From the NCBI GenBank assembly GCA_001972305.1, contig BDDD01002118.1, positions 62,001 to 126,000 on the forward strand: DNA of 64,000 nucleotides, given 5' to 3'. Below the pieces are notes generated by a model that had not been told where the DNA came from, searched no databases, and saw only the letters and a list, made by a program, of their open reading frames with translations. Every line of letters begins with the position of its first letter. Positions within the stretch are counted from its first letter, which is position 1. The position numbers and the translations under genes are program-made. This document shows positions 1-64,000 of the stretch, one piece after another. The DNA comes from Cephalotus follicularis. Its lineage: Eukaryota > Streptophyta > Magnoliopsida > Oxalidales > Cephalotaceae.

Positions 1-75
1 AAGTTTTCTCTAACTTCTCGTATAACTATTCCATCGACTCCCCAAGTATATCTCAAAAGAACCTTCAGACCTGAC

Positions 76-257
76 CAGAGACGGATCCAGGGGGGCCCGC
101 AGGGGCCCTGGCCCCCCCCAATTTATTTTTTTTTAAAAATGTTTTCTTATAAAAAAATTAAAAAAAAAATTTATATAAGAAATTTTTTTTTGGCCCCCCC
201 ATTATTTAAAAATTCTTCTTTGGCCTCCCCAAAGTTTTGTAGCTGGATCCGTCCCTG
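76..257. mobile_element. hAT-type MITE with 8-bp TSD
   Basis: A 182-bp AT-rich element with 15-bp terminal inverted repeats: left CAGAGACGGATCCAG, right end the complement of CAGGGACGGATCCAG, one mismatch. It is flanked by a perfect 8-bp duplication GACCTGAC at 68-75 and 258-265. CAGGG-type ends with an 8-bp TSD are the hallmark of the hAT superfamily. There is no coding capacity, so it must have moved with a transposase supplied in trans. The interior is poly-A/poly-T with runs of C. Confidence 0.92.
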
Positions 258-518
258 GACCTGACTTAACTTTTCTAAAGCATTCATCCTTTCTTTCTAA
301 CTTCTTCCATTCGACATATGCAAGTATAAAAATTCTTCTTGGTTCTTCGCTATGATCCCTCCTAAACTTCTTTCTCTTCGTGAAGTTCCTCATTCCTAGT
401 GATTAAATCCTGTACTAGTATCCGAATGATCTGACTTACTCTTTGATGACATCTAAAGAAATCAGATCAACAATATCTCCACACAGTTTATATCCTCAAA
501 ATATAGCAATATTCAATT

Positions 519-529
519 CTCTGATACCA
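519..529 (-). promoter_or_regulatory. Primer-binding site (tRNA-iMet type), family A element
   Basis: The minus strand reads TGGTATCAGAG, the usual plant retrotransposon match to the 3' end of initiator tRNA-Met, a few bases from the LTR end at 535. It fixes the strand of the element. Confidence 0.75.
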
Positions 530-773
530 TTCTCTGTAACACCCCCGATCCGAGTTCGCTTTATGCTCAAAGCGAGCCTCAAGGATCTGGTACGTTACGT
601 GGAGTGTAACCTTTAACCATTTTTAACAATATAACTTATTGCTACATTTATCATTAAATACTTATACTCTCAATTATGTCTCATCACATTCAAAACTAAT
701 TCTTAACATTATAATGATCATTGTCAATATTTATACAAGATTTGTCATAAACATTTCAGAGCGGAAAAACATT

Positions 774-1824
774 TGAATAAACTTTAAAGAGAGAGAGTTA
801 GAGAGTTTGCAAACACGGTTTTAGAGTGGTTCGGCTTAACTCTTGCCTACGTCCACTTTTCCCAAGGATCTCCTTCAGTTTCCACTAGTCTCCGAATAAA
901 AATTCCGGGTGCTATTCGGTACACCTTTGTGATTGACCTCAATCACTTACAATTCTCTTTGGGTTCACTCCCCAATCTCTCTTAGGGTTCACTCCCCTAT
1001 TACAACAAAAGTGCAAAAGGAATAATGTTTGTTCTTAACCTCTCAAAGGTTGGATTTTACAAGATAATATCTCTCAATCTAAGTGGGAACAAAAATGAGC
1101 TAAGACACAATACAAGAGCTTTTGAAAGAGACTTGATGATTTTGAATGCTTGTATTGTTTTTGCTTGATTGATCTTTTTATCTATGTTCACTTGTATTCT
1201 TGTTATGTTCTCTCTTCGAAACTTCTTGTTTATAGTTGTTTCTTACTTCATAAACCCGTTGGATGTGTCTTGAAATTTGTTACTTCAAAAACGGCGCATT
1301 AAAACTCTGTCAGAAATTTTTCCAGCCGTGCAAAGCGTCGACAGTTTGCCTTAAAGTGTCGCCGCTTATATGACCGTTGGACAGTTCAAATTTGAATTGT
1401 ATGGTCAAAGCGCTGGCATTCTGTTATTTTGGAGTCGACCGTTTCCTCAAAGCGCTGACGCTTTGTGTTTAGCATCGCAGCTTTTGTCAAATTGATTGGC
1501 TCCAAGAAATCTCTGGTTTTAACTGCTGACAAATGGTGTCAAACCGCAGACGCTTTCATTTAAACCGCTGACGCTCTCATTTAAGCGTCAACGGTTTGGA
1601 CAGTTACTCTTTTCCTCGAAACGCTTCACCGGTTAACATTTTGTTCCTTGCTTCGACTGTTGCACAAAGCGCTGACGCTTACTTTCTGAGCGTCGACGCT
1701 TTAAGTTGTTTTTGTAATTTTCTTGTTGTTTTGCACATTCTATATTTTTCTTGCACATAAAGAAACTTTGCTAAAACACAAATATTTTATCATCAAAACT
1801 AGGATTGAGGCATAAATGTCAACA
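774..1824 (-). mobile_element. Solo LTR, SIRE-like Copia
   Basis: A 1,051-bp insertion running from TGAATAAAC to TGTCAACA with a perfect 5-bp TSD ACATT (769-773, 1825-1829). Read on the minus strand it starts TGTTGACATTTATGCC and then CAATCCTAGTTTTGATGAT, close to the start of the SIRE-type LTR at 58944-59174 (TGTTGACGATTAAG..). A single LTR with its own TSD means the internal region was lost by LTR-LTR recombination. It carries a GTCGAC-type palindrome array. Confidence 0.85.
1332..1702. repeat. Palindrome array, AAAGCGTCGACGCTTT dialect
   Basis: About a dozen imperfect copies of a 14-16 bp palindrome in roughly 370 bp. The best are AAAGCGCTGACGCTTT and GAGCGTCGACGCTTT; variants include AAAGTGTCGCCGCTT, AACCGCAGACGCTTT and AAGCGTCAACGGTTT. 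Spacing is irregular, so this is not a simple tandem repeat. It lies inside the solo LTR. Confidence 0.85.
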
Positions 1825-3178
1825 ACATTAACTCATTACGTCATAAACGGTATACAAAACATATTTCATAACATAATTTCTTTCGAAAACATCTTGTATG
1901 AGCTCTTTCTAAAGCTCGACTTTCCACGTTCATTCGTTTCCTGAAAATTTGTTTGAAAACCAAAAACATTGAAAGGAATGAGCATAAATAGCCTAGTAAG
2001 GTTTTCAAAATAACATACTTCATAACATTCCTTATCCTGATCATATCTCATGAATCAGAAAACATTTCATAAAAATGAGGGCCATAAAATCGTAAAGAAC
2101 TCCTTTCTGAACCACGCTTCACCGGGGCATTATGCACTCCACGATTACTATCCTTACATCACACGCATGTCCGTGAGCATGTCGCTCCATTATCCCTCTT
2201 TGGATCTCAATCCAAGAGTGGTTCATCTCAGTTCATTACATTTTTACATTTCATAAATCATTTCTTTGTTCTTTGAGTAATCAACTCAAAGCATTCATAA
2301 AAACAACATTATACAACAATTCTAAAATTGATATTTCATTTAGAAATGTTCATTTCTAGAGAAATATTAAAACATAAAAGTTAAAGTAGACATCTCAACG
2401 AATTTATTAGTATAAAGTTCATAAATTTTGGCTGAGGAACGAAGCTACAATAAATTTTTAAAGTTGTAGGTTCCATATAATTGCAGGGCATGAGCAGTAA
2501 TTTTGAACATAGATTTTCGTCAAGAAATTGATAGAATTCTGAAGTTTACCAAACACAATAGTTTTAGAGGGAATCTTAAGGTTTCCAAAACATTCAACTA
2601 TTTAAAATTTAATCAAGAAACGAATAAGTTATGAATAAAAGAAACTGCTGTAATTTATCAGAAGAAAATAGGACATTTCATACTTTAGAAAATGAGTAAG
2701 AATCCTTACTTTGCTTTAATTTCCTCATCTCTTACACTGAACTATTCTCAACAGAAATCTCTTTCTCTTCTCCTCTCCCTTTACTCAGTTGAATATCCTA
2801 AGGTTCAGCAGAAAACAACCTTCCTCGGCTAAAGCTACACATTCATATATAAAGAGTGAACTGGGGGTGCAAGCTTCTCTTTCTCATGATGATTTACCAT
2901 GCAGTCGCCCATGTGCTTAATTTCCTTCCTTTCATCAGATGACATTTGTCCTTGGTCATTATTTTAGTCTTGTCATTAGGATATATATCTGCAGTTTTCA
3001 TTCCCTATCTTGAAATGTGTCCCCTAATTAGTATAATTAACCCACAAAATGACAAAAGACTCGATTTAGTAACTGCTTTGCAGTCCAAAACATCGCTTTC
3101 CTCAGCTTGTCAAAGGTTTCCTTGGCTAATACATAGGTTAAGCACTGTCGCTTTCTACCACACTCATAGGATTTAGAG

Positions 3179-4250
3179 TGACAGCACTCGTTCCTACTCT
3201 GCTCTGGAAGATGTGCCCTGCAGGGATGGCGCACCACGCCAACTATCCTCTTTAAACAGAACTGCCCGAGCAACCAACTAAGGATCGCACCAGAGACGCG
3301 TTCATAAAAAGCCCGAGGAGAAAGCCTGGCAAAACATAACATAGGTGGGGTTTAAAAAGGGGCAGGGGCAAAGGAATCTCGAGGACTCAAACTCCCCGTT
3401 TTACTTAAGTCACCAACACTGCCTTCGCCAAGATCTCCAAAACGCACCGCATTACTAAATGCCCGAGAAGAACACCATGTGCTCCTCACATGCTCACTTA
3501 AAACTCCAAGGTCTGCATAATGACCGACCTGAACGCCAGGGCAGAGGACCCAAAAGTATTTACTGAGGAACCAAACTCACCATTTTACTTATGCCTGGGA
3601 TGCCCACATGCTCTCTGCACGTGCACACCTCACACCCAGGTCTGTTCACGCCCGAGGACACAGCTCCTCCATAGGCATTTCTCCTTTGGGTGCGTATTCC
3701 GAGGAATCAACATTGAGCCTCACATGCCTAACTTCTTAGCCATTCGAGGACTCCTCAACGAGTTTCACCCATCAACACATAACATCATCCTTTGCCATAA
3801 GAACCCAAAGTCATCCTCTGACTTTTATCCGAGGACTCCATCTTGAGCCCTATATACACATAAACCATCCGAGGACTCCCTGTCTCCTCGGTAAAACCAT
3901 TAAATACATATAAGCATCTCTCTCCATGCTCGGTCTTGCTATCCCAGGACTCCTTAGCTCCTCTAACGTTCTTGATAACAGAAAACTCATAACACCAAAC
4001 ATTCATTAAAAGACAAGGTAAATCTAGTCCAAGGACTGGAAACATCCATTTCTTTCATCAAAGTACTATTATAAAGCATGTTAGTCCTCTGACTGGAAAC
4101 ATACATTGCTTTCTCTATCAATAGAAAGAATAACACAAGTTTTCTTTCTATACATTAAAAGAATAATATAAAATCTCTTGCAAAACATAAGCTCTTTATC
4201 CTCAAATTTTCTTTAGGGTAAGCATATTTCCATAAACAATAACTTTAACA
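3179..4250 (-). mobile_element. Truncated family B LTR
   Basis: Starts TGACAGCACTCGTTCC and follows the complete solo LTR at 38107-40652 (TGTCAGGACCCGTTCC): both then show '..GGGATGGCGC..', '..CTGCCCGAG..', '..GAGGAGAAAGCCTG..' and '..GCACGTGCTCCTCAC..'-like blocks. It is rich in CCGAGGACTCC motifs. The far end is missing; the sequence changes to Tat element near 4250. No coding sequence. Confidence 0.6.
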
Positions 4251-5084
4251 AAAACTCCGGTTGCTACACGGGGACATGCTCAGCCCAACTTCGCGTAAGT
4301 GATCCTCAAAGACCATGGAGCTCACATCCTCGGGTGCCAGAGCAAAGAGCTTCTCTAGGTCAGCCCTCATATCCTCGGTCAAAATCATCCTCTGATTAAG
4401 GTGCACGGTATCCAAGGTGTCATACCATGGACAATGAGTGAAGCCAGAAAGGTTCTTGACCATGAAATACCTCCCCCTCCAGCCATTGACCGACTTGGTG
4501 TTCTCCATCAATAGCTTCTTGGTCTGACTCACGCGAGACTTGAAGTAGAAGCCACGCTTGTTGGGAGAGGAATTCACAATGTGGAACTCTTTGAATAGCC
4601 CCGCAATGGCTGTCACCCCTGTCTCCAGGCACATCACCAGGAAGCCAATGATGAATCCCTAGGACTGAGCTTGAAGCATTGATGGGTGGATTTGGTAATG
4701 CCTCATAATGGTTATTGCAAAGGATGGTAGAGGAAACCTTAGTTCGTGCTCCATAGCATCCAGGAAAACCACAAAGTGGTCGGGCTTGCTCTCCGTAACC
4801 ACCCTGGGGTTATTGGGAATCTCATAGTCCAGGCTGCTCGGGAAGGAGTAGTTTTTGGCTTACTCCTCCATGCTCCTCGGATGTAGCACGCTTTGCTAGA
4901 AATTGGTCCTAAATACTTGGACCTCGGCTTCAGTGGATGCAACGTCGGGAGCCCTAGCAGCAGTGGCCTTCATGTCCTCCTCGGCACTGAGAGGACGCTC
5001 AGCTATGGTAACTCCCACCGATACTTGGGCTACCTCCTTGGGACTTCTAATGAACCTCTTGGTTTGTTTGGTTCTAGCCATCAT
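4251..5084 (-). pseudogene. Antisense gene of Tat element (putative gypsy-type transposon protein), decayed
   Basis: Starts MARTKQTKRF, parallel to MVKTKQTARS at 16003. After in-frame stops it continues with CLETGVTAIAGLFKEFHIV, a run of lysine-rich residues and NLSGFTHCPWYDTLDTVH, matching CLESEVTATVGLFKEFHVI and NFEGFTPSIWCDSM in the other copy. This domain is the one found in plant proteins called 'putative gypsy type transposon' (Pfam Transposase_28, from memory); its function is not established. The gene runs opposite to the element's own direction. Broken by at least two stops, and the C-terminal half is missing at 4251. Confidence 0.65.
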
Positions 5085-5650
5085 AGTTTCAGAGAGAGAG
5101 AAAGAGACGAATATCTAGTAGCCGAGGGAAACCTTGGATCACTCAAACAGAAAAATAAGAACAGGTAAAGGAAATTTATTCACCTGGAAATTTTGTGATG
5201 AAGAATCGAATGAAAGGTTGGGGTTAAAGATCGAGAAAACAGAGAAATTTCAAAGAAATCAAAGTTTCAGAAAGCAAGAAAGCGTAAAGAGTTTCTCACC
5301 AAGAGATGGGGGAATTTAAAGAACCATGGATTGTTTTTCGACCTTAGGATCACTGTTAATCTCAACGGTGGATATCGACCTGTCAAGTCAGGTGCGGGAA
5401 ACAAAGGGTTTATGCGCGGGAACTGAAAAGACAACGGCATGCAAATCCCTTCAACTTCGGCGCAATGATTAGCATTAATTAAAGAAATACGAAACGGAGG
5501 CGACGTTTGTCATGTTGCTTTAATTGCCTGACCTAGGCCAAGTGACCAGGCCCAACAAGAGACTTAGTCCATTTCATCCACAGACAATGACCCCCGCTCA
5601 GAGCCAGGCCACAAATGGTCTCCATCCTCTGCCAAGCCCAGAAAATGAAG

Positions 5651-5664
5651 ACCAGGGGAGCAAA
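5651..5664 (+). promoter_or_regulatory. Polypurine tract of Tat fragment
   Basis: ACCAGGGGAGCAAA directly before the LTR start. The corresponding tract of the complete Tat element also contains ACCAGGGG followed by the LTR. It primes plus-strand DNA synthesis and confirms plus orientation. Confidence 0.65.
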
Positions 5665-6167
5665 TGATATGAGAAAAATTCTGCTTAGAAATACTGCCTC
5701 ATGTCCTTGAGAGAATAGGCCAAGTGTCCTCCAGGGCTACAGACATGTGGTCGGGCGTTATTATGTAAATTCGGAGAAGATAACGCATAATGACACATTG
5801 GCGCCAAATCCAATGGAGAATCAAGGAATTTCTGAGATCCTCGGCATTTCCTTAGGGAAACACATTGCCTCCGCAAGTCATGCACGACAGTTACAAATCA
5901 GCTCTATAAATACAACAATCAAAGGCATAACTCAGGTTCATCATTTTTATACACTAAAGCACCATGTGATTGTCTTTCTCTGCCTTTCACTGACTTAAGC
6001 ATCGGAGTGTCCCGGGAGAAAACCCTCTTGGACCCACGATCAGTTTGTTCTATTTGTGTAAGGAAATCAATCATACACCTTCTTTCGGAAGCATTTACAG
6101 CGTTTCTCCTAACAAATTAAACCCTTCAACGTAAGGGACTGTTGAGGAGATGATTTTTGCATCAACA
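5665..6167 (+). repeat. 3' LTR of Tat fragment
   Basis: A 503-bp LTR from TGATATGAGAAAAATT to TTTTTGCATCAACA. In sense, the complete element's LTR starts TGATATGGGGAAAAATT and ends TTTTTGCATCAACA. A TATAAATA box at 5905-5912 sits where the complete element has its own. It is shorter than the 856-874 bp LTRs at 14526 and 25182 and diverged from them, so it is a different, older subfamily copy. Confidence 0.8.
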
Positions 6168-6341
6168 CTACTCTTTTAGGTTCTGAAACAAAACAAGATT
6201 CATTATTTGGATTTTATAGAATTTCATTCTTTTACACTATTTCCTCTTCTTCTTCTTCTGCCTTCCCCTTTACTTCTTCTTTTCTTACCTCCCATAAAGC
6301 CTGTGCGAAATGTCCCTATCTCTACCAAGTGGTATGGCAGC
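6168..6341 (+). other. Unassigned, probably 5' part of the LINE
   Basis: Pyrimidine-rich stretch (CTTCTTCTTCTT) ending in a reading frame (KPVRNVPISTKWYG) that continues in phase across the hAT insertion into SYIKPNESSVALASSS after 12669. That continuity suggests it belongs to LINE ORF1, split by the hAT. No recognisable domain. 6334-6341 is the left TSD of the hAT. Confidence 0.4.
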
Positions 6342-8750
6342 CAGGGGGGGGGGGCAATTTTTTTTTACTTATATATATATATATTTAATGTGTTAATTAA
6401 ATTATGGTCCCAAAAATATTTTTTTGGCCCCTCCCTCCCCTATATCAAATTATCTGTTTTTATTTGGTTAAAAAAATAAATAAGCATAAAATAGAAAAAC
6501 TAAATATCTGTTAGAATTATAAACATAATCAGATTAAAATTTCCAAATCCCAATATACCTCAATTAAGAAAAACATTAAACATAGAGGGTTCTTTACTTC
6601 TTTGCCTATTCTTATTCTTTTTTTTTTGCTTGCACAATCACATTCACATAATAGTAGGCAAAACTGCAAAAGTTCTTTCAATTACAGTGATATAACTAGC
6701 GATTCTTGATAAATAAGGTATGTTTTTTTGTTATTAATATTTAATTCTTGTACCGCCATTGAAAGTGATTCAAAATTGTTTATGAGAATTTAATAATGTA
6801 TGTTAAAACCAAGTATTCATAATTCATGTGATGCCAATGCCGCAATGATGTGTGAAACATTATATATTATTTTGAAAGTTAAATCTAAACTATGAATGAT
6901 TGAGGCAATCATGATTCATGAACTTTTTTTTATTATTAGAAGTTAATAATTGCGTTAGTTGCATACTTACATTATTCCAAGTTGTTTTATTTTTTATTAT
7001 TTTTATTAACAATTGAGTCATTAATTCTGTTGCTTTAGTTACAGTTTAATTCAAGCATTGCACACTTTGAAAGATGGATAGACTAGACCCACTAGTACTG
7101 AGACAATTTTTTACATTGTGTTAATGAAAAAAAAATTTAATTGGTTACATTACGTTAGTTAAAACTTACAAGATATTTTTCTGTTTGTACCCATGATGCA
7201 ATCTGAAATGTTTTTATATTTTATTATTAGAAATTTAGATGATTTATAAAGAAAACTAATACATGTATAATTTAAATTTTAGGGTAATCATAGTCGTCAT
7301 GAAGTCAAAAACCATAGATTCTTTTTTTAAGAAAAAAATGTTGAACAAATAGAGAGCAACACAAAATCTCTGGAAACTACCAGTACTACAATTCTTGATT
7401 CAGAAAATAATGCAGCATTTGCATCATCTAATAATCCACTTGTCAGTTCATCTTGTGAACTACGTCCTTCTAAAATTCCTAGACTTGAACCTGAGGCTGA
7501 GGACATTGATTTATCTTCATTGAAACGTGATCCCGGACTTCGTAAGCAGATATACGAATATCCAGTTCATCAACGTGATGAAATCCGAAGGGCTTATCTT
7601 AGGGAGGGGCCATACCAACCTATTATTTCAAAGTATCCAGCTTTTGGACCAGAAAATTATCGTCGTCATTTTCAATCATCTTAGTTCAGACAATTTTCTT
7701 GGTTGGAGTATTCACCATCTACAGATGCTGTTTTTTGTCTACCGTGTTTTCTTTTCAACAATAAGCCAACTGGACGCTTTAGTTCTACTACATTTACTCA
7801 TGATGGTTTTAACAATTGGAAGAAAGTTAATTGTGGGTCTAACTGTGCATTTTTGGTTCATATGGGAAAATATCCAAATCCTCAACACAATGTCGCTCAA
7901 AGATGCTACAAAGATTTGAAGAATCAAACCCAACATATTGAGACAGTGATTATTAGACAAACTTCTGAACAAATTGCAAGTAACCGTTTGCGTCTGAAGA
8001 CCATTATAGATGTTGTACGATGGTTGACATTTCAAGGATGTGCACTTAGAGGTCATGATGAAAGGTTCGAGTCAAGAAATCATGGAAACTTCTTTGAATT
8101 GATAAAATTGTTGGCATCTTATGATAAAAATGTTGATGAGGTTGTATTAAAAAATGCTCCCTGTAACGCCCCGTAGCTATTTTGGAAACTTTTTCTATGG
8201 TGTATAATTTTTGTTTTTATGGGCTTTGGACTTATTTGAGTAAGAGAGGAAAGTTAAGTGTTGATTTTGTTATAAGCCCAAGTGTAAAGTGTGATTAGAA
8301 ATAGTTGGAGGACTTAAGTGCAAAGCTTGTTGAGGAAGTTTCCAAATCCCAATGTTTAATGATGGTTTTGTTGAGATTAGCAAAGAGATATTTTCTTTTG
8401 GTGTTGGCTTTTCCCTTAGCTTCGGCAGGTTAGAGTGAGAGAGAGCTCTAGTTCTTCTTCTTCTTCTTCCTTGTCTTAGACGAGTGGGAGGAGAACATCA
8501 GTTTGAAGCTTTCCAAGCTTAGCGGAGAAGCAGCCAGGCGCAGTAGCAGACGAGGAGAAAGAGGAGAAGTTCTCGTCTGAGGAAGCCAGTGAGAACGCAG
8601 CCAAGAACTGTGAGTGGGACATCCCTTCTGTGTTTCTAGTTGTTTCATGATGTTCTTGATAACTCATTCAGTTTTTAATTTCCAGTACAGTGAGAGCTTT
8701 CTAACGGGAATTTGTTTCCCTAGCGTCTTTGTATGTTTTCCTTGACAAAA

Positions 8751-8758
8751 GAGAGAGA

Positions 8759-8797
<39 letters not shown>
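8751..8797. repeat. (GA)n microsatellite
   Basis: Almost pure GA, one interruption. The allelic position in the related LTR at 38107 is a CT run on the plus strand (40003-40044). The two overlapping open frames over it are repeat artefacts. Confidence 0.95.
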
Positions 8798-8801
<4 letters not shown>

Positions 8802-8873
8802 CGAGCACTAGAGTTCAAGTTTCTTCACTTTCCAGAGAAGGTAACGTGTACATGCTCAACCCCACTCCTTGGC

Positions 8874-9130
8874 CTACTATTGTCTATGATGGGAAGTCGA
8901 GCGAGTCTGCCCTCAGGTCCTACCTGGATCTCCTTTACACTATTATCTATGATGGTATTTAGGGTTTGAGTGCAGCCGAGCACTATGTACATAGCTCTAA
9001 CCTTCTCGGTCTACTATTGTCTATGATGGAAAACTGAGAGAGACTGTCCCCAGGTCCTACATGGATCTCCTTTACACTTTTGTCTATGATGGTGTTTAGG
9101 GTTTGAGTACAACAGAGCTAAGTTGCCAGA
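8874..9130. repeat. Two-unit tandem repeat, unit about 130 bp
   Basis: Each unit starts CTACTATTGTCTATGATGG, then has TCCTAC.TGGATCTCCTTTACAC and ends GTATTTAGGGTTTGAGT or GTGTTTAGGGTTTGAGT. The same pair is present in inverse orientation near 39661-39910 in the 38107 copy, so the duplication predates both insertions. Confidence 0.8.
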
Positions 9131-12100
9131 ATAGAGATTAGAGCCTTTCATTAAGTTTTCTAGAGAAGGACTTTGTCCTCGGCAGTCATGCCTTCAACTC
9201 AGATAAGTAAGTAAAACAAAGAAATAGCAAGCTCAGAGGAGAACCATGGGTTCTCGGCAGATACTGCCACGTTTCGGCCTAGATCAGCTCAGCTCAACGC
9301 CACAATAAGTTGACAACTATATTATGTAAACAGCAAAGCAAAGCATAGCAAAGAAAAGTAAGTTCCAAGCTAGTCTCATCCTTCTCGGCATCTCAAGCCA
9401 AGTCGGATCCTCTTCCAGAGTACTTCAGCAAGTCTTTGTTTTATCTCAAGTTTTTCTTCAGCTTTTGTAAGTATCTTAGAGCATCAGTTAAGCAGAGGAA
9501 AAAGTAATCTTTTCTTTCATGTCCTTTGAGCGTTTCATCATATGTGAGCCATGACATTTATGTTTGTATAGTTGTTTTTCCCCAGTTGGGATCCTTAATC
9601 ATGTTCATGACATGCTTTCTTTCAGCACATTCATTTTAAAGAATGTACCAGAGGATGTTTTGTTCTCATTCACTTAGTCAATTGGACTAATCCCCTCACA
9701 GATTCTTTTGCAGAGGACGTAGCAGGAGGAGGAGAAGATCCTCCAGACCAGTAGTAGCGAGCTCAGGATGGTAGCTTTTTGACCTTGGCATCTCGGATGA
9801 TGCGGACCAGACGTCTAGCATTGCATATCATTGGGCATTCTTTGGGTTCCTTTACCCTTCTTTTTGTAATAGAGTAGACGTGAGCCTTTTTTTTGGGTAT
9901 GATAAGATTAAACATGAAAGATATGCTATTCTTTTTTTTTTTTTGCCAAGCTGAGGAGGCAATGCATGTTTATGCCAGGGGTCAAACTTGTAATGATTTT
10001 ATACTTTCAAGAATAATATGGATGTTTTGAGTTAGTAGATTAGGTTTATCTTATGTTTTATGGATATTTCCTGTTATGAGTTTGGTGTTTTTAGGTCTGT
10101 CCGAGGAGCTGGGGTGTCCTCGGATTTCTAGCAAAGGTTAGCTTAGCAGGGGAGATAGGTTTATGCTTGGGTGGATGGGTTAGGCTTAGAGAGTTTTACC
10201 CGAGGAGGCAGGGTGTCCTCGGGTGATGTTGGACCTTTGGCGGAAGAGGCCAAGATGAGTCCTCGGATAGCATAGCAGAGGATGGCAAGAGTAGACGTTT
10301 TGAGCAGGTTCTTGGATGAGAAAATAAGGCTTTTCTTTGAGTAAAGACTCTAAGGGGGAGTCCTCGGAAAAAGGTCCGAGGAGACAAGTAAGCCAGAGGT
10401 CCGAGGATGACTTGATGTTGAAATGCTACAGTGGTTTAAGTTAAGCTGTGTGTTTTGTGGTTTAGTTTAGATGAGTAGTGCAGAGGAGAAAAGACCCGAG
10501 GACGAGGAGTGTCCCCGGGCATGTTTTGTCTACAGGTTGTTAAGTGAGCTTGTGAGTTGCACGTGTGTGCTCTCTTCTAGGGTTTTATGTTGTTGCGCGT
10601 TTAGCCCAGGCCTTCTCCTTGGGCTTTTTGTGCGATAAGTTAAGTGATCTTGTGAGGAGCATGTGGGTGTTCTCCTAGGGCATAAGTGATACGGCGCGTT
10701 TTGGAGCTTTGGTTAAGTGGTGCTGGGGACACAAGCAGGAGAGGAGTTGGATCCTCTGCCCCGGTTGCCCTGTTAGCTGCGCGCCCAGCCCAGGCTTGTC
10801 GTTTGGCCTTGTGTAGCAGGTCAAAGGATCGCCCCTTTGTAGTTTTAGCATAGTTAGTAGAGCAGGGTTGTTGGCAGGAGCGCCATCCCCGGGCAGGGCT
10901 CATCCTCGGTAGAGTTAGCGGGAATGGGTCGTTTCACTCCCCCAAATGCTTCATATATTTCATCAACAATACAGAAAGAAATTCTGTATACATTTGCCAA
11001 TAAGATTCAAGGTGAAATTCGGAAGGAAATTTGTGATAAAAAATTTTGCATCATAGTTGATGAGGCCAAAGACGACTCACAAAGAGAACAAATGGCGATT
11101 GTTTTGAGATTTGTTGATAAAGAGGGATTTGTCAATGAGCGATTCTTTGATGTCATTCATGTTAAAGACACTGAAGCATTGACTTTAAAGAAAGAAATGT
11201 GTGATGTTCTTTCTCACCACTGTTTGAATATTAAAGATCTTCGAGGTCAAGGATATGATGGAGCTAGTAATATGTGCGGCGAAATAAATGGGCTACGTGC
11301 TTATGCTTATTATATTCATTGATTTGCTCATAGACTACAATTAGCTTTGGTTACAGCAGCTGGAGAAGTGGTTTATGTAAACCTTTTTTTTACCAAGTTA
11401 ACTGAGATTACTAACATTGCTGTTGCATCTTCCAAGCGCCATGATAAGTTAGAAGTTGCTCAAGCAGCTGAAGTTGCTCGTATAATTGACACATGTGAGC
11501 TTGAAACAAGTCGAGGAGCTAATCAAATTGGGACATTACAGCGTGCTGGTGACACTAATGGAGTTCTCATTTAAATTCAATCACTAGTTTAATGAGAATG
11601 TTTCATACAACATGTGTAGTTCTTGACAATATCTCTGCTGATGGATCTAATTTTACTTAGCGTGCACAAGTACATGCGGTACATGATAATTTAACATCCT
11701 TTGAATTTGTTTTTATATTGAATTTGATGAAAGAAATTCTTGAGATTACATATTCTCTTTGTCAAGCTCTACAACGTCGTTCTCAAATTATACTAAATGC
11801 TATGGATCTAGTCTCATTAACAAAAAAATTAATTTAGGAGTTCAGGGAAACTGGTTGGGACACTTTATTTATGAAGGTAAGATCTTTTTGTGAACTTCAT
11901 GAGGTCAATATACCTGATATGAATGCTATTTATTCATTGGGTTGTGGTCGTAAAAAGAAGGATGATGTTACAATGGGTCACCGTTATCGGATAGATATAT
12001 TTGTTGCTGCGATGGACTCTCAGTTGCAAGAACTTAATAGTAGGTTTGATGAGAACATGGTTGAACTTCTTATTCTTAGTATTGATTTGGATCCTAAAGA

Positions 12101-13427
12101 TTCTTTCAAATCATTCAGTATTGACAAAATTTGTAGTCTGGTGTCCAAATTTTATCCTGAAGATTTTACTGAGTAAGAGCAAATTCGCCTCCCATATGAG
12201 TTGTAACATTATGTAGTTGATATTTTTCAGCATCCCAATTTTGGTAGTATCTTTACCCTCTCTGAAATTTGTCAAAGATTAGCTGAGACTGGGAAACCAG
12301 TTATATATCCGCCTGTTGATAGATTGATTTGTCTTATGCTAACTCTTCCAGTTTCAACTGCAACTACAGAACGAGCATTTTCAGCTATGAATATTATTAA
12401 GAATAAACTTCGTAGCAAGATGGAGGATGATTATCTTAGAAGTTTTTTAGTTTTGTATATTGAAAGAGAAATTGCTGAGAAAATAATTACAAATGCAATA
12501 ATAGATGATTTTTGTACTATAAAAGAAGTACGATTTAAGTAGATATTATTGTTCATCTATTTTTACTTAAAGTTCATATCTTATTATAAAATTTGTTATA
12601 TATATATATATATTCTCTTAAAGCCGACCCCTCTTATTCAAAATTTCTGGCTTCACCCCTGATGGCAGCTATATCAAGCCAAATGAGTCCTCGGTAGCTC
12701 TTGCGAGTTCTAGTAACCAAGGGAGATTCTTGGCCCAAACTGGGCACTTATTCAAGCTTGTGCTAGGAACTATCTCATAACCATCTCAAAAGGTGTATCC
12801 AAAGGCAAGGATGAAATCCAGTCATCCAATGAAACATTTGTTCTTGAAACACAAGTAAAGGAGGCTCAAGCCTCGACTCCTAGCTCCAGTTCGTGGTCAG
12901 ATGGTTTTGCAGATAAAGTCCTAGCTTTCTCAGAAGGTCGAATGCCATGAAGTACTTAGTTCCAGTAATCTGTACACCAACAATGATGAAGCCCTACTAT
13001 TGTCTACTATCCAGGTGGAATAAGGAATCAAACCTGCACCCATTTTAGCTACTAATCAGGTGATACCCTGTGAAGGACCTGTAGTCCAAAGGTCAAATGC
13101 TTTTTCCACTAGTTCCCCTTCTCCCACCCACTTGGGGGTTGCTCTCCCTATACTTGCTCCTGACCAGTCCCCTTTTAAGGAGGATGCTTCAAACGCCTGG
13201 CACTTCACACCGGAGTTTGTAAGTTGAAATTCAAGAGTGCCCAAGCCAGGGATTGGGTTCTAGATAATGGTCCTTAGGACATTTGGGGATACCATGTTGC
13301 ATTAAGGAAATGGTCTAAAGGCCTACCTCTAACTCTTGATAGATGTGAGTTAGTTCCTGTATGGGTGAAGATGTCAAGAATTCTTGTCCAATAATGGACT
13401 AGGCTAAGTCTGAGCTATATTACAAGT

Positions 13428-13724
13428 ATGCTAGGGAGGCCCTTACACCTGGATATGAACACCCTTAAGAAGACCAACCTCCACATTGCTCAAGTTTTTA
13501 TAAACATGAAAGCTACTAGCTCCTTTCCACTAAGTATTATTCTTGAATTGGAAGATGGATCCATAACCATTATTGACATTGAGTACCCCTGGAGACCTCA
13601 CGACTGCTCTTTGTGCAAAGTGTTTGATCATTCGAACAAGTTATGTCCTATAGTTGTAAGGAGAGAATGGATGACAAAGGCCGAACTCGATACTCACAAG
13701 AAACCTAAGGATAAGGAGGGCTAG
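13428..13724 (+). pseudogene. LINE ORF1 protein, DUF4283/zinc-knuckle region
   Basis: The frame gives LGRPLHLDMNTLKKTNLHIA, SIILELEDGSITIIDIEYPW, then a knuckle CSLCKVFDHSNKLCP (C-x2-C-x4-H-x4-C). This arrangement is characteristic of ORF1 of plant L1 LINEs, which binds the element RNA. Upstream sequence (12670-13427) and downstream sequence (13725-14248) have ORF1 character in shifting frames, with multiple stops. Only this segment is open over a useful length; its apparent start is not the true one. Confidence 0.8.
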
Positions 13725-14248
13725 ATTTAAGTGAAGAGAAGGCATCATGCTCAAGCTGAGCACCCTCCTCCCTCACAAGAACATAGAAGCCCACCTGCAC
13801 CTGGACAGACATACCAAGCTTCTGGCCCAGCCCCCCGCTTTGGAACAGGCACCACAAACACCTGCTAAGTCATGCCCTGCTTCCCAATGTAATGATCAAG
13901 GCTCAGTTCCATGTTTAGATTCTCATGTTGCACCTTTGCCTGCCCAGTCTCTCAAGATTTGGCACTCAAGCTTAGGCAGGCTCCAAAAACCCTAGCAAAG
14001 CTTAATAACTTTTTGCCTGATCCTGGTGTAGATTCTGAGCCTTCTATAGCCTCTCTTGATCAGAATCCCCTGGCCTAAAAAATCACGCTTATTGATGAGG
14101 TTGACAAAGGTAGATCCCTACTCGTGGAAGATATAAGGAAAGCTGTTATGGGGTCTGTCAGTAGTGGTCAAGGTGGCTTTAGTAGTTACAAGAAAAAGAA
14201 AGGGAAGTCCTTTAGTGGGCAGGGTAGCAAGTCAGGCGTATTCACCCG

Positions 14249-14520
14249 ATGATCAAAGCAACTGCATGGAACATCAGAGGTCTCAACGATCCCATCAAGC
14301 AGAGGGAGGTTAGTCATTTTGCTGTTAGTACTAAGGTGGCTATTATGGGTATCCTAGAAACAAGAGTTAGGAAACAAAACTTTATAGTCACTTCTATGGA
14401 TTGCCTAAACATTGGAAGGTGATTTCTCACCATAATGTGTCTCTTCTGGGAAGGATTTGCGTTCCTGCCCAAATTCATTTTGAGGTGCATTTTATGAATG
14501 AGCAAGCTATCCGTGGGAAG
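14249..14520 (+). pseudogene. LINE ORF2, start of AP endonuclease
   Basis: Starts MIKATAWNIRGLNDPIKQRE followed by AIMGILETRV, the conserved N-terminus of the apurinic-type endonuclease of plant L1 LINEs (WN-xRG and the catalytic E of LxETK/R). This enzyme nicks target DNA to start reverse transcription. A stop follows CLNIGR, and the frame is then interrupted by the Tat element at 14526. Confidence 0.85.
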
Positions 14521-14525
14521 GTTAC

Positions 14526-15381
14526 TGTTGATGCGAAAATCCTTCCCTCAACAGTACCCCACGCGTAAGGGCTTGATTTGTTTAGGGAAATGATGTTTTA
14601 ATGCTCTGAGATGAAGGTTGAGGATAACTGTGAGTGTTTTCCCTGCACAGAAAAGCAAATACGTTGAAGGTTCAGGAGGTTGTTCTCTCGGGGACACTCC
14701 GACGCTCAAGTTAGGCTTTGCATAGAGAAAACTAGGTTCTTTGAGAGTAAAAATGACTGACCTGAGATGCGTCTTTGATTCTTGTATTTATAGTGCTGGT
14801 TTGTAACTGTTTGAGCATGAAATGCGTAGGTGATAGCTGTCCCCTAAGGAAATGCCGAGGATCTCGGGATTTCCCTTATCTCCACCTGATTTGTCGCTAC
14901 TTTCCTTGTAGTTAGTTCATTATATCTCATCTTCCATATTTGGAAGAGGTAAATCCCTGGAAAGTAGGCTGATTTTATGGCCTTTTCCTGCCGAGGACGA
15001 GGAGAGATAGGTTCTCTTGTTATTTGTCCACTTCAAGGTCTTCAACTTCTGAAGCCTCTTCAAAGGCTAGAGCCTGAAGCATTAGGTCTTCTGCCAAGCT
15101 GCCGAGGAAGAGATCTTCTACAGTGCAATTGAGGAAGAGCCTCTAGGCTAGATCCTCGGCAGTGATGTTGGAAAAGAGGTCCTCGGGGATTCTTCATCAC
15201 CACTAAGGAGGAGTTCCTCGGCCCTGATTCCGAGGAGGATGTCTCCATCTGCTTCTCCTGCCAGGGCTTGATAAGCTTCCTCTGACCGGTATCCATGTAA
15301 ACTTTAAGGCCCTTGGACACTTGGCTATGTCCGCAGAGGACATGTGTCATTCTTGGTATAAACTAATTTTTCCCCATATCA
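14526..15381 (-). repeat. 3' LTR of Tat element
   Basis: In sense (minus) TGATATGGGGAAAAATT to GCATCAACA. A TATAAATA box is at 14785-14792 on the minus strand. Compared with the other LTR it lacks 19 bp after 15186. The segment 15101-15240 is dense in CCGAGGA/TCCTCGG motifs. Confidence 0.95.
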
Positions 15382-15405
15382 TATGCCCCCCTGGTCCCTC
15401 TTCTC
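15382..15405 (-). promoter_or_regulatory. Polypurine tract of Tat element
   Basis: Minus strand GAGAAGAGGGACCAGGGGGG then CATA, directly abutting the LTR. This is the plus-strand priming site. Confidence 0.8.
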
Positions 15406-16002
15406 TAACCATGGTCAGAGGAGGAGGAACAGAGTTGAGAGTCGTGACTCGGGCCGAACTCCTCCGAGAAACTTTACGTACGCTTTTCCACGTGCGAAAG
15501 AACTGAGGTCTGATGGTGTAGCTTTCAGCGATCCTCTGACACAAAACTGAGCTCGCCTTAGCAGAGGATTGAAGCTTGCCCTCCGTTTGGATCTATCTCT
15601 ACTAACGGGCCTCGTGTCGCGAGCCCAAATCATTTGCATTTAAGTTGCGTATTGAACATGATTTACACGTGGCATAAACTGAGCGTTTCCCGCCTCTGTC
15701 TCTTTGCCTCCCGCGTCTGATTTGACGGTTCATTCCTCAGCCGTTGGATCTGTGCGATGTGGAGGGCCAGGATCCGAGCTACGAGTCTATAAAAGGATAT
15801 CTTTTTCACAAAGAAAACCTTTTACTCCTTCAATCTCTAATCTTCGTCTTGTTGCTGAGTGCTACTGAGATTTACAGTGCCTTCAAATCTTCATCTTCCT
15901 GCCATTCTTTCATACAGATCTTTGGTAAGTTGCCACAATCTTCTTCTTGTTCTAAGTTCGATCTAGGATTTCTCTAGTTTCTTCTTTTTTCGTTTGACAT
16001 AG

Positions 16003-18434
16003 ATGGTTAAAACTAAGCAGACTGCTAGGTCATCTCCTCCCATAGAAGTCGAACCGCTAGCCATGGTGGTTCCCACCGCCGAAAGTCCCCTCTCCTCTGA
16101 AGGCAGCCTGGGGGCTGCGGTGGGTGACCCTGCTGCTCCCATCGCCGAGGTTGACACCCTAGATCCGGATTGCTTTGGTGTTAGTACTCTTTCTCGCGAT
16201 GAAGTGTTAGAACTTTCTCGCAAGTATAACTTCCTGCAGGGTTGAGATTTAGTCTCCCCTCGGATCCTCAGATGGTTACTGAGAGTAGGGAGGGCCTCTT
16301 CGCGGTCTTTGAAGGGGCACTCTCCCACGGCTTAAGGGTCCCAGTGCCCTCTTTCGCCCTCTCGGTCTTAGAGACATTTCATCTCCACCCTTCTCTTCTC
16401 CAACCTCAGTCTTGGAGCTTTATCATTGGCTTCCTAGTTAGATGTCTAGAATCCGAGGTGACTGCAACAGTGGGGCTATTTAAAGAGTTCCATGTCATCT
16501 CGTCCTCTCCAGGAAAGCGTGGGTATTTCTTCAAGTCCCACCCTAGCGTAAAGAAACTTCTTTTGGACCCCACCAAATCCATCAAAAATTGGAGGATGAG
16601 GTATTTCCTCATAAAGAACTTCGAGGGGTTCACCCCTTCTATCTGGTGTGACTCTATGGAAACACCACCCCTTAATAGGAGATCCCCTTTGACAATGACA
16701 GAGAACATGGACCTCGGCAAACTCTTGCGCTTGGAGCCCGAGGATGTGAACTCCACTGTGGTTGAGGATCGTCTGCTCCGAGTCGAGCTGAGTGTAGTTG
16801 CCATCCGAGGATCATACTTGGCAGATGTCGAGGACACCTCAGGGGGTGGGGGATCCCCAGATAAATCCATGCCTTAAGAGTTGGGGGAAAACTGTATAAA
16901 GCTTTCATCTCCTCCAGTTCTTGTCTTCGTATTTCTTCTGTTTTCTCACTATTTGTTGCCATGTTCCTGACCTTTTTACCTCTTTTTTGTGTAGCGATGG
17001 CTTCTCGGCGTGGATTCGACGCTCTCTTCAATGCTACCAAGATCACCAACCCTTCGTCTGCTGAAGGATCCAAGCAAAAGGCTGCCGCGGAGGGGGCCAA
17101 GCAAAAGGAAAAGGATTCTACCGGGGGGGCTAGGCAGAGAGAGAAGGCCGCTGCCGAGGGGGGCAAGCAGATGAAGAAGGCTTCTATGGCGGCCAAAGAG
17201 AAGGGAACCAAGCGTCCTGCTGGGGGGTGTTCCTCTGGCGCTCCTCCTAGGCCCCCAAGCAAAAAGAGGAAGCATGTGTCTGAGGTCGAGGTCGAGGTTG
17301 AGTCTGCTCTCAGCAGGACTTCTAACAATCCCATCATCTTCCCTCCTCCTCAGGATATAGAGAAGATGATCGAAGAGCTCGAGGTGGTGGGGAATGGGTC
17401 CACCAGCTTGGACAACCCCGGGGTCCCATTCGCTCTCAGCTCCCTGTGCCTCTTTCCAGATGAGCTGAAGGAGAGGAAAGACTGGACTAACAGGGACTTC
17501 ATCCATAACTCCCTGCAGAGCCATTTCACGGTAAGAAGGATCCTCTTCTTGTGTGCTTTCCATTCTTCTTTCTTCTTCTTACTTCTGTGTCTTTCTTGCA
17601 GGCTCTGAATGATCATCACCTCTTGGTCAAAAAATATTTGATCATCTTGGAGAGGTATGACAAAGAGAGGGAGGAGTTGATGGTGGAGATGGAGACCTCG
17701 CGCTTGGCGAAGGCTCGACTCAAGGAAGTCCTCAAGGCCCAGGAGTCTGTTATGGAGGAGAAGACAAAGCCCTCATGGAGAGGGACCAAATGATAAAGGA
17801 CCTCTCCATGATCGATGACCAGTACCGGGCACTGCAAAAGAAGCATGAAGACTCCGTCAAGAGACAGGAGGAGCGGCAGGCTAAGGCAGTGAAGGATGCC
17901 CTGACGGAGTTCAAGTCCTCGGACGAATTCCAGAGCTTGTTGGAGGCCTCCGTGGAGGATTACAAAGCTTCATAAGCCTTTGGTGATGAAGTCTTTAGGG
18001 AATCCACCGAGTACTATAGTCGGGGATTCTACACTTGCCAGAACTGGGTTAAAGCTCTCCATCACGAGGTTCCCTTGGGCGAGGTTGCCTACTGCTCGGC
18101 TGCCAAGGCCTTCGACTACTATCCCAATGGTTACGAAGCCAAGGAGGTGAGGGCTGAAAAAGCCTTGGAAGAAAGAGCTGGCCAAGGGGCTGTGGAAGAG
18201 GAAGAGGAAGTCCAACCTGCCTCTGAAGCTGTAGTCGGCCAAGGAAACAAAACCGGAGGAGATAGGTCAGATGTTGTGACCATTCCTCTGTCGGATCTCG
18301 CGTTGACCTCAGCTTCATTAGTTCCCTCCTCGGATCTCGTCACTCCCGAACCTCCTCTGACTGGACCCTTTGTTCCTCCACCTCCAGAGGATGAACCTTC
18401 TCCTGATGCTCCTCCCACTGCTCAGTTTTTGTAG
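16003..18434 (+). pseudogene. Antisense gene of Tat element (Transposase_28-like), with an intron
   Basis: Runs opposite to gag-pol. N-terminal part MVKTKQTARS.. to a domain with LFKEFHVISSSPGKRGYFFK, KKLLLDPTKSIKNWRMRYFL and NFEGFTPSIW (16242-16877). The second part begins MASRRGFDALFNATKI (from 16997), has Lys/Ala/Glu-rich repeats (EGAKQKEKD, EGGKQMKKA), a basic PSKKRKH stretch that could be a nuclear localisation signal, then a coiled-coil-like region (17602-17975) and a Pro-rich acidic tail. A consensus intron, 17531-17601 (GTAAGA..TTGCAG), joins HFT to ALNDHH in phase. Breaks: frameshift at 16242, stop at 16875, frameshift near 17790, stop at 17973. Similar gene at 4251-5084. Function unknown; extra antisense genes are known from several Tat elements. 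Confidence 0.8.
17531..17601 (+). other. Spliceosomal intron in the antisense gene
   Basis: 71 bp, GTAAGAAGG at the donor, a pyrimidine-rich tract (TTCTTTCTTCTTCTTAC) and TTTCTTGCAG at the acceptor. Both flanking exons are open in different frames and removal of 71 bp puts them in the same phase. A splice site read on the plus strand shows that the gene is transcribed antisense to the element. Confidence 0.8.
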
Positions 18435-19482
18435 GCTAGCTTTTTTCTTTTGCCTTGTAATAGTTTTTTGGTTTCCCTGCACTTGTAAACTTTTTAAGTA
18501 TGAATGAGAAGAGAACCTTTCTGCCTACTTGGATCTTTGCATTTATTTTTTGTATCATGAGCTTGATATGTTTGCACTCTACATATATATATGTGTACAA
18601 TTCCCTTAAGAATTTTATCTTTGCCCAAGTTACTGACTTCTCGTAGAAGTTAACACTTAAGCTTAATAGTCCTCGTAGGACATTTTATTTCAACTTAGTC
18701 TTTACGAGTTATTTTGTGTTCATAGACTAAGGTCTTGGTCTGCTTGGACAAGTTCCTATGGATTTGTCGAGTAGGGTATCGTCTGACCCATTAGGGTTTG
18801 GGGCAGGCCGACTAAGCTTGCAGTCCACGTAGGGACACTTGTATTAAAGTGCTTAGTCCAACGAACTTGATCGTTGCGAGTTCCCATAGATTCGCCTTTG
18901 AAGACACGATTTTAGGTCTGGTTGGTCAAGTTCCTATGGTGTTGCCAACCAGTGTTTGCTCCCTAGGGAGTCTTGGTGCTTCCTTGGAAGTCTTTTGGTG
19001 CTCCTCGAAAAGAGTCTTTGTTGATAAATACATAGATGCTCCTCGGAGGGAGTCTTTAGTGTATTCCTCAGAAGGGGTCTTTTGTGTGCTCCTCGAATGA
19101 AGGCTTTTGTTTGCTCATCGGAAGGAGTATTTAAGGTGCTCCTCGGAAGGAGTCTTTTATGAGTGCGTCCTTGAGTGTTTTCTCGGACGTTTGTTACCTC
19201 AGTCTGTTCGAGACCTCAGCTTATGTTTGTTTTCTCTTGGGGGCTAGTCTTTGTAAGACAACTTAGAAAGTACTGGACTGGTGTCAGGCTGTACTCTGAA
19301 TGCTCCATTGGGAGCGCGGTCAAACATGCTTGAAGTAAAGACTGCGGGAGTTGATCGGTGGCTGTTAAGAGGTTTAAGGACATGAACATTGGACCTCCAG
19401 TCCCTTGCAAGCTTGAAACTATGATATTGAACACAAATTTTGAAAAATTCAACTTTATTCAGTTATTCAGTGCATCTTACAA
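18435..19482. other. Spacer between antisense gene and integrase end
   Basis: Non-coding on both strands as far as I can tell. It holds the convergent 3' ends of the antisense gene and of pol, and a degenerate tandem repeat at 18964-19165. Confidence 0.6.
18964..19165. repeat. Tandem hairpin repeat, about 30-bp unit
   Basis: Six to seven degenerate units of GCTCCTCGGAAGGAGTCTTT with variable joining bases. Within each unit CTCCT and AGGAG are complementary, so each copy can fold into a small hairpin around CGGA. Best copies near 19043 and 19138. Confidence 0.8.
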
Positions 19483-20715
19483 TCATTGATAGTACTTCCT
19501 CAAATGCTCGGCATTCCAAGCTCTGGCGATCTCCCTACCCCCCAAAGTTTCAAGTTTGAATGTTCCTGGGCGGAGGACCCTCTTGATTTTGTATGGCCCT
19601 TCCTAGGCAGGGGCTAGTTTCCCTCTGGTACCAGTGAGGTCTGCAACGACCGAGTTGTGCAGGACTAGATCTCCTTGCCTTAGTGGTCCGGGGCTTACTC
19701 TTCTGTTATAATAGCGGCTCACCCTCTGCTGGTAGGCTGTAACTCTGGTGGCTGCCTTATCTCTGAGCTCTTCCACTAGGTCGAGGATGCATCTGAGGCC
19801 TTCTTCATTGTTGTCTTCAGTGAAATGTACAACTCTTGGTGATTGTACTCCGATCTCTACCGGTATCATGGCTTCAGCTCCGAAACATAAACTGTATAGA
19901 GACTCACCAGTTGTGGTCCGAGGAGTTGTTCTGTATACCCATAGCACGCTTGGTAGCTCCTCTGTCTATCTTCCTTTGCTGTCTTCGAGGCGCTTCTTCA
20001 AGCCCGAGATGATTTCTTTGTTTATCACCTCGGCTTGACCATTACTTTGGGGGTAGGCTACTGAGGCAAGCCTATGCTCTATCCTCCACTCTTTGCAAAA
20101 GTCACGGAAGGCTTGGAAATCAATCTATTTACCGTTGTCTGAGACAATTGTCCTCGGGACTCCAAATCTGCAGATGATTGATTTCCATATGAAGCTCTCT
20201 GTGTTATTCTCGGTAATTGTGGCTAGAGGTTCTGCTTCCACCCACTTGGTAAAGTAGTCTACTGCTGCAATGAGAAACTTCCTCTGGCCTGTCGCCATGG
20301 GTAGTGGTCCGACGAAGTCCATTCCCCATTGTGCAAAGGGCCATGGGGCCATGATAGACGTCAAAGGTTGAGAAGGTATTCTACTTATGTTTGCGTTCCT
20401 TTGACATTTGCCACACTTTCTTACCAAGTCTATAGCATCTTGGTGCATAGTCAGCGAGTAGTAGCCTTGTCTCAATAGCTTATGAGACAATGTTCTGACC
20501 CCCGTGTGGTTACCACAAATTCCTTCGTGGACCTCCCTCAGAGCATAATCGGCCTCCAAGGGGGTCATACATTTTAGCCAAGGAAAAGAGAAAGATCTTT
20601 TGTAGAGGATCCCATCTCGGAATTGGAATCTGTTTGCTCTGTAGACCAGCTTCCTCTCCTCCACGGGGTCCTCTGGTAAAATCCCGTTCCTCAGCCTATT
20701 GATAAAGGGAGTCAT
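19483..20715 (-). pseudogene. Tat integrase
   Basis: Zinc-binding HHCC region (EVHEGICGNHTGVRTLSHKL .. CGKCQ) followed by the catalytic core: first Asp in WGMDFVGPLP, second in VSDNGK, Glu in GQAEVINKEI. The C-terminal part contains YNRRVSPGPLRQGDLVL and ends HLRKYYQ with a TGA at 19483-19485. It inserts the cDNA into the genome. There is no chromodomain, as expected for Tat. Stops after VSDNGK, after KKRLEDSKGR and after GKLAPA break the frame. Confidence 0.85.
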
Positions 20716-21930
20716 CCAATTTGGCTCCTATGGTACATCTATGTCCATTACATCTATTTCAGAGATGGTGGGCTTGTCCAGGTAGTCCACTAGCACGGTT
20801 TGATTTTTCTCTAGCTCCTATGCCGTTGATAGTTTTGATAACTGGTCCGCTCGGGCGTTTTCTGCTTTGGGTACTTTCAAAACTCTTAGAAAATCGAAGG
20901 CTGACTTCATACCCTGAAAATGGGATAGGTATTTTGCCATAGAGTCTTCTCAGGCTTCATACTCTCCATTTGCTAGACCAATCACAAGCTGAGAATCACT
21001 GGAGGCCTCTATCTTTCGCACCTCCAAGTGCTTTGCGATCGTCATCCCAGCTATCAGATCCTTCCACTCAGCTTCGTTGTTTGTAGCTTTAAATCTAAAC
21101 TTCAGAGCATACTCTAACGTCCAACCATCCGGGCTCATCAATACCAGTCCTGCTCCACTGCCGGTGGTACAGGATGAGCCATCCATAGATAACTTCCACA
21201 TCCCCCTCTCGTTCTCAGAGGGGTCCTCCTCCATACGCTCCATAGGCGTATTATCTCCAAGAAAGTCGGCCAGGACTTGTGATTTGATTGCTGGTCTGGC
21301 TTTGAACTTCACATCATACTCGCCTAGCTCGACTGACCACTTGATTAACCTGTCTGAGGTGTCAGGCTTCGCAAGAACTTGTTTGAGTGGTTTATCAGTC
21401 AAAGCCTTGATTGTATAGGCTTGGAAATACGACCTCAGTTTTCTGGCCGAGATGATCAGAGCATATGCAAACTTCTCTACCTCTTGGTACCTCCCTTCAG
21501 CATCATTCAAAGCCTTGCTCACATAGTACACTGGCTTTTGAACTTTTTCCTCTTCTCTGACTAGCACTGCACTCACTGCGCCCGAGGTGGCCACAAGGTA
21601 CAAATACAAGTCTTCCCCATCCTTTGGTTTTGAGATCAGAGGAGGGGAATCCAGGTATTCCGTCAACTTGTTGAAGGCTGCTTGACAGTCGTCTGACCAA
21701 GAAAATCCCTTGGGATCCCTGAGTATTTTGAAGAAAGGAATGCACTTCTCTACCGACTTTGACACAAACCTGCTCATGGCTGCAATTTCCCCGTTTAGCT
21801 TTGAAGATCCCTGATGGTTTGAGGAGGCCTCATGCTCTGAATTGCCGAGATCTTCTCTGGGTTGGCCTCTATTCCTCTGCTGGAGACCATGAATCTGAGG
21901 AACTTGCCAGAGGTGACCCCGAATGTGCAC
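20716..21930 (-). pseudogene. Tat RNase H plus second archaeal-type RNase H
   Basis: The open stretch 20950-21930 reads from the RT thumb through a gypsy-type RNase H (SWSDDCQAAFNKL, VYYVSKALNDAEGRYQEVEK, LRSYFQAYTIKALTDKPLKQ) into a second RNase H (GMWKLSMDGSSCTTGSGAGL, FKATNNEAEWKDLIAGM, SDSQLVIGLANGEYEA). The DG..GAG, NNEAE and SDSQL motifs are the archaeal-type RNase H signature that defines Tat elements. 20716-20949 is the linker to integrase, out of frame here. Confidence 0.85.
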
Positions 21931-22448
21931 TTGGATGGATTGAGCTTCATGTTATATCTCCTCAGCACCTCAAACGTTTCCTCCAAGTCTTTTATGTGGG
22001 GGATCCTGGCTGGGGTTTTGACGAGCATGTCGTCGATGTAGACCTCCATATTTTTCCCAATCTAAGGCTCAAAGATTTTATTCACCAGACATTGGTAGGT
22101 GGCCCCTGCATTCTTCAGGCCTAAGGGCATAACCTTGTAGCAATACATTCCTCGGTCCGTGATGAAAGTTGTTTTGTTCTCGTCGGGCCCGTACATGGGA
22201 ATTTGATTGTATCCCGAGTAGGCATCCAAGAAGCTTAACATTCTGTAACCCGAGGTCGCATCCACCAACTGGTCTATCTTTGGGAGAGGGAAGTGATCCT
22301 TTGGGCAAGCTTTGTTGAGGTCTGTGAAGTCGATGCATATCCTCCACTTGCCATTTATTTTTTTGACTAGTACTGGGTTCGCCAGCCAATCTGAGTAATG
22401 CACTTCCCTTATAAACCCTGCCTGCAATAGTTTGCTCACCTCCTCCAC
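21795..22448 (-). pseudogene. Tat reverse transcriptase
   Basis: Motifs in order: WRICIDFTDLNKACPKDHFP, LDAYSGYNQIPM, YCYKVMPLGLKNAGATYQ, then the catalytic YIDDMLVK and LNPSKCTFGV. A stop between IFEP and IGKN (near 22062) and another after RDLQS (21795) interrupt it. This enzyme copies the element RNA into cDNA inside virus-like particles. Confidence 0.9.
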
Positions 22449-22463
22449 TATTGCCTGATGCCT

Positions 22464-23560
22464 CTATGGAGCAAAGTTCCTCTTCTTTTGTCTGGTCGGA
22501 GGCCTCATTGGGTCCATGCTTAATTTGTGAACCATTACATCTGGGCTGATCCCAGGGACCTCCTCTGCTGACCAGGCAAAGACATCTTTGTTGTTTCGGA
22601 GGAATGTTATTAATTCCCCCTTCTCCACCTCTCCAAGCTGTGAGCCAACTTGAAACACTTTTTCAGTGTCGCCCTCTTCCAAGGGCACTTGGACCATGTC
22701 CTCAACAGGCTGTGGACGCTCAGGTTCCATGTCTCCTCCGAGCTCCACGTTTGCTATTGGAAGCACCTTGTCCTTCCCTTTGTCCATGATGGCAGTTATG
22801 TAGCACTGTCTTGCTACCTGTTGATCTCCTCTGACCTCTCCCACGTCAAACCTTGTGGGGAACTTCATCAACAAGTGTCTCGTCAACATTATCGCCTCCA
22901 TTAGGTTGAGCCCTGGCTGCATGATTATCGCATTATACGGGCTTGGTGTATCAACCACCAGGAATGTCATCTCTACCTGGGTTTGGCATGGGGCCGTGCC
23001 TGCAACCACGGACAGGTCGATGGATCCTAGGGGATGGACCATCTCGCCTGCGAAGCCAACCAGTGGGGTCTTTATGGGCTTAAGTTGGTCTGTCGGTATC
23101 CTCAGCTGATCAAATGCATGTTTGTATATGAAGTCGATAGAGCTCCCGCTGTCAATGAGAATCCTCTTCATAGTGAAAAGAGCCACTTGAAGAGTTACCA
23201 CCACTGGGTCATCATGAGGGAGACGTACTCCCTCATAGTCTGCCTCCGAGAAGGATATCACCTCCTCATCTCTGCCAGTTCTCAGCCTTTTTCTGTGAGG
23301 GACTTGTTGCACAGCAAGGGACTGTCTCCCGTAGGCTTTTCTAGCGTTCTTATGGTTGCTGCCAGAAGTGACCCCTCCCCCTCTGAGATGGTGTGGATGA
23401 CACCTCTGGGTTGCTGCTGCTGCTGCTCCTCTTGTTGTCGAGGATCCTCTTCTCTTTTTTGCTCCCTTCTTCCCTGATGAGCATCTCTGTCCACATACTT
23501 GAGCAAGTGCCCCTTCCAAATCAGGTCCTCAATCTGATTCTTCAACTGCTGCACTCCTCG
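22464..23560 (-). pseudogene. Tat aspartic protease and RT N-terminus
   Basis: The protease active site is seen as ILIDSGSSIDFIY, followed by PLVGFAGEMVHPLG and FLVVDTPSPYNAI; the linker to RT has FAWSAEEVPGISPDVM. The first part (about 23400-23560) joins gag in another frame (QLKNQIEDLIWKGHLLKYVD, followed by a Gln run), so a frameshift lies near 23400. Stop TAG at 22464 separates it from RT. Confidence 0.85.
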
Positions 23561-23627
23561 GTATCGTGGCCGTGGTCACGATGGTACCGGCAGTATTTTT
23601 ATGTGTCCCTATTATCTGCTGGGGACC

Positions 23628-25136
23628 TCATCTTCTAGGGCCACTGGATGGAGACCTTATCTTGCTCCACGACAAGTATTCTGGTGCGTGTGTCCCGGAG
23701 GGGGGCAAAGTTGTTGTAGGATGGGATTGGTGCCCCTCCCCTGGATGAGTTCTCGCGTCTGGAGAGTTTATGTCTAAGGTCTTCCCTGGACAATTCTGAC
23801 CTCTCCTTCCTCTTCTCTTTCTTCTCGAGAGCATTTCGTGAATGCTCCCCTTTCTCCTCCTGATGGCCTGACCAGGGTGATTTTTTTTCCTGGCCGCCAT
23901 CTCCTCCTCGGCGTTGACATATCTCTCCGCTCTCCTCAGCAGGTCTGCCATGTCCTTTGCGAGTCTCTTCAAAAGAGAGAAGGTGAAGGATGAGTTGCTC
24001 CTCAGTCCGCTGTTCAAAGCTACCAGTGCAAAGGATGGCTCCAAGTCTTTCACTGTGAGAGATTCCCTGTTGAATCTGGTGAGGTAATCTCTCAGTGACT
24101 CATCTTTACCCTGCACCGCATTGATCAGGTGAGTAGAGTTTCTCCTCTACATGGTGCTATTGAGGAACTTGGTTACGAACAGTTCCGTAAACTAATCGAA
24201 GTTCTCCACCGAATCCTTCGCCAAGGTGAAATACCATGACTGGGCAACTCCAGTCAAGGTCGATGGGAACCCTCGGCAAAGTGTTGCATCCGAGGCTTGG
24301 TACATCCACATGGCTTGAATATAGGAGCACACATGTTGGATGGGGTCTGTGGACCCATCGTATTTGTCAAGGCTTGGGAACCGAAACCCGCTAGGGACTC
24401 GCTCTGCCATGATATTGGGTGTGAAGGGGTGGGCACTAATGTTGCGCACCTCGGACAGATGTCCCCTCCCCTGTTCTGCTCCTCGGAACCTTCTTTCCAA
24501 CTCAGCAAGCTTTCTGTTCATTGTCTGCTCCACATCCTCGATGTTCCTAGCCCTGCTAGAGACACGTGACCCTCCAGCCAGAGTGGCTTGACGGTCGACC
24601 CTGCTTCCTCGCATCGTTCCAATTTTGGGCGGTGCATTGGAGCGTACTTGTGCCTCCTCTGCTCCTCTGGCTTCCTCTTGAGGATCCACATTCATGGGCT
24701 GGTGCTCTGGGCGCACTCTTCTGGGATCATTAGGCTGATCCCGGGCAGTTGAGGACTCCGCCCGCTGAGATTCATTGATCTCAGGTCTCCTCCCTATGGG
24801 AATATTATCCCCCAGCTGCCTTGGAGGAAGTCCTTCTCCCCTCGGCAGGTTTCTCCTGGCACCTCTGGGGTGCCCCATCTCCACCGCTGGCCTAATAAGG
24901 CCACTTTGTCCTCTACTATTTGCTTGGACAGGTCTGGCCTGGGCCTGGTTGGCGAGGTTGGTCGTCAACAGATCTGTGAGACGCGCCACCCCCTGAATGA
25001 GCCGATTGAATTGTTCCCCAGTGACAGGAGCTTGTTCTTGGGCCACAACTTGGCCGGCTTCCGGGAAAGGAGGGGGGACCTCCTGCTGTTGGCTGCCTGA
25101 GGCTCTCGACTGATTGTTGTTCTTTCTCGGAGGCAT
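23628..25136 (-). pseudogene. Tat gag
   Basis: Starts MPPRKNNNQSRASGSQQQE, has a long Arg/Gln/Pro-rich N-terminus and then the Retrotrans_gag domain (FRFPSLDKYDGSTDPIQHV, WYFTLAKDSVENFD, QGKDESLRDYLTRFNRESLT, ALVALNSGLRSNSSF, DLLRRAERYVNAEEE). Gag forms the particle shell. Two TAG codons, after VENFD and after NSTM, stand where gag proteins of this type usually have Gln, which fits CAG to TAG changes. Confidence 0.88.
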
Positions 25137-25160
25137 GATTGTTGATAGCTTTTTGCTGCG

Positions 25161-25180
25161 TTTCGCACAGACGACGCCAA
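25161..25180 (-). promoter_or_regulatory. Primer-binding site of Tat element
   Basis: One base inside the LTR, the minus strand reads TTGGCGTCGTCTGTGCGAAA. Tat-lineage elements commonly have a TTGGCGCCGTCTGTGGGAA-like site here rather than the iMet type. Which tRNA is complementary was not determined. Confidence 0.75.
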
Positions 25181-25181
25181 C

Positions 25182-26055
25182 TGTTGATGCAAAAATCCTT
25201 CCCTCAACAGTACCCCACGCGTAAGGGCTTGAATTGTTTAGGGAAACGTTGTTTTAATGCATCGAGATGAAGCTTGAGGATAACTGTGAGTGTTTTCCCT
25301 GCACAGAAAAGCAAATACGTTGAAGGTCCAGGAGGTTGTTCTCCTGGGGACACTCTGACGCTCAAGTTAGGCTTTGCATAGAGAAAACTAGGTTCTTTGA
25401 TAGTAAAAATGACTGCCTGAGATACGTCTTTGATTCTTGTATTTATAGTGCTGGTTTGTAACTGTTTGAGCGTGAAATGCGGAAGTGATAGCTGTCCCCT
25501 AAGGAAATGCCGAGGATCTCAGGATTTCCCTTATCTCCACCTGATTTGTTGCTACTTTCCTTGTAGGTAGTTCATTATATCTCATCTTCCATATTTGGAA
25601 GAGGTAAATGCCTGGAAAGTAGGCTGATTTTATGGCCTTGTCCTTCCGAGGACGAGGAGAGATAGGTTCTCTTGTTATTTGTCCACTTCAAGGTCTTCAA
25701 CTTCCGAAGCCTCTTCAAGGGCTGGAGCCTGAAGCATTAGGTCCTCTGCCAAGCTGCCAAGGAAGAGATCTTCTACAGTGTAATTGAGGAAGAGCTCCTA
25801 GGCTAGATCCTTGGCACTGATGTTGGAAAAGAGGTCCTCGGCACTTATGCCGAGGAGAATGGATTCTTCATCACCACTAAGGAGGAGTTCCTCGGCCCTG
25901 ATTCCGAGGAGGATGTCTCCATCTACTTCTCCTACCAGGGCTTGATAAGCTTCCTCTGACCGGTATCCATGTAAACTTTAAGGCCCTTGGACACTTGGCT
26001 ATGTTCGTGGAGGACACGTATCATTCTTGGTATAAACTAATTTTTCCCCATATCA
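25182..26055 (-). repeat. 5' LTR of Tat element
   Basis: 874 bp, ends as in the other LTR, with the TATAAATA box at 25440-25447 on the minus strand. It retains a hairpin (CCTCGG CACTTATG CCGAGG, 25836-25855) that is largely lost from the 3' LTR. Since both LTRs are copied from one template, this element can be dated by LTR divergence. Confidence 0.95.
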
Positions 26056-27031
26056 GTTACTTTCCCTGATAATTTCAGTGTACAAATTTCTTTTGTTTGT
26101 GGTGAGTGTGATAGAAATGCTACAAAAGCTCTTTGAAGGACCTAAGGCACTGTGTAAATTTATACAGAGATATACCTTGGTTAGTGATGGGTGATTTCAA
26201 GGTTACAAGATATGCCCAGGAACATAGTAGAGGCAGGACTAAGGCTATGGTAGAGTTTAACAGTGCTCTGAACACTATGGAATTGCATGACCTAAAATAC
26301 ACTGGATTAATTTACACTTGGAATAATATGAGGATGGGAGTAGATGCTGTTGCAAAGAAACTAGATAGGGCCTTGGGAAAGTGGTAGTGGTTCAAAGACT
26401 TGTGACAAACTTATGCTCACATCCATAATCTTACTCTCCCATATCTGTGCAATTGATGAAGAGCCTTGGAACTAGTCGTAAGCCTTTCAAATTTATGAAT
26501 TTCTAGGCTGACAATGAACAGTTTTTGCCTGTGGTCAAGAAAGTCTGTGCAATTACACTCCCTGGTTCTCATATATCCATCATTCAAAAGAAGCTTAGAC
26601 TGTTGAAACAAGAATTTGAAGCTTTCAAATACATACCAGATTATAGAGTGGGGAATCTGAGGGAGTAATTACACCAATTCAATATGACATGGGAATCAAG
26701 ATGATCGTAACCTAAAGGAAGTGGAAAAAAGAGTTCAACTTGAACTAAGGGAAACTATGAGGGCAGAGGAATCATACTTCAAGCAGAAATCTTGAGTTCA
26801 GTGGCTTAAGGAAGGGGATGCAACCACTGCCTATCAACTTAGGTCCCTCAATCTTGTGGGTTTTTCCAAGAAAATTACTGAAGAACAAAGAGAAGCATTA
26901 GGAAAAGAAATTTCCAGAGATGAAATTAGAAAAGCTTTCCTCTCACAAAACCCCAATAAGGCTCTAGGTCCAAAGGGCTTCAATGGAATTTTTTTCAGGA
27001 TGGCTTGGGGGGTAGTAGGGGAGGACATCAT
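26056..27031 (+). pseudogene. LINE ORF2, rest of endonuclease and start of RT
   Basis: Resumes after the Tat TSD. The frame 26133-26387 has DIPWLVMGDFKVTRYAQEHS (catalytic GDFN-like), ELHDLKYTGLIYTWNN and VAKKLDRALGKW, which are conserved blocks of the L1 endonuclease. Further on come GSHISIIQKKLRLLKQEFEA-like and, at 26856-27031, NPNKALGPKGFNGIFFRMAW, the first RT block of L1 LINEs. Frame breaks are frequent. It is cut by the Copia LTR at 27032; RT core, RNase H and poly-A tail are not in the window. Confidence 0.85.
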
Positions 27032-29314
27032 TGTTGATTTTAAAACAAAGTGATTAGATTAACACTTAATCTAACCCTCACTAGCGAACCCTAAAACGGA
27101 ATGAATTTTCTAGAAACAAAACTTAATGCCAATATCACTTTGATCATCATTTTGACATATCAAAAGATCAAAAGAAAAAGAGAAGGAAAGTTTAAAGTAA
27201 CACTTTCAAAGTTCTTTAGCTCCTTCAAATCTTTTCAAATCACTATCTTACTTCAAGACACATAAATAGCAAATGATATGCTATCTCCAAGAGTGTGCAC
27301 ACCAAGAGAGAGGGAATTGAGTGTATGGTAGAGAGGGGACAAATTTTCGGCCCAAGCTTATGGTTTTCCAAGTTGAGATGCTAGTCCCAAATGACTTAGA
27401 CAAAATATAAGCTTAGGAGAAATGAACTCTTAAGTCATTCACTCATGTAACCTTAGTATATATACTAAGTCATTAAGTGAGTTATTAACTTTGATTATAA
27501 CAAGTCAAAAGTAGATAACTTAAGTGAATGTCATATTTAATTAATCACATTAGCTTATCACATTAACTTATTCAATTAAACTAATCGTATTAGTATAATT
27601 AATTAATTATTTCTCCAATTAATTATTTCTCTCAAATTCTCTTGTATTCTCACACTTGTATTGTATGTGATTCTATGGGTTCATAATTACGCTAGACATA
27701 GGATTAATCAAACGCTTATGATTATCCGATTATTCATTCCTAATCGCATTAGAAACTTATAATCGAAATAAAATAATTAAACCTCATTTTAATTCTTTAT
27801 TACACGTGATTAATAATCAAGTAATCCTGGTTATCATAACGATCAATATCGACATCTAGCAATGCATATTGACCCTCAGGTAATATGAATATAACATTGA
27901 ACCTCGAATTACAGTTACGTGCGCGTATAATCCCTCTACCAGAATTACTTGAATTAAACCTAGGGCAATGAATATGTCATGCCCTGTTTATTCATTAAAA
28001 TGATATTGTTGGTAATTAGCTATCTCGATCAAATTAGAAACCCTTCTAATTCACGGATCTTTGATATTGGAATCATCATTCCAATACCTTTTCATCATGG
28101 CCAGGAAATCTTACAGTTAATAACCCTAAGCATAAACTCATTTTTACTGGGAGCGGTAGATTCCATCTTGCTCACTCACATATCTCTATGCATTATCTAC
28201 CATACTCAACTAATATCTGTATACTCCTCATGGTTAAATGATGTACTTAAGTATATTAAAGTGTGATATCTTATACATAAGACATCTAGTTGTGGCTCAG
28301 GTTTAAGGACCACACACACTACTGCAATACAAGAAGCCTATCTGACATATAAGTAAAACTCCATATAGGTCTTCTTACTGCGAGCCACTTCAATAAACTC
28401 ATAAAATAATGAACACTCACGTGCATGCCATATAATCAATACATGATGACTTGTGAGAACAGTCAACCTCTTCAACGAGCTGGCATACTATTTGCTAGTC
28501 TATTCAAATAACATATGTCCAAGTATGTTATCCTATGACCAGGAATGTTCTAGAATAAAGCTTACCGATGTGCTAAGTCTCACAGCATGATTTTGTCATG
28601 GTCTTAGTCATCAACTTTATTCCATGGATATATATATTGTTTCATCCTAGGTATAAATACCTTTTGAAATATTAGTTTGATTTTAAAATTGAAAACAATG
28701 CATAAACAGGTAAAGTTTGGCTCCGTACCAATAGTGGCTAGCAAGGAAGCAATAATAAAATTAAGGAATAAATAACTAAATAAAATAAAGTTACAAGGAG
28801 AGATTACAAATAATAAAATAATAAATAAAAAGATTCCACACTAACAGGCAGTAGTCCGCACTTGTAGATGGAACCTAGATGAAATATAGAACAATAAACT
28901 TAACCTCTCCACACAGTTAGGCGGTAGAATCGACCGGGTTTACCACAATTATAGCAATTCTTTGTCTTTTGATAGTTTGTTTTTTGAAAGTTGTTGGTTG
29001 ATTTTTGAAATTTGTTAGTTTTAAAACGAGTTTTTGTTTTCTTAGGATTTTTATAATATTGGAGTTTTTCAAGTTGTTCTTTATAATAATTTCTTCTATA
29101 TTTCTTTTTTATATTTTCTGTGTTTATGTAAATTTTTAGTAGTTGAAGATGGAGGTTTGAATGATTCATATCCAAATTGAATGGCTTTATATGAATACAT
29201 ATAAATGAAAAGTTGCCATTGATTATAATAGAGAACATCTTTTATTGAACTTAATGTTTATTACAAACTATTGTTATTACATAATAACCTGGCTTTTAGG
29301 ACTTATCTCTAACA
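27032..29314 (-). repeat. 3' LTR of Copia element
   Basis: Plus strand from TGTTGATTTTAAAACAAAG to CTTATCTCTAACA; in sense TGTTAGAGATAAG.. to ..CAACA. 27032-28612 aligns with the 5' LTR at 41413-45284 (minus its insertion). The sense-start part, about 29165-29314, has an AATAAA-rich stretch. Between about 28690 and 29165 lies foreign sequence (see separate entry), which makes this LTR unusually long. Confidence 0.8.
28690..29165 (-). mobile_element. Fragment resembling a plant pararetrovirus (Caulimoviridae) coat gene, inside the LTR
   Basis: The minus frame 28900-29238 encodes a very Lys/Asn/Tyr/Arg-rich stretch leading to CYNCGKPG, the start of a CCHC knuckle whose His is Arg and whose last Cys is missing. 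A basic block followed by a single CCHC knuckle is the pattern of caulimovirid coat proteins; retrotransposon gags also have knuckles, usually without such a Lys-rich run. The minus strand near 28700-28725 has TTGGTACGGAGCC, a degraded tRNA-Met primer site, also expected in such viruses. Fragment is short, frame-broken and not functional. Boundaries are approximate and the viral origin is inference. Confidence 0.4.
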
Positions 29315-29322
29315 ATCTTCCA

Positions 29323-29990
29323 CTAGTACCAAAGCCAGTTACCCATGTGTCTCACACCTATCCCAGAAAAATGTTTGTCGAAGACGCTCTTCGATAAGGC
29401 TTTGGTAAAAGGGTCTGCTATGTTGTTTTCTCCTGGTACTCGCTCTACTTTCATATCTCCTTTTCCAATGATCTCTCTAATCAAATGGAAACACCGTAAT
29501 ATGTGTTTAGACCTTTGGTGTGACCGGGGTTCCTTGGCCTGTGAAATAACCCCATTGTTGTCACAATATAAAGATATTGGATCATCAGTGGTAGGAGCCA
29601 CGATAAGATATGTGATGAACTTCTTCATCCACACACCTTCTTTTGTAGCTTCTAATGTTGCAATGTATTCATCATCAGTGATTGAATCTGCAGTGGTTGA
29701 TTTCTTGGAACTCTTACAACTCACTACATCACCATTCAAGGTGTATATGCAACCCGATGTTGATCTAGAATCTTCCATATCTGTTTGAAAGTAATAGTCA
29801 GTAAAACCCTCTACTTTCAAACTATTTCCTCCATAGACTAGGAACATATCTTTAGTCATTTTTAGGTACTTAAAAATGTCCTTGACTACCTTCTAGTGAC
29901 TCTCACCTGGATCTGACTGATATCTGCTAGTAATGCTTACAGCAAAAACGATATTCGATCGTGTGCATAACATAGCATACATGATGCTCC
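29323..29990 (-). pseudogene. Copia RNase H
   Basis: YVPYASAIGSIMYAMLCTR, then GFTDYYFQTDMEDSRSTSG, CIYTLNGDVVSCKSSKKST, DDEYIATLEATKEGVWMKKF, LYCDNNGVISQAKEPRSHQR, SKHILRCFHLIREII and a C-terminal IADPFTKALSKSVFDKH ending MGNWLWY. This is the standard C-terminus of Copia pol. The catalytic Asp of the first block (normally SDAD/YTDSD) appears as YYFQTD, so it may be lost. A stop lies near 29895 upstream. Copia element strand, minus. Confidence 0.85.
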
Positions 29991-30096
29991 CTATTGCAGA
30001 TGCATAGGGAACATATATCATGCGCTCTCTTTCATTAAATGTTTTAAGAGACATTGATTTAGAAAGTTTAATCCCGTGATAGAGATGTAGGTAGCC

Positions 30097-30850
30097 TCAC
30101 TTGAAATTTTTCATGCTAAACCTATTCAGCACTTTGTTTATGTATAATGATTGGGATAGTCCAAGCATCCTCTTAGGTCTATCTCTATAGACCTTGATTC
30201 CTAAGATGTATGATGCTTCTCCCAAGTTCTTCATAGAGAAAACCGTGAATAACCATTTCTTGGTTCTAGTTAACATAGTTACATCATTCCCAATGAGTAG
30301 TATGTCATCAACATAAAAAATCAAGAATATGACTGAGCTCTCACTCAATTTCTTGTACACACATGGTTCATATTCATTGTTGATGAAATCAAACTCTTTG
30401 ACCTTTTCATCAAAACAGATGTTCCAGCTCCTGGAGGCTTGCTTCAATCCATAAATGGATCGATCGACCACTGGATATGAAACCCTCAGGTTGGGTGATA
30501 TATATGTCTTCTTCAATGTGTCCATTAAGGAAGGAAGTCTTCACATCTATCTGCCATATCTCATAGTCATGGTGTGTAGCAATAGCAAGCAAAATCCGAA
30601 TGGATTTAAGCATGCTAATAGGAGAGAAGGTTTCTTCATAGTCGATCCCCTCTCTTTGTTTGTATTCCTTGGCTACTAGCCTTGCTTTGAAGGTGTAAAC
30701 CTTCCCATCATCTCAAATATTTCTCTTAAAGAGCCATTTGAACCCTATGGGAACACTTCCCTCAGGTGCATCTACAAAGTCCCATACTTGGTTGGAGTAC
30801 ATGGAGTCCATTTTGGATTTCATGGCTTCCTACCATTTCTCCAAGTCTAT
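30097..30850 (-). pseudogene. Copia reverse transcriptase
   Basis: Starts with EAMKSKMDSMYSNQVWDFVD and GFKWLFKRNI, then KARLVAKEYKQREGIDYEET, FSPISMLKSIRILLAIATHH, IDVKTSFLNGHIEEDIYITQ PEGF, SIYGLKQASRSWN and the catalytic FYVDDILLIGND. A stop replaces a residue after FKRNI (about 30716) and a frameshift lies near 30500 (PEGF.. to ..SYPVVDRSIYGLKQ), so three segments must be read in different frames. Confidence 0.88.
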
Positions 30851-32047
30851 ATCTGATATAGCTCCTAGCTAACTAGTTGGATCTTTATCCATAAGATTTA
30901 CCTCTTGGGTTCTCTCTATGAGAAAACTCCCATAGTACCTGTCGGGTTTCCTAGGTATTCTACTAGACCTTAGAGGAGGTTGTGTGTCAAGAGGTTCCAC
31001 TATTGCTACAGGCTCAACTGGTTGGTTATTTATCTGTTAAGTAGATGAAATCTCATCTAGCTCAACACTACTCCCACTAGATTTTTTCAGTAGAAACTCT
31101 TTCTCTTGGAAGGTGGCATGCTTTGAGACAAACACTTTGTTCTCATCGGAGTAGTAGAAGTAGTATCTCATAGAGTTCTTGGGATAGTCTACAAATTTGC
31201 ATTTAACTGACCTCAGACTTGTGCTTCATCAAGTACAAGTACCCATACCGTGAAAGATCATCGGTATAGGTTATGAAGTAGGAATAACCACCTCTTGCCT
31301 AAATAGGCATTGGGCCACACACATCTATGTGCACTAGGCCCAATAGGTCTTTAGACCTCTCCTCTTGTCCCATAAAGGATGATTTGGTCATTTTACCTTT
31401 GAGGCAAGGTTTACAGGTTGGAAATGATTCACTGTGAGAGATATCAAGATATCCCCCACTAACCAATCTATAGACTCTTTTCTCACCAGCATGGCCAAGT
31501 CTACAATGCCAGAGGTATGTCTGGTTAATGTCACCTCTCTTTCTTTTGGTTTCTTTTTCAACATTTAAATTAATATGCTTATTTATTATGTATAACCCAT
31601 TGTCAACAAAACACTCAACATGCAAAACATCATTCTTATATAAAGAGCAACTCTTGTATTTAATTATACAACTAAAGCCATCAGCCATAAGTGTAGAAAT
31701 TGATATGATGTTCTTCCATAAGGAAGGTACAAATTAAGTGTTCTTAAGCTCGAGGCTGTTTCCAGTGGGTAAGAAAATACAAGTAGATCATATAGCTAAT
31801 GCTTCAACGCTTGTTCCATGAGCTACTTTCAGGTTCACTTCTCCCTTTGCAAGGGTTATACTTCCTTGAAGGTCCTCCACATTAACACAAATGTGTGAAG
31901 AACATCCAGTATCTAATATCCAAGAAGTAGGATAACTCTCATCAATAGACATATTTATGTGAATCATAAATGTTGAAGGCTTACCTTTTCCTTGAGGTTT
32001 GCCAATGGAAGACAGGAACTTCTTGCAGTTCCTCTTCCAATGCCCTA
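30851..32047 (-). pseudogene. Copia protease and integrase, catalytic core deleted
   Basis: Zinc knuckle (CFYCGIVGHWKRNC), protease site (WILDTGCSSHIC), then GAG-pre-integrase (YLWHCRLGHAGEKRVYRL, CKPCLKGKMTKSSF) and the first Asp of the integrase core (LVHIDVCGPMPI). After LSRYGYLYLMKHKSE the sequence jumps at about 31212 to KFVDYPKNSMRYYFYY, which in intact Copia integrases comes much later. The segment with the second Asp and the Glu of the DDE triad is missing, so integration is impossible from this copy. Several stops as well. Confidence 0.82.
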
Positions 32048-32872
32048 CTATACCGCAGTAAAAACACGAGCCTTTGGATGGGGCTCGGTTGATGTAGAGG
32101 GTATATCTGCCCCCACAGGTGCCACCCTTGGCGCGGGTGCATCTGTCAGTGGCTTTGCATAAGGTTGCACTGCCTCACGCCTTGCCTGTGTGCCTTTTCC
32201 CTTACCTTTTGCAAAGGCATTCTTCCCCTTTGTTTTATTCTGGGAAGTGTGGGTTAAGTGAATCATAAGTTTGGACTTGGGGAGATGAATCTCAGTATCC
32301 CTCAACATGTTAATGAGCTCAGAAAGAGAGACCTCAACTTTGTTCATGTTAAAGTTAATGATAAACAGAGAGTAGGAAGAAGGAAGTGATAGAAGGATCA
32401 CATTTGTGCTCAACTCTACATCTTGGATGAAACTCAAAGATGCAAGATGCTCAATAAAGTTGATCATTTTCAGACAATGATCATTGACAGATGCTCCCTC
32501 TGGAATCTTGGTGCTAAAAAGCTCCTTTGAGAGTTGATACCCGGCAGTCCTACTTTTCTCACCTCACAACTCTTGTAGGTGAAACAAGATAGCTCTTGGG
32601 TCAATCATGTGCTCATGCTGATGGTGTAGGTCATAGCTCATAGCTGTTATCATGCAGCATCTGACAATCTCATTGTCATCCTTCCATTTGGGAAAGGTAT
32701 ATTTTTCCTCATCACTAGCATCATCGGAAATATTTGTAGAGATTCTAGCCTCAAGTACATAGCCTCTACCATCGATTGAGATTATCAATCGTAGGTTGCG
32801 TATCCAGTCCAGAAAGGTTGGACCGGTTAACTTATTGGTATCGAGTATACTAGAGAGTGTGTTTGGTTCCAT
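32048..32872 (-). pseudogene. Copia gag
   Basis: Starts MEPNTLSSILDTNKLTGPTF LDW, a motif typical of the N-terminus of Copia gag (TNKLTGPNFxDWLRNLR). The second part has LSLPSSYSLFIINFNMNK, LSELINMLRDTEI and a basic/Pro-rich tail before the knuckle. A frameshift or stop between 32467 and 32564 separates the two parts. Confidence 0.85.
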
Positions 32873-34445
32873 TGCAATATCTACAGATATAAAAGAAAAG
32901 AAAAGAAAAGACAATTAGTATTTTGTTCAAGTCACGTTCTCAAAATATTAAAGATTTAGCTTTAAATCTTTAGGTATAGCCTCCCACTATTTTGTGCGAA
33001 TTCCACAACCCTCAAGTATGGAAGATGGGAAACATTTAACTTGAATGAACTCATCATAAGTTGTTTCCTGGGGGTGATTGGAATCCCATAACATGTACAT
33101 CAACACCTTGGGTTTACCCAACAAGTGTGATGTCCCTTATGGTTTGACAAAACTCTTTGTTAATTTTATCTCATAAAATTATCAATATTTGTTGTAGCCT
33201 ATAGGTACTATATGCTCATGAGTTTACTCATCAAGACATATGTATTCTATTTCAAGCTGAGCCCATCATTGACCATTATGGTGGACTAAAGATATAACCC
33301 TTAGGTTTACCCAAGAAGGCTCGATCAATAACCCATCACTAATGCATATCTCATATTCAATTGATGTGAGAAAACTTATCTTAAGCAAACCTTGGGTTTA
33401 CCCAACAAGTTATGAGCTCTTGACAAGGTTCCTCGCATCAATAGCAATGATGGAAAGCAATGGTCAGAAACGTGCTTGTGTCCGTGTTCATTATCACTTG
33501 ATATTTGTTTGATTAGAGGAGTTTGAGGTCTTTAATATTAGCCATCCCATTATTAGTCCGGTTGACAAATAGATGGCATAATATGGAGAGATCGTTGGAA
33601 TCTCTATCATGGCACATTTACACTAAGCATGCATCGCATACATCTTATCCTAATGGTAGTCATAGACTTTTAAACTAATGGTCTCATCCTAGGTAGTTTA
33701 TTACAATAAAGCTAATATCTCATACAAGCCATGGGAGTTAAAATATTACAAAATTTCATTCTTTTATCTTCTCCTTTCGTCTTCCGCTGTGACTCTCGCC
33801 AACTAAACAAACTACTTCTAATTATAAATAAAAAAGAAACTCGATTTTAAATCGAGGGATTTACAAAGAGAAGAGAGAATGTTTAAATGGATTACGTATA
33901 AGGAAAGAAGATGCGTGAAAGCCTTAAAAAAGAATATTACAAACATCCACCATTAAAGCAATAAAACTATAATACATTCAACACTTGAATAAAAACCATC
34001 CATCTAGCCTAAAGTCCATGAACTACCATCATGCATATTTTAATTCAATCTCATTGAATATATATCCAAAAGACAAATGTATGAGTAATTATGAGCATAT
34101 AAAATAATAACCAACTCTTGAAAAAATTTTAAAAATTTTGGGCTCATGTGACTATTCATCATGGGCCTATAAGGTACAAGGGCCTACCATGGAATGAGCC
34201 TTGGTTACTATTCATCATGGGCCCAAGAGGTATTAGGGCCTACTAAGAATTGGACCTTAAATACTATTCATGATCCAACTATTCAATTAGGATTAGGAGT
34301 TAGTGTTAGGGTTAGGATTAGTTAAGGTTTAGTAAAAACCCTAACTAGTGCCATGTGTTATCCATCCACATATGTCACTTGTCCCTTAATTAAAAACCCT
34401 AACTAGTGCCATGTGTCATCCATCCACATATGGCACTTGTACCTT
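32873..34445 (-). other. Copia untranslated leader, first part
   Basis: No coding sequence seen. Contains a direct duplication: AAAAACCCTAACTAGTGCCA with the next 35 bases occurs at about 34334 and 34393. Just before it, at 34140-34270, are looser repeats of ACTATTCATCATGGGCC. 34441-34445 is the left TSD (ACCTT) of the nested element. Confidence 0.6.
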
Positions 34446-35717
34446 TGTTGGCCTTTGCCACCCCGGTTAATTACATTTACATATATTATTTTGATGATTA
34501 ACAAACATAGATTACTTGTATGCATAATTCTTTAAGTTATAACTTCATATACTCACTTGATCTTATGTCCAAAGTTGTGCCAAGAACTTTTATGCAGAAA
34601 CAGGTCAAGACAGCCGACTGGAAGGCAATCCAGTCGACTGCCAAGGTTAGGAGTCGACTTCCAGAGGTTATGTAGTCGACTGCATCTTCAACCAAACTCA
34701 AAATCTGCAGGAACAACAATCCAGTCGACTGCCGCAGGGGTCCAGTCGACTGCCAGGCAAAACCAGTCGACTATCACAGGGCATAAGTCGACTGCCATGG
34801 GTACAATTTCAGGCAGAAGCTTCTGTAACATTTTACACCCAATCCAGCCGACTGAAGCAGGGGACCAGTCGACTGCCAGGGGGTCCAGTCGACTGCCAGG
34901 GAATCCAGCCGACTGTCATCAATTGTGCAAAATCATACAGTAGGTTCTGTAACTTCTTATTTAGCCTCAACAGCCGACTGGAACAGAGCAACCAGTCGAT
35001 TGCCGAGCACACCAGTCGACTGCCTACAGGATCCAGCCGACTGCCGCACTACCAACGGCTATATTCAAATATACGCGCCATCAATCCAGCCGACTGCCGT
35101 CCAAATCCAGCCGACTGGATTTGTATCAGACAGTTAAAAATAGATCCGTTGGAGGCTCAACTATAAGAGGAATATTAGAGCTCTTGCACAAGTGATCAAG
35201 CATTCAAGTTCCATATTCTCTCAAGCTATCTCAAGTACAATACCAAGCTCTCACACAACGAAAAGAGATCAAATTCAAAGCAAATCCTACATCTTACAAA
35301 GCTTTACATTTACATTACATACACACTTGTAGCTTTGTTTAAAGTGAGATTCATTGTAAAAAAATTCATTACGAATTTGTAATCATTCAAACACTTATTT
35401 CACTCATACAAGAGAGGTTGTCTCTTGTATTGCTCGGTTGGAGCAAAGTTGTAATTCACTTGGTTGGAGAGAAAGTTGTTGGAGCTCGGTTGGAGTTTCA
35501 AGCCCGGTTTGGGGCATACCTAGTGGAATACTCAAGGGGAGGCCTTGGGGAGTGGACGTAGGCGGTTTGCCGAACCACTATATATCCGTTTGTAATTCTC
35601 TAAACCCTACACTCTTTCCATTTCCGCAATTGTGTGTTTGTGTTTATTGAATTATTTTGTGGTATATTTGCTAGTAATTTTTATAAGTCTATTCACCCCC
35701 CCTCTAGACTTCCAACA
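34446..35717 (+). repeat. 5' LTR of non-autonomous SIRE-like element
   Basis: 1,272 bp, TGTTGGCCTTTGCC.. to ..CTAGACTTCCAACA. Its first half is the CAGYCGACTG array; a TATAAGAGGAATATT stretch at 35161 may be the promoter region. Nearly identical to the other LTR, so the insertion is fairly young. Confidence 0.93.
34611..35117 (+). repeat. Palindrome array, CAGTCGACTG dialect (18 copies)
   Basis: Eighteen copies of CAGTCGACTG or CAGCCGACTG and close variants in 507 bp, usually in the longer frame CCAGTCGACTGCC, so the flanks give a direction. Spacers vary from about 10 to 60 bp and share AGGGG/CAGGG-like bases. The 3' LTR repeats the array at 37085-37518. Confidence 0.92.
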
Positions 35718-35734
35718 ATTGGTATCAGAGCGGG
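35718..35734 (+). promoter_or_regulatory. Primer-binding site (tRNA-iMet) of the SIRE-like element
   Basis: ATTGGTATCAGAGCGGG directly after the LTR end, a full match to the usual plant iMet site. Confidence 0.92.
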
Positions 35735-36326
35735 TTACTCTTTATTAAAGATTAACTGTGTTAAGAACGGAACCCCAATTAACCTTCCCTATCTTATTGT
35801 CAACCACCTTTTGTCTAGACCAAATCACACTCCATATCCTATGCTTCTTAGTAGGATCATTTCGTTTGTCCTTGCTTCACTTAACATAGGTTTTCCGGAT
35901 GATGAGCAAAATATCAAACCTACCCATAAGCAATTGGTGAACAAGGCAGGCCTTAGATTGTGTGGCACTGTTTTTGAGGATGGTGAGTGGGTCAAGATGA
36001 GAGGAAGAGGTAGAGAGCAAGTAAGAGAGCAAGCGGATATTAGGGCTATGGATGATGATGATGAGGAGGAGGACGATCCTCAACAGTATGAGGTGCGACC
36101 GAGTGCTGGCCCGAGCAGCAGCAGCAGCAGTAGACCCACCCTGGACTCACTTCTTGCCAGGATGGACCTTGCTCAGGCAGATATTGAGTATCTCAAGGGC
36201 CAAATGCACCAGTTTGGTGAAGGACAAGCCAATATCCTTCAAGGTCAAGCGGATCTCCGACAGGGACAAGCGGACATCATTCAGCTACTTCAAAACGCTT
36301 TCCCACAGCACCCTCATCCATCTTGA
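35735..36326 (+). pseudogene. Remnant of SIRE-type 3' ORF (C-terminal part)
   Basis: The open frame contains LPYLIVNHLLSRPNHTPYPM, LLSRIISFVLASLNIGFPDD, HKQLVNKAGLRLCGTVFEDG, an acidic run (DDDDEEEDDPQQYEV), a Ser run and a C-terminal heptad-like tail (LDSLLARMDLAQADIEYLKG, with ILQGQADLRQGQADIIQLLQ). The N-terminal part of such proteins (compare 59801-60338) is missing, as is any start of its own: the ORF opens inside the LTR. It belongs to the plant 'putative plant transposon protein' type found behind pol in SIRE-like elements; function unknown. Confidence 0.6.
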
Positions 36327-36919
36327 GCTTACATTTGCATTATCATGTTTTTGTATTTTGGAACTTTGCATTTGTATTGTCTTTATTTCAATTTCATTGG
36401 TTATGTATAAGACAATGTGGATTATGTACTTGAGGCTTTAAGTACTTAATGTTAAAATGTGGTTTATGATTGAGGATTTATGTGTTGAATGCCAAAGTGT
36501 TTTAATGTTTAATACTTTGTGTTGGATGAATGTCATTTTTATAAATGTCTCTTATTGCATTACTCTTATTGATAAAATTGTATATGTATGCATATGTTGA
36601 GGGGGAGCTCTTCAATCCGTGCTATGATTGAGGGGGAGCTTCCACTTATCTTTTTGTAGTTTGACAAAAAGGGGGAGAGATTTATATTTTGCATGTTGCA
36701 TTAAGGTTGAAAGGTTGAGTATTTGGGGAATATATTGAATATATATTGCATATTGATGAAATGGTTTGTAATCTTGCTTTGAGCAAGTGTATTTTATTAT
36801 GACAAATGCATTGGATATGCCTATATTGATAAAATTGGACTTTGGAACTAAATTGGGAAAAATTTGTCAAGATTTATGCAAAATATGCATGTTTTGTCAA
36901 TCATCAAAAAGGGGAAGAT
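36327..36919 (+). other. 3' non-coding part and polypurine tract of the SIRE-like element
   Basis: No coding sequence; A/T-rich with GAGGGGGAGCT at about 36598 and 36630, GACAAAAAGGGGGAGAG at 36662 and the final tract ATCAAAAAGGGGAAGAT (36902-36918) before the LTR. Confidence 0.75.
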
Positions 36920-38070
36920 TATTGGCCTTTGCCACCCCGGTTAATTACATTTACATATGTTATTTTGATGATTAACAAACATAGATTACTTGTATGCATA
37001 ATTCTTTAAGTTATAACTTCATATACTCACTTGATCTTATGTCCAAAGTTGTGCCAAGAACTTTTATGCAGAAACAGGTCAAGACAGCCGACTGGAAGGC
37101 AATCCAGTCGACTGCCAAGGTTAGGAGTCGACTTCCAGAGGTTATGTAGTCGACTGCATCTTCAACCAAACTCAAAATATGCAGGAACAACAATCCAGTC
37201 GACTGCCACAGGGGTCCAATCGACTGCCAGGCAAAACCAGTTGACTGTCACAGGGCATAAGTCGACTGCCATGGGTACAATTTCAGGCAGAAGCTTCTGT
37301 AACATTTTACACACAATCCAGCCGACTGAAGCAGGGGACCAGTTGACTGCCAGGGGGTCCAGTCGACTGCCAGGGAATCCAGCCGACTGTCATCAATTGT
37401 GCAAAATCATACAGTAGGTTCTGTAACTTCTTATTTAGCCTCAACAGCCGACTGGAACAGAGCAACCAGTCGACTGCCGAGCACACCAGTCGACTGCCTA
37501 CAGGATCCAGCCGACTGCCGCACTACCAACGGCTATATTCAAATATACGCACCATCAATCCAGCCATATTCTCTCAAGCTATCTCAAGTACAATACCAAG
37601 CTCTCACACAATCAAAAGAGATCAAATTCAAAGCAAATCCTACATCTTACAAAGCTTTACATTTACATTACATACACACTTGTAGCTTTGTTTAAAGTGA
37701 GCTTCATTGTAAACAAATTCATTACGAATTTGTAATCATTCAAACACTTATTTCACTCATACAAGAGAGGTTGTCTCTTGTATTGCTCGGTTGGAGCAAA
37801 GTTGTAATTCGCTTGGTTGGAGCGAAAGTTGTTGGAGCTCGGTTGGAGTTTCAAGCCCGGTTTGGGGCATACCTAGTGGAATACTCAAGGGGAGGCCTTG
37901 GGGAGTGGACATAGGCGGTTTGCCGAACCACTATATATCTGTTTGCAATTCTCTAAACCCTACACTCTTTACATTTCCGCAATTGTGTGTTTGTGTTTAT
38001 TTAATTATTTTGTGATATATTTGCTAGTAATTTTTATAAGTCTATTCACCCCCCCTCTAGACTTCCAACA
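36920..38070 (+). repeat. 3' LTR of non-autonomous SIRE-like element
   Basis: 1,151 bp. First base pairs TATTGGCC instead of TGTTGGCC. It lacks 121 bp present in the 5' LTR: the sequence jumps from ATCCAGCC (within a CAGCCGACTG motif) to ATATTCTCTCAAGC near 37566. The palindrome array at 37085-37518 has 16 motifs. Confidence 0.92.
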
Positions 38071-38106
38071 ACCTTAATCCAACCCTTCATCACATGAGAT
38101 AACTTC

Positions 38107-39998
38107 TGTCAGGACCCGTTCCCGCTCTAACTATGGGACACATGTCCTACCGGGGATGGCGCTCCTGCCAACAACCCTGCTCAAACTAAAAACTGCCCGA
38201 GGAGAAAGCCTGTGCTGGGCGCGCTGCTAACAGGGCAACCGGGGCAGAGGATCCAACTCCTCTCCTGCTTGTGTCCCCAGCACTACTTAACCAAAGCTTC
38301 AAAATGCGCCGCATCACTTATGCCCGAGGAGAACACCCACGTGCTCCTCACAAGATCACTTAACTTTTCGCGCAAAAACATTCCCGGGGAGAGGGCCTGG
38401 GCTAAAAGAGCAAAAACATGCCCGAGGAGAGCACACACGTGCAACTCACGAGCACACTTAACAACCTATAGACAAAACATGCCCGGGGACACTTCTTGTC
38501 CTCGGGCCTTTTCTCCTCTACACTACTCATCTAAACTAAACCACAAAATGCACAGCTTAACTTAAAACACTATTTCATAAAACTTGTAACTCGTCCCTGG
38601 CCTTCTTCTAACAAGTCTCCTCTGACATCGACCCGAGGACTCCTCTGCGTCATAGGCGAAAGGCCCAACCTTACCCGTGGTCACCCTACCTCCTTGGGTA
38701 AAACTCTATAAACTTAAAACATCCACCTTAGCCTTAAACTACTCTCCCCCGCTAAGCTCATCTCTGCTATACAAGCTGAGGACTCTCTAGCTCCCTGGTC
38801 AGACCTGGGAACACAAAACTCAAAACAGGAAATATCCATGAAATCACAAGATAAACAAATCTACCAACTCAAAACATCCATAAAGTTTCTTGAAAGTATA
38901 AAATCATTACATAGTTGATCCTTGGCATAAACATACATTGCCTCATCTGGCTCGGCAAAAGAACAACAAAAGCTTACTTTCTATACAAAAGATATACTCT
39001 CGGCTACTCTACTACAAAAAGGGAGGGTAAGGGAACCCAAAGGAATGCCCAATGCTATGCAATGCTAAACGCTCGAGCTGACGTTCCATGATGCCGAGCT
39101 CAAAACTACCTTGCTTAGCTATCTACTGCTGAACTGGAGGATCTCCTCCGGCTGGCTGGTCTGCAAAACAATCTGTGGGGGGATTAGTCCAACTGACTAA
39201 GTGACTGAGAACAAAACATCCTCTGATGCATTCATAAAGGAATGCGCTGAAGAAAGCTTACCATGAGCATGAGTAACTATCCCAACTGGGGAAAAGACTG
39301 TAAACAAAACATATGTCATGACATACAATAAAGAAACGCTCAAAGTACTTGAAAAACTTAGTTTTTTCTCTGCTTGGGTCCTTCTCGGCTAAAAACCCGA
39401 GGAGAACAACTAAGTTGGGAACTGGCTTTTCTCTGCTATGCTTGCTTTGCTGATTACATAGTATAGTTGCCAACTTATAGTGGCCTGAGCTGAGCTGATC
39501 TAGGCCGAAACCTGCTTGGCAGTATCTGCTGAGAACCCATGGTTCTCCTCTGAGCTTGCTATTACTTTCTTTACTTACTTATCTAAGCTGAAGGCATGAC
39601 TGTCGAGGACAAAGTCCTCCTCTAGAAGACTTATTGAAAGGCTCTGATCTCTACTCTGACAACTTAGCTCTGCTGTACTCAAACCCTAAACACCATCATA
39701 GACAATAGTGTAAAGGAGATCCAGGTAGGTCCTTGGGGACAGTCTCTCTCGGCTTCCCATCATAGACAATAGTAGACCGAGGAGGTTGGAGCTATGTACA
39801 TAGTGCTCAGCTACACTCAAACCCTAAACACCATCATAGACAATAGTGTAAACGAGATCCAGGTAGGACATGGGGGTAGACTCGCTCAACTTCCCATCAT
39901 AGACAATAGTAGGTCGAGGAGTGGGGTTAAGCACGTACGCGTTACCTTCACTGGAAAGTGACTAATTCACTTAGAAGAAACTTGAGCTCTAGTGCCCG

Positions 39999-40047
<49 letters not shown>

Positions 40048-40652
40048 GTCAAGGAAAACATACAAAGACGCTAGGGAAACAAATTCCTATTAGAAAGCTC
40101 TCACTGTACTGGAAATTAAAAACTGAAAGAGTTATCAAGAACATCATGAAACAACTAGAAACATAGAAAGGATGTCTCACTCACGGTTCTTGCTACTTCC
40201 TTGGACGCTAACGTCTATTCTTTTCTACTACGCTCTTCCTCTGGCTTGACTGCTTCTTTCCTCGTCCGCTTGTTCTTCTTGCTGGGGTCGGACGCTTCAA
40301 GCTTCCACTGGTCCAGACGCTAGGAATGGGAAGAAGAAGAAAACTATAACTCTCTCTCTCTCTAAAACTCTCTAACCTGCTGAAGCTAGAAGAAAGGATG
40401 GCCACAACTCAAAATATCTGCACACTAAACCCAACTTCAGACATCATTGCCTTGGAACTTGGAAACTTCCTCAAAAAGCTTTGCACTTAATTCCTCCAAT
40501 TATTTCTAATCACACTTTACACTTGGGCTTATAACAAAATCAACACTTAACTTTCCTCTCTTACTCAATTAAGTCCAAAGCCCATAAAAACAAAAAGTAT
40601 ACACCATAGAAAAAGTTTTTCTTTGACTCCAAAACAGCTACGAGGCGTTACA
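38107..40652 (-). mobile_element. Family B solo LTR nested in Copia leader
   Basis: 2,546 bp, TGTCAGGACCCGTTCC to GAGGCGTTACA, TSD ACTTC (38102-38106, 40653-40657). Reverse-complement relative of 8162-10936 along its whole length, with the CT microsatellite at 40003-40044 and the 'CATCATAGACAATAGT' repeats near 39661-39910. No coding capacity. Contains many CCGAGGA/TCCTCGG motifs. Confidence 0.88.
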
Positions 40653-40657
40653 ACTTC

Positions 40658-41392
40658 AACCCTAAAAGTCAAGATCAAATCCTAGTCATCCATCTCATGG
40701 ATTGATCCAAGGGCCGAGATTGAATCTTGCATAATATCTACTTTATAAAAGTTGAAGACAAGCTTCATTAAATCAAGAAAAAAATCTCATATGGGGTGTC
40801 ATAACACTTATGACACACTCCATCCTCCCATTCTTTGCCCATATGGCCGAAATTTCTACACTCCGTTACACACTCAACCTTTATCTCACATTTAATGCAA
40901 CTCTTACATCTTATCATCCATAAACATTAAATATAATTTTTATACTAGAGTTTATGGACTTTACTAACTTTTGAGACATTAAAGTGAGTAAGGTAAATAT
41001 TATAATATATCTCACATAGTATAAAGTTTAGGGATTTTATAGATTAATGTCATAAAGTCCTTTTGTCATCATCTTCATTAAAAGGACTTAAGATATTGAA
41101 ACAAACTCCATTAATTGAGTTTGAAGCTCCAAGGGTTGAAAATTTTAGCAATATTTGAGACATGGTTAAGTTGATTTTTAAGCTTAGGTCCAAGAGAGAA
41201 AAAATGTTCCTAACACACACACAATCACATTGGTGCCATCAAAAATCAAAACAAAACTCTTTTGTTCATCATTTTAATACTTAACCTTAGACTGATATTT
41301 AGGTCACCAAAATTAAAAAAATTTACATTAATGGCAAGCTTATTAATTACTCATACATTTATCACAACACAAAATATATCAAAGTGTGATCA
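40658..41392 (-). other. Copia leader, last part
   Basis: Continues the leader after the nested LTRs (38076-38101 is a small piece between them). No coding sequence. AT-rich. Confidence 0.6.
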
Positions 41393-41409
41393 AAGTTGGC
41401 TCTGATACT
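41393..41409 (-). promoter_or_regulatory. Primer-binding site of the Copia element
   Basis: Minus strand reads TAGTATCAGAGCCAACT, a TGGTATCAGAGCC iMet-type site with G to A at the second position, 3 bases from the LTR. Confirms minus orientation and that 41413 begins the 5' LTR. Confidence 0.85.
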
Positions 41410-41412
41410 ATT

Positions 41413-42667
41413 TGTTGGTTTTAAAACAAAGTGACTAAATTAACACTTAATCTAACCCTAGCTAGCAAACCTTAAAACAGAATGGATTTGCTAGAAACAA
41501 AACCTAATGTCAAGATCACTTTGATCATCACTTTAACATACCAAAAGATCAAAAGAAAAAGAGAAGGAAAGTTCAAAGTAACACTTACTCAAAGTTCTTT
41601 AACTCCTCTAAATCTTTTCAAATCACTATCTTACTTCAAGGCACTTGAATAGTAAAGGATATGCTATCTCCAAGAGTGTGCACACCAAGAGAGAAGCAAG
41701 TGAGTGTAAGGAAAGAGAGAGGACAAATTTTCGGCCCAAGCTTACGGTTTTCCAAGTTAAGATGCTAGTCCCAAATGACTCAAACAAAATATAAGCTTAG
41801 GAGAAATGAACTCTTAAGCCATTCACTCATGTAACCTTAGCATATATATTAAGTCATTAAGTGAGTTATTAACTTTGACTATAACAAGTGAAAGGTAGAT
41901 AACTTAAGTAAATGTCACGTGTAATTAATCACATTAACTTATCACATAAGCTTATTCAATTAAAATAATCGTATTAGTATAATTAATTAATTCTCCAATT
42001 AATTATTTCTCTCCAATTTTCTTGTATTCTCACACTTGTATTGTGTGTGACTCTATAGGTTCATAATTACGTTGGACATAGGATTAATCATAACGCTTAT
42101 GATTATCCAATTATTCATTCCTAATCGTATTAGAAACTTATAATCGAAATAAAATAATTAAGCCTCATTTTAATTCTTTATTACACATGATTAATAATCA
42201 ATTAATCCTGGTTATCTTAATGATCAACATCGACATCTAGTAATACATATTGACCCCCAGGTAATATGAATATAACATTAATCTCAAATTACAGTTATGT
42301 GCGCATATAATCTCTCTGCCGGAATTGCTTGAATTAAACCTAGGGTAAGGAACATGTCATGCCCTAATAATTTATTCATTAAAATGATATTGTGGGTAAT
42401 TAGTTATCTCAATCAAATTAAAAACCCTTTCTAATTCACCGATGTATAATATTAGAATCATCATTCCAATACCTTTCCATCATGGCCAGAAAATTTTACA
42501 GCTAATAACCCTAAGCGTAAACTCCTTTTACTGGGAGATGTAGATTCCATCTTGCTCACTCACAGATCTCTCTGCATAATCTATCATACCCAACTAATAC
42601 ATATATACTCTTCATGGTTAGAGGATGTACTTAAGTATCATTAAAGTATGATATCTTATACACAATA
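41413..42667 (-). repeat. 5' LTR of Copia element, first segment
   Basis: TGTTGGTTTTAAAACAAAG onwards, aligned with 27032-28300 of the 3' LTR. Continues at 44952-45284 after the nested solo LTR, then stops at the Tekay insertion. About 95 percent similar by eye to the 3' LTR, so older than the Tat element. Confidence 0.88.
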
Positions 42668-44946
42668 TGTAACGCCCCCGACCCGAGCCCGCTAATAGCT
42701 CAAAGCGAACCTCGAGGATCGGTCGCGTTACGTTGGGTGTGAAACGTTACATCCTTTGGTACTCTTCTCTAACAGTACATTACATCATAAACTCATATCT
42801 TGCAACATAATACATAATCTTAAATTCAAACTTTACACATAATCATCTTATGTAAAGATGTCATAACCATATCGTTGGTCTACATATACACAGGATCATC
42901 CTTCTAGATAAACATATAATACAGCGGAAAAACTTTGTTCTTATTACATATCAAAACATTTATGCAAACATCATTGCATAGCCTTTCTTTCACAAAAACT
43001 CCTTCTTAAGAGCTTCCTCTAAACTCGTAATCTCCATTCATTCATTTCCTGAAAAAATTTTATTTGAAAACAACATTGAAAGGAATGAGCTCAAAATAGC
43101 TCAGTAAGGTGTTTTATAGTAAACACATTTCATCATAACATTTTTCTAGTAAATACATATAACTAGAACATTTCGTAAAGCATATCACTTTTCTAATTAC
43201 AAACTCGTAACTAGAACATTTCATAAACATAGAAGTCATAAAAACTTTAATGAACCCTTTACACCTCTTCACCGGGGCATTGTGCACTCCCCGACTACTA
43301 TCCTTACATCACATGCATGTCCGTGAACATCTCGCTCCATTAACATTGAGCATCTCGCCCCATTCCCCTTGGATCGCAATCCAAGGGAGGTTCATTCATC
43401 ATTTACTTTGAGTGATCAGCTCAAAGCATTCATAAAAATCATTTCATAACATTTCTTTCACAATTCATAAACCTTTCTCTTCATTTGAGTTATTGATTCA
43501 AATGAGTTCATAAAAACAGATTTGCATAGCTTTGCTAAAACTGATAATTCATATGGAAATAAGCATTTTCAGATAAAACTTAAAACATAAACATTAAAGT
43601 AGACCTCTTTAAAAATTCAGAAATCTCAAGATCATAATAATTGGTTGAGAATTGAATCCGTTATGAATTTTTGAAAGTGGCTGGTTCCATATGAAAACAG
43701 GGCATGATCAGTAAAATGAATCATTGATTCTCATCAAGAATTTGACATAATTTCGAGATACATAAAACATAACAGTTAAAGAGGACATCTTAAGGTTCTC
43801 AAAACATCCAACCATTTAATTTTTATCAAGAAACGAGCAAGATATGATTTAAAGAAGTTGCTGCATAATCGAGGAATAAAATAGTACCCAAACAGCAATT
43901 TAAAACATTGATTTTCATCAAGAAATCGATAGAATCTTGAAACATGCAAAGCATAACATTTAAAGAGGACATCCTAACGTTTCCAGAACATCCAATCATT
44001 CAAAAATTTATCAAGAATTGGGAAAGATATCAATAGAACAATCTGCTGCATAATTTTGAATCAAAACAGAGGAAGCTTTGACATAAATGGGTATAGAATT
44101 TCCTTACTTTGCCTTAGAATTTCTTTCTCTTTTGCTCTCCCACGAATTCTCCACTTCACTCTCAGCAGGAGCACTTTCTTTCTAAGCCAAAATGATTGAT
44201 TTCAACCCTCTTAGCCATTAAATAGAAGGATTACTTGGGAGGCAAGTCTTCTCCCCTTCTCACACAACTCAACTCTCTCTCTTGGCAGCCCATGTGATGA
44301 AATTCAACCAATCCAGGTGATGACACTTGTTAGATCATCTGATAACATTTCATATCATCCTCCTCTGGCATGCCACGTGTCCAAAATTAAATATTTTCAC
44401 TCACAAAATGCCAAAAAGTCAAATTTTGCATTTTGTCTGTAGCTCAAAGCGTCGACGTTTTCTCCCTAAGCGTCGCCGGTCACGGGCTTGACCTGAGTTC
44501 TCCACTTCTATCCTGACTAAAGCGCTGACGCTTTCTTACAAAGCGTTTCCGCTTTAAGCTTCGTCCAGGTCAACTGACACACTTGACTTCAACGCGTCGA
44601 CGTTTAAAATTAGAGCGTCGTCCGTTGCCCAAAGCGTCGACTCTTTTAATAAAGCCGTCAGCACTTTAGACATCTTTGTCAACTCTTAACTTTTTAGATT
44701 GACTCTTTCAACATGACATTCATCCAAAACAAATAACCAATTTCAATTTTCTTCCGGGGGCGCTGCCCTCGAGCCCTTGCCCGCTGACCGGGCAGCGGGA
44801 CCCTCCGTCCGCTCACCGGAGAGCGAAACCCCTGAAACCCCCAAGCGTAGGGTCATACTACGGGTCCCTTAAACTATTTTGCCAATTTACACAATAGCAA
44901 TCATTTTCCATAATTAATATCTTACATGGAAATTTGGGTCATTACA
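42668..44946 (-). mobile_element. Family A solo LTR nested in Copia LTR
   Basis: 2,279 bp, TGTAACGCCCCCGACCCGAG to TTTGGGTCATTACA, TSD CAATA (42663-42667, 44947-44951). The related LTR at 535 has the primer site at its left side, which gives the minus orientation. No coding sequence; carries the AAAGCGTCGACG array. Confidence 0.9.
44446..44669. repeat. Palindrome array, AAAGCGTCGACGCTTT dialect
   Basis: Eight motifs in 224 bp, among them AAAGCGTCGACGTTT, AAAGCGCTGACGCTTT, AACGCGTCGACGTTT and AAAGCGTCGACTCTTTT. The same two main variants (CGTCGACG and CGCTGACG) occur in the Copia solo LTR at 1332-1702. Confidence 0.88.
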
Positions 44947-44951
44947 CAATA

Positions 44952-45284
44952 TATCTAGTGGTGGTTCAAGTCTAAGGACCACACACACTACTGCAATTTA
45001 GCAAGCTTGTCTGACATGCAAGTAAAACTCCATACAAGTCTTCCTATTGCGAGCCAGTGAACTCATAAAATAATGAACACCCACATGCATGCCATATAGT
45101 CACTACATGATGACTTGTGAGAACAGTCAACCTCTTCAACGAGCTGGCATACTACATGCCAGTCTATCCGGATAACATATGTCCAAGTATGTTATCCTAC
45201 GACTAGGAAGGTTTTAGAATAAAGCTTACCGATGTACTAAGTCTCACAGCATGATCTCATCATGGTCTTAGTCATCAAACTTTA
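44952..45284 (-). repeat. 5' LTR of Copia element, second segment
   Basis: Continues the alignment with the 3' LTR up to the equivalent of 28612 (CATCAACTTTA), where the Tekay LTR starts. The remaining LTR part would lie to the right of the Tekay tandem. Confidence 0.82.
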
Positions 45285-45448
45285 TGTAACACCCATAAAT
45301 TCAATTTCATGTATTATTGTAATCCTCGATGTAATTTTTACCTTAAATTAATAAAAGGTGAATTTCCTGGTTGATATCTTGAATTTAAATTAACTTAGAG
45401 CATTTAGAAGTGTGATTCTAAGTATAATTGTGGGAATTTTGGCTTGGA

Positions 45449-45600
45449 CAGTCGACTGGTGCGATATACCAGCCGACTGTTGGGCTGAAGTGTGGGGCAG
45501 TAGACTGACGTGAGGAACCAGCCGATTGGCCAACTGTCGTGACACTTGGCAACAGACTTCCAGGTGAACAGCCGACTACCAGGGAAGGGCAGCCGACTAG
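45449..45600 (+). repeat. Palindrome array, CAGYCGACTG dialect (Tekay U3, first)
   Basis: Six motifs: CAGTCGACTGG, CAGCCGACTG, CAGTAGACTG, CAGCCGATTGG and two CAGCCGACTA. Matching array in the shared LTR at 58341-58491, where the decayed CAGTAGACTG reads CAGTCGACTG, so the ancestral form was the palindrome. Confidence 0.88.
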
Positions 45601-46389
45601 TTCATGCTCTATTTTTGTGACAAATGGTGAAATCACATGCAAACTAACATAGGAAGAGCATCTTCAGAAGCCATCACATGCAATAAAACGTGTTGAGCAT
45701 GCACCACCACGCCAGGACCTGCAAGGACAGAGGGGAAGAGAAGGGCCTTAGTACCATGCAAAAATGGGTTGAGGGAGAGGGGACTGCATAAATGCTCTCT
45801 TCCCTTCGTCTCTCTCACCCGGCAACCTAATAAGAAAGAACCAGAGAAATTGAGAGTGAAGATAGTGAGAAATTGAGAGAGAAGATAGTGAGAATTGAGA
45901 GGATTCTCCATTGTTAAGCTTGGAGCTCGGATTGGAGCTATTGGACTGTTCTTGGAGCTACTGGGAGGCTCAAAGATACTGGAAAGGAGACACAAAGAGG
46001 TGGACTTCCGATTTCTAACTTGAAATCAAAGGTAGGGGAAATGGTAGAGATTTTTATGCATTCATTTTGAGTTTAAGAGTAATGATATTATAAATGAATG
46101 GTGTAGTTGTTTGGCCATGGATTTCTGTATTAATGTTGTGGTTACTGTTAATGAATAACCTGACATGCACACTGAATTTTGGATGGAGTTTGGATTGGTT
46201 TTCATGCAATACCATGTTTGGATTTCATTTGAATTACAATGAAAACGGAGACTAACGCATGAATTGAGTTGTGTTTTAGACCAAAATATAACTACTGGTG
46301 ATATACTGAGGTCTGAATACGTGTGGATAGGTTTCAATTGCTTGTTGAATGGATTTAGAGGTGAATTACTGGTACTGTCCAGTCCAGAA

Positions 46390-46606
46390 CAGCCGACTGT
46401 TTAAGTAAGACAGTCGACTACTCAATCATCCAGCCGACTGTCAACTAAGAACAGTCGACTGTGCATGCGTTTTTGCCCAGAATAGTCGACTGTCGAAGGA
46501 AGACAACCGACTACTGATCACTCGTGATGAACAAGTCTACTGTTGGGGAAGAACAGTCGACTGACTCAAGGATCCAGCCGACTGTTATGAGAAAACAGCC
46601 GACTGT
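46390..46606 (+). repeat. Palindrome array, CAGYCGACTG dialect (Tekay, second)
   Basis: Ten motifs in 217 bp, alternating CAGCCGACTGT and CAGTCGACTG, spacing about 20 bp. This part of the LTR is deleted in the shared LTR. Confidence 0.9.
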
Positions 46607-47771
46607 TACAGCAGGAATTGGACCTTTAGACAAGGTGATAGGCCTAGGTTAATTACCAACAACCCTAGGTGCATTCTGAGCATATGTTTGCCCTGCATTT
46701 GAACTGCTACTGTACTGTAAATTGATTGTGGTTGATTACTGAATGTATTAACAATCTTGGAAAACTTGCATGATTATTATAATCATTTTGGGTAAGAAAA
46801 TGTATATTTGACAAATATAAACTTATATTTTCAAATGACTGGGAGAGTATTCCCAAAGACGGAGAAATGTATTGTTTCAAGTATTACAACTTATAACAAC
46901 CTGATAATGAAGTAATATATTTTAAACAAATATATTTTCATCAAGTAATCATATTTTGTTGCTTGACTTGTATTGTATTGTGTTTGTAAACTGTTGATTA
47001 CTTAGCCACTGTCCTAGCAACCTGCTGTTGGTTTAGCCGGCGTGCTATGCAACATACGGAGGACTTGCTCCAAGCCGTTCGTAAACGGGGATGGGGTAAG
47101 AGTGCATGACGTTGGGGCCAGGAGGTGGCGACGGTTATGACGACCTACTTGTCTGGTTCCTTTTGGGGACATACTTACTACCCGTGTTTGATATAACCTT
47201 ATAAGGTTATACCTGTACTGTGAAAGTGCATATGTTTTATATGTACGTACGGAGATATAATTACTGTGAAAATTACATGTCATACTTCATCACTATGCAT
47301 TCGTTCATGATACGCATTACCTTTGACCTTAAACTGTATACATAAACTTTTCTACTTAGCCGAGTGAGGACAAAGGCTAACCCCCTACTGTAACAAATTG
47401 ATGGAGTGGGTTTTGATATGGAGCATGCAAGGAGACTTAAAGAGAAGACTAAGTTATTTCTCTTATTTTATGTACTGGTTTACTGAACAATGACTATGAT
47501 AATTGGATTATTGTAACGTTGTTTATTTCTTTCGTACTGTATTATCAGGCTCCATTTATGGGCGATCGACTATGTTGTTGAGTTTTATATAAACTTTGTG
47601 GGTATCACGTAGTATGGGATGCGTGATACATATTTTAATTCAGCTTACTTCATGTTATTGCTTCCGCTATTGAAGGTTTTTGTTTTATGTGTTATCGCAT
47701 AAGCTGAATCATGTTGTGTTGATTGCCTTACCATTTAATGTTGTCGTCTCGAAAACGGGGGCATGACAGAG

Positions 47772-47784
47772 TGGTATTAGAGCA
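47772..47784 (+). promoter_or_regulatory. Primer-binding site of Tekay copy 1
   Basis: TGGTATTAGAGCA after the LTR and GAG. Copy 2 has the unmutated TGGTATCAGAGCA at 62141, so one C to T change is seen. Confidence 0.9.
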
Positions 47785-47879
47785 TATTCCATATATGCTT
47801 AGCTAGGATACTTTCCTTGGAAATCAATAAATTGTTTTCCTAAAGTCGTGACTAATCATCATCCTTCTTATAGGAACAA

Positions 47880-49072
47880 ATGGACCGAAGGAGAACGCAT
47901 GCTAGGGCTAGAGCTGTTGGAGCCAATGCCCCTGAGGAAGCGAATATGCCGCAAGGGATGAATGTTCCCTTGGATGAGAGAGATCCGATGGTTCGCATCG
48001 CAGATTGCTTTCAACAGCAGATGGCCTTTAATATGGCTAATGCGGAGGAATTGCACCGGAATTATGCGCAAGCACAACCACGACACAGGGCTCCTGACAA
48101 GTGCCCAGGGGAGGATGGTAATCAGTTTGGGAGGAACATTGAGAGATTCATGCGTCAGAATCCGTCCAGCTTTCAGGGAGATCTAGATGCTACCATCGCT
48201 GAGAGGTGGCTACAAGACTTGGAGAAAATCTTTGAAGTAATGGACTGTACAGACGAACAGAAATTGAAGTTTGCCGTGTACCGTCTATGGGGAGAGGCCA
48301 CTCACTGGTGGGAGATGGTCAAAGAGAGGTGGGAGTCAGCTGGACTCGATGCTACATGGGAGAGATTCTAGACAGAGTTCCTCGATTCCTATGTACCATG
48401 GGTTGAGCAAGAACGGAGGGAGACAAAGCTTCTTGAGTTACGTCAAGGAGAGATGACTGTGGCCGAGTACCAGGCCAAGTTTATGGAGCTAGCCAGACAT
48501 TCACCTTATCGGGTAGCCGATGAAGTGAAAAAGATACGGAGATTTCTGAGGGGTTTGCAACCGGATCTTCGGTCGAGGATTAGGCTATGGAGCTGGGTAC
48601 TTTTTCGGAGGTCGCTCAAAAAGCGAGGCTGCTGGAAAGCATATCCAGTGAAGACCGAGCAGAGAGGGCCCGAGCACAACAAAAAAAACAGAGCCCGACG
48701 AGACCAGCTTCTTCGAAATGGCAAGGCAGTGGTTCTTCGACGAAATCATGGAAGAACAGATCTGGACAGACTGCCACACAGGGTACTCCTAGCCAAGGGA
48801 GTAATGCCGGAACTGGAGCTTACTATCACTGTGGTCGTAAAGGCCACTTACAGGAAGATTGCTGGAGGATGAACGGATTGTGTTTGAGGTGTGGGGCATC
48901 TGGCCATTCCGTGAGAGATTGCCCGAAGAGTCAGGCTACAGCACCTACTGGACTACCTAGTGGCAGCAGGGCCGCAGCGGGGCCTTCACAGCGAAGGGAC
49001 ACCGGCAAGGGCATTGCGAAAGGTAGAGTTTTTACCCTTTCACAGATAGAGGTTTCGGAGTCTACCTCAGTC
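47880..49072 (+). pseudogene. Tekay gag, copy 1
   Basis: Starts MDRRRTHARARAV. Capsid-type region with AERWLQDLEKIFEVMDC, KLKFAVYRLWGEATHWWEMV, EQERRETKLLELRQGEMTVA, EYQAKFMELARHSPY, FLRGLQPDLRSRIR, then two CCHC knuckles: the first reads YYHCGRKGHLQEDC with its first Cys changed to Tyr (copy 2 has CYHC), the second CLRCGASGHSVRDC. Stop TAG at 48369 where copy 2 has CAG, and a 1-base deletion near 48583 (copy 2 GATTAGGGC, here GATTAGGC). Interrupted at 49073 by the nested element; protease continues at 54765. Confidence 0.9.
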
Positions 49073-49646
49073 TGTCACACCCCATTTTCCAAACGACGCA
49101 TAAGTGGTAGCAATTAACACAATAATCCGGCTCATCCATTTTACGATAAATTTAAACCTTTTTAAAACAGATGTATCAGTTGCGAAAGCCTTTAAATATA
49201 ATCCGAACTAACAACGTAACACGCATCCCATACTGCGTGTTACAATATAACAATATCATTGTTAATTGCTCACGAAACAGAACGTGAGTTATCCTTCTTT
49301 TTATTCATAAATAACTCCCAAAAAGAAGTTCGCATTTATAATCAAAACCAAAACATTAATCCAAACCCATAATACAAAATTATCCAAATTGAACAAGTAC
49401 AATTTATCATCCTCTCCAACATGAGTAGGATTATCAAGATACATAAATAGCTTAAACAACCTTGAAATAGCAGCTCCCAAAATAGCCTTAACCGCACTTG
49501 TCCGAATGTCTCCGTCAATCTGAAATAGTAGGGGGTTAGCCTTTGTCCTCACTCGGCTAAGTATAAATACATTTCGGGATCAAGTAATGAATGACATGAA
49601 ATGAATGCATTCATGATGCAGTGCATAAATAACACAGGTTATACAA

Positions 49647-49648
<2 letters not shown>

Positions 49649-49678
<30 letters not shown>
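49649..49678. repeat. (AT)n microsatellite
   Basis: Fifteen AT units. Confidence 0.95.
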
Positions 49679-49681
<3 letters not shown>

Positions 49682-49784
49682 CCATACTTGGCAGTTCACG
49701 ACCATTCTGATAGCTACAACAAGACAATCCATTTTTCTCAGGTCACTAAGGACCCATCAAGCACAAACCAGGTGGATGCGTACA

Positions 49785-50005
49785 CACTGTGATTAGCACC
49801 CGGTCACTTTACACACATGTGATTTGTGACCCAATTACATTACACACAGTGATTAGTAATCATTCATAAGGGAGTCTCAACTATTTACACACATGTGATT
49901 TATAGTCACAAGGAGAAACCCTAACTACTTTACACACAGTGATTAGTAGCAAAAAAAGTGAAACCCCCAGTTACCTTACACACCATGATTAGTAACCTAA
50001 GGAAT
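49785..50005. repeat. Degenerate tandem block TTACACACAGTGATTAG
   Basis: Seven units with core (T)TACACACAGTGATTAGTA or its variant TTACACACATGTGATTTRT, separated by 15-40 bp. The two variants partly alternate. Not seen in the other LTR because of its deletion. Confidence 0.8.
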
Positions 50006-50370
50006 TCCCCACACCATCCCTTTAAAGTAAATTATTATGTATAAAGTACTTGACAATATTACATTTATTCAAAATGTATAGCTAGTCTTTTTGCACAGCA
50101 TTTAATCATTTGAAAATACTTATTTTCATATACATAATTTCAATATTTTGAAATCATTTTTACAATCCTTTTTGAAAAATATAAATTTTCAACCCCAACA
50201 TCATATACACATATCTCAAATCACATTATTTAAGAAATCATGCGATATCATAACAAATCAATTCACAGTAGTATGCAATGCAACCAAATGCTCAAACATG
50301 CCTAGAGACGTTCCTAGAATCGTTCAGGGCCAACAGGTCCAAATTGGGTCAAACCGTACAAACCAGGAGG

Positions 50371-50926
50371 AAAGACGTCGATGTCTTTCCTCAACGCGTC
50401 GATGTCCATTGCCCCAAAAGCATCGAGGTTTACCTTCAAGGTCAGTGCTTGCAACAGTGCAAATCACGTCGACGTCTTCCTGTAGACGTCGATGCCTACG
50501 GTCAAAATCCTTGGACATCAATGTTCTTCACAACGCGTCGACGTTTAAGGTAGGAACCTTAACACGTCCTCGCGTTATGAGCAAAACTTAATGCACAACA
50601 GACAAAGAAGTAAATGCCTTCCATAGACGTCAATGTTTAAGTGGTACCAGGTAGGTAACATTTCGTCCAATCTTCATTTACAAGGAAGAAAACATCCTCC
50701 ATTCACGCATGAAATTCCAGATACGTTACTCACAGTGTAACATGCACAACAGTTTATCCGCGTGTATAACCAGATCATCAACCCACCAGAAATCCAAAAA
50801 ATCCAGAAAGTAACATTTGCATTCTACAGATGTTTGAAATAGACATCGACACTTAAAAAGACGTCGACGTCTATTGCCTCCTCACACAAGGACATCGATG
50901 CTTATCAAAAGCGTCGACGTTTTAAG
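50371..50926. repeat. Palindrome array, GACGTCGACGTC dialect (first)
   Basis: Motifs include AAAGACGTCGATGTCTTT, AACGCGTCGATGTCC, CACGTCGACGTCTTCC, TAGACGTCGATGCC, AACGCGTCGACGTTT, AAAGACGTCGACGTCT and AAAAGCGTCGACGTTTT; more decayed ones carry TCGATG or TCAATG. Many contain GACGTC, a C-box type bZIP site. Confidence 0.87.
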
Positions 50927-51673
50927 AGTCCAAAACACTGTCTCTTTCGTTCTATCCACCAACAGGGGTACACAACCCTTATGCACATACAATCAAGCAT
51001 GGGATTCACCCAGAAATCAACATGCATGCATAATCTACGCCAAAAGGTGTTAAGATCATCAACCAAACATTTAGTTCAACTCCCAACAAGCATGCAATTC
51101 ATGCATTTAATCCATGGAAACACATTAACTTTGAACTCAAATATGTACATATAATTCCCCTACCTCTGGTTTCAAGTTAGAAACCTTGTAAGACCACCTC
51201 TTTGTGTTCCAGGAATTGGTCACAACAGCTTCAAGGATGTCCCATTGCTACAAGCTTTCAGCACCAAGCTCCCAAGCTCCACTATTTCAACAATGGAGGA
51301 AGTGTTTATCTCTCCTCACTGTTCTCCTCAACACTCAGGTGTTTTATCAAACTAGCGGGGAAGAGAGAGCATTTATGTTAGGGAACTCTCTCCCCTTTTC
51401 ACTATTCCCGTTGCATGCATTTGCAGGTTCCATTTCCCCATTCCCTTCTCTCCCCGTTTTCTTCTTTCTTTTTTGATCATTTCCTCTTTGTTTTCTGCAT
51501 TTGCAGATGAAGATGTGTGCCCTTTTCATGCACAAGGTTGAGGACACGTTCTGTTGCATGGCTGGTAACATTCCAGCATGCACAACACGTTGCATCTGGT
51601 TCCTGCAAAGGCCTTGGATTCCCTTCCCTTGCACGTTAGTCTGTCAGTTCATAACGTGAGTGATATTCTTCTC

Positions 51674-51829
51674 AAAGACGTCGACGTCTTCTCAAGATGT
51701 CGATGTCTTTTCCTCTTTCATACAAGGGCGTCGATGCCTTTGTCTGCATCAACGTGCATGTTCATGCATGTGAGTGCGCCCTGCGCTCCCATAGGCGTCG
51801 ACGTCTTTAAAAAGACATCGACACGTTTA
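51674..51829. repeat. Palindrome array, GACGTCGACGTC dialect (second)
   Basis: AAAGACGTCGACGTCTTCT, AAGATGTCGATGTCTTTT, GGGCGTCGATGCC, AGGCGTCGACGTCTTT, AAAGACATCGACACG. Counterpart in the other LTR at 54404-54558 with small differences, mostly at CG. Confidence 0.87.
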
Positions 51830-52029
51830 GCCCAAAACTGCATCATTTTGCCTCTAATTACATCATTTAGAATTTCTTTATTATCCCAATCATTCCCTCT
51901 TCCAAAATCTAACCTTTTAAGTTTTGGAAAGCATCACCTAGGTCAAAAGTTATGCCATTCCCATAAATTCAATAATAGTATTTCAATAAAATTGAAATAT
52001 TACATTGTGCAAAAATCTCAGGCGTTACA

Positions 52030-52430
52030 ATCCACCCTCCTTCAAAGAAATTCATCCTCGAATTTCCTTAACATACTCCGGACGATTAAGGGTACCAATC
52101 CTTAATCTTCTCTTCATGTTATTGGTATAACTTTCCTGTCGGCCTCGTGCCCCAAGTAACCCCTTCTCAACGATCTTGACTTCTCTCAAAGTCCCATCCA
52201 CGAGATTTGACCTAAGCGATGGTCGTCCATTCTCTCGATCGTTCGAACAACCGTTCGATCATTCATTAGACTGTTACGTCAGCGTTCATTTATCCTTGTA
52301 CTTACTAGTTTAGCCTTCGAAGGTTCTAGCTTAACACCATAACGTTCGCTCAATCATGACTTTGATCATCCAATAAATCAAGAACAATTTCAATATATGA
52401 TAAAACAATGCATCATAGATAGTAAAAAGT
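52030..52430 (-). other. 3' non-coding part and PPT of gag-only element
   Basis: Starts with the polypurine tract (minus strand TTGAAGGAGGGTGGAT at 52030-52045). No coding sequence. A TTCGAA-centred repeat (GATCGTTCGAAC / CCGTTCGATC) lies at about 52237-52262. Confidence 0.7.
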
Positions 52431-53582
52431 ACCTCTTATGATGCCTTTGCCGGTATATCTCAGCTGTGAAGGTCCAGCTGTAGCACCACCATCACCTGCA
52501 GGTCCAGTGGGCACTGTCACTTGCCTATTCAGACAATCCCTTCGAAAATGGTCGGATGCTCTGCACTTCATGCATAACCCATTTTTCAACCAACAATCTT
52601 TTAGCTGATGGCTTTTACGGCCACAATGAGAACAAGCTTCAAATCCAGCATCGCTCTCCTAACTAGGAGTACCCTGTGAAGCAGTCTGATGCGATCTGTT
52701 CTTCGATGATTTTGTCAGAGAACCGCTGTTTTGCCACTTTGATGATGCTGGCCTAGATTGCGAGGAAATTTGTTTGCTTCCTTGTGCTCGGGCCCTCTCG
52801 GCACAGTCTTCGTTTGATATGCTCTCTAGCAATCTTGCTTTTTGGGCAACCTCCACAAAAGTTCCCAACTCCATTGCTCTAATCCTTGACCGAAGGTCCG
52901 GTTGCAGACCCCTCAGGAACCTCTGAATTTTCTTTTCCTCATCCGCCACTAGATAGGCGGAGTGTCTGGCAAGCTCCATGAACCTGGCTTGATATTCAGC
53001 CACGGTCATCTCTCCTTGACTCAGCTCTAGAAGTTCTGTCTCTCTTCGTTCTTGCTCGATACGAGGAACATAGGTATCAAGAAATTCCCTCTGGAATCTC
53101 TCCCATGTACTATCGAGTCCGGTTGACTCCCACTTTACCTTGACCATCTCCCGCCAGCGGATGGCCTCGCCCCATAACCTGTAGACAGCAAATTTCAGCT
53201 TCTGGTTTTCGGTACAATCCATAACTTCGAAGATCTTCTCCAGATCTTGCAACCATCTTTCTGCAATAGTAGCATCTAGCTCTCCTCGGAAGCTAGGAGG
53301 ATTCTGCGTCATGAATCTCTCTAACCCTTTCCCAAAAGAGTTCCCATCTTCATGGTCACACTGAGCAGGAGCTCTATGTCGAGGTTGGGCTTGCGCGTTG
53401 TGTTGGCGCATCTCCTTCGAATTAGCCATATTAAAGGCTATCTGCTGCTGAAAGTAATCCGCAATGCGCACCAACGGATCTCTGTCATCATGTGGAACAT
53501 TCACCCCTTGCGGGACATTCGCCGCCCCAGGGGCATTGGCCTCAGCGGCTCTAGCTCTCGCCCGTGTTCTCCTTCTGTCCAT
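52431..53582 (-). pseudogene. Gag of gag-only element
   Basis: MDRRRTRARARAAEANAPGA start, LDATIAERWLQDLEKIFEVM, KLKFAVYRLWGEAIRWREMV, FLDTYVPRIEQERRETELLE, LSQGEMTVAEYQARFMELAR, IRAMELGTFVEVAQKARLLE: open over 307 codons from 53582 to a TAG at 52659. Beyond the stop, knuckles HCGRKSHQLKDC (first Cys lost to Ser) and CMKCRASDHFRRDC continue. About 80 percent similar by eye to Tekay gag at 47880. The frame is better preserved than the host's, which fits selection on, or recent loss of, gag. Confidence 0.9.
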
Positions 53583-53678
53583 TTGTTCCTATATGGAAAA
53601 GATGTCATTAGTAGTCCTCTCAAGGAAACAATCCATTAATTGCCAAGGAACTTATCCAAGCTAAGCATATAACGGATA

Positions 53679-53693
53679 TATGCTCTGATACCA
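53679..53693 (-). promoter_or_regulatory. Primer-binding site of gag-only element
   Basis: Minus strand reads TGGTATCAGAGCATA next to the LTR. Exact iMet type. Confidence 0.9.
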
Positions 53694-53696
53694 TCT

Positions 53697-54759
53697 TGTC
53701 ACACCCCGTTTTCCAAATGACGCATAAGTGGTAGCAATTAACACAATAATCCGGTTCATCCATTTTACGATAAATTTAAACCTTTTTAAAACAGATGTAT
53801 CAGTTGTGGAAACCTTTAAATATAAGCCAAACTAACAACGTAACACGCATCCCATACTGCGTGTTACAATAAAACAATATCATTGTTAATTGCTCACGAA
53901 ACGGAGCGTGAATTATCCTTCATTTTAATCATAAATAACTCCCAAAAAGAAGTTCGCATTTATAATCAAAACCAAAACATTAATCCAAACCCATAATACA
54001 AAATTATCCAAATTGAGCAAGTACAATTTATCATCCTCTCCAACATGAGTAGGATTATCAAGATACATAAATAGCTTAAACAACCTTCAAATAGCAGCTC
54101 CCAAAATAGCCTTAACTCTCTCCCCTTTTCACTATTCCCGTTGCATGCATTTGCAGGTTCCATTTCCCCATTCCCTTCTCTCCCCGTTTTCTTCTTTCTT
54201 TTTTGATCTTTTCCTCTTTGTTTTCTGCATTTGCAGATGTAGATGTGTGCCCTTTGCATGCACAAGGTTGAGGACACGTTCTGTTGCATGGCTGGTAACA
54301 TTCCAGCATGCACAACACGCTGCATATGGTGCCTGCAAAGGCCTTGGATTCCCTTCCCTTGCACGTTAGTCTGTCAGTTCATAACGTGAGTGATATTCTT
54401 CTCAAAGACGTCGACGTCTTCTCTAGACGTCGATGTCTTTTCCTATTTCATACAAGGGCGTCGATGCCTTTGTCTGCATCGACGTGCATGTTCATGCATG
54501 TGCGTGAGCCCTGCGCTCCCATAGGTGTCGACGTCTTTAAAAAGGCATCGACGCATTTAGCCCAAAACTGCATCGTTTTGCCTCTAATTGCATCATTTAA
54601 AATTTCTTTATTATCCCAATCATTCCCTCTTCCAAAATCTAACCTTTTAAGTTTCTGAAAGCATCACCTCGGTCAAAAATTATGTCATTCCCATAAATTC
54701 AGTAATAGTATTTCAATAAAATTGAAATATTACATTGTGCAAAAATCTCAGGCGTTACA
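53697..54759 (-). repeat. 5' LTR of gag-only element, internally deleted
   Basis: 1,063 bp. Equivalent of 49493-51387 of the other LTR is absent; the join lies at AAC, which is present at both breakpoints. U3-region array kept at 54404-54558. Confidence 0.9.
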
Positions 54760-54764
54760 CAGTC

Positions 54765-56159
54765 GTTGGAGGTACACTGTATATTTATGGTTTTTCTGCT
54801 AGAGTATTAATGGACCCTGGAGCATCACATTCCTTTATTTCTTCACAATTTGCATCATACTTAGATGTAACGCCAGACTGTATGCCATACACCTTGGATG
54901 TGAGCACACCTGCTGGAGTTTCCATGTATACAGATACCGTATGTAGGAATTGTGAGATGTCTGTGGCAGACATTTCCTTGTATGCAGATTTGATAGTATT
55001 GCCCATCCGCGACTTCGATGTTATTTTGGGAATGGATTGGCTGTCAGCACATCATGCTTACATGGACTGCTATAGCAAGACGATTGATTTTTGTCTGCTC
55101 GATGGTACTATTTTCCAGTTTAAGGGAGACAAGGGGTTCTCTACACCGATTATATCCTTCATTCGTGCGTCGAAGTATCTCGAGAAGGGATGCGAAGGAT
55201 ATCTCGCTTACGTAATTGACCGAAGGAAAGAGAAGGGTTTGAGCCTGCAGGAGATCCTAGTGGTATGTGAATTTCCAGATGTAATTCCTGATGACTTGGG
55301 ATCTTTGCCACCGAGAAGGAATATGAAGTTTGTTATCGATCTTATACCAGGTATAACTCCTATTTCTAATGCACCGTATAGAATGGCTCCTGCAGAATTG
55401 AGGGAACTGAAACTGCAGTTACAAGATCTGATCGATAAGTGTTTTATTCGACCCAGTGTTTCTCCGTGGGGTGTGCCTGTACTGTTTGTCAAGAAGAAGG
55501 ATGGGTCGATGAGGCTCTGCATCGACTACAGAATGCTGAACAAGGCAACTATCAAGAACAAGTATCCTTTACCCCACATCGAGGATTTGTTCGACCAGCT
55601 GCAAGGAGCGAGAGTATTCTCCAAACTTGATTTGAGGTCAGGCTATCACCAGTTGAGGGTGAGGGAAGGAGTTATTGAGAAGACTTCTTTCCGGACAATG
55701 TATGGTCACTACGAATTCCTCGTGATGCCTTTTGGTGTTACCAATGCACCGGCTGCGTTCATGTCGTTGATGAACGATGTGTTTCGACCGTACCTGGATC
55801 ATTTTGTCGTTGTGTTTATTGACGACGTACTAGTATACTCAAGGAGTGAGGAGGAGCATGCTTGCCATTTGAGGTTGGTTTTGCAGATTCTCCGAGAGCA
55901 GCAGTTGTACGTCAAATTCAGTAAGTGTGAATTTTGGCTTGACCGTGTGATCTTCCTCCGTCACATTGTATCTGGAGAGGGTTTGGTGGTGGATCCGTCG
56001 AAGACAGAGGTGGTACGAGATTGGCCACAGCCGAAGAACGTAACGGAGGTACGCAGTTTTCTCGGCTTGGCGGGGTATTACAGGAGGTTTATCCAGAACT
56101 TTTCAAGAATAGTCGAGCCCTTGACTAAACTGACCCAGAAGAAGACCTTGTTTGTCTAG
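54765..56159 (+). pseudogene. Tekay protease and reverse transcriptase, copy 1
   Basis: Open from the nested element's TSD to TAG at 56157-56159. Protease site [13 protein letters not shown] and [15 protein letters not shown] motifs [95 protein letters not shown] and catalytic [12 protein letters not shown]. The Met at 54735 lies in the nested LTR and is not the real start: the protein is the middle of a Gag-Pol polyprotein. The closing TAG stands where Tekay pol usually has Trp. Confidence 0.93.
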
Positions 56160-58133
56160 GATGAAGATTGTGAAGATAGTTTCCGTGAACTAAAGCATCA
56201 GATAGTTTCCGCTCCTATCTTGGCAATAACTGAGGGTAATGAGGGCTTCGCGGTCTACAGGGATGCATAGGGTAAGGGCTTGGGCTGCGTGTTGATGTAG
56301 CGAGGCAGAGTGATTGCATATGCCTCGAGGAAGCTAAAGTCATACGAGGAGAACTACCTGACTCACGATCTTGAACTGGCAGCTATTATCTTTGCTCTTC
56401 AGAAATGGAGACACTATCTTTATGGGGCGCAGTTTGAGATCTTTACCGATCATAAGAGTTTGAGGTACTTGTTTTGTCAGGACACACTGAACATGAGACA
56501 GCACAGGTGGGTAGAGTTCTTTAATGATTATGACTGCAGTATCCAATACCACCCGGGGAAAGCGAATGTGGTCGCCGATGCCTTGAGCAGCAAGGCTAAA
56601 GTTTCTAGTACGATGGTGTCGCAATGGAAGATGTTAGAAGACTTCCAAGAGTGGTCTCCGTTTAATCAGGCACCGGGGATTTTTGTGGCCGACATGCGGG
56701 TCCAGCCAGTGTTACTGGATCACATCAGGGATGCACAACCACACGATCCGGAGTTGCAACGAAATCGGGAGAACCTGGAATCGGAATCCGATTTTCGAGT
56801 ACATGCTGATGGTCTTCTGAGATATCGGGGACGTGTGTGTCTTCCAGATGAACCAGGGTTGAAGAATGAGTTGCTTCGCGGGGCTCATAAATCTTTGTAC
56901 AGTATTCATCCTGGTAGCACTAAAATGTATCAAGATATGAAAAAGACTTACTGGTGGCCTGGCATGAAGCGCGAAATTGTAGAATATGTCACGAAGTGTT
57001 TGACTTGCTAGAGAGTCAAGGCCGAACACCAGAGACCGACAGGACTGTTGCAGTCATTACCAGTGGCAGAGTCGAAATGGGAACACATCACGATGGACTT
57101 TGTTTCTGGATTTCCACTGACTAGGCATTATTATAATGCCGTGTGGGTTATTGTTGATAGACTAACCAAATGAGCACAATTTTTGCCTACACACGTCACT
57201 GATTCAGCGAGCAAGTTGGCTCGATTATATGTGAAGGAGATTGTGAGACTACACGGTGTTCCGGTGAGCATCGTTTGTGATAGGGATTCGATCTTCACTT
57301 CCAACTTCTGGAAGAGATTTCAGACAGCATTCGGAAAAAGATTGAATCTCAGTACTACTTTTCACCCTCAAACAGATGGACAGTCAGAGCGTACCATCCA
57401 AACCTTGGAGGATATGCTTCGGGCTTGTGTGATCGATTTTGCTGGGACATGGGAAGACCATATTCCTTTGATAGAGTTTTCGTACAATAACAGCTATCAC
57501 GTGAGTATTGGTATGGCTCCATACGAGGCACTGTATGGGAGGAAGTGTAGGTCACCCATCTGTTGGGACGAGGTTAGTGAACGATCATTGCTTGGGTCGG
57601 ATTTGGTGGAGGAGACTTCGGAGAAAGTCAAGTTCATCAAGGAGAAGTTGCTAGCAGCACAGAGTCGGCAAAATAGCTATGTCGACAGTGTGAAGAGGAG
57701 GCCTTTGACCTTCAGTATGGGAGATCACGTGTTTTTGAAGGTATCTCCGTGGAAAGGGGTACAAAGATTCGGGAGGTAGGGCAAGTTAGCGCCACGCTAT
57801 ATTGGTCCTTTTGAAATTCTAGAGAGGGTTGGGGAAGTAGCTTATCAGCTAGCCTTGCCTCCTACATTGTCAAGTGTACATGATGTCTTCCATGTATCGA
57901 TGCTACAAGGTTATATCCGAGACCCATCACATGTCTTGGATTGTGACTCGGTTACGGTGAGGGATGATCTTTCTTGCGAGGAGTCACTCGTTAGAATCCT
58001 AGATAGGAAGACACAAGTATTGAGGAACCGAACCATTCTGATGGTAAAGGTTCAATGGCAGTTTCATCGTCCGGATGAGGCAACTTGGGAACGGGAAGAG
58101 GATATTCGGGAGAGTTATCCTCACTTGTTTTAG
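56160..58133 (+). pseudogene. Tekay RNase H, integrase and chromodomain, copy 1
   Basis: RNase H: VIAYASRKLKSYEENYLTHD, ELAAIIFALQKWRHYLYGAQ, FTDHKSLRYLF. Integrase: zinc region (GAHKSLYSIHPGSTKMYQDM, YWWPGMKREIVEYVTKCLTC), core Asp in [10 protein letters not shown], second Asp in IVCDRDSIF, Glu in GQSERTIQTLEDMLRAC; GPY/F-type RYIGPFEILERVGEVAYQLA. Chromodomain-like end: ILDRKTQVLRNRTILMVKVQ, WQFHRPDEATWEREEDIRES, YPHLF stop. The chromodomain guides integration to chromatin in this clade. Stops at 56268, 56299, 57009, 57171 and 57777 break it. Confidence 0.92.
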
Positions 58134-58160
58134 TATATGTAAATTCGAGGACGAATTTCT

Positions 58161-58176
58161 TTGAAGGAGGGGGGAT
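58161..58176 (+). promoter_or_regulatory. Polypurine tract of Tekay copy 1
   Basis: TTGAAGGAGGGGGGAT directly before TGTAACGCCC. The gag-only relative has TTGAAGGAGGGTGGAT at the same place. Confidence 0.9.
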
Positions 58177-58340
58177 TGTAACGCCCAGAAATTAGATTTC
58201 ATGTGTTATTGTAATCCTCGATCTAATATTTACCTTGAATTAATAAAAGGTGAATTTCCTGGTTGATATCTTGAATTTAAATTAACTCAGAGCATTTAGA
58301 AGTGTGATTCTAAGTATAATTGTGGGAATTTTGCCTTGGA

Positions 58341-58491
58341 CAGCCGACTGGTGCGATATACCAGCCGACTGTTGGGCTGAAGTGTGGGGCAGTCGACTGA
58401 CATGAGGAACCAGCCGACTGGCCAACTGTCGTGACACTTGGCAACAGACTTCCAGGTGAACAGCCGACTGCCAGGGAAGGGCAACCGACTG
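58341..58491 (+). repeat. Palindrome array, CAGYCGACTG dialect (shared LTR)
   Basis: Six motifs matching 45449-45600: CAGCCGACTGG, CAGCCGACTG, CAGTCGACTG, CAGCCGACTGG, CAGCCGACTG, CAACCGACTGG. Better preserved than in the first LTR. Confidence 0.9.
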
Positions 58492-58943
58492 GTTCATGCT
58501 CTGTTTTTGTGACAAATGGTGAAATCACATGCAAACTGACATGGGAAGAGCATCTTCAGAAGCCATCACCTGCAATAAAACGTGTTGAGCATGCACCACC
58601 ATGCCAGGACCTGCAAGGACAGAAGGGAAGAGAAAGAGTGACAAGTGCGTGTGCATGCAAGTGATAATGGGAGAGAAGGGCCTTAGTACCATGCAAAAAC
58701 GGGTTGAGGGAGAGAGGACTGCATAAATGCTCTCTTCCCTTCGTCTCTCCCACCCGACAACCTGATAAGAAAGAACCAGAGAAATTGAGAGTGAAGATAG
58801 TGAGAAATTGCGAGAGAAGATAGTGAGAATTGATATGATTCTCCATTGTTAAGCTTGGATCTCGGATTGGAGCTATTGGACTGTTCTTGGAGCTACTGGG
58901 AGGCTCAAAGATACTGGAAAGGAGACACAAAGAGGTGGACTTC

Positions 58944-59174
58944 TCGATGTCTTTTGGTACGGACGTCGATGCCAATACTGGAAGAGCGATGTTTTCTTTG
59001 CAGTTAGTCCTGTACAAAAGGCGTCGATGCTATTTGGAAAGAAGTCGACTTCTTTTTCTGCAGATTTGTTTTTTAGACTTTGATATTCAACTTGTAATTC
59101 CTTGCCCATCAAGTAACTTAGTTAGATGCAAATATGTTATCATCAAAACAAGGATTGAGACTTAATCGTCAACA
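58944..59174 (-). repeat. Partial 3' LTR of SIRE fragment
   Basis: 231 bp, near identical to 61380-61610. Contains TCGATGTC, GGACGTCGATGCC, AGGCGTCGATGCT and AAGAAGTCGACTTCTT. The left break joins TGGACTTC of the Tekay LTR to TCGATGTC inside such a motif. Confidence 0.88.
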
Positions 59175-59197
59175 ATCTCCCCCTTTTTGATGATGAC
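59175..59197 (-). promoter_or_regulatory. Polypurine tract of SIRE fragment
   Basis: Minus strand ATCATCAAAAAGGGGGAGAT directly before the LTR (TGTTGACG). The classic SIRE-type tract. Confidence 0.9.
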
Positions 59198-59800
59198 AAA
59201 AATTTGCTCAAAAGGCCTGAATAATAAGTGATGTCAATTGAAGGGATTATAAGTGAATTGTCAAAAGAAGCATTGTAAATAAGTTGCAATAAACATAACA
59301 ATGCAGAAACAAAGAGTTGAGCCTGCATAAGTGACATATCTCCCCATTTGCAATGCAATTCTCCTTATAATGCATAAATTTTCATTTTTCTCCGCAAACA
59401 AGAATTCTAACATAAATTCTTCCTTTGAGCCATTTAACATTTATACCATTCTCCCCCTTTTTTGTATATCATCAAAAAGATCCTACAAGGGCAGAAAATT
59501 ATCAGCTCCCCCTAAATAACAGCAGGGGTTAAAAAATTACAAAGGCTCATAATATCGGAAATGACGAAAATAAAGAAAAATTGAGAGGACATAATCATTC
59601 AAAGCAATTACATCAGAAAATCATTCACATAATTATAAACATAATTCATAAAACACAATCATAAACACAATTAACATAAACATTTCATTAATATCATCAA
59701 ATTAAACTTGTTCATTACAATCAAAAGAAAAACAATGAACATGAGGGTTCATAGCAACATCAAAACAACAATCAAATTTAAAACAAACAACATCAAAACA
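59198..59800 (-). other. 3' non-coding stretch of SIRE fragment
   Basis: AT-rich, no coding sequence seen. Another purine run (minus strand AAAAAAGGGGGAGAA, near 59450-59464) resembles a second internal polypurine tract. Confidence 0.6.
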
Positions 59801-60338
59801 TCAAGACTCAGCAGGAGTGGAATCATCGGATGCGGATTCATCTCCCGAAGTCTCTTCACATTGATCAATTGTCTTTGATTGAGCGAGCTTCCTTTCCATC
59901 CTCTTTAATCGTCTCTTCGTGACCTTTAAATCATAAAAGATTGTGCCATCAATGTGTTGGAAGTCCTTTTGAATAACTTTAAGATCACCTTCCAATCGAT
60001 TGAGCCGAAACCATTTTTAGGTTAGAGTAAAAATCTTTAACCAATTTTATGTAAAAAGGGTTAGAGATTTGGACAAGGGGAAGTAAATGTAGGTCATCTA
60101 ACCATGAAACAAAAGAGAATTCGGAGGAACAGAAATCAAAATCTATGTTTCTGCCTCCCATGACCCATTTTTCAACAAAACTTAGGGTTCTAATTGGGAC
60201 AGGGTGTTCGGATGAGGAATCGGAGTGGGAAGACTCAGAAGATGATTCCCTAACCTCTAATCTCTGCTTTTTAGCAGATTTCTTTGGTTGAGAAGACGAG
60301 GGAGCCTGCTTTTTGGTAGCTCGTTTTGTCCTCGGCAT
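59801..60338 (-). pseudogene. SIRE-type 3' ORF, N-terminal part and tail
   Basis: Starts MPRTKRATKKQAPSSSQPKK with a basic, possibly nuclear-localising N-terminus, then a Ser/Glu run (RESSSESSHSDSSSEHPVPI), FVEKWVMGGRNIDFD, WLDDLHLLPLVQISNPFYIK, LVKDFYSNL. After a frameshift near 59990 it ends with a coiled-coil-like, charged tail (LKVTKRRLKRMERKLAQSKT) and stop at 59801. It stands behind pol, where SIRE elements carry an extra ORF. The middle part (compare 35735-36326) is missing. Function unknown. Confidence 0.6.
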
Positions 60339-60542
60339 ATTGACAAACAGTTTGTGAGCACAAGGTGAAGATACACGGATTGACACAAACATAGGATTTG
60401 GACAGACGAAAGACGATGTTTGTAGAAGAAAAGAGATAGGAGATGATTTACGATCAACTTAGAACGATTTTTGAAGAAAAACAGAAAGATTGGAAAATAT
60501 TTGAAAAGCCAGAAGAGAGAGGGAAAGTGAGAAATGAGCAAA

Positions 60543-60822
60543 ATGTCGACTTTTTATGAAGAAGTCGAGTTCTGGGGAAAAGACGTCGACGTGATTCCAA
60601 AAGGAGTCGACGTGATTTTAAAATAGTGCTATAAAAACGGTGCGTTTTAAAAGGGATCGACGCATTTGAAAAAGAGGTCGACGTGTTTTAGAAAAACACA
60701 TAGGGATCGACGTTTTTCAAAAAAAGTCGACGGCATTTTCATAAGATACACGTTTTCCAGAAAAGGAGTCGACTCTGTTTTGCAAAGCACAGAAATTCCA
60801 GAAAAGGAGTCGACGTGTTTTA
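60543..60822 (-). repeat. Palindrome array inside SIRE, between RNase H and 3' ORF
   Basis: Ten GTCGAC or ATCGAC motifs in 280 bp, such as AGACGTCGACGTGATT, AGGAGTCGACGTGATT, GGGATCGACGCATTT, GAGGTCGACGTGTTTT, AAAGTCGACGGCATTTT and GGAGTCGACTCTG. Each is followed by a T-rich run, which gives a direction. The only array seen outside an LTR. Confidence 0.88.
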
Positions 60823-60961
60823 ATGCAGAACACAAAAATCAAGCCAAAAACAGAACAATAATCAAAAACAATCATCACATCAAAAATTCATTCGATCAAA
60901 CATGTTATTCAAACATAATATATATCATTCAAGTTCACATAAGCCTAATTCTCTTCTAAAC

Positions 60962-61345
60962 TTAGAAAAAAGAATTCTCATCTAAGGGCTTGGTAAAGAT
61001 ATCCGCCACTTGTTTTTCGGTGGGAAGATACTCTAACATAATGTCACCAGATTCTACATGTTCTCTTAGGAAATGATACCTAATGTCAATGTGTTTTGTC
61101 CTAGAGTGATGGACAGGGTTCTTGGCAAGGCAAATACTACTAGTATTATTACACTTAATAGATACATCTTTAACATAAACACCATAATCAACCAATTGTT
61201 GCTTTTGCCAAAGAATTTGAGCACAACAACTACCAACATCTATATATTCAGCTTCAGTGGTGGATAAAGCTACTGAATTTTGCTTCTTGCTAAACCAAGA
61301 TACTAGCATGCTTCCTAGGTATTGGCATGAACCACTAGTACTCTT
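60962..61345 (-). pseudogene. SIRE-like Copia RNase H
   Basis: STSGSCQYLGSMLVSWFSKK, QNSVALSTTEAEYIDVGSCC, AQILWQKQQLVDYGVYVKD, IKCNNTSSICLAKNPVHHSR, TKHIDIRYHFLREHVESGDI and VADIFTKPLDENSFF. Very close to the SIRE lineage. It is open for its whole visible length, about 125 codons, and is cut at its start by the N at 61346, so the upstream DxD region and RT are absent. Cleaves the RNA strand during cDNA synthesis. Confidence 0.9.
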
Positions 61346-61346
61346 N
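61346..61346. other. Ambiguous base (N), probable collapsed assembly gap
   Basis: The only N in the window. RNase H ends and an LTR with a different orientation logic begins exactly here; several kilobases expected between them are missing. Confidence 0.85.
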
Positions 61347-61610
61347 ATCTTGAAAGTAGTCGACGTCTTCTGGAAGTAGTCGATGTCTTTTGGTACGGAC
61401 GTCGATGCCAATACTGGAAGAGCGATGTTTTCTTTGCAGTTAGTCCTGTACAAAAGGCGTCGATGCTATTTGGAAAGGAGTCGACTTCTTTTTCTGCAGA
61501 TTGGTTTTTTAGACTTTGATATTCAACTTGTAATTCCTTGCACATCAAGTAACTTAGTTAGATGCAAATATGTTATCATCAAAACAAGGATTGAGACTTA
61601 ATCGTCAACA
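61347..61610 (-). repeat. Partial 5' LTR of SIRE fragment
   Basis: 264 bp, near identical to 58944-59174 with 33 extra bases at the inner end containing AGTAGTCGACGTCTTC. The outer end GTCAACA meets the Tekay LTR (TGTACGTACGG) with no TSD. Confidence 0.86.
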
Positions 61611-62248
61611 TGTACGTACGGAGATATAATTACTGTGAAAATTACATGTCATACTGTATCACTATGCATTCATTCATGATACGCATTACCTTTGACCTTG
61701 AACTGTATACATAAACTTTTCTACTTAGCCGAGTGAGGATAAAGGCTAACCCCCTACTGTAACAGATTGATGGAGTGAGTTTTGATATGGAGCATGCAAG
61801 GAGACTTAAAGAGAAGACTAAGTTATTTCTCTTATTTTATCTACTGGTTTACTGAACAATGACTATGATAATTGGATTATTGTAACGTGGTTTATTTCTT
61901 TCGTACTGTATTATCACGCTCCGTTTATGGGCGATCGACTATGTTGTTGAGTTTTATATAAACTTTGTGGGTATCACGTAGTATGGGATGCGTGATATAT
62001 ATTTTAATTCAGCTTACTTCATGTTATTGCTTCCACTATTAAAGGTTTTTGTTTTATGTGTTATCGCATAAGCTGAATCATGTTGTGTTGATTGCCTTAC
62101 CATTTAATGTTGTCTTCTCGAAAACGGGGGCGTGACAGAGTGGTATCAGAGCATATTCCATATATGCTTAGCTAGGATACTTTCCTTGGCAATCAATAAA
62201 TTGTTTTCCTAAAGTCGTGACTAACCGTCATCCTTCTTATAGGAACAA

Positions 62249-63430
62249 ATGGACCGAAGGAGAACGAGTGCTAAGGCTAGAGCTGTTGGAGCCAATGCCC
62301 CTGAGGAAGCGAATATGCCGCAAGGGATGAATGTTCCCTTGGATGAGAGAGATCCGATGGTTCGCATCGCAGATTACTTTCAATAGCGGTTGGCCTTTAA
62401 TATGGCTAATGCGGAGGAATTGCGCCGAAATTATGCGCAAGCACAACCACGACACAGGGCTCCTGACCAGTGCCCAGGGGAGGATGGTAATCAGTTTGGG
62501 AGGAATATTGAGAGATTCATGCATCAGAATCCGCCCAGCTTTCGGTGAGAGCTAGATGCTACCATCACTGAGAGGTGGCTACAAGAGTTGGAGAAAATCT
62601 TTGAAGTAATGGACTGTACAGACGAACAGAAATTGAAGTTTGCCGTGTACCGTCTATGGGGAGAGGCCACTCACTGGTGGGAGATGGTCAAAGCGAGGTG
62701 GGAGTCAGTTGGAATTGATGCTACATGGGAGAGATTCCAGACAGAGTTCCTCGATTCCTATGTACCCTGGGTTGAGCAAGAACGAAGGGAGACAGAGCTT
62801 CTTGAGTTACGTCAAGGAGAGATGACCATGGCCGAGTACCAGGCCAGGTTTTTGGAGCTAGCCAGACATTCACCTTATCTGGTAGCCGATGAAGTGAAAA
62901 AGATACGGAGATTTCTGAGGGGTTTGCAACCGGATCTTCGATCGACGATTAGGGCTATAGAGCTGGGTACTTTTTCGGAGGTCACTCAAAAAGCGAGGCT
63001 GCTGGAAATCATATCCAGTGAAGACCGAGGAGAGAGGGCCCGAGCACAACAAAATAAACAGAGCCCGACGAGACCAGCTTCTTCAAAATGGCAAGGCAGT
63101 GGTTCTTTGACGAAATCATTGAAGAACAGATCTAGACAGACTGCCACACAGGGTACTCCTAGCCAAGGGAGTAATGCCGGAACTGGAGCTTGCTATCACT
63201 GTGGTCGTAAAGGCCACTTACAGAAAGATTGCTGGAGGATGAACGGATTGTGTTTGAGGTGTGGGGCATCTGGCCATTCCGTGAGAGATTGCCCAAAGAG
63301 TCAGGCTACAGCACCTACTGGACCAGCTAGTGGCAGCGGGGCTGCAGCGGGGCCTTTACAGCGAAGGGACACCGGCAAGGGCATTGCGAAAGGTAGAGTT
63401 TTTACCCTTTCACAGACAGAGGTTTCGGAG
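62249..63430 (+). pseudogene. Tekay gag, copy 2
   Basis: Same protein as copy 1 (MDRRRTSAKARAV..). Both knuckles complete: CYHCGRKGHLQKDC and CLRCGASGHSVRDC. Stops: TAG at 62384 where copy 1 has CAG (48015-48017), and TGA at 62546 where copy 1 has GGA. Where copy 1 has TAG (48369), this copy has CAG. The reading frame around IRAIELGTFSEV is intact, unlike copy 1. Confidence 0.9.
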
Positions 63431-64000
63431 TCTACCTCAGTCGTTGGAGGTACACTGTATATTTATGGTTTTTCTGCTAGAGTATTGATGGACCCTGGTG
63501 CATCACATTCCTTTATTTCTTCACAATTTGCATCATACTTAGATGTAACGCCAGACTGTATGCCATATACCTTGGATGTGAGCACACCTGCTGGAGTTTC
63601 CATGTATACAGATATCGTATGTAGGAATTGTGAGATGTCTGTGGCAGGCATTTCCTTGTATGCAGATTTCATAGTATTCCCCATCCGCGACTTCGATGTT
63701 ATTTTGGGAATGGATTGGTTTTCAGCACATCATGCTTACATGGACTGCTACAGCAAGAAGATTGATTTTTTTCTGCCCGATGGTACTGTTTTCCAGTTTA
63801 AGGGAGACAAGGGGTTCTCTACACCGATTATATCCTTCATTCGTGCGTCGAAGTATCTCGAGAAGGGATGCGAAGGATATCTCGCTTACGTAATTGAGCG
63901 GAGGAAAGAGAAGGGTTTGAGCCTGGAGGAGATCCCAGTGGTATGTGAATTTCCAGATGTATTTCCTGATGACTTGGGATCTTTGCCACCGAGAAGGAAT
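63431..64000 (+). CDS. Tekay protease and RT N-terminus, copy 2 (partial)
   Basis: Open to the end of the window. [95 protein letters not shown] and [18 protein letters not shown], the last being the linker before the RT domain. Aspartic protease site is DPGASHSF. It continues the gag frame of a Gag-Pol polyprotein and has no start of its own. Whether pol of this copy is intact cannot be seen. Confidence 0.88.

Follow-up and report, generated by a model that had tools for sequence, protein, structure and literature searches.

Results

Palindrome arrays of six retrotransposon families

The stretch of Cephalotus follicularis DNA analyzed here (the window; 64,000 nt) holds elements of three mutually related Copia families (SIREa, SIREb and SIREc) and of three Gypsy or Gypsy-like families (A, T1 and T2), all of which carry arrays of GTCGAC-centered palindromes (Table 1). 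T1 has the Gypsy domain order protease-reverse transcriptase-RNase H-integrase (Pfam), with a C-terminal end of pol that we take to be of the Tekay type, and T2 has a Gypsy gag; family A is called Gypsy-like on the basis of its termini and the primer-binding site of a relative. The second LTR of T2 (53697-54759) lacks 1.9 kb. The T1 and T2 LTRs, which are of different dialects (see below), both have an array on each side of the TATA-like box, and in the SIREb LTR the array occupies positions 165-671 and the TATA-like box lies at 715. The open frame of SIREb is 91% identical to Cephalotus proteins over frame residues 60-240; a direct Pfam scan of this frame gave no PF20167 match. The SIREc linker array, listed with the other element arrays in an earlier reading of the sequence alone, is indeed a SIRE array of dialect c, but it belongs to no LTR and sits between the end of pol and a broken env-like gene.

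Table 1. Elements, arrays and coding regions of the window.
Feature	Position	Strand	Remarks
SIREa	774..1824	-	Sirevirus-type solo LTR; flanking target duplication ACATT; TATA-like box at LTR position 590
SIREa array, dialect a	1332..1702	-	LTR 123-493; 10 sites by dialect scan
SIREb 5' LTR	34446..35717	+	PBS 35720; TATA-like box near 35161
SIREb 5' LTR array, dialect b	34611..35117	+	18 sites, mainly four-site runs at 20-22 bp
SIREb open frame	35604..36323	+	contains C-terminal part of b-type PF20167 protein
SIREb 3' LTR array, dialect b	37085..37518	+	
Family A	42668..44946	-	solo LTR; target duplication CAATA; Tekay-like termini; without coding sequence
Family A array, dialect a	44446..44669	-	
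T1 5' LTR (Tekay-type Gypsy)	45285..47767	+	PBS-like match 47772
T1 array 1, dialect b	45449..45600	+	upstream of TATA-like box
T1 array 2, dialect b	46390..46606	+	downstream of TATA-like box
T2 3' LTR	49073..52029	-	gag-only Tekay relative, nested inside T1
T2 array 2, dialect c	50371..50926	-	
T2 array 1, dialect c	51674..51829	-	upstream of TATA-like box
T2 array 1, other LTR	54404..54558	-	
T1 protease, reverse transcriptase, RNase H, integrase, chromodomain-like C-terminal end	54726..58136	+	Pfam, frames
T1 array 1, 3' LTR copy	58341..58491	+	
SIREc array, dialect c	58944..59053	-	in truncated 3' LTR
SIREc PF20167 gene, c-type	59799..60347	-	broken: two open pieces in different frames, middle gone
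SIREc linker array, dialect c	60543..60822	-	between pol end and PF20167 gene
SIREc array, dialect c	61354..61490	-	LTR piece at upstream end of SIREc

Abundance and spacing of the palindromes

Among the 64 six-base palindromes, GTCGAC has the highest ratio of observed to expected occurrences in the window (50 vs. 5.0), and 200 shuffles of 500-bp blocks with dinucleotides preserved gave a mean of 5.1 ± 2.3 and a maximum of 12. Clusters of at least three GTCGAC per 500 bp number seven in the real sequence and zero in all 200 shuffles; three real clusters have at least five. The arrays described in the sequence-only reading are therefore real, and a comparison with shuffled sequence, here within the window, places them far above chance: its intervals contain 47 of the 50 copies, a further copy (61359) begins 1 base ahead of an interval, making 48 in or at the edge, and those at 24594 and 57681 lie outside all of its arrays. 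By exact GTCGAC alone the smallest arrays are weak (p = 0.029 for T1 array 1 in either LTR; p = 0.05 for the array in the SIREc 3' LTR); they rest on near-matches.

The same reading had called the arrays irregularly spaced, which is wrong: 45 of the 70 adjacent gaps in the window measure 19-22 bp, or roughly two helical turns, as against 6.3 ± 2.4 (maximum 15 in 5000) under random placement. Exact doublets occur genome-wide 48,687 times for dialect b (reversed control, 166), 188 times for dialect a (control, 0) and 91 times for dialect c (control, 0). Among the places listed, the period is 19-22 bp in 57 of 69 for b, 42 of 50 for a and 50 of 50 for c; a second mode at 27-28 bp, off the helical repeat, accounts for 12 of 69 listed. 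This near-fixed spacing persists genome-wide though the spacers vary highly. Where gaps are long, phasing is weak (Rayleigh test, p about 0.01 for a 10.2-bp period and 0.083 with a free period).

Three dialects, each common to a Copia and a Gypsy-like family

Distances between arm profiles are 0.30 bits for SIREa-A, 0.41 for SIREb-T1 and 0.33 for SIREc-T2, and at least 0.65 for all remaining family pairs. A dialect-neutral choice of sites left the nearest partners unchanged, and 0 of 5000 permutations paired the families equally well, which upholds the earlier proposal of three dialects, each belonging to one Copia and one Gypsy-like family. The occurrence in Tekay-type Gypsy LTRs of dialects that match SIRE arrays is new here. 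The strings first given for the dialects were idealized: exact AAAGCGTCGACGCTTT has no occurrence in the window and exact GACGTCGACGTC has three, in T2 only and absent from SIREc; genome-wide, AAAGCGTCGACGCTTT is found at 3552 places vs. 5 for the reversed control. The SIREc dialect is loose, outer arms of AAA...TTT are common to dialects a and c, and the commonest b variant, GCCGAC, which breaks the palindrome, is found in both SIREb (7/18) and T1 (7/15). Sharing across unrelated superfamilies holds for the Copia-Gypsy pairs, but the gag of T1 and that of T2 match at 75% and the SIREs are kin, so not every one of the six families counts as independent.

Arrays upstream of env-like genes

Each dialect also directly precedes env-like genes (PF20167) of a diverged subtype particular to that dialect, an arrangement that is likewise new here. 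PF20167 is Transposase_32, a putative plant transposon protein, and the proteins of the c types (71.4 and 81.8 bits) and the b type (67.9 bits) score above its curated cut-off of 45; the a type, represented by 139 open residues from a broken gene, scores 23.9 bits (E = 4.3e-5), below that cut-off, and across 170 residues its identity to the c type is 27%. The Tekay-type Gypsy families of the window yielded no PF20167 frame.

At least three clustered sites stand within 900 bp upstream of c-type genes in 57 of 60 loci, and at least three CAG-type sites stand upstream of b-type genes in 12 of 14 (two sites in one, none in one), with gaps of exactly 21, 19, and 22 in 9 of the 14. At a locus picked by palindrome alone (L003), an a-type gene is found right behind an a-dialect array; two further a-type genes were inspected, one of which (L084) is without a-type sites. 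Models trained on Gypsy LTRs only assigned the linker arrays of c-type genes to T2 (56/57, the lone exception going to A), those of b-type genes to T1 (13/13) and the single a-type array scored to A (1/1). The match between subtype and dialect may be simple common descent within the SIREs because only three lineages support it; with the dialects taken as single events, a three-pair match would arise by chance in one of six arrangements. In 59 aligned c-type linkers, motif cores were better conserved than their surroundings for six of seven reference sequences, above every circular shift.

This conservation bears on whether the arrays are without function and reflect a mutation bias or the neutral growth of tandem repeats. 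When the LTRs of a single element are compared with each other, motifs are kept no better than spacers, as neutral growth would have it (motifs, spacers and outside, respectively: SIREb, 5/160, 3/274 and 3/211; T1, 6/60, 1/92 and 26/580; T2, 6/90, 4/66 and 15/490); the conserved cores of the c-type linkers, the pairing permutation test, a spacing held in three dialects with varied spacers and reversed controls far below the real doublet counts make this explanation exceedingly improbable.

Exchange between families and RNA folding

Exchange of LTR blocks, suggested in the sequence-only reading, is unsupported: with motifs masked, spacers of SIREa-A (p = 0.545) and SIREb-T1 (p = 0.455) are no more alike than shuffles, and SIREc-T2 is marginal (p = 0.035), a level that a non-partner pair surpasses (0.025). 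Very short pieces may have been exchanged between partner families, which have doublet-sized matches, such as one of 31 bp (90%) and one of 40 bp (82%). A fuller account, in which template switching or gene conversion carried one or two palindromes, spacer included, from Copia to Gypsy LTRs or back and tandem growth followed, function being optional, draws on these matches, on the marginal SIREc-T2 value and on tandem units about 73% alike inside SIREb; it is improbable, given the unlike spacers of the other two pairs, the near-fixed spacing amid highly varied spacers and the three separate events required.

RNA dimerization, also raised at the outset, is disfavored, as the TATA-like box lies downstream of the LTR arrays of SIREa and SIREb and of the first T1 and T2 arrays; on its side, the second Tekay arrays follow that box, and eight of nine arrays fold better than shuffles as RNA (z −2.0 to −7.1), although such folding is expected of any palindrome array. 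In maize, the LTR palindromes of Sireviruses are reported to be where small RNAs are concentrated (Bousios 2016, as related in PMC5311732 and PMC10760457), which would suit hairpins for small-RNA production. A role as RNA in either form nevertheless appears very unlikely, since it predicts neither the near-constant spacing nor the dialect matching, and the palindrome-breaking GCCGAC is common to both b-dialect families.

Discussion

The SIRE arrays are Sirevirus RM (repeated motif) boxes with a variant core. As described in the portions of Bousios et al. (2010; PMC2829016) used here, RM boxes, published without an identified binder, are high-copy palindromes with an element-specific consensus and a CpG core, located upstream of the TATA box in the LTR and upstream of the env-like gene in 77 of 79 linker copies. 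The Vitis box CGGTCGACCG contains GTCGAC. Membership asks for at least eight palindromic boxes with dyad symmetry per element; by dialect scan SIREa has 10, SIREb 18 and SIREc 15. The SIREa and SIREb arrays are likewise clustered in the upstream LTR half, with the TATA-like box close behind (the SIREc LTR is truncated), and boxes recur before the c- and b-type env-like genes. The published core, however, is CGG-CCG in 12 of 13 Sirevirus elements (Tnd-1 being without it) and the core here is GTCGAC, so the SIRE arrays are filed as a variant rather than a typical member. RM boxes were called Sirevirus-specific from a Copia-only comparison (PMC2829016); here they have counterparts in Gypsy LTRs, and the arrays of T1, T2 and A resemble them in working, yet their carriers (Gypsy in the case of T1 and T2) are not Sireviruses. 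Those portions of the paper mention neither spacing nor any link of dialects to env-like subtypes, and they do not name the env-like protein as a binder. Maize Sirevirus palindromes are also clustered in the LTR regulatory region but, as far as the same two maize papers were drawn on, are of a single kind, without matched protein subtypes, and are read via RNA structure and small RNAs (PMC5311732; PMC10760457); the maize palindrome is also the commonest motif of Helitron structured regions (PMC10760457), which hints that elements of no common origin may share it.

It is likely, judging from the sequence patterns, that some protein binds the arrays. The idea of a family-specific binder like VANC, encoded by element or host, fits the spacing, core conservation and subtype match best of the three put forward in the sequence-only reading, and the best reading is that PF20167 proteins, or host factors, bind in a VANC-like manner. 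In the sections consulted of PMC5735166 and PMC10398659, VANC proteins are element-encoded and their targets are arrayed short motifs in noncoding element DNA that differ among related VANDAL families; here dialects track PF20167 subtypes, the a type from one scored locus. VANC6 motifs also occur in AT9TSD1, an unrelated element (PMC5735166). VANDALs, in contrast, are DNA transposons, and the carriers here are retrotransposons; VANC motifs (YAGTATTAY, AGTTGT(C/A)C) are non-palindromic, unlike these arrays, and VANC binding and demethylation were shown by experiment (PMC5735166; PMC10398659), whereas the present arrays are known from sequence. VANC and PF20167 are likened by motif layout, not by protein sequence.

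The arrays would then be putative cis-regulatory targets of sequence-specific DNA-binding factors, each SIRE lineage holding one dialect in its LTR and again directly before its env-like gene. The PF20167 protein, probably as one dimer per palindrome with neighbors about two helical turns apart, would read the dialect of its own lineage and switch on or de-silence the LTR and its own gene, as VANC acts on VANDAL; we infer activation or anti-silencing as the effect. Tekay-type Gypsy families with matching arrays would use the SIRE factor in trans. PF20167 as the array-binding protein is a candidate identification held with slightly less than even confidence, as is the combined proposal of cis-regulatory targets that the lineage's own PF20167 protein reads and Gypsy families exploit. 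A sunflower Athila PF20167 protein is predicted to be nuclear, according to the part of PMC11728184 cited.

Paralogous host transcription factors that differ in arm preference could instead bind the dialects, Copia and Gypsy LTRs having converged upon shared activators and the env-like gene having a similar internal promoter. The arrays do precede TATA-like boxes, Gypsy arrays would be accounted for without borrowing, and Bousios et al., in the portions cited, suggested that host factors linked to stress are at work and that the env-like gene has an internal promoter, though they report no common known binding site (PMC2829016). Host factors alone leave the match of one dialect to one PF20167 subtype unexplained, and we regard this account as rather unlikely.

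What the env-like gene does in plant retroelements was called unproven and controversial in 2010 (PMC2829016, in the portions cited). The location of each dialect before its own PF20167 subtype suggests that the protein may read the code and that other elements may borrow it. A broader and more tentative claim, which we put forward as a doubtful but real possibility, is that the "envelope-like" PF20167 proteins of Sireviruses are lineage-private, sequence-specific regulators rather than envelopes, exploited by Gypsy elements, with at least three codes in one genome. The role of the env-like gene and the identity of the RM-box binder become one question, to be put as three proteins vs. three dialects, and the three dialects provide a built-in control for specificity. 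If the binding is true, retrotransposons would have a VANC-like private code, and one superfamily would be exploiting the regulator of another.

Structure of the Retrotransposon Nest

The window contains nested LTR retrotransposons, including three Sirevirus (Copia) elements (SIREa, SIREb, and SIREc), two Gypsy elements of probable Tekay type (T1 and T2), and the Gypsy-like solo LTR of family A.

LTR retrotransposon features of the window
Feature	Position	Strand	Description
SIREa	774-1824		Solo LTR; target duplication ACATT
SIREb			Short Sirevirus; C-terminal part of a PF20167 (env-like) protein in the only frame for which a relative was recognised
SIREc		minus	Fragment; order: LTR piece, pol end, array, broken PF20167 gene, polypurine tract, start of 3′ LTR
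T1	45285-47767 (LTR)	plus	Gypsy element, probably Tekay-type
T2		minus	Gag-only relative of T1, nested within T1
Family A	42668-44946		Solo LTR; target duplication CAATA
Further LTR pair	14524-15381 and 25180-26055		RNase H-type domains in between

Family A appears to be Tekay-like, an assignment made on non-coding features (its termini and a relative's primer-binding site near 518). The LTRs of T1 and T2 share a TATA-like box, a 53-column block at 87%, and weaker anchors in matching order; each has one palindrome array upstream and one downstream of the box, with dialects that differ between T1 and T2. The open frame at 35604-36323 in SIREb matches a Cephalotus protein over residues 60-240 (91% identity), and all 120 matches listed are from Cephalotus. 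The further LTR pair carries no array, with a single GTCGAC over the whole stretch; within it, a frame at 16230-16874 matches Pfam PF04195 (putative gypsy type transposon; E 6.7e-9).

Several structural details were also observed. A lone N at 61346 marks the junction of the SIREc LTR piece and pol end, which may be an assembly join instead of a real deletion. Between 58178 and 64000 the SIREc fragment splits the T1 3′ LTR, which resumes at 61611 and leads on to a second internal region of T1 that has a primer-binding site of its own at 62141, as in one LTR common to two tandem copies. The T2 LTR at 53697-54759 lacks 1.9 kb present in the T2 LTR at 49073-52029, with short microhomology at the break, and 8162-10797 and 38206-40652 form an inverted pair of related stretches (77–86% identity over ~2.5 kb).

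Abundance and Spacing of the Palindromes

GTCGAC occurs 50 times in the window against 5.0 expected, the highest ratio among the 64 six-base palindromes; 200 shuffles of 500-bp blocks with dinucleotides kept gave 5.1 ± 2.3 (maximum 12). The sequence-only reading had described dense arrays in these elements, and this clustering is borne out: seven clusters of at least three GTCGAC per 500 bp were found in the real sequence and none in any shuffle, and 47 of the 50 occurrences fall inside the intervals first described, with one at an edge and two elsewhere.

The sites are also closely spaced. Among six-base palindromes, GTCGAC ranks first for neighbour gaps of 19–22 bp (10, runner-up 1), and 11 of the twelve top non-palindromic six-base words for such gaps overlap the GTCGAC motif or its variant, while the remaining one, TCTTCT, has 4 such gaps. 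When sites were picked with the patterns of the three dialects (a, b, and c, arm variants around the GTCGAC core), 45 of 70 adjacent gaps measured 19–22 bp, compared with 6.3 ± 2.4 under random placement (maximum 15 in 5000). Doublets were counted across the 1.577-Gb Cephalotus follicularis assembly with the reversed pattern as control: the b dialect, as CAGTCGACTG-N(0-30)-CAGTCGACTG, was found at 48,687 places (166 reversed), the a dialect, AAGCGTCGACGCTT, at 188 (0 reversed), and the c dialect, GACGTCGACGTC, at 91 (0 reversed). The period was 19–22 bp in 57 and 27–28 bp in 12 of the first 69 b doublets, with no others; 19–21 bp in all of the first 50 c doublets; and, among the first 50 a doublets, 19–22 bp in 42, 18 or 23 bp in 2, and 31–36 bp in 6. 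Exact b doublets are commoner by hundreds-fold than those of a or c, and show a second mode at 27–28 bp. A distance of about two helical turns suggests that neighbouring sites lie on the same face of the DNA; strict helical phasing is not claimed, because long gaps are weakly phased and the 27–28 bp mode is off phase.

Dialects Common to Copia and Gypsy Elements

Three dialects of this dense palindrome system are common to Sireviruses and Tekay-type elements. The pairs originally proposed (SIREa with A, SIREb with T1, and SIREc with T2) were recovered from dialect-neutral sites (at most one mismatch to GTCGAC) compared solely in the arms flanking the core: the closest family to each SIRE element was its named partner, at 0.30, 0.41, and 0.33 bits vs. 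at least 0.65 elsewhere. Over the LTR and element stretches, 30 of 39 neutral Gypsy-like sites and 31 of 37 SIRE sites were assigned to the partner, a result unmatched in 5000 permutations. The pairing claim stands on this arm comparison and permutation test; a second-choice core, GCCGAC, is also common to pair members (7 of 18 SIREb sites, 7 of 15 T1 sites), in sites whose choice by dialect patterns biases towards pairing. Chance or composition as the source of the arrays is ruled out by the GTCGAC excess, the shuffles, and the pairing permutations. Elsewhere in the assembly, one locus (L004) carries two a-dialect arrays ~1.1 kb apart (117-303 and 1366-1505), a layout like that of T1 and T2, and does not match the window's families.

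Exchange of whole LTR blocks, offered earlier as an origin of the sharing, found no support. With motifs masked, the spacers of SIREa-A (p 0.545) and SIREb-T1 (p 0.455) were at the level of shuffled spacers; of the 15 pairs tested, SIREc-T2 gave 0.035 and A-SIREc, which are not partners, 0.025. Partner elements have matches of doublet size only in common. Block exchange between partner LTRs is unlikely; single doublets may have been exchanged and have then multiplied in tandem. The arrays might conceivably act as RNA, since eight of nine form more stable folds than their shuffled versions, with z from -2.0 to -7.1, the exception being the first T1 array (z -0.5).

Evidence on motif conservation is divided. 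In 59 aligned c-type linkers (the array between pol and the env-like gene), core identity exceeded every circular shift for six of seven reference rows, despite the CpG in the core, with sites defined on the reference rows and so biased towards conservation. In comparisons of an element's two LTRs, no purifying selection on motifs was seen, their conservation being no higher than that of spacers or the rest, and this result speaks against the claim.

Association with PF20167 Env-Like Genes

Downstream of pol, the env-like position of these SIRE elements is occupied by PF20167 genes, of which three subtypes were met. For the b type, reached via SIREb, 109 matches were scored out of 12,597 first-look candidates; for the c type, reached via SIREc with two queries, 96 and 95 out of 15,276 and 15,268; and for the a type, met at L003, a locus that was among four selected solely for their a-dialect palindrome, 150 out of 8,828, all these totals being candidates, not confirmed genes. 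Identity is 20–24% between b and c types and 27% over 170 residues between a and c. In IMG/VR, a pattern scan returned no matches, and a profile scan returned 51 pattern matches with no confirmed relatives.

Arrays accompany these genes. At c-type loci, at least three clustered sites lie within 900 bp upstream in 57 of 60 and at least three downstream in 47 of 60. Among 14 of the 109 b-type genes listed, a search of 600–800 bp upstream of each found at least three CAG-type sites in 12, two in one, and none in one; the exact gap series 21, 19, 22 recurs in 9 of 14, and three of four downstream flanks carry CAG-type arrays. Two further a-type genes were inspected: L083 has a-type sites and L084 has none in a stretch whose position was estimated and which may miss the array. 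When upstream arrays were scored with models trained on the window's Gypsy-like LTRs only, c-type arrays were assigned to T2 in 56 of 57 cases (one to A) and b-type arrays to T1 in 13 of 13, after loci with under two sites (three of c type, one of b type) were dropped; the single a-type array, from L003, with sites partly selected by the a-dialect pattern, was assigned to A. Because each subtype was sampled by similarity, all these tallies represent three lineages. By this comparison, the three dialects match the three PF20167 subtypes.

Candidate Binding Proteins and Relation to Known Systems

The likeliest mechanism, put forward tentatively, is that PF20167 proteins bind the arrays. Lysine- and arginine-rich stretches open the full-length c-type proteins as well as the a-type piece, as might befit a nuclear protein; in sunflower, a PF20167-like protein of an Athila element has a predicted nuclear location (PMC11728184). 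The closest functional parallel is with VANC proteins (PMC5735166, PMC10398659). Binding by host factors is a less probable, putative alternative. Bousios et al. (2010; PMC2829016) found no common binder of the palindromic RM boxes, the repeated motifs of Sirevirus LTRs, and considered host stress factors. In maize, the Sirevirus palindrome also ranks as the most frequent motif in structured Helitron regions (PMC10760457).

The study by Bousios et al. (2010; PMC2829016) covered 13 Sireviruses, whose RM boxes lie upstream of both the TATA box and the env-like gene. Because RM boxes are already described in Sireviruses, the SIRE half of the system is a variant of a known feature, here with a GTCGAC core. 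A literature search, mostly of papers outside subscription, found none that connects the boxes with an env-like protein or with Gypsy LTRs; relative to the literature so covered, carriage by Gypsy elements and the match of dialects to env-like subtypes are what these arrays would add to the known RM-box biology of Sireviruses.
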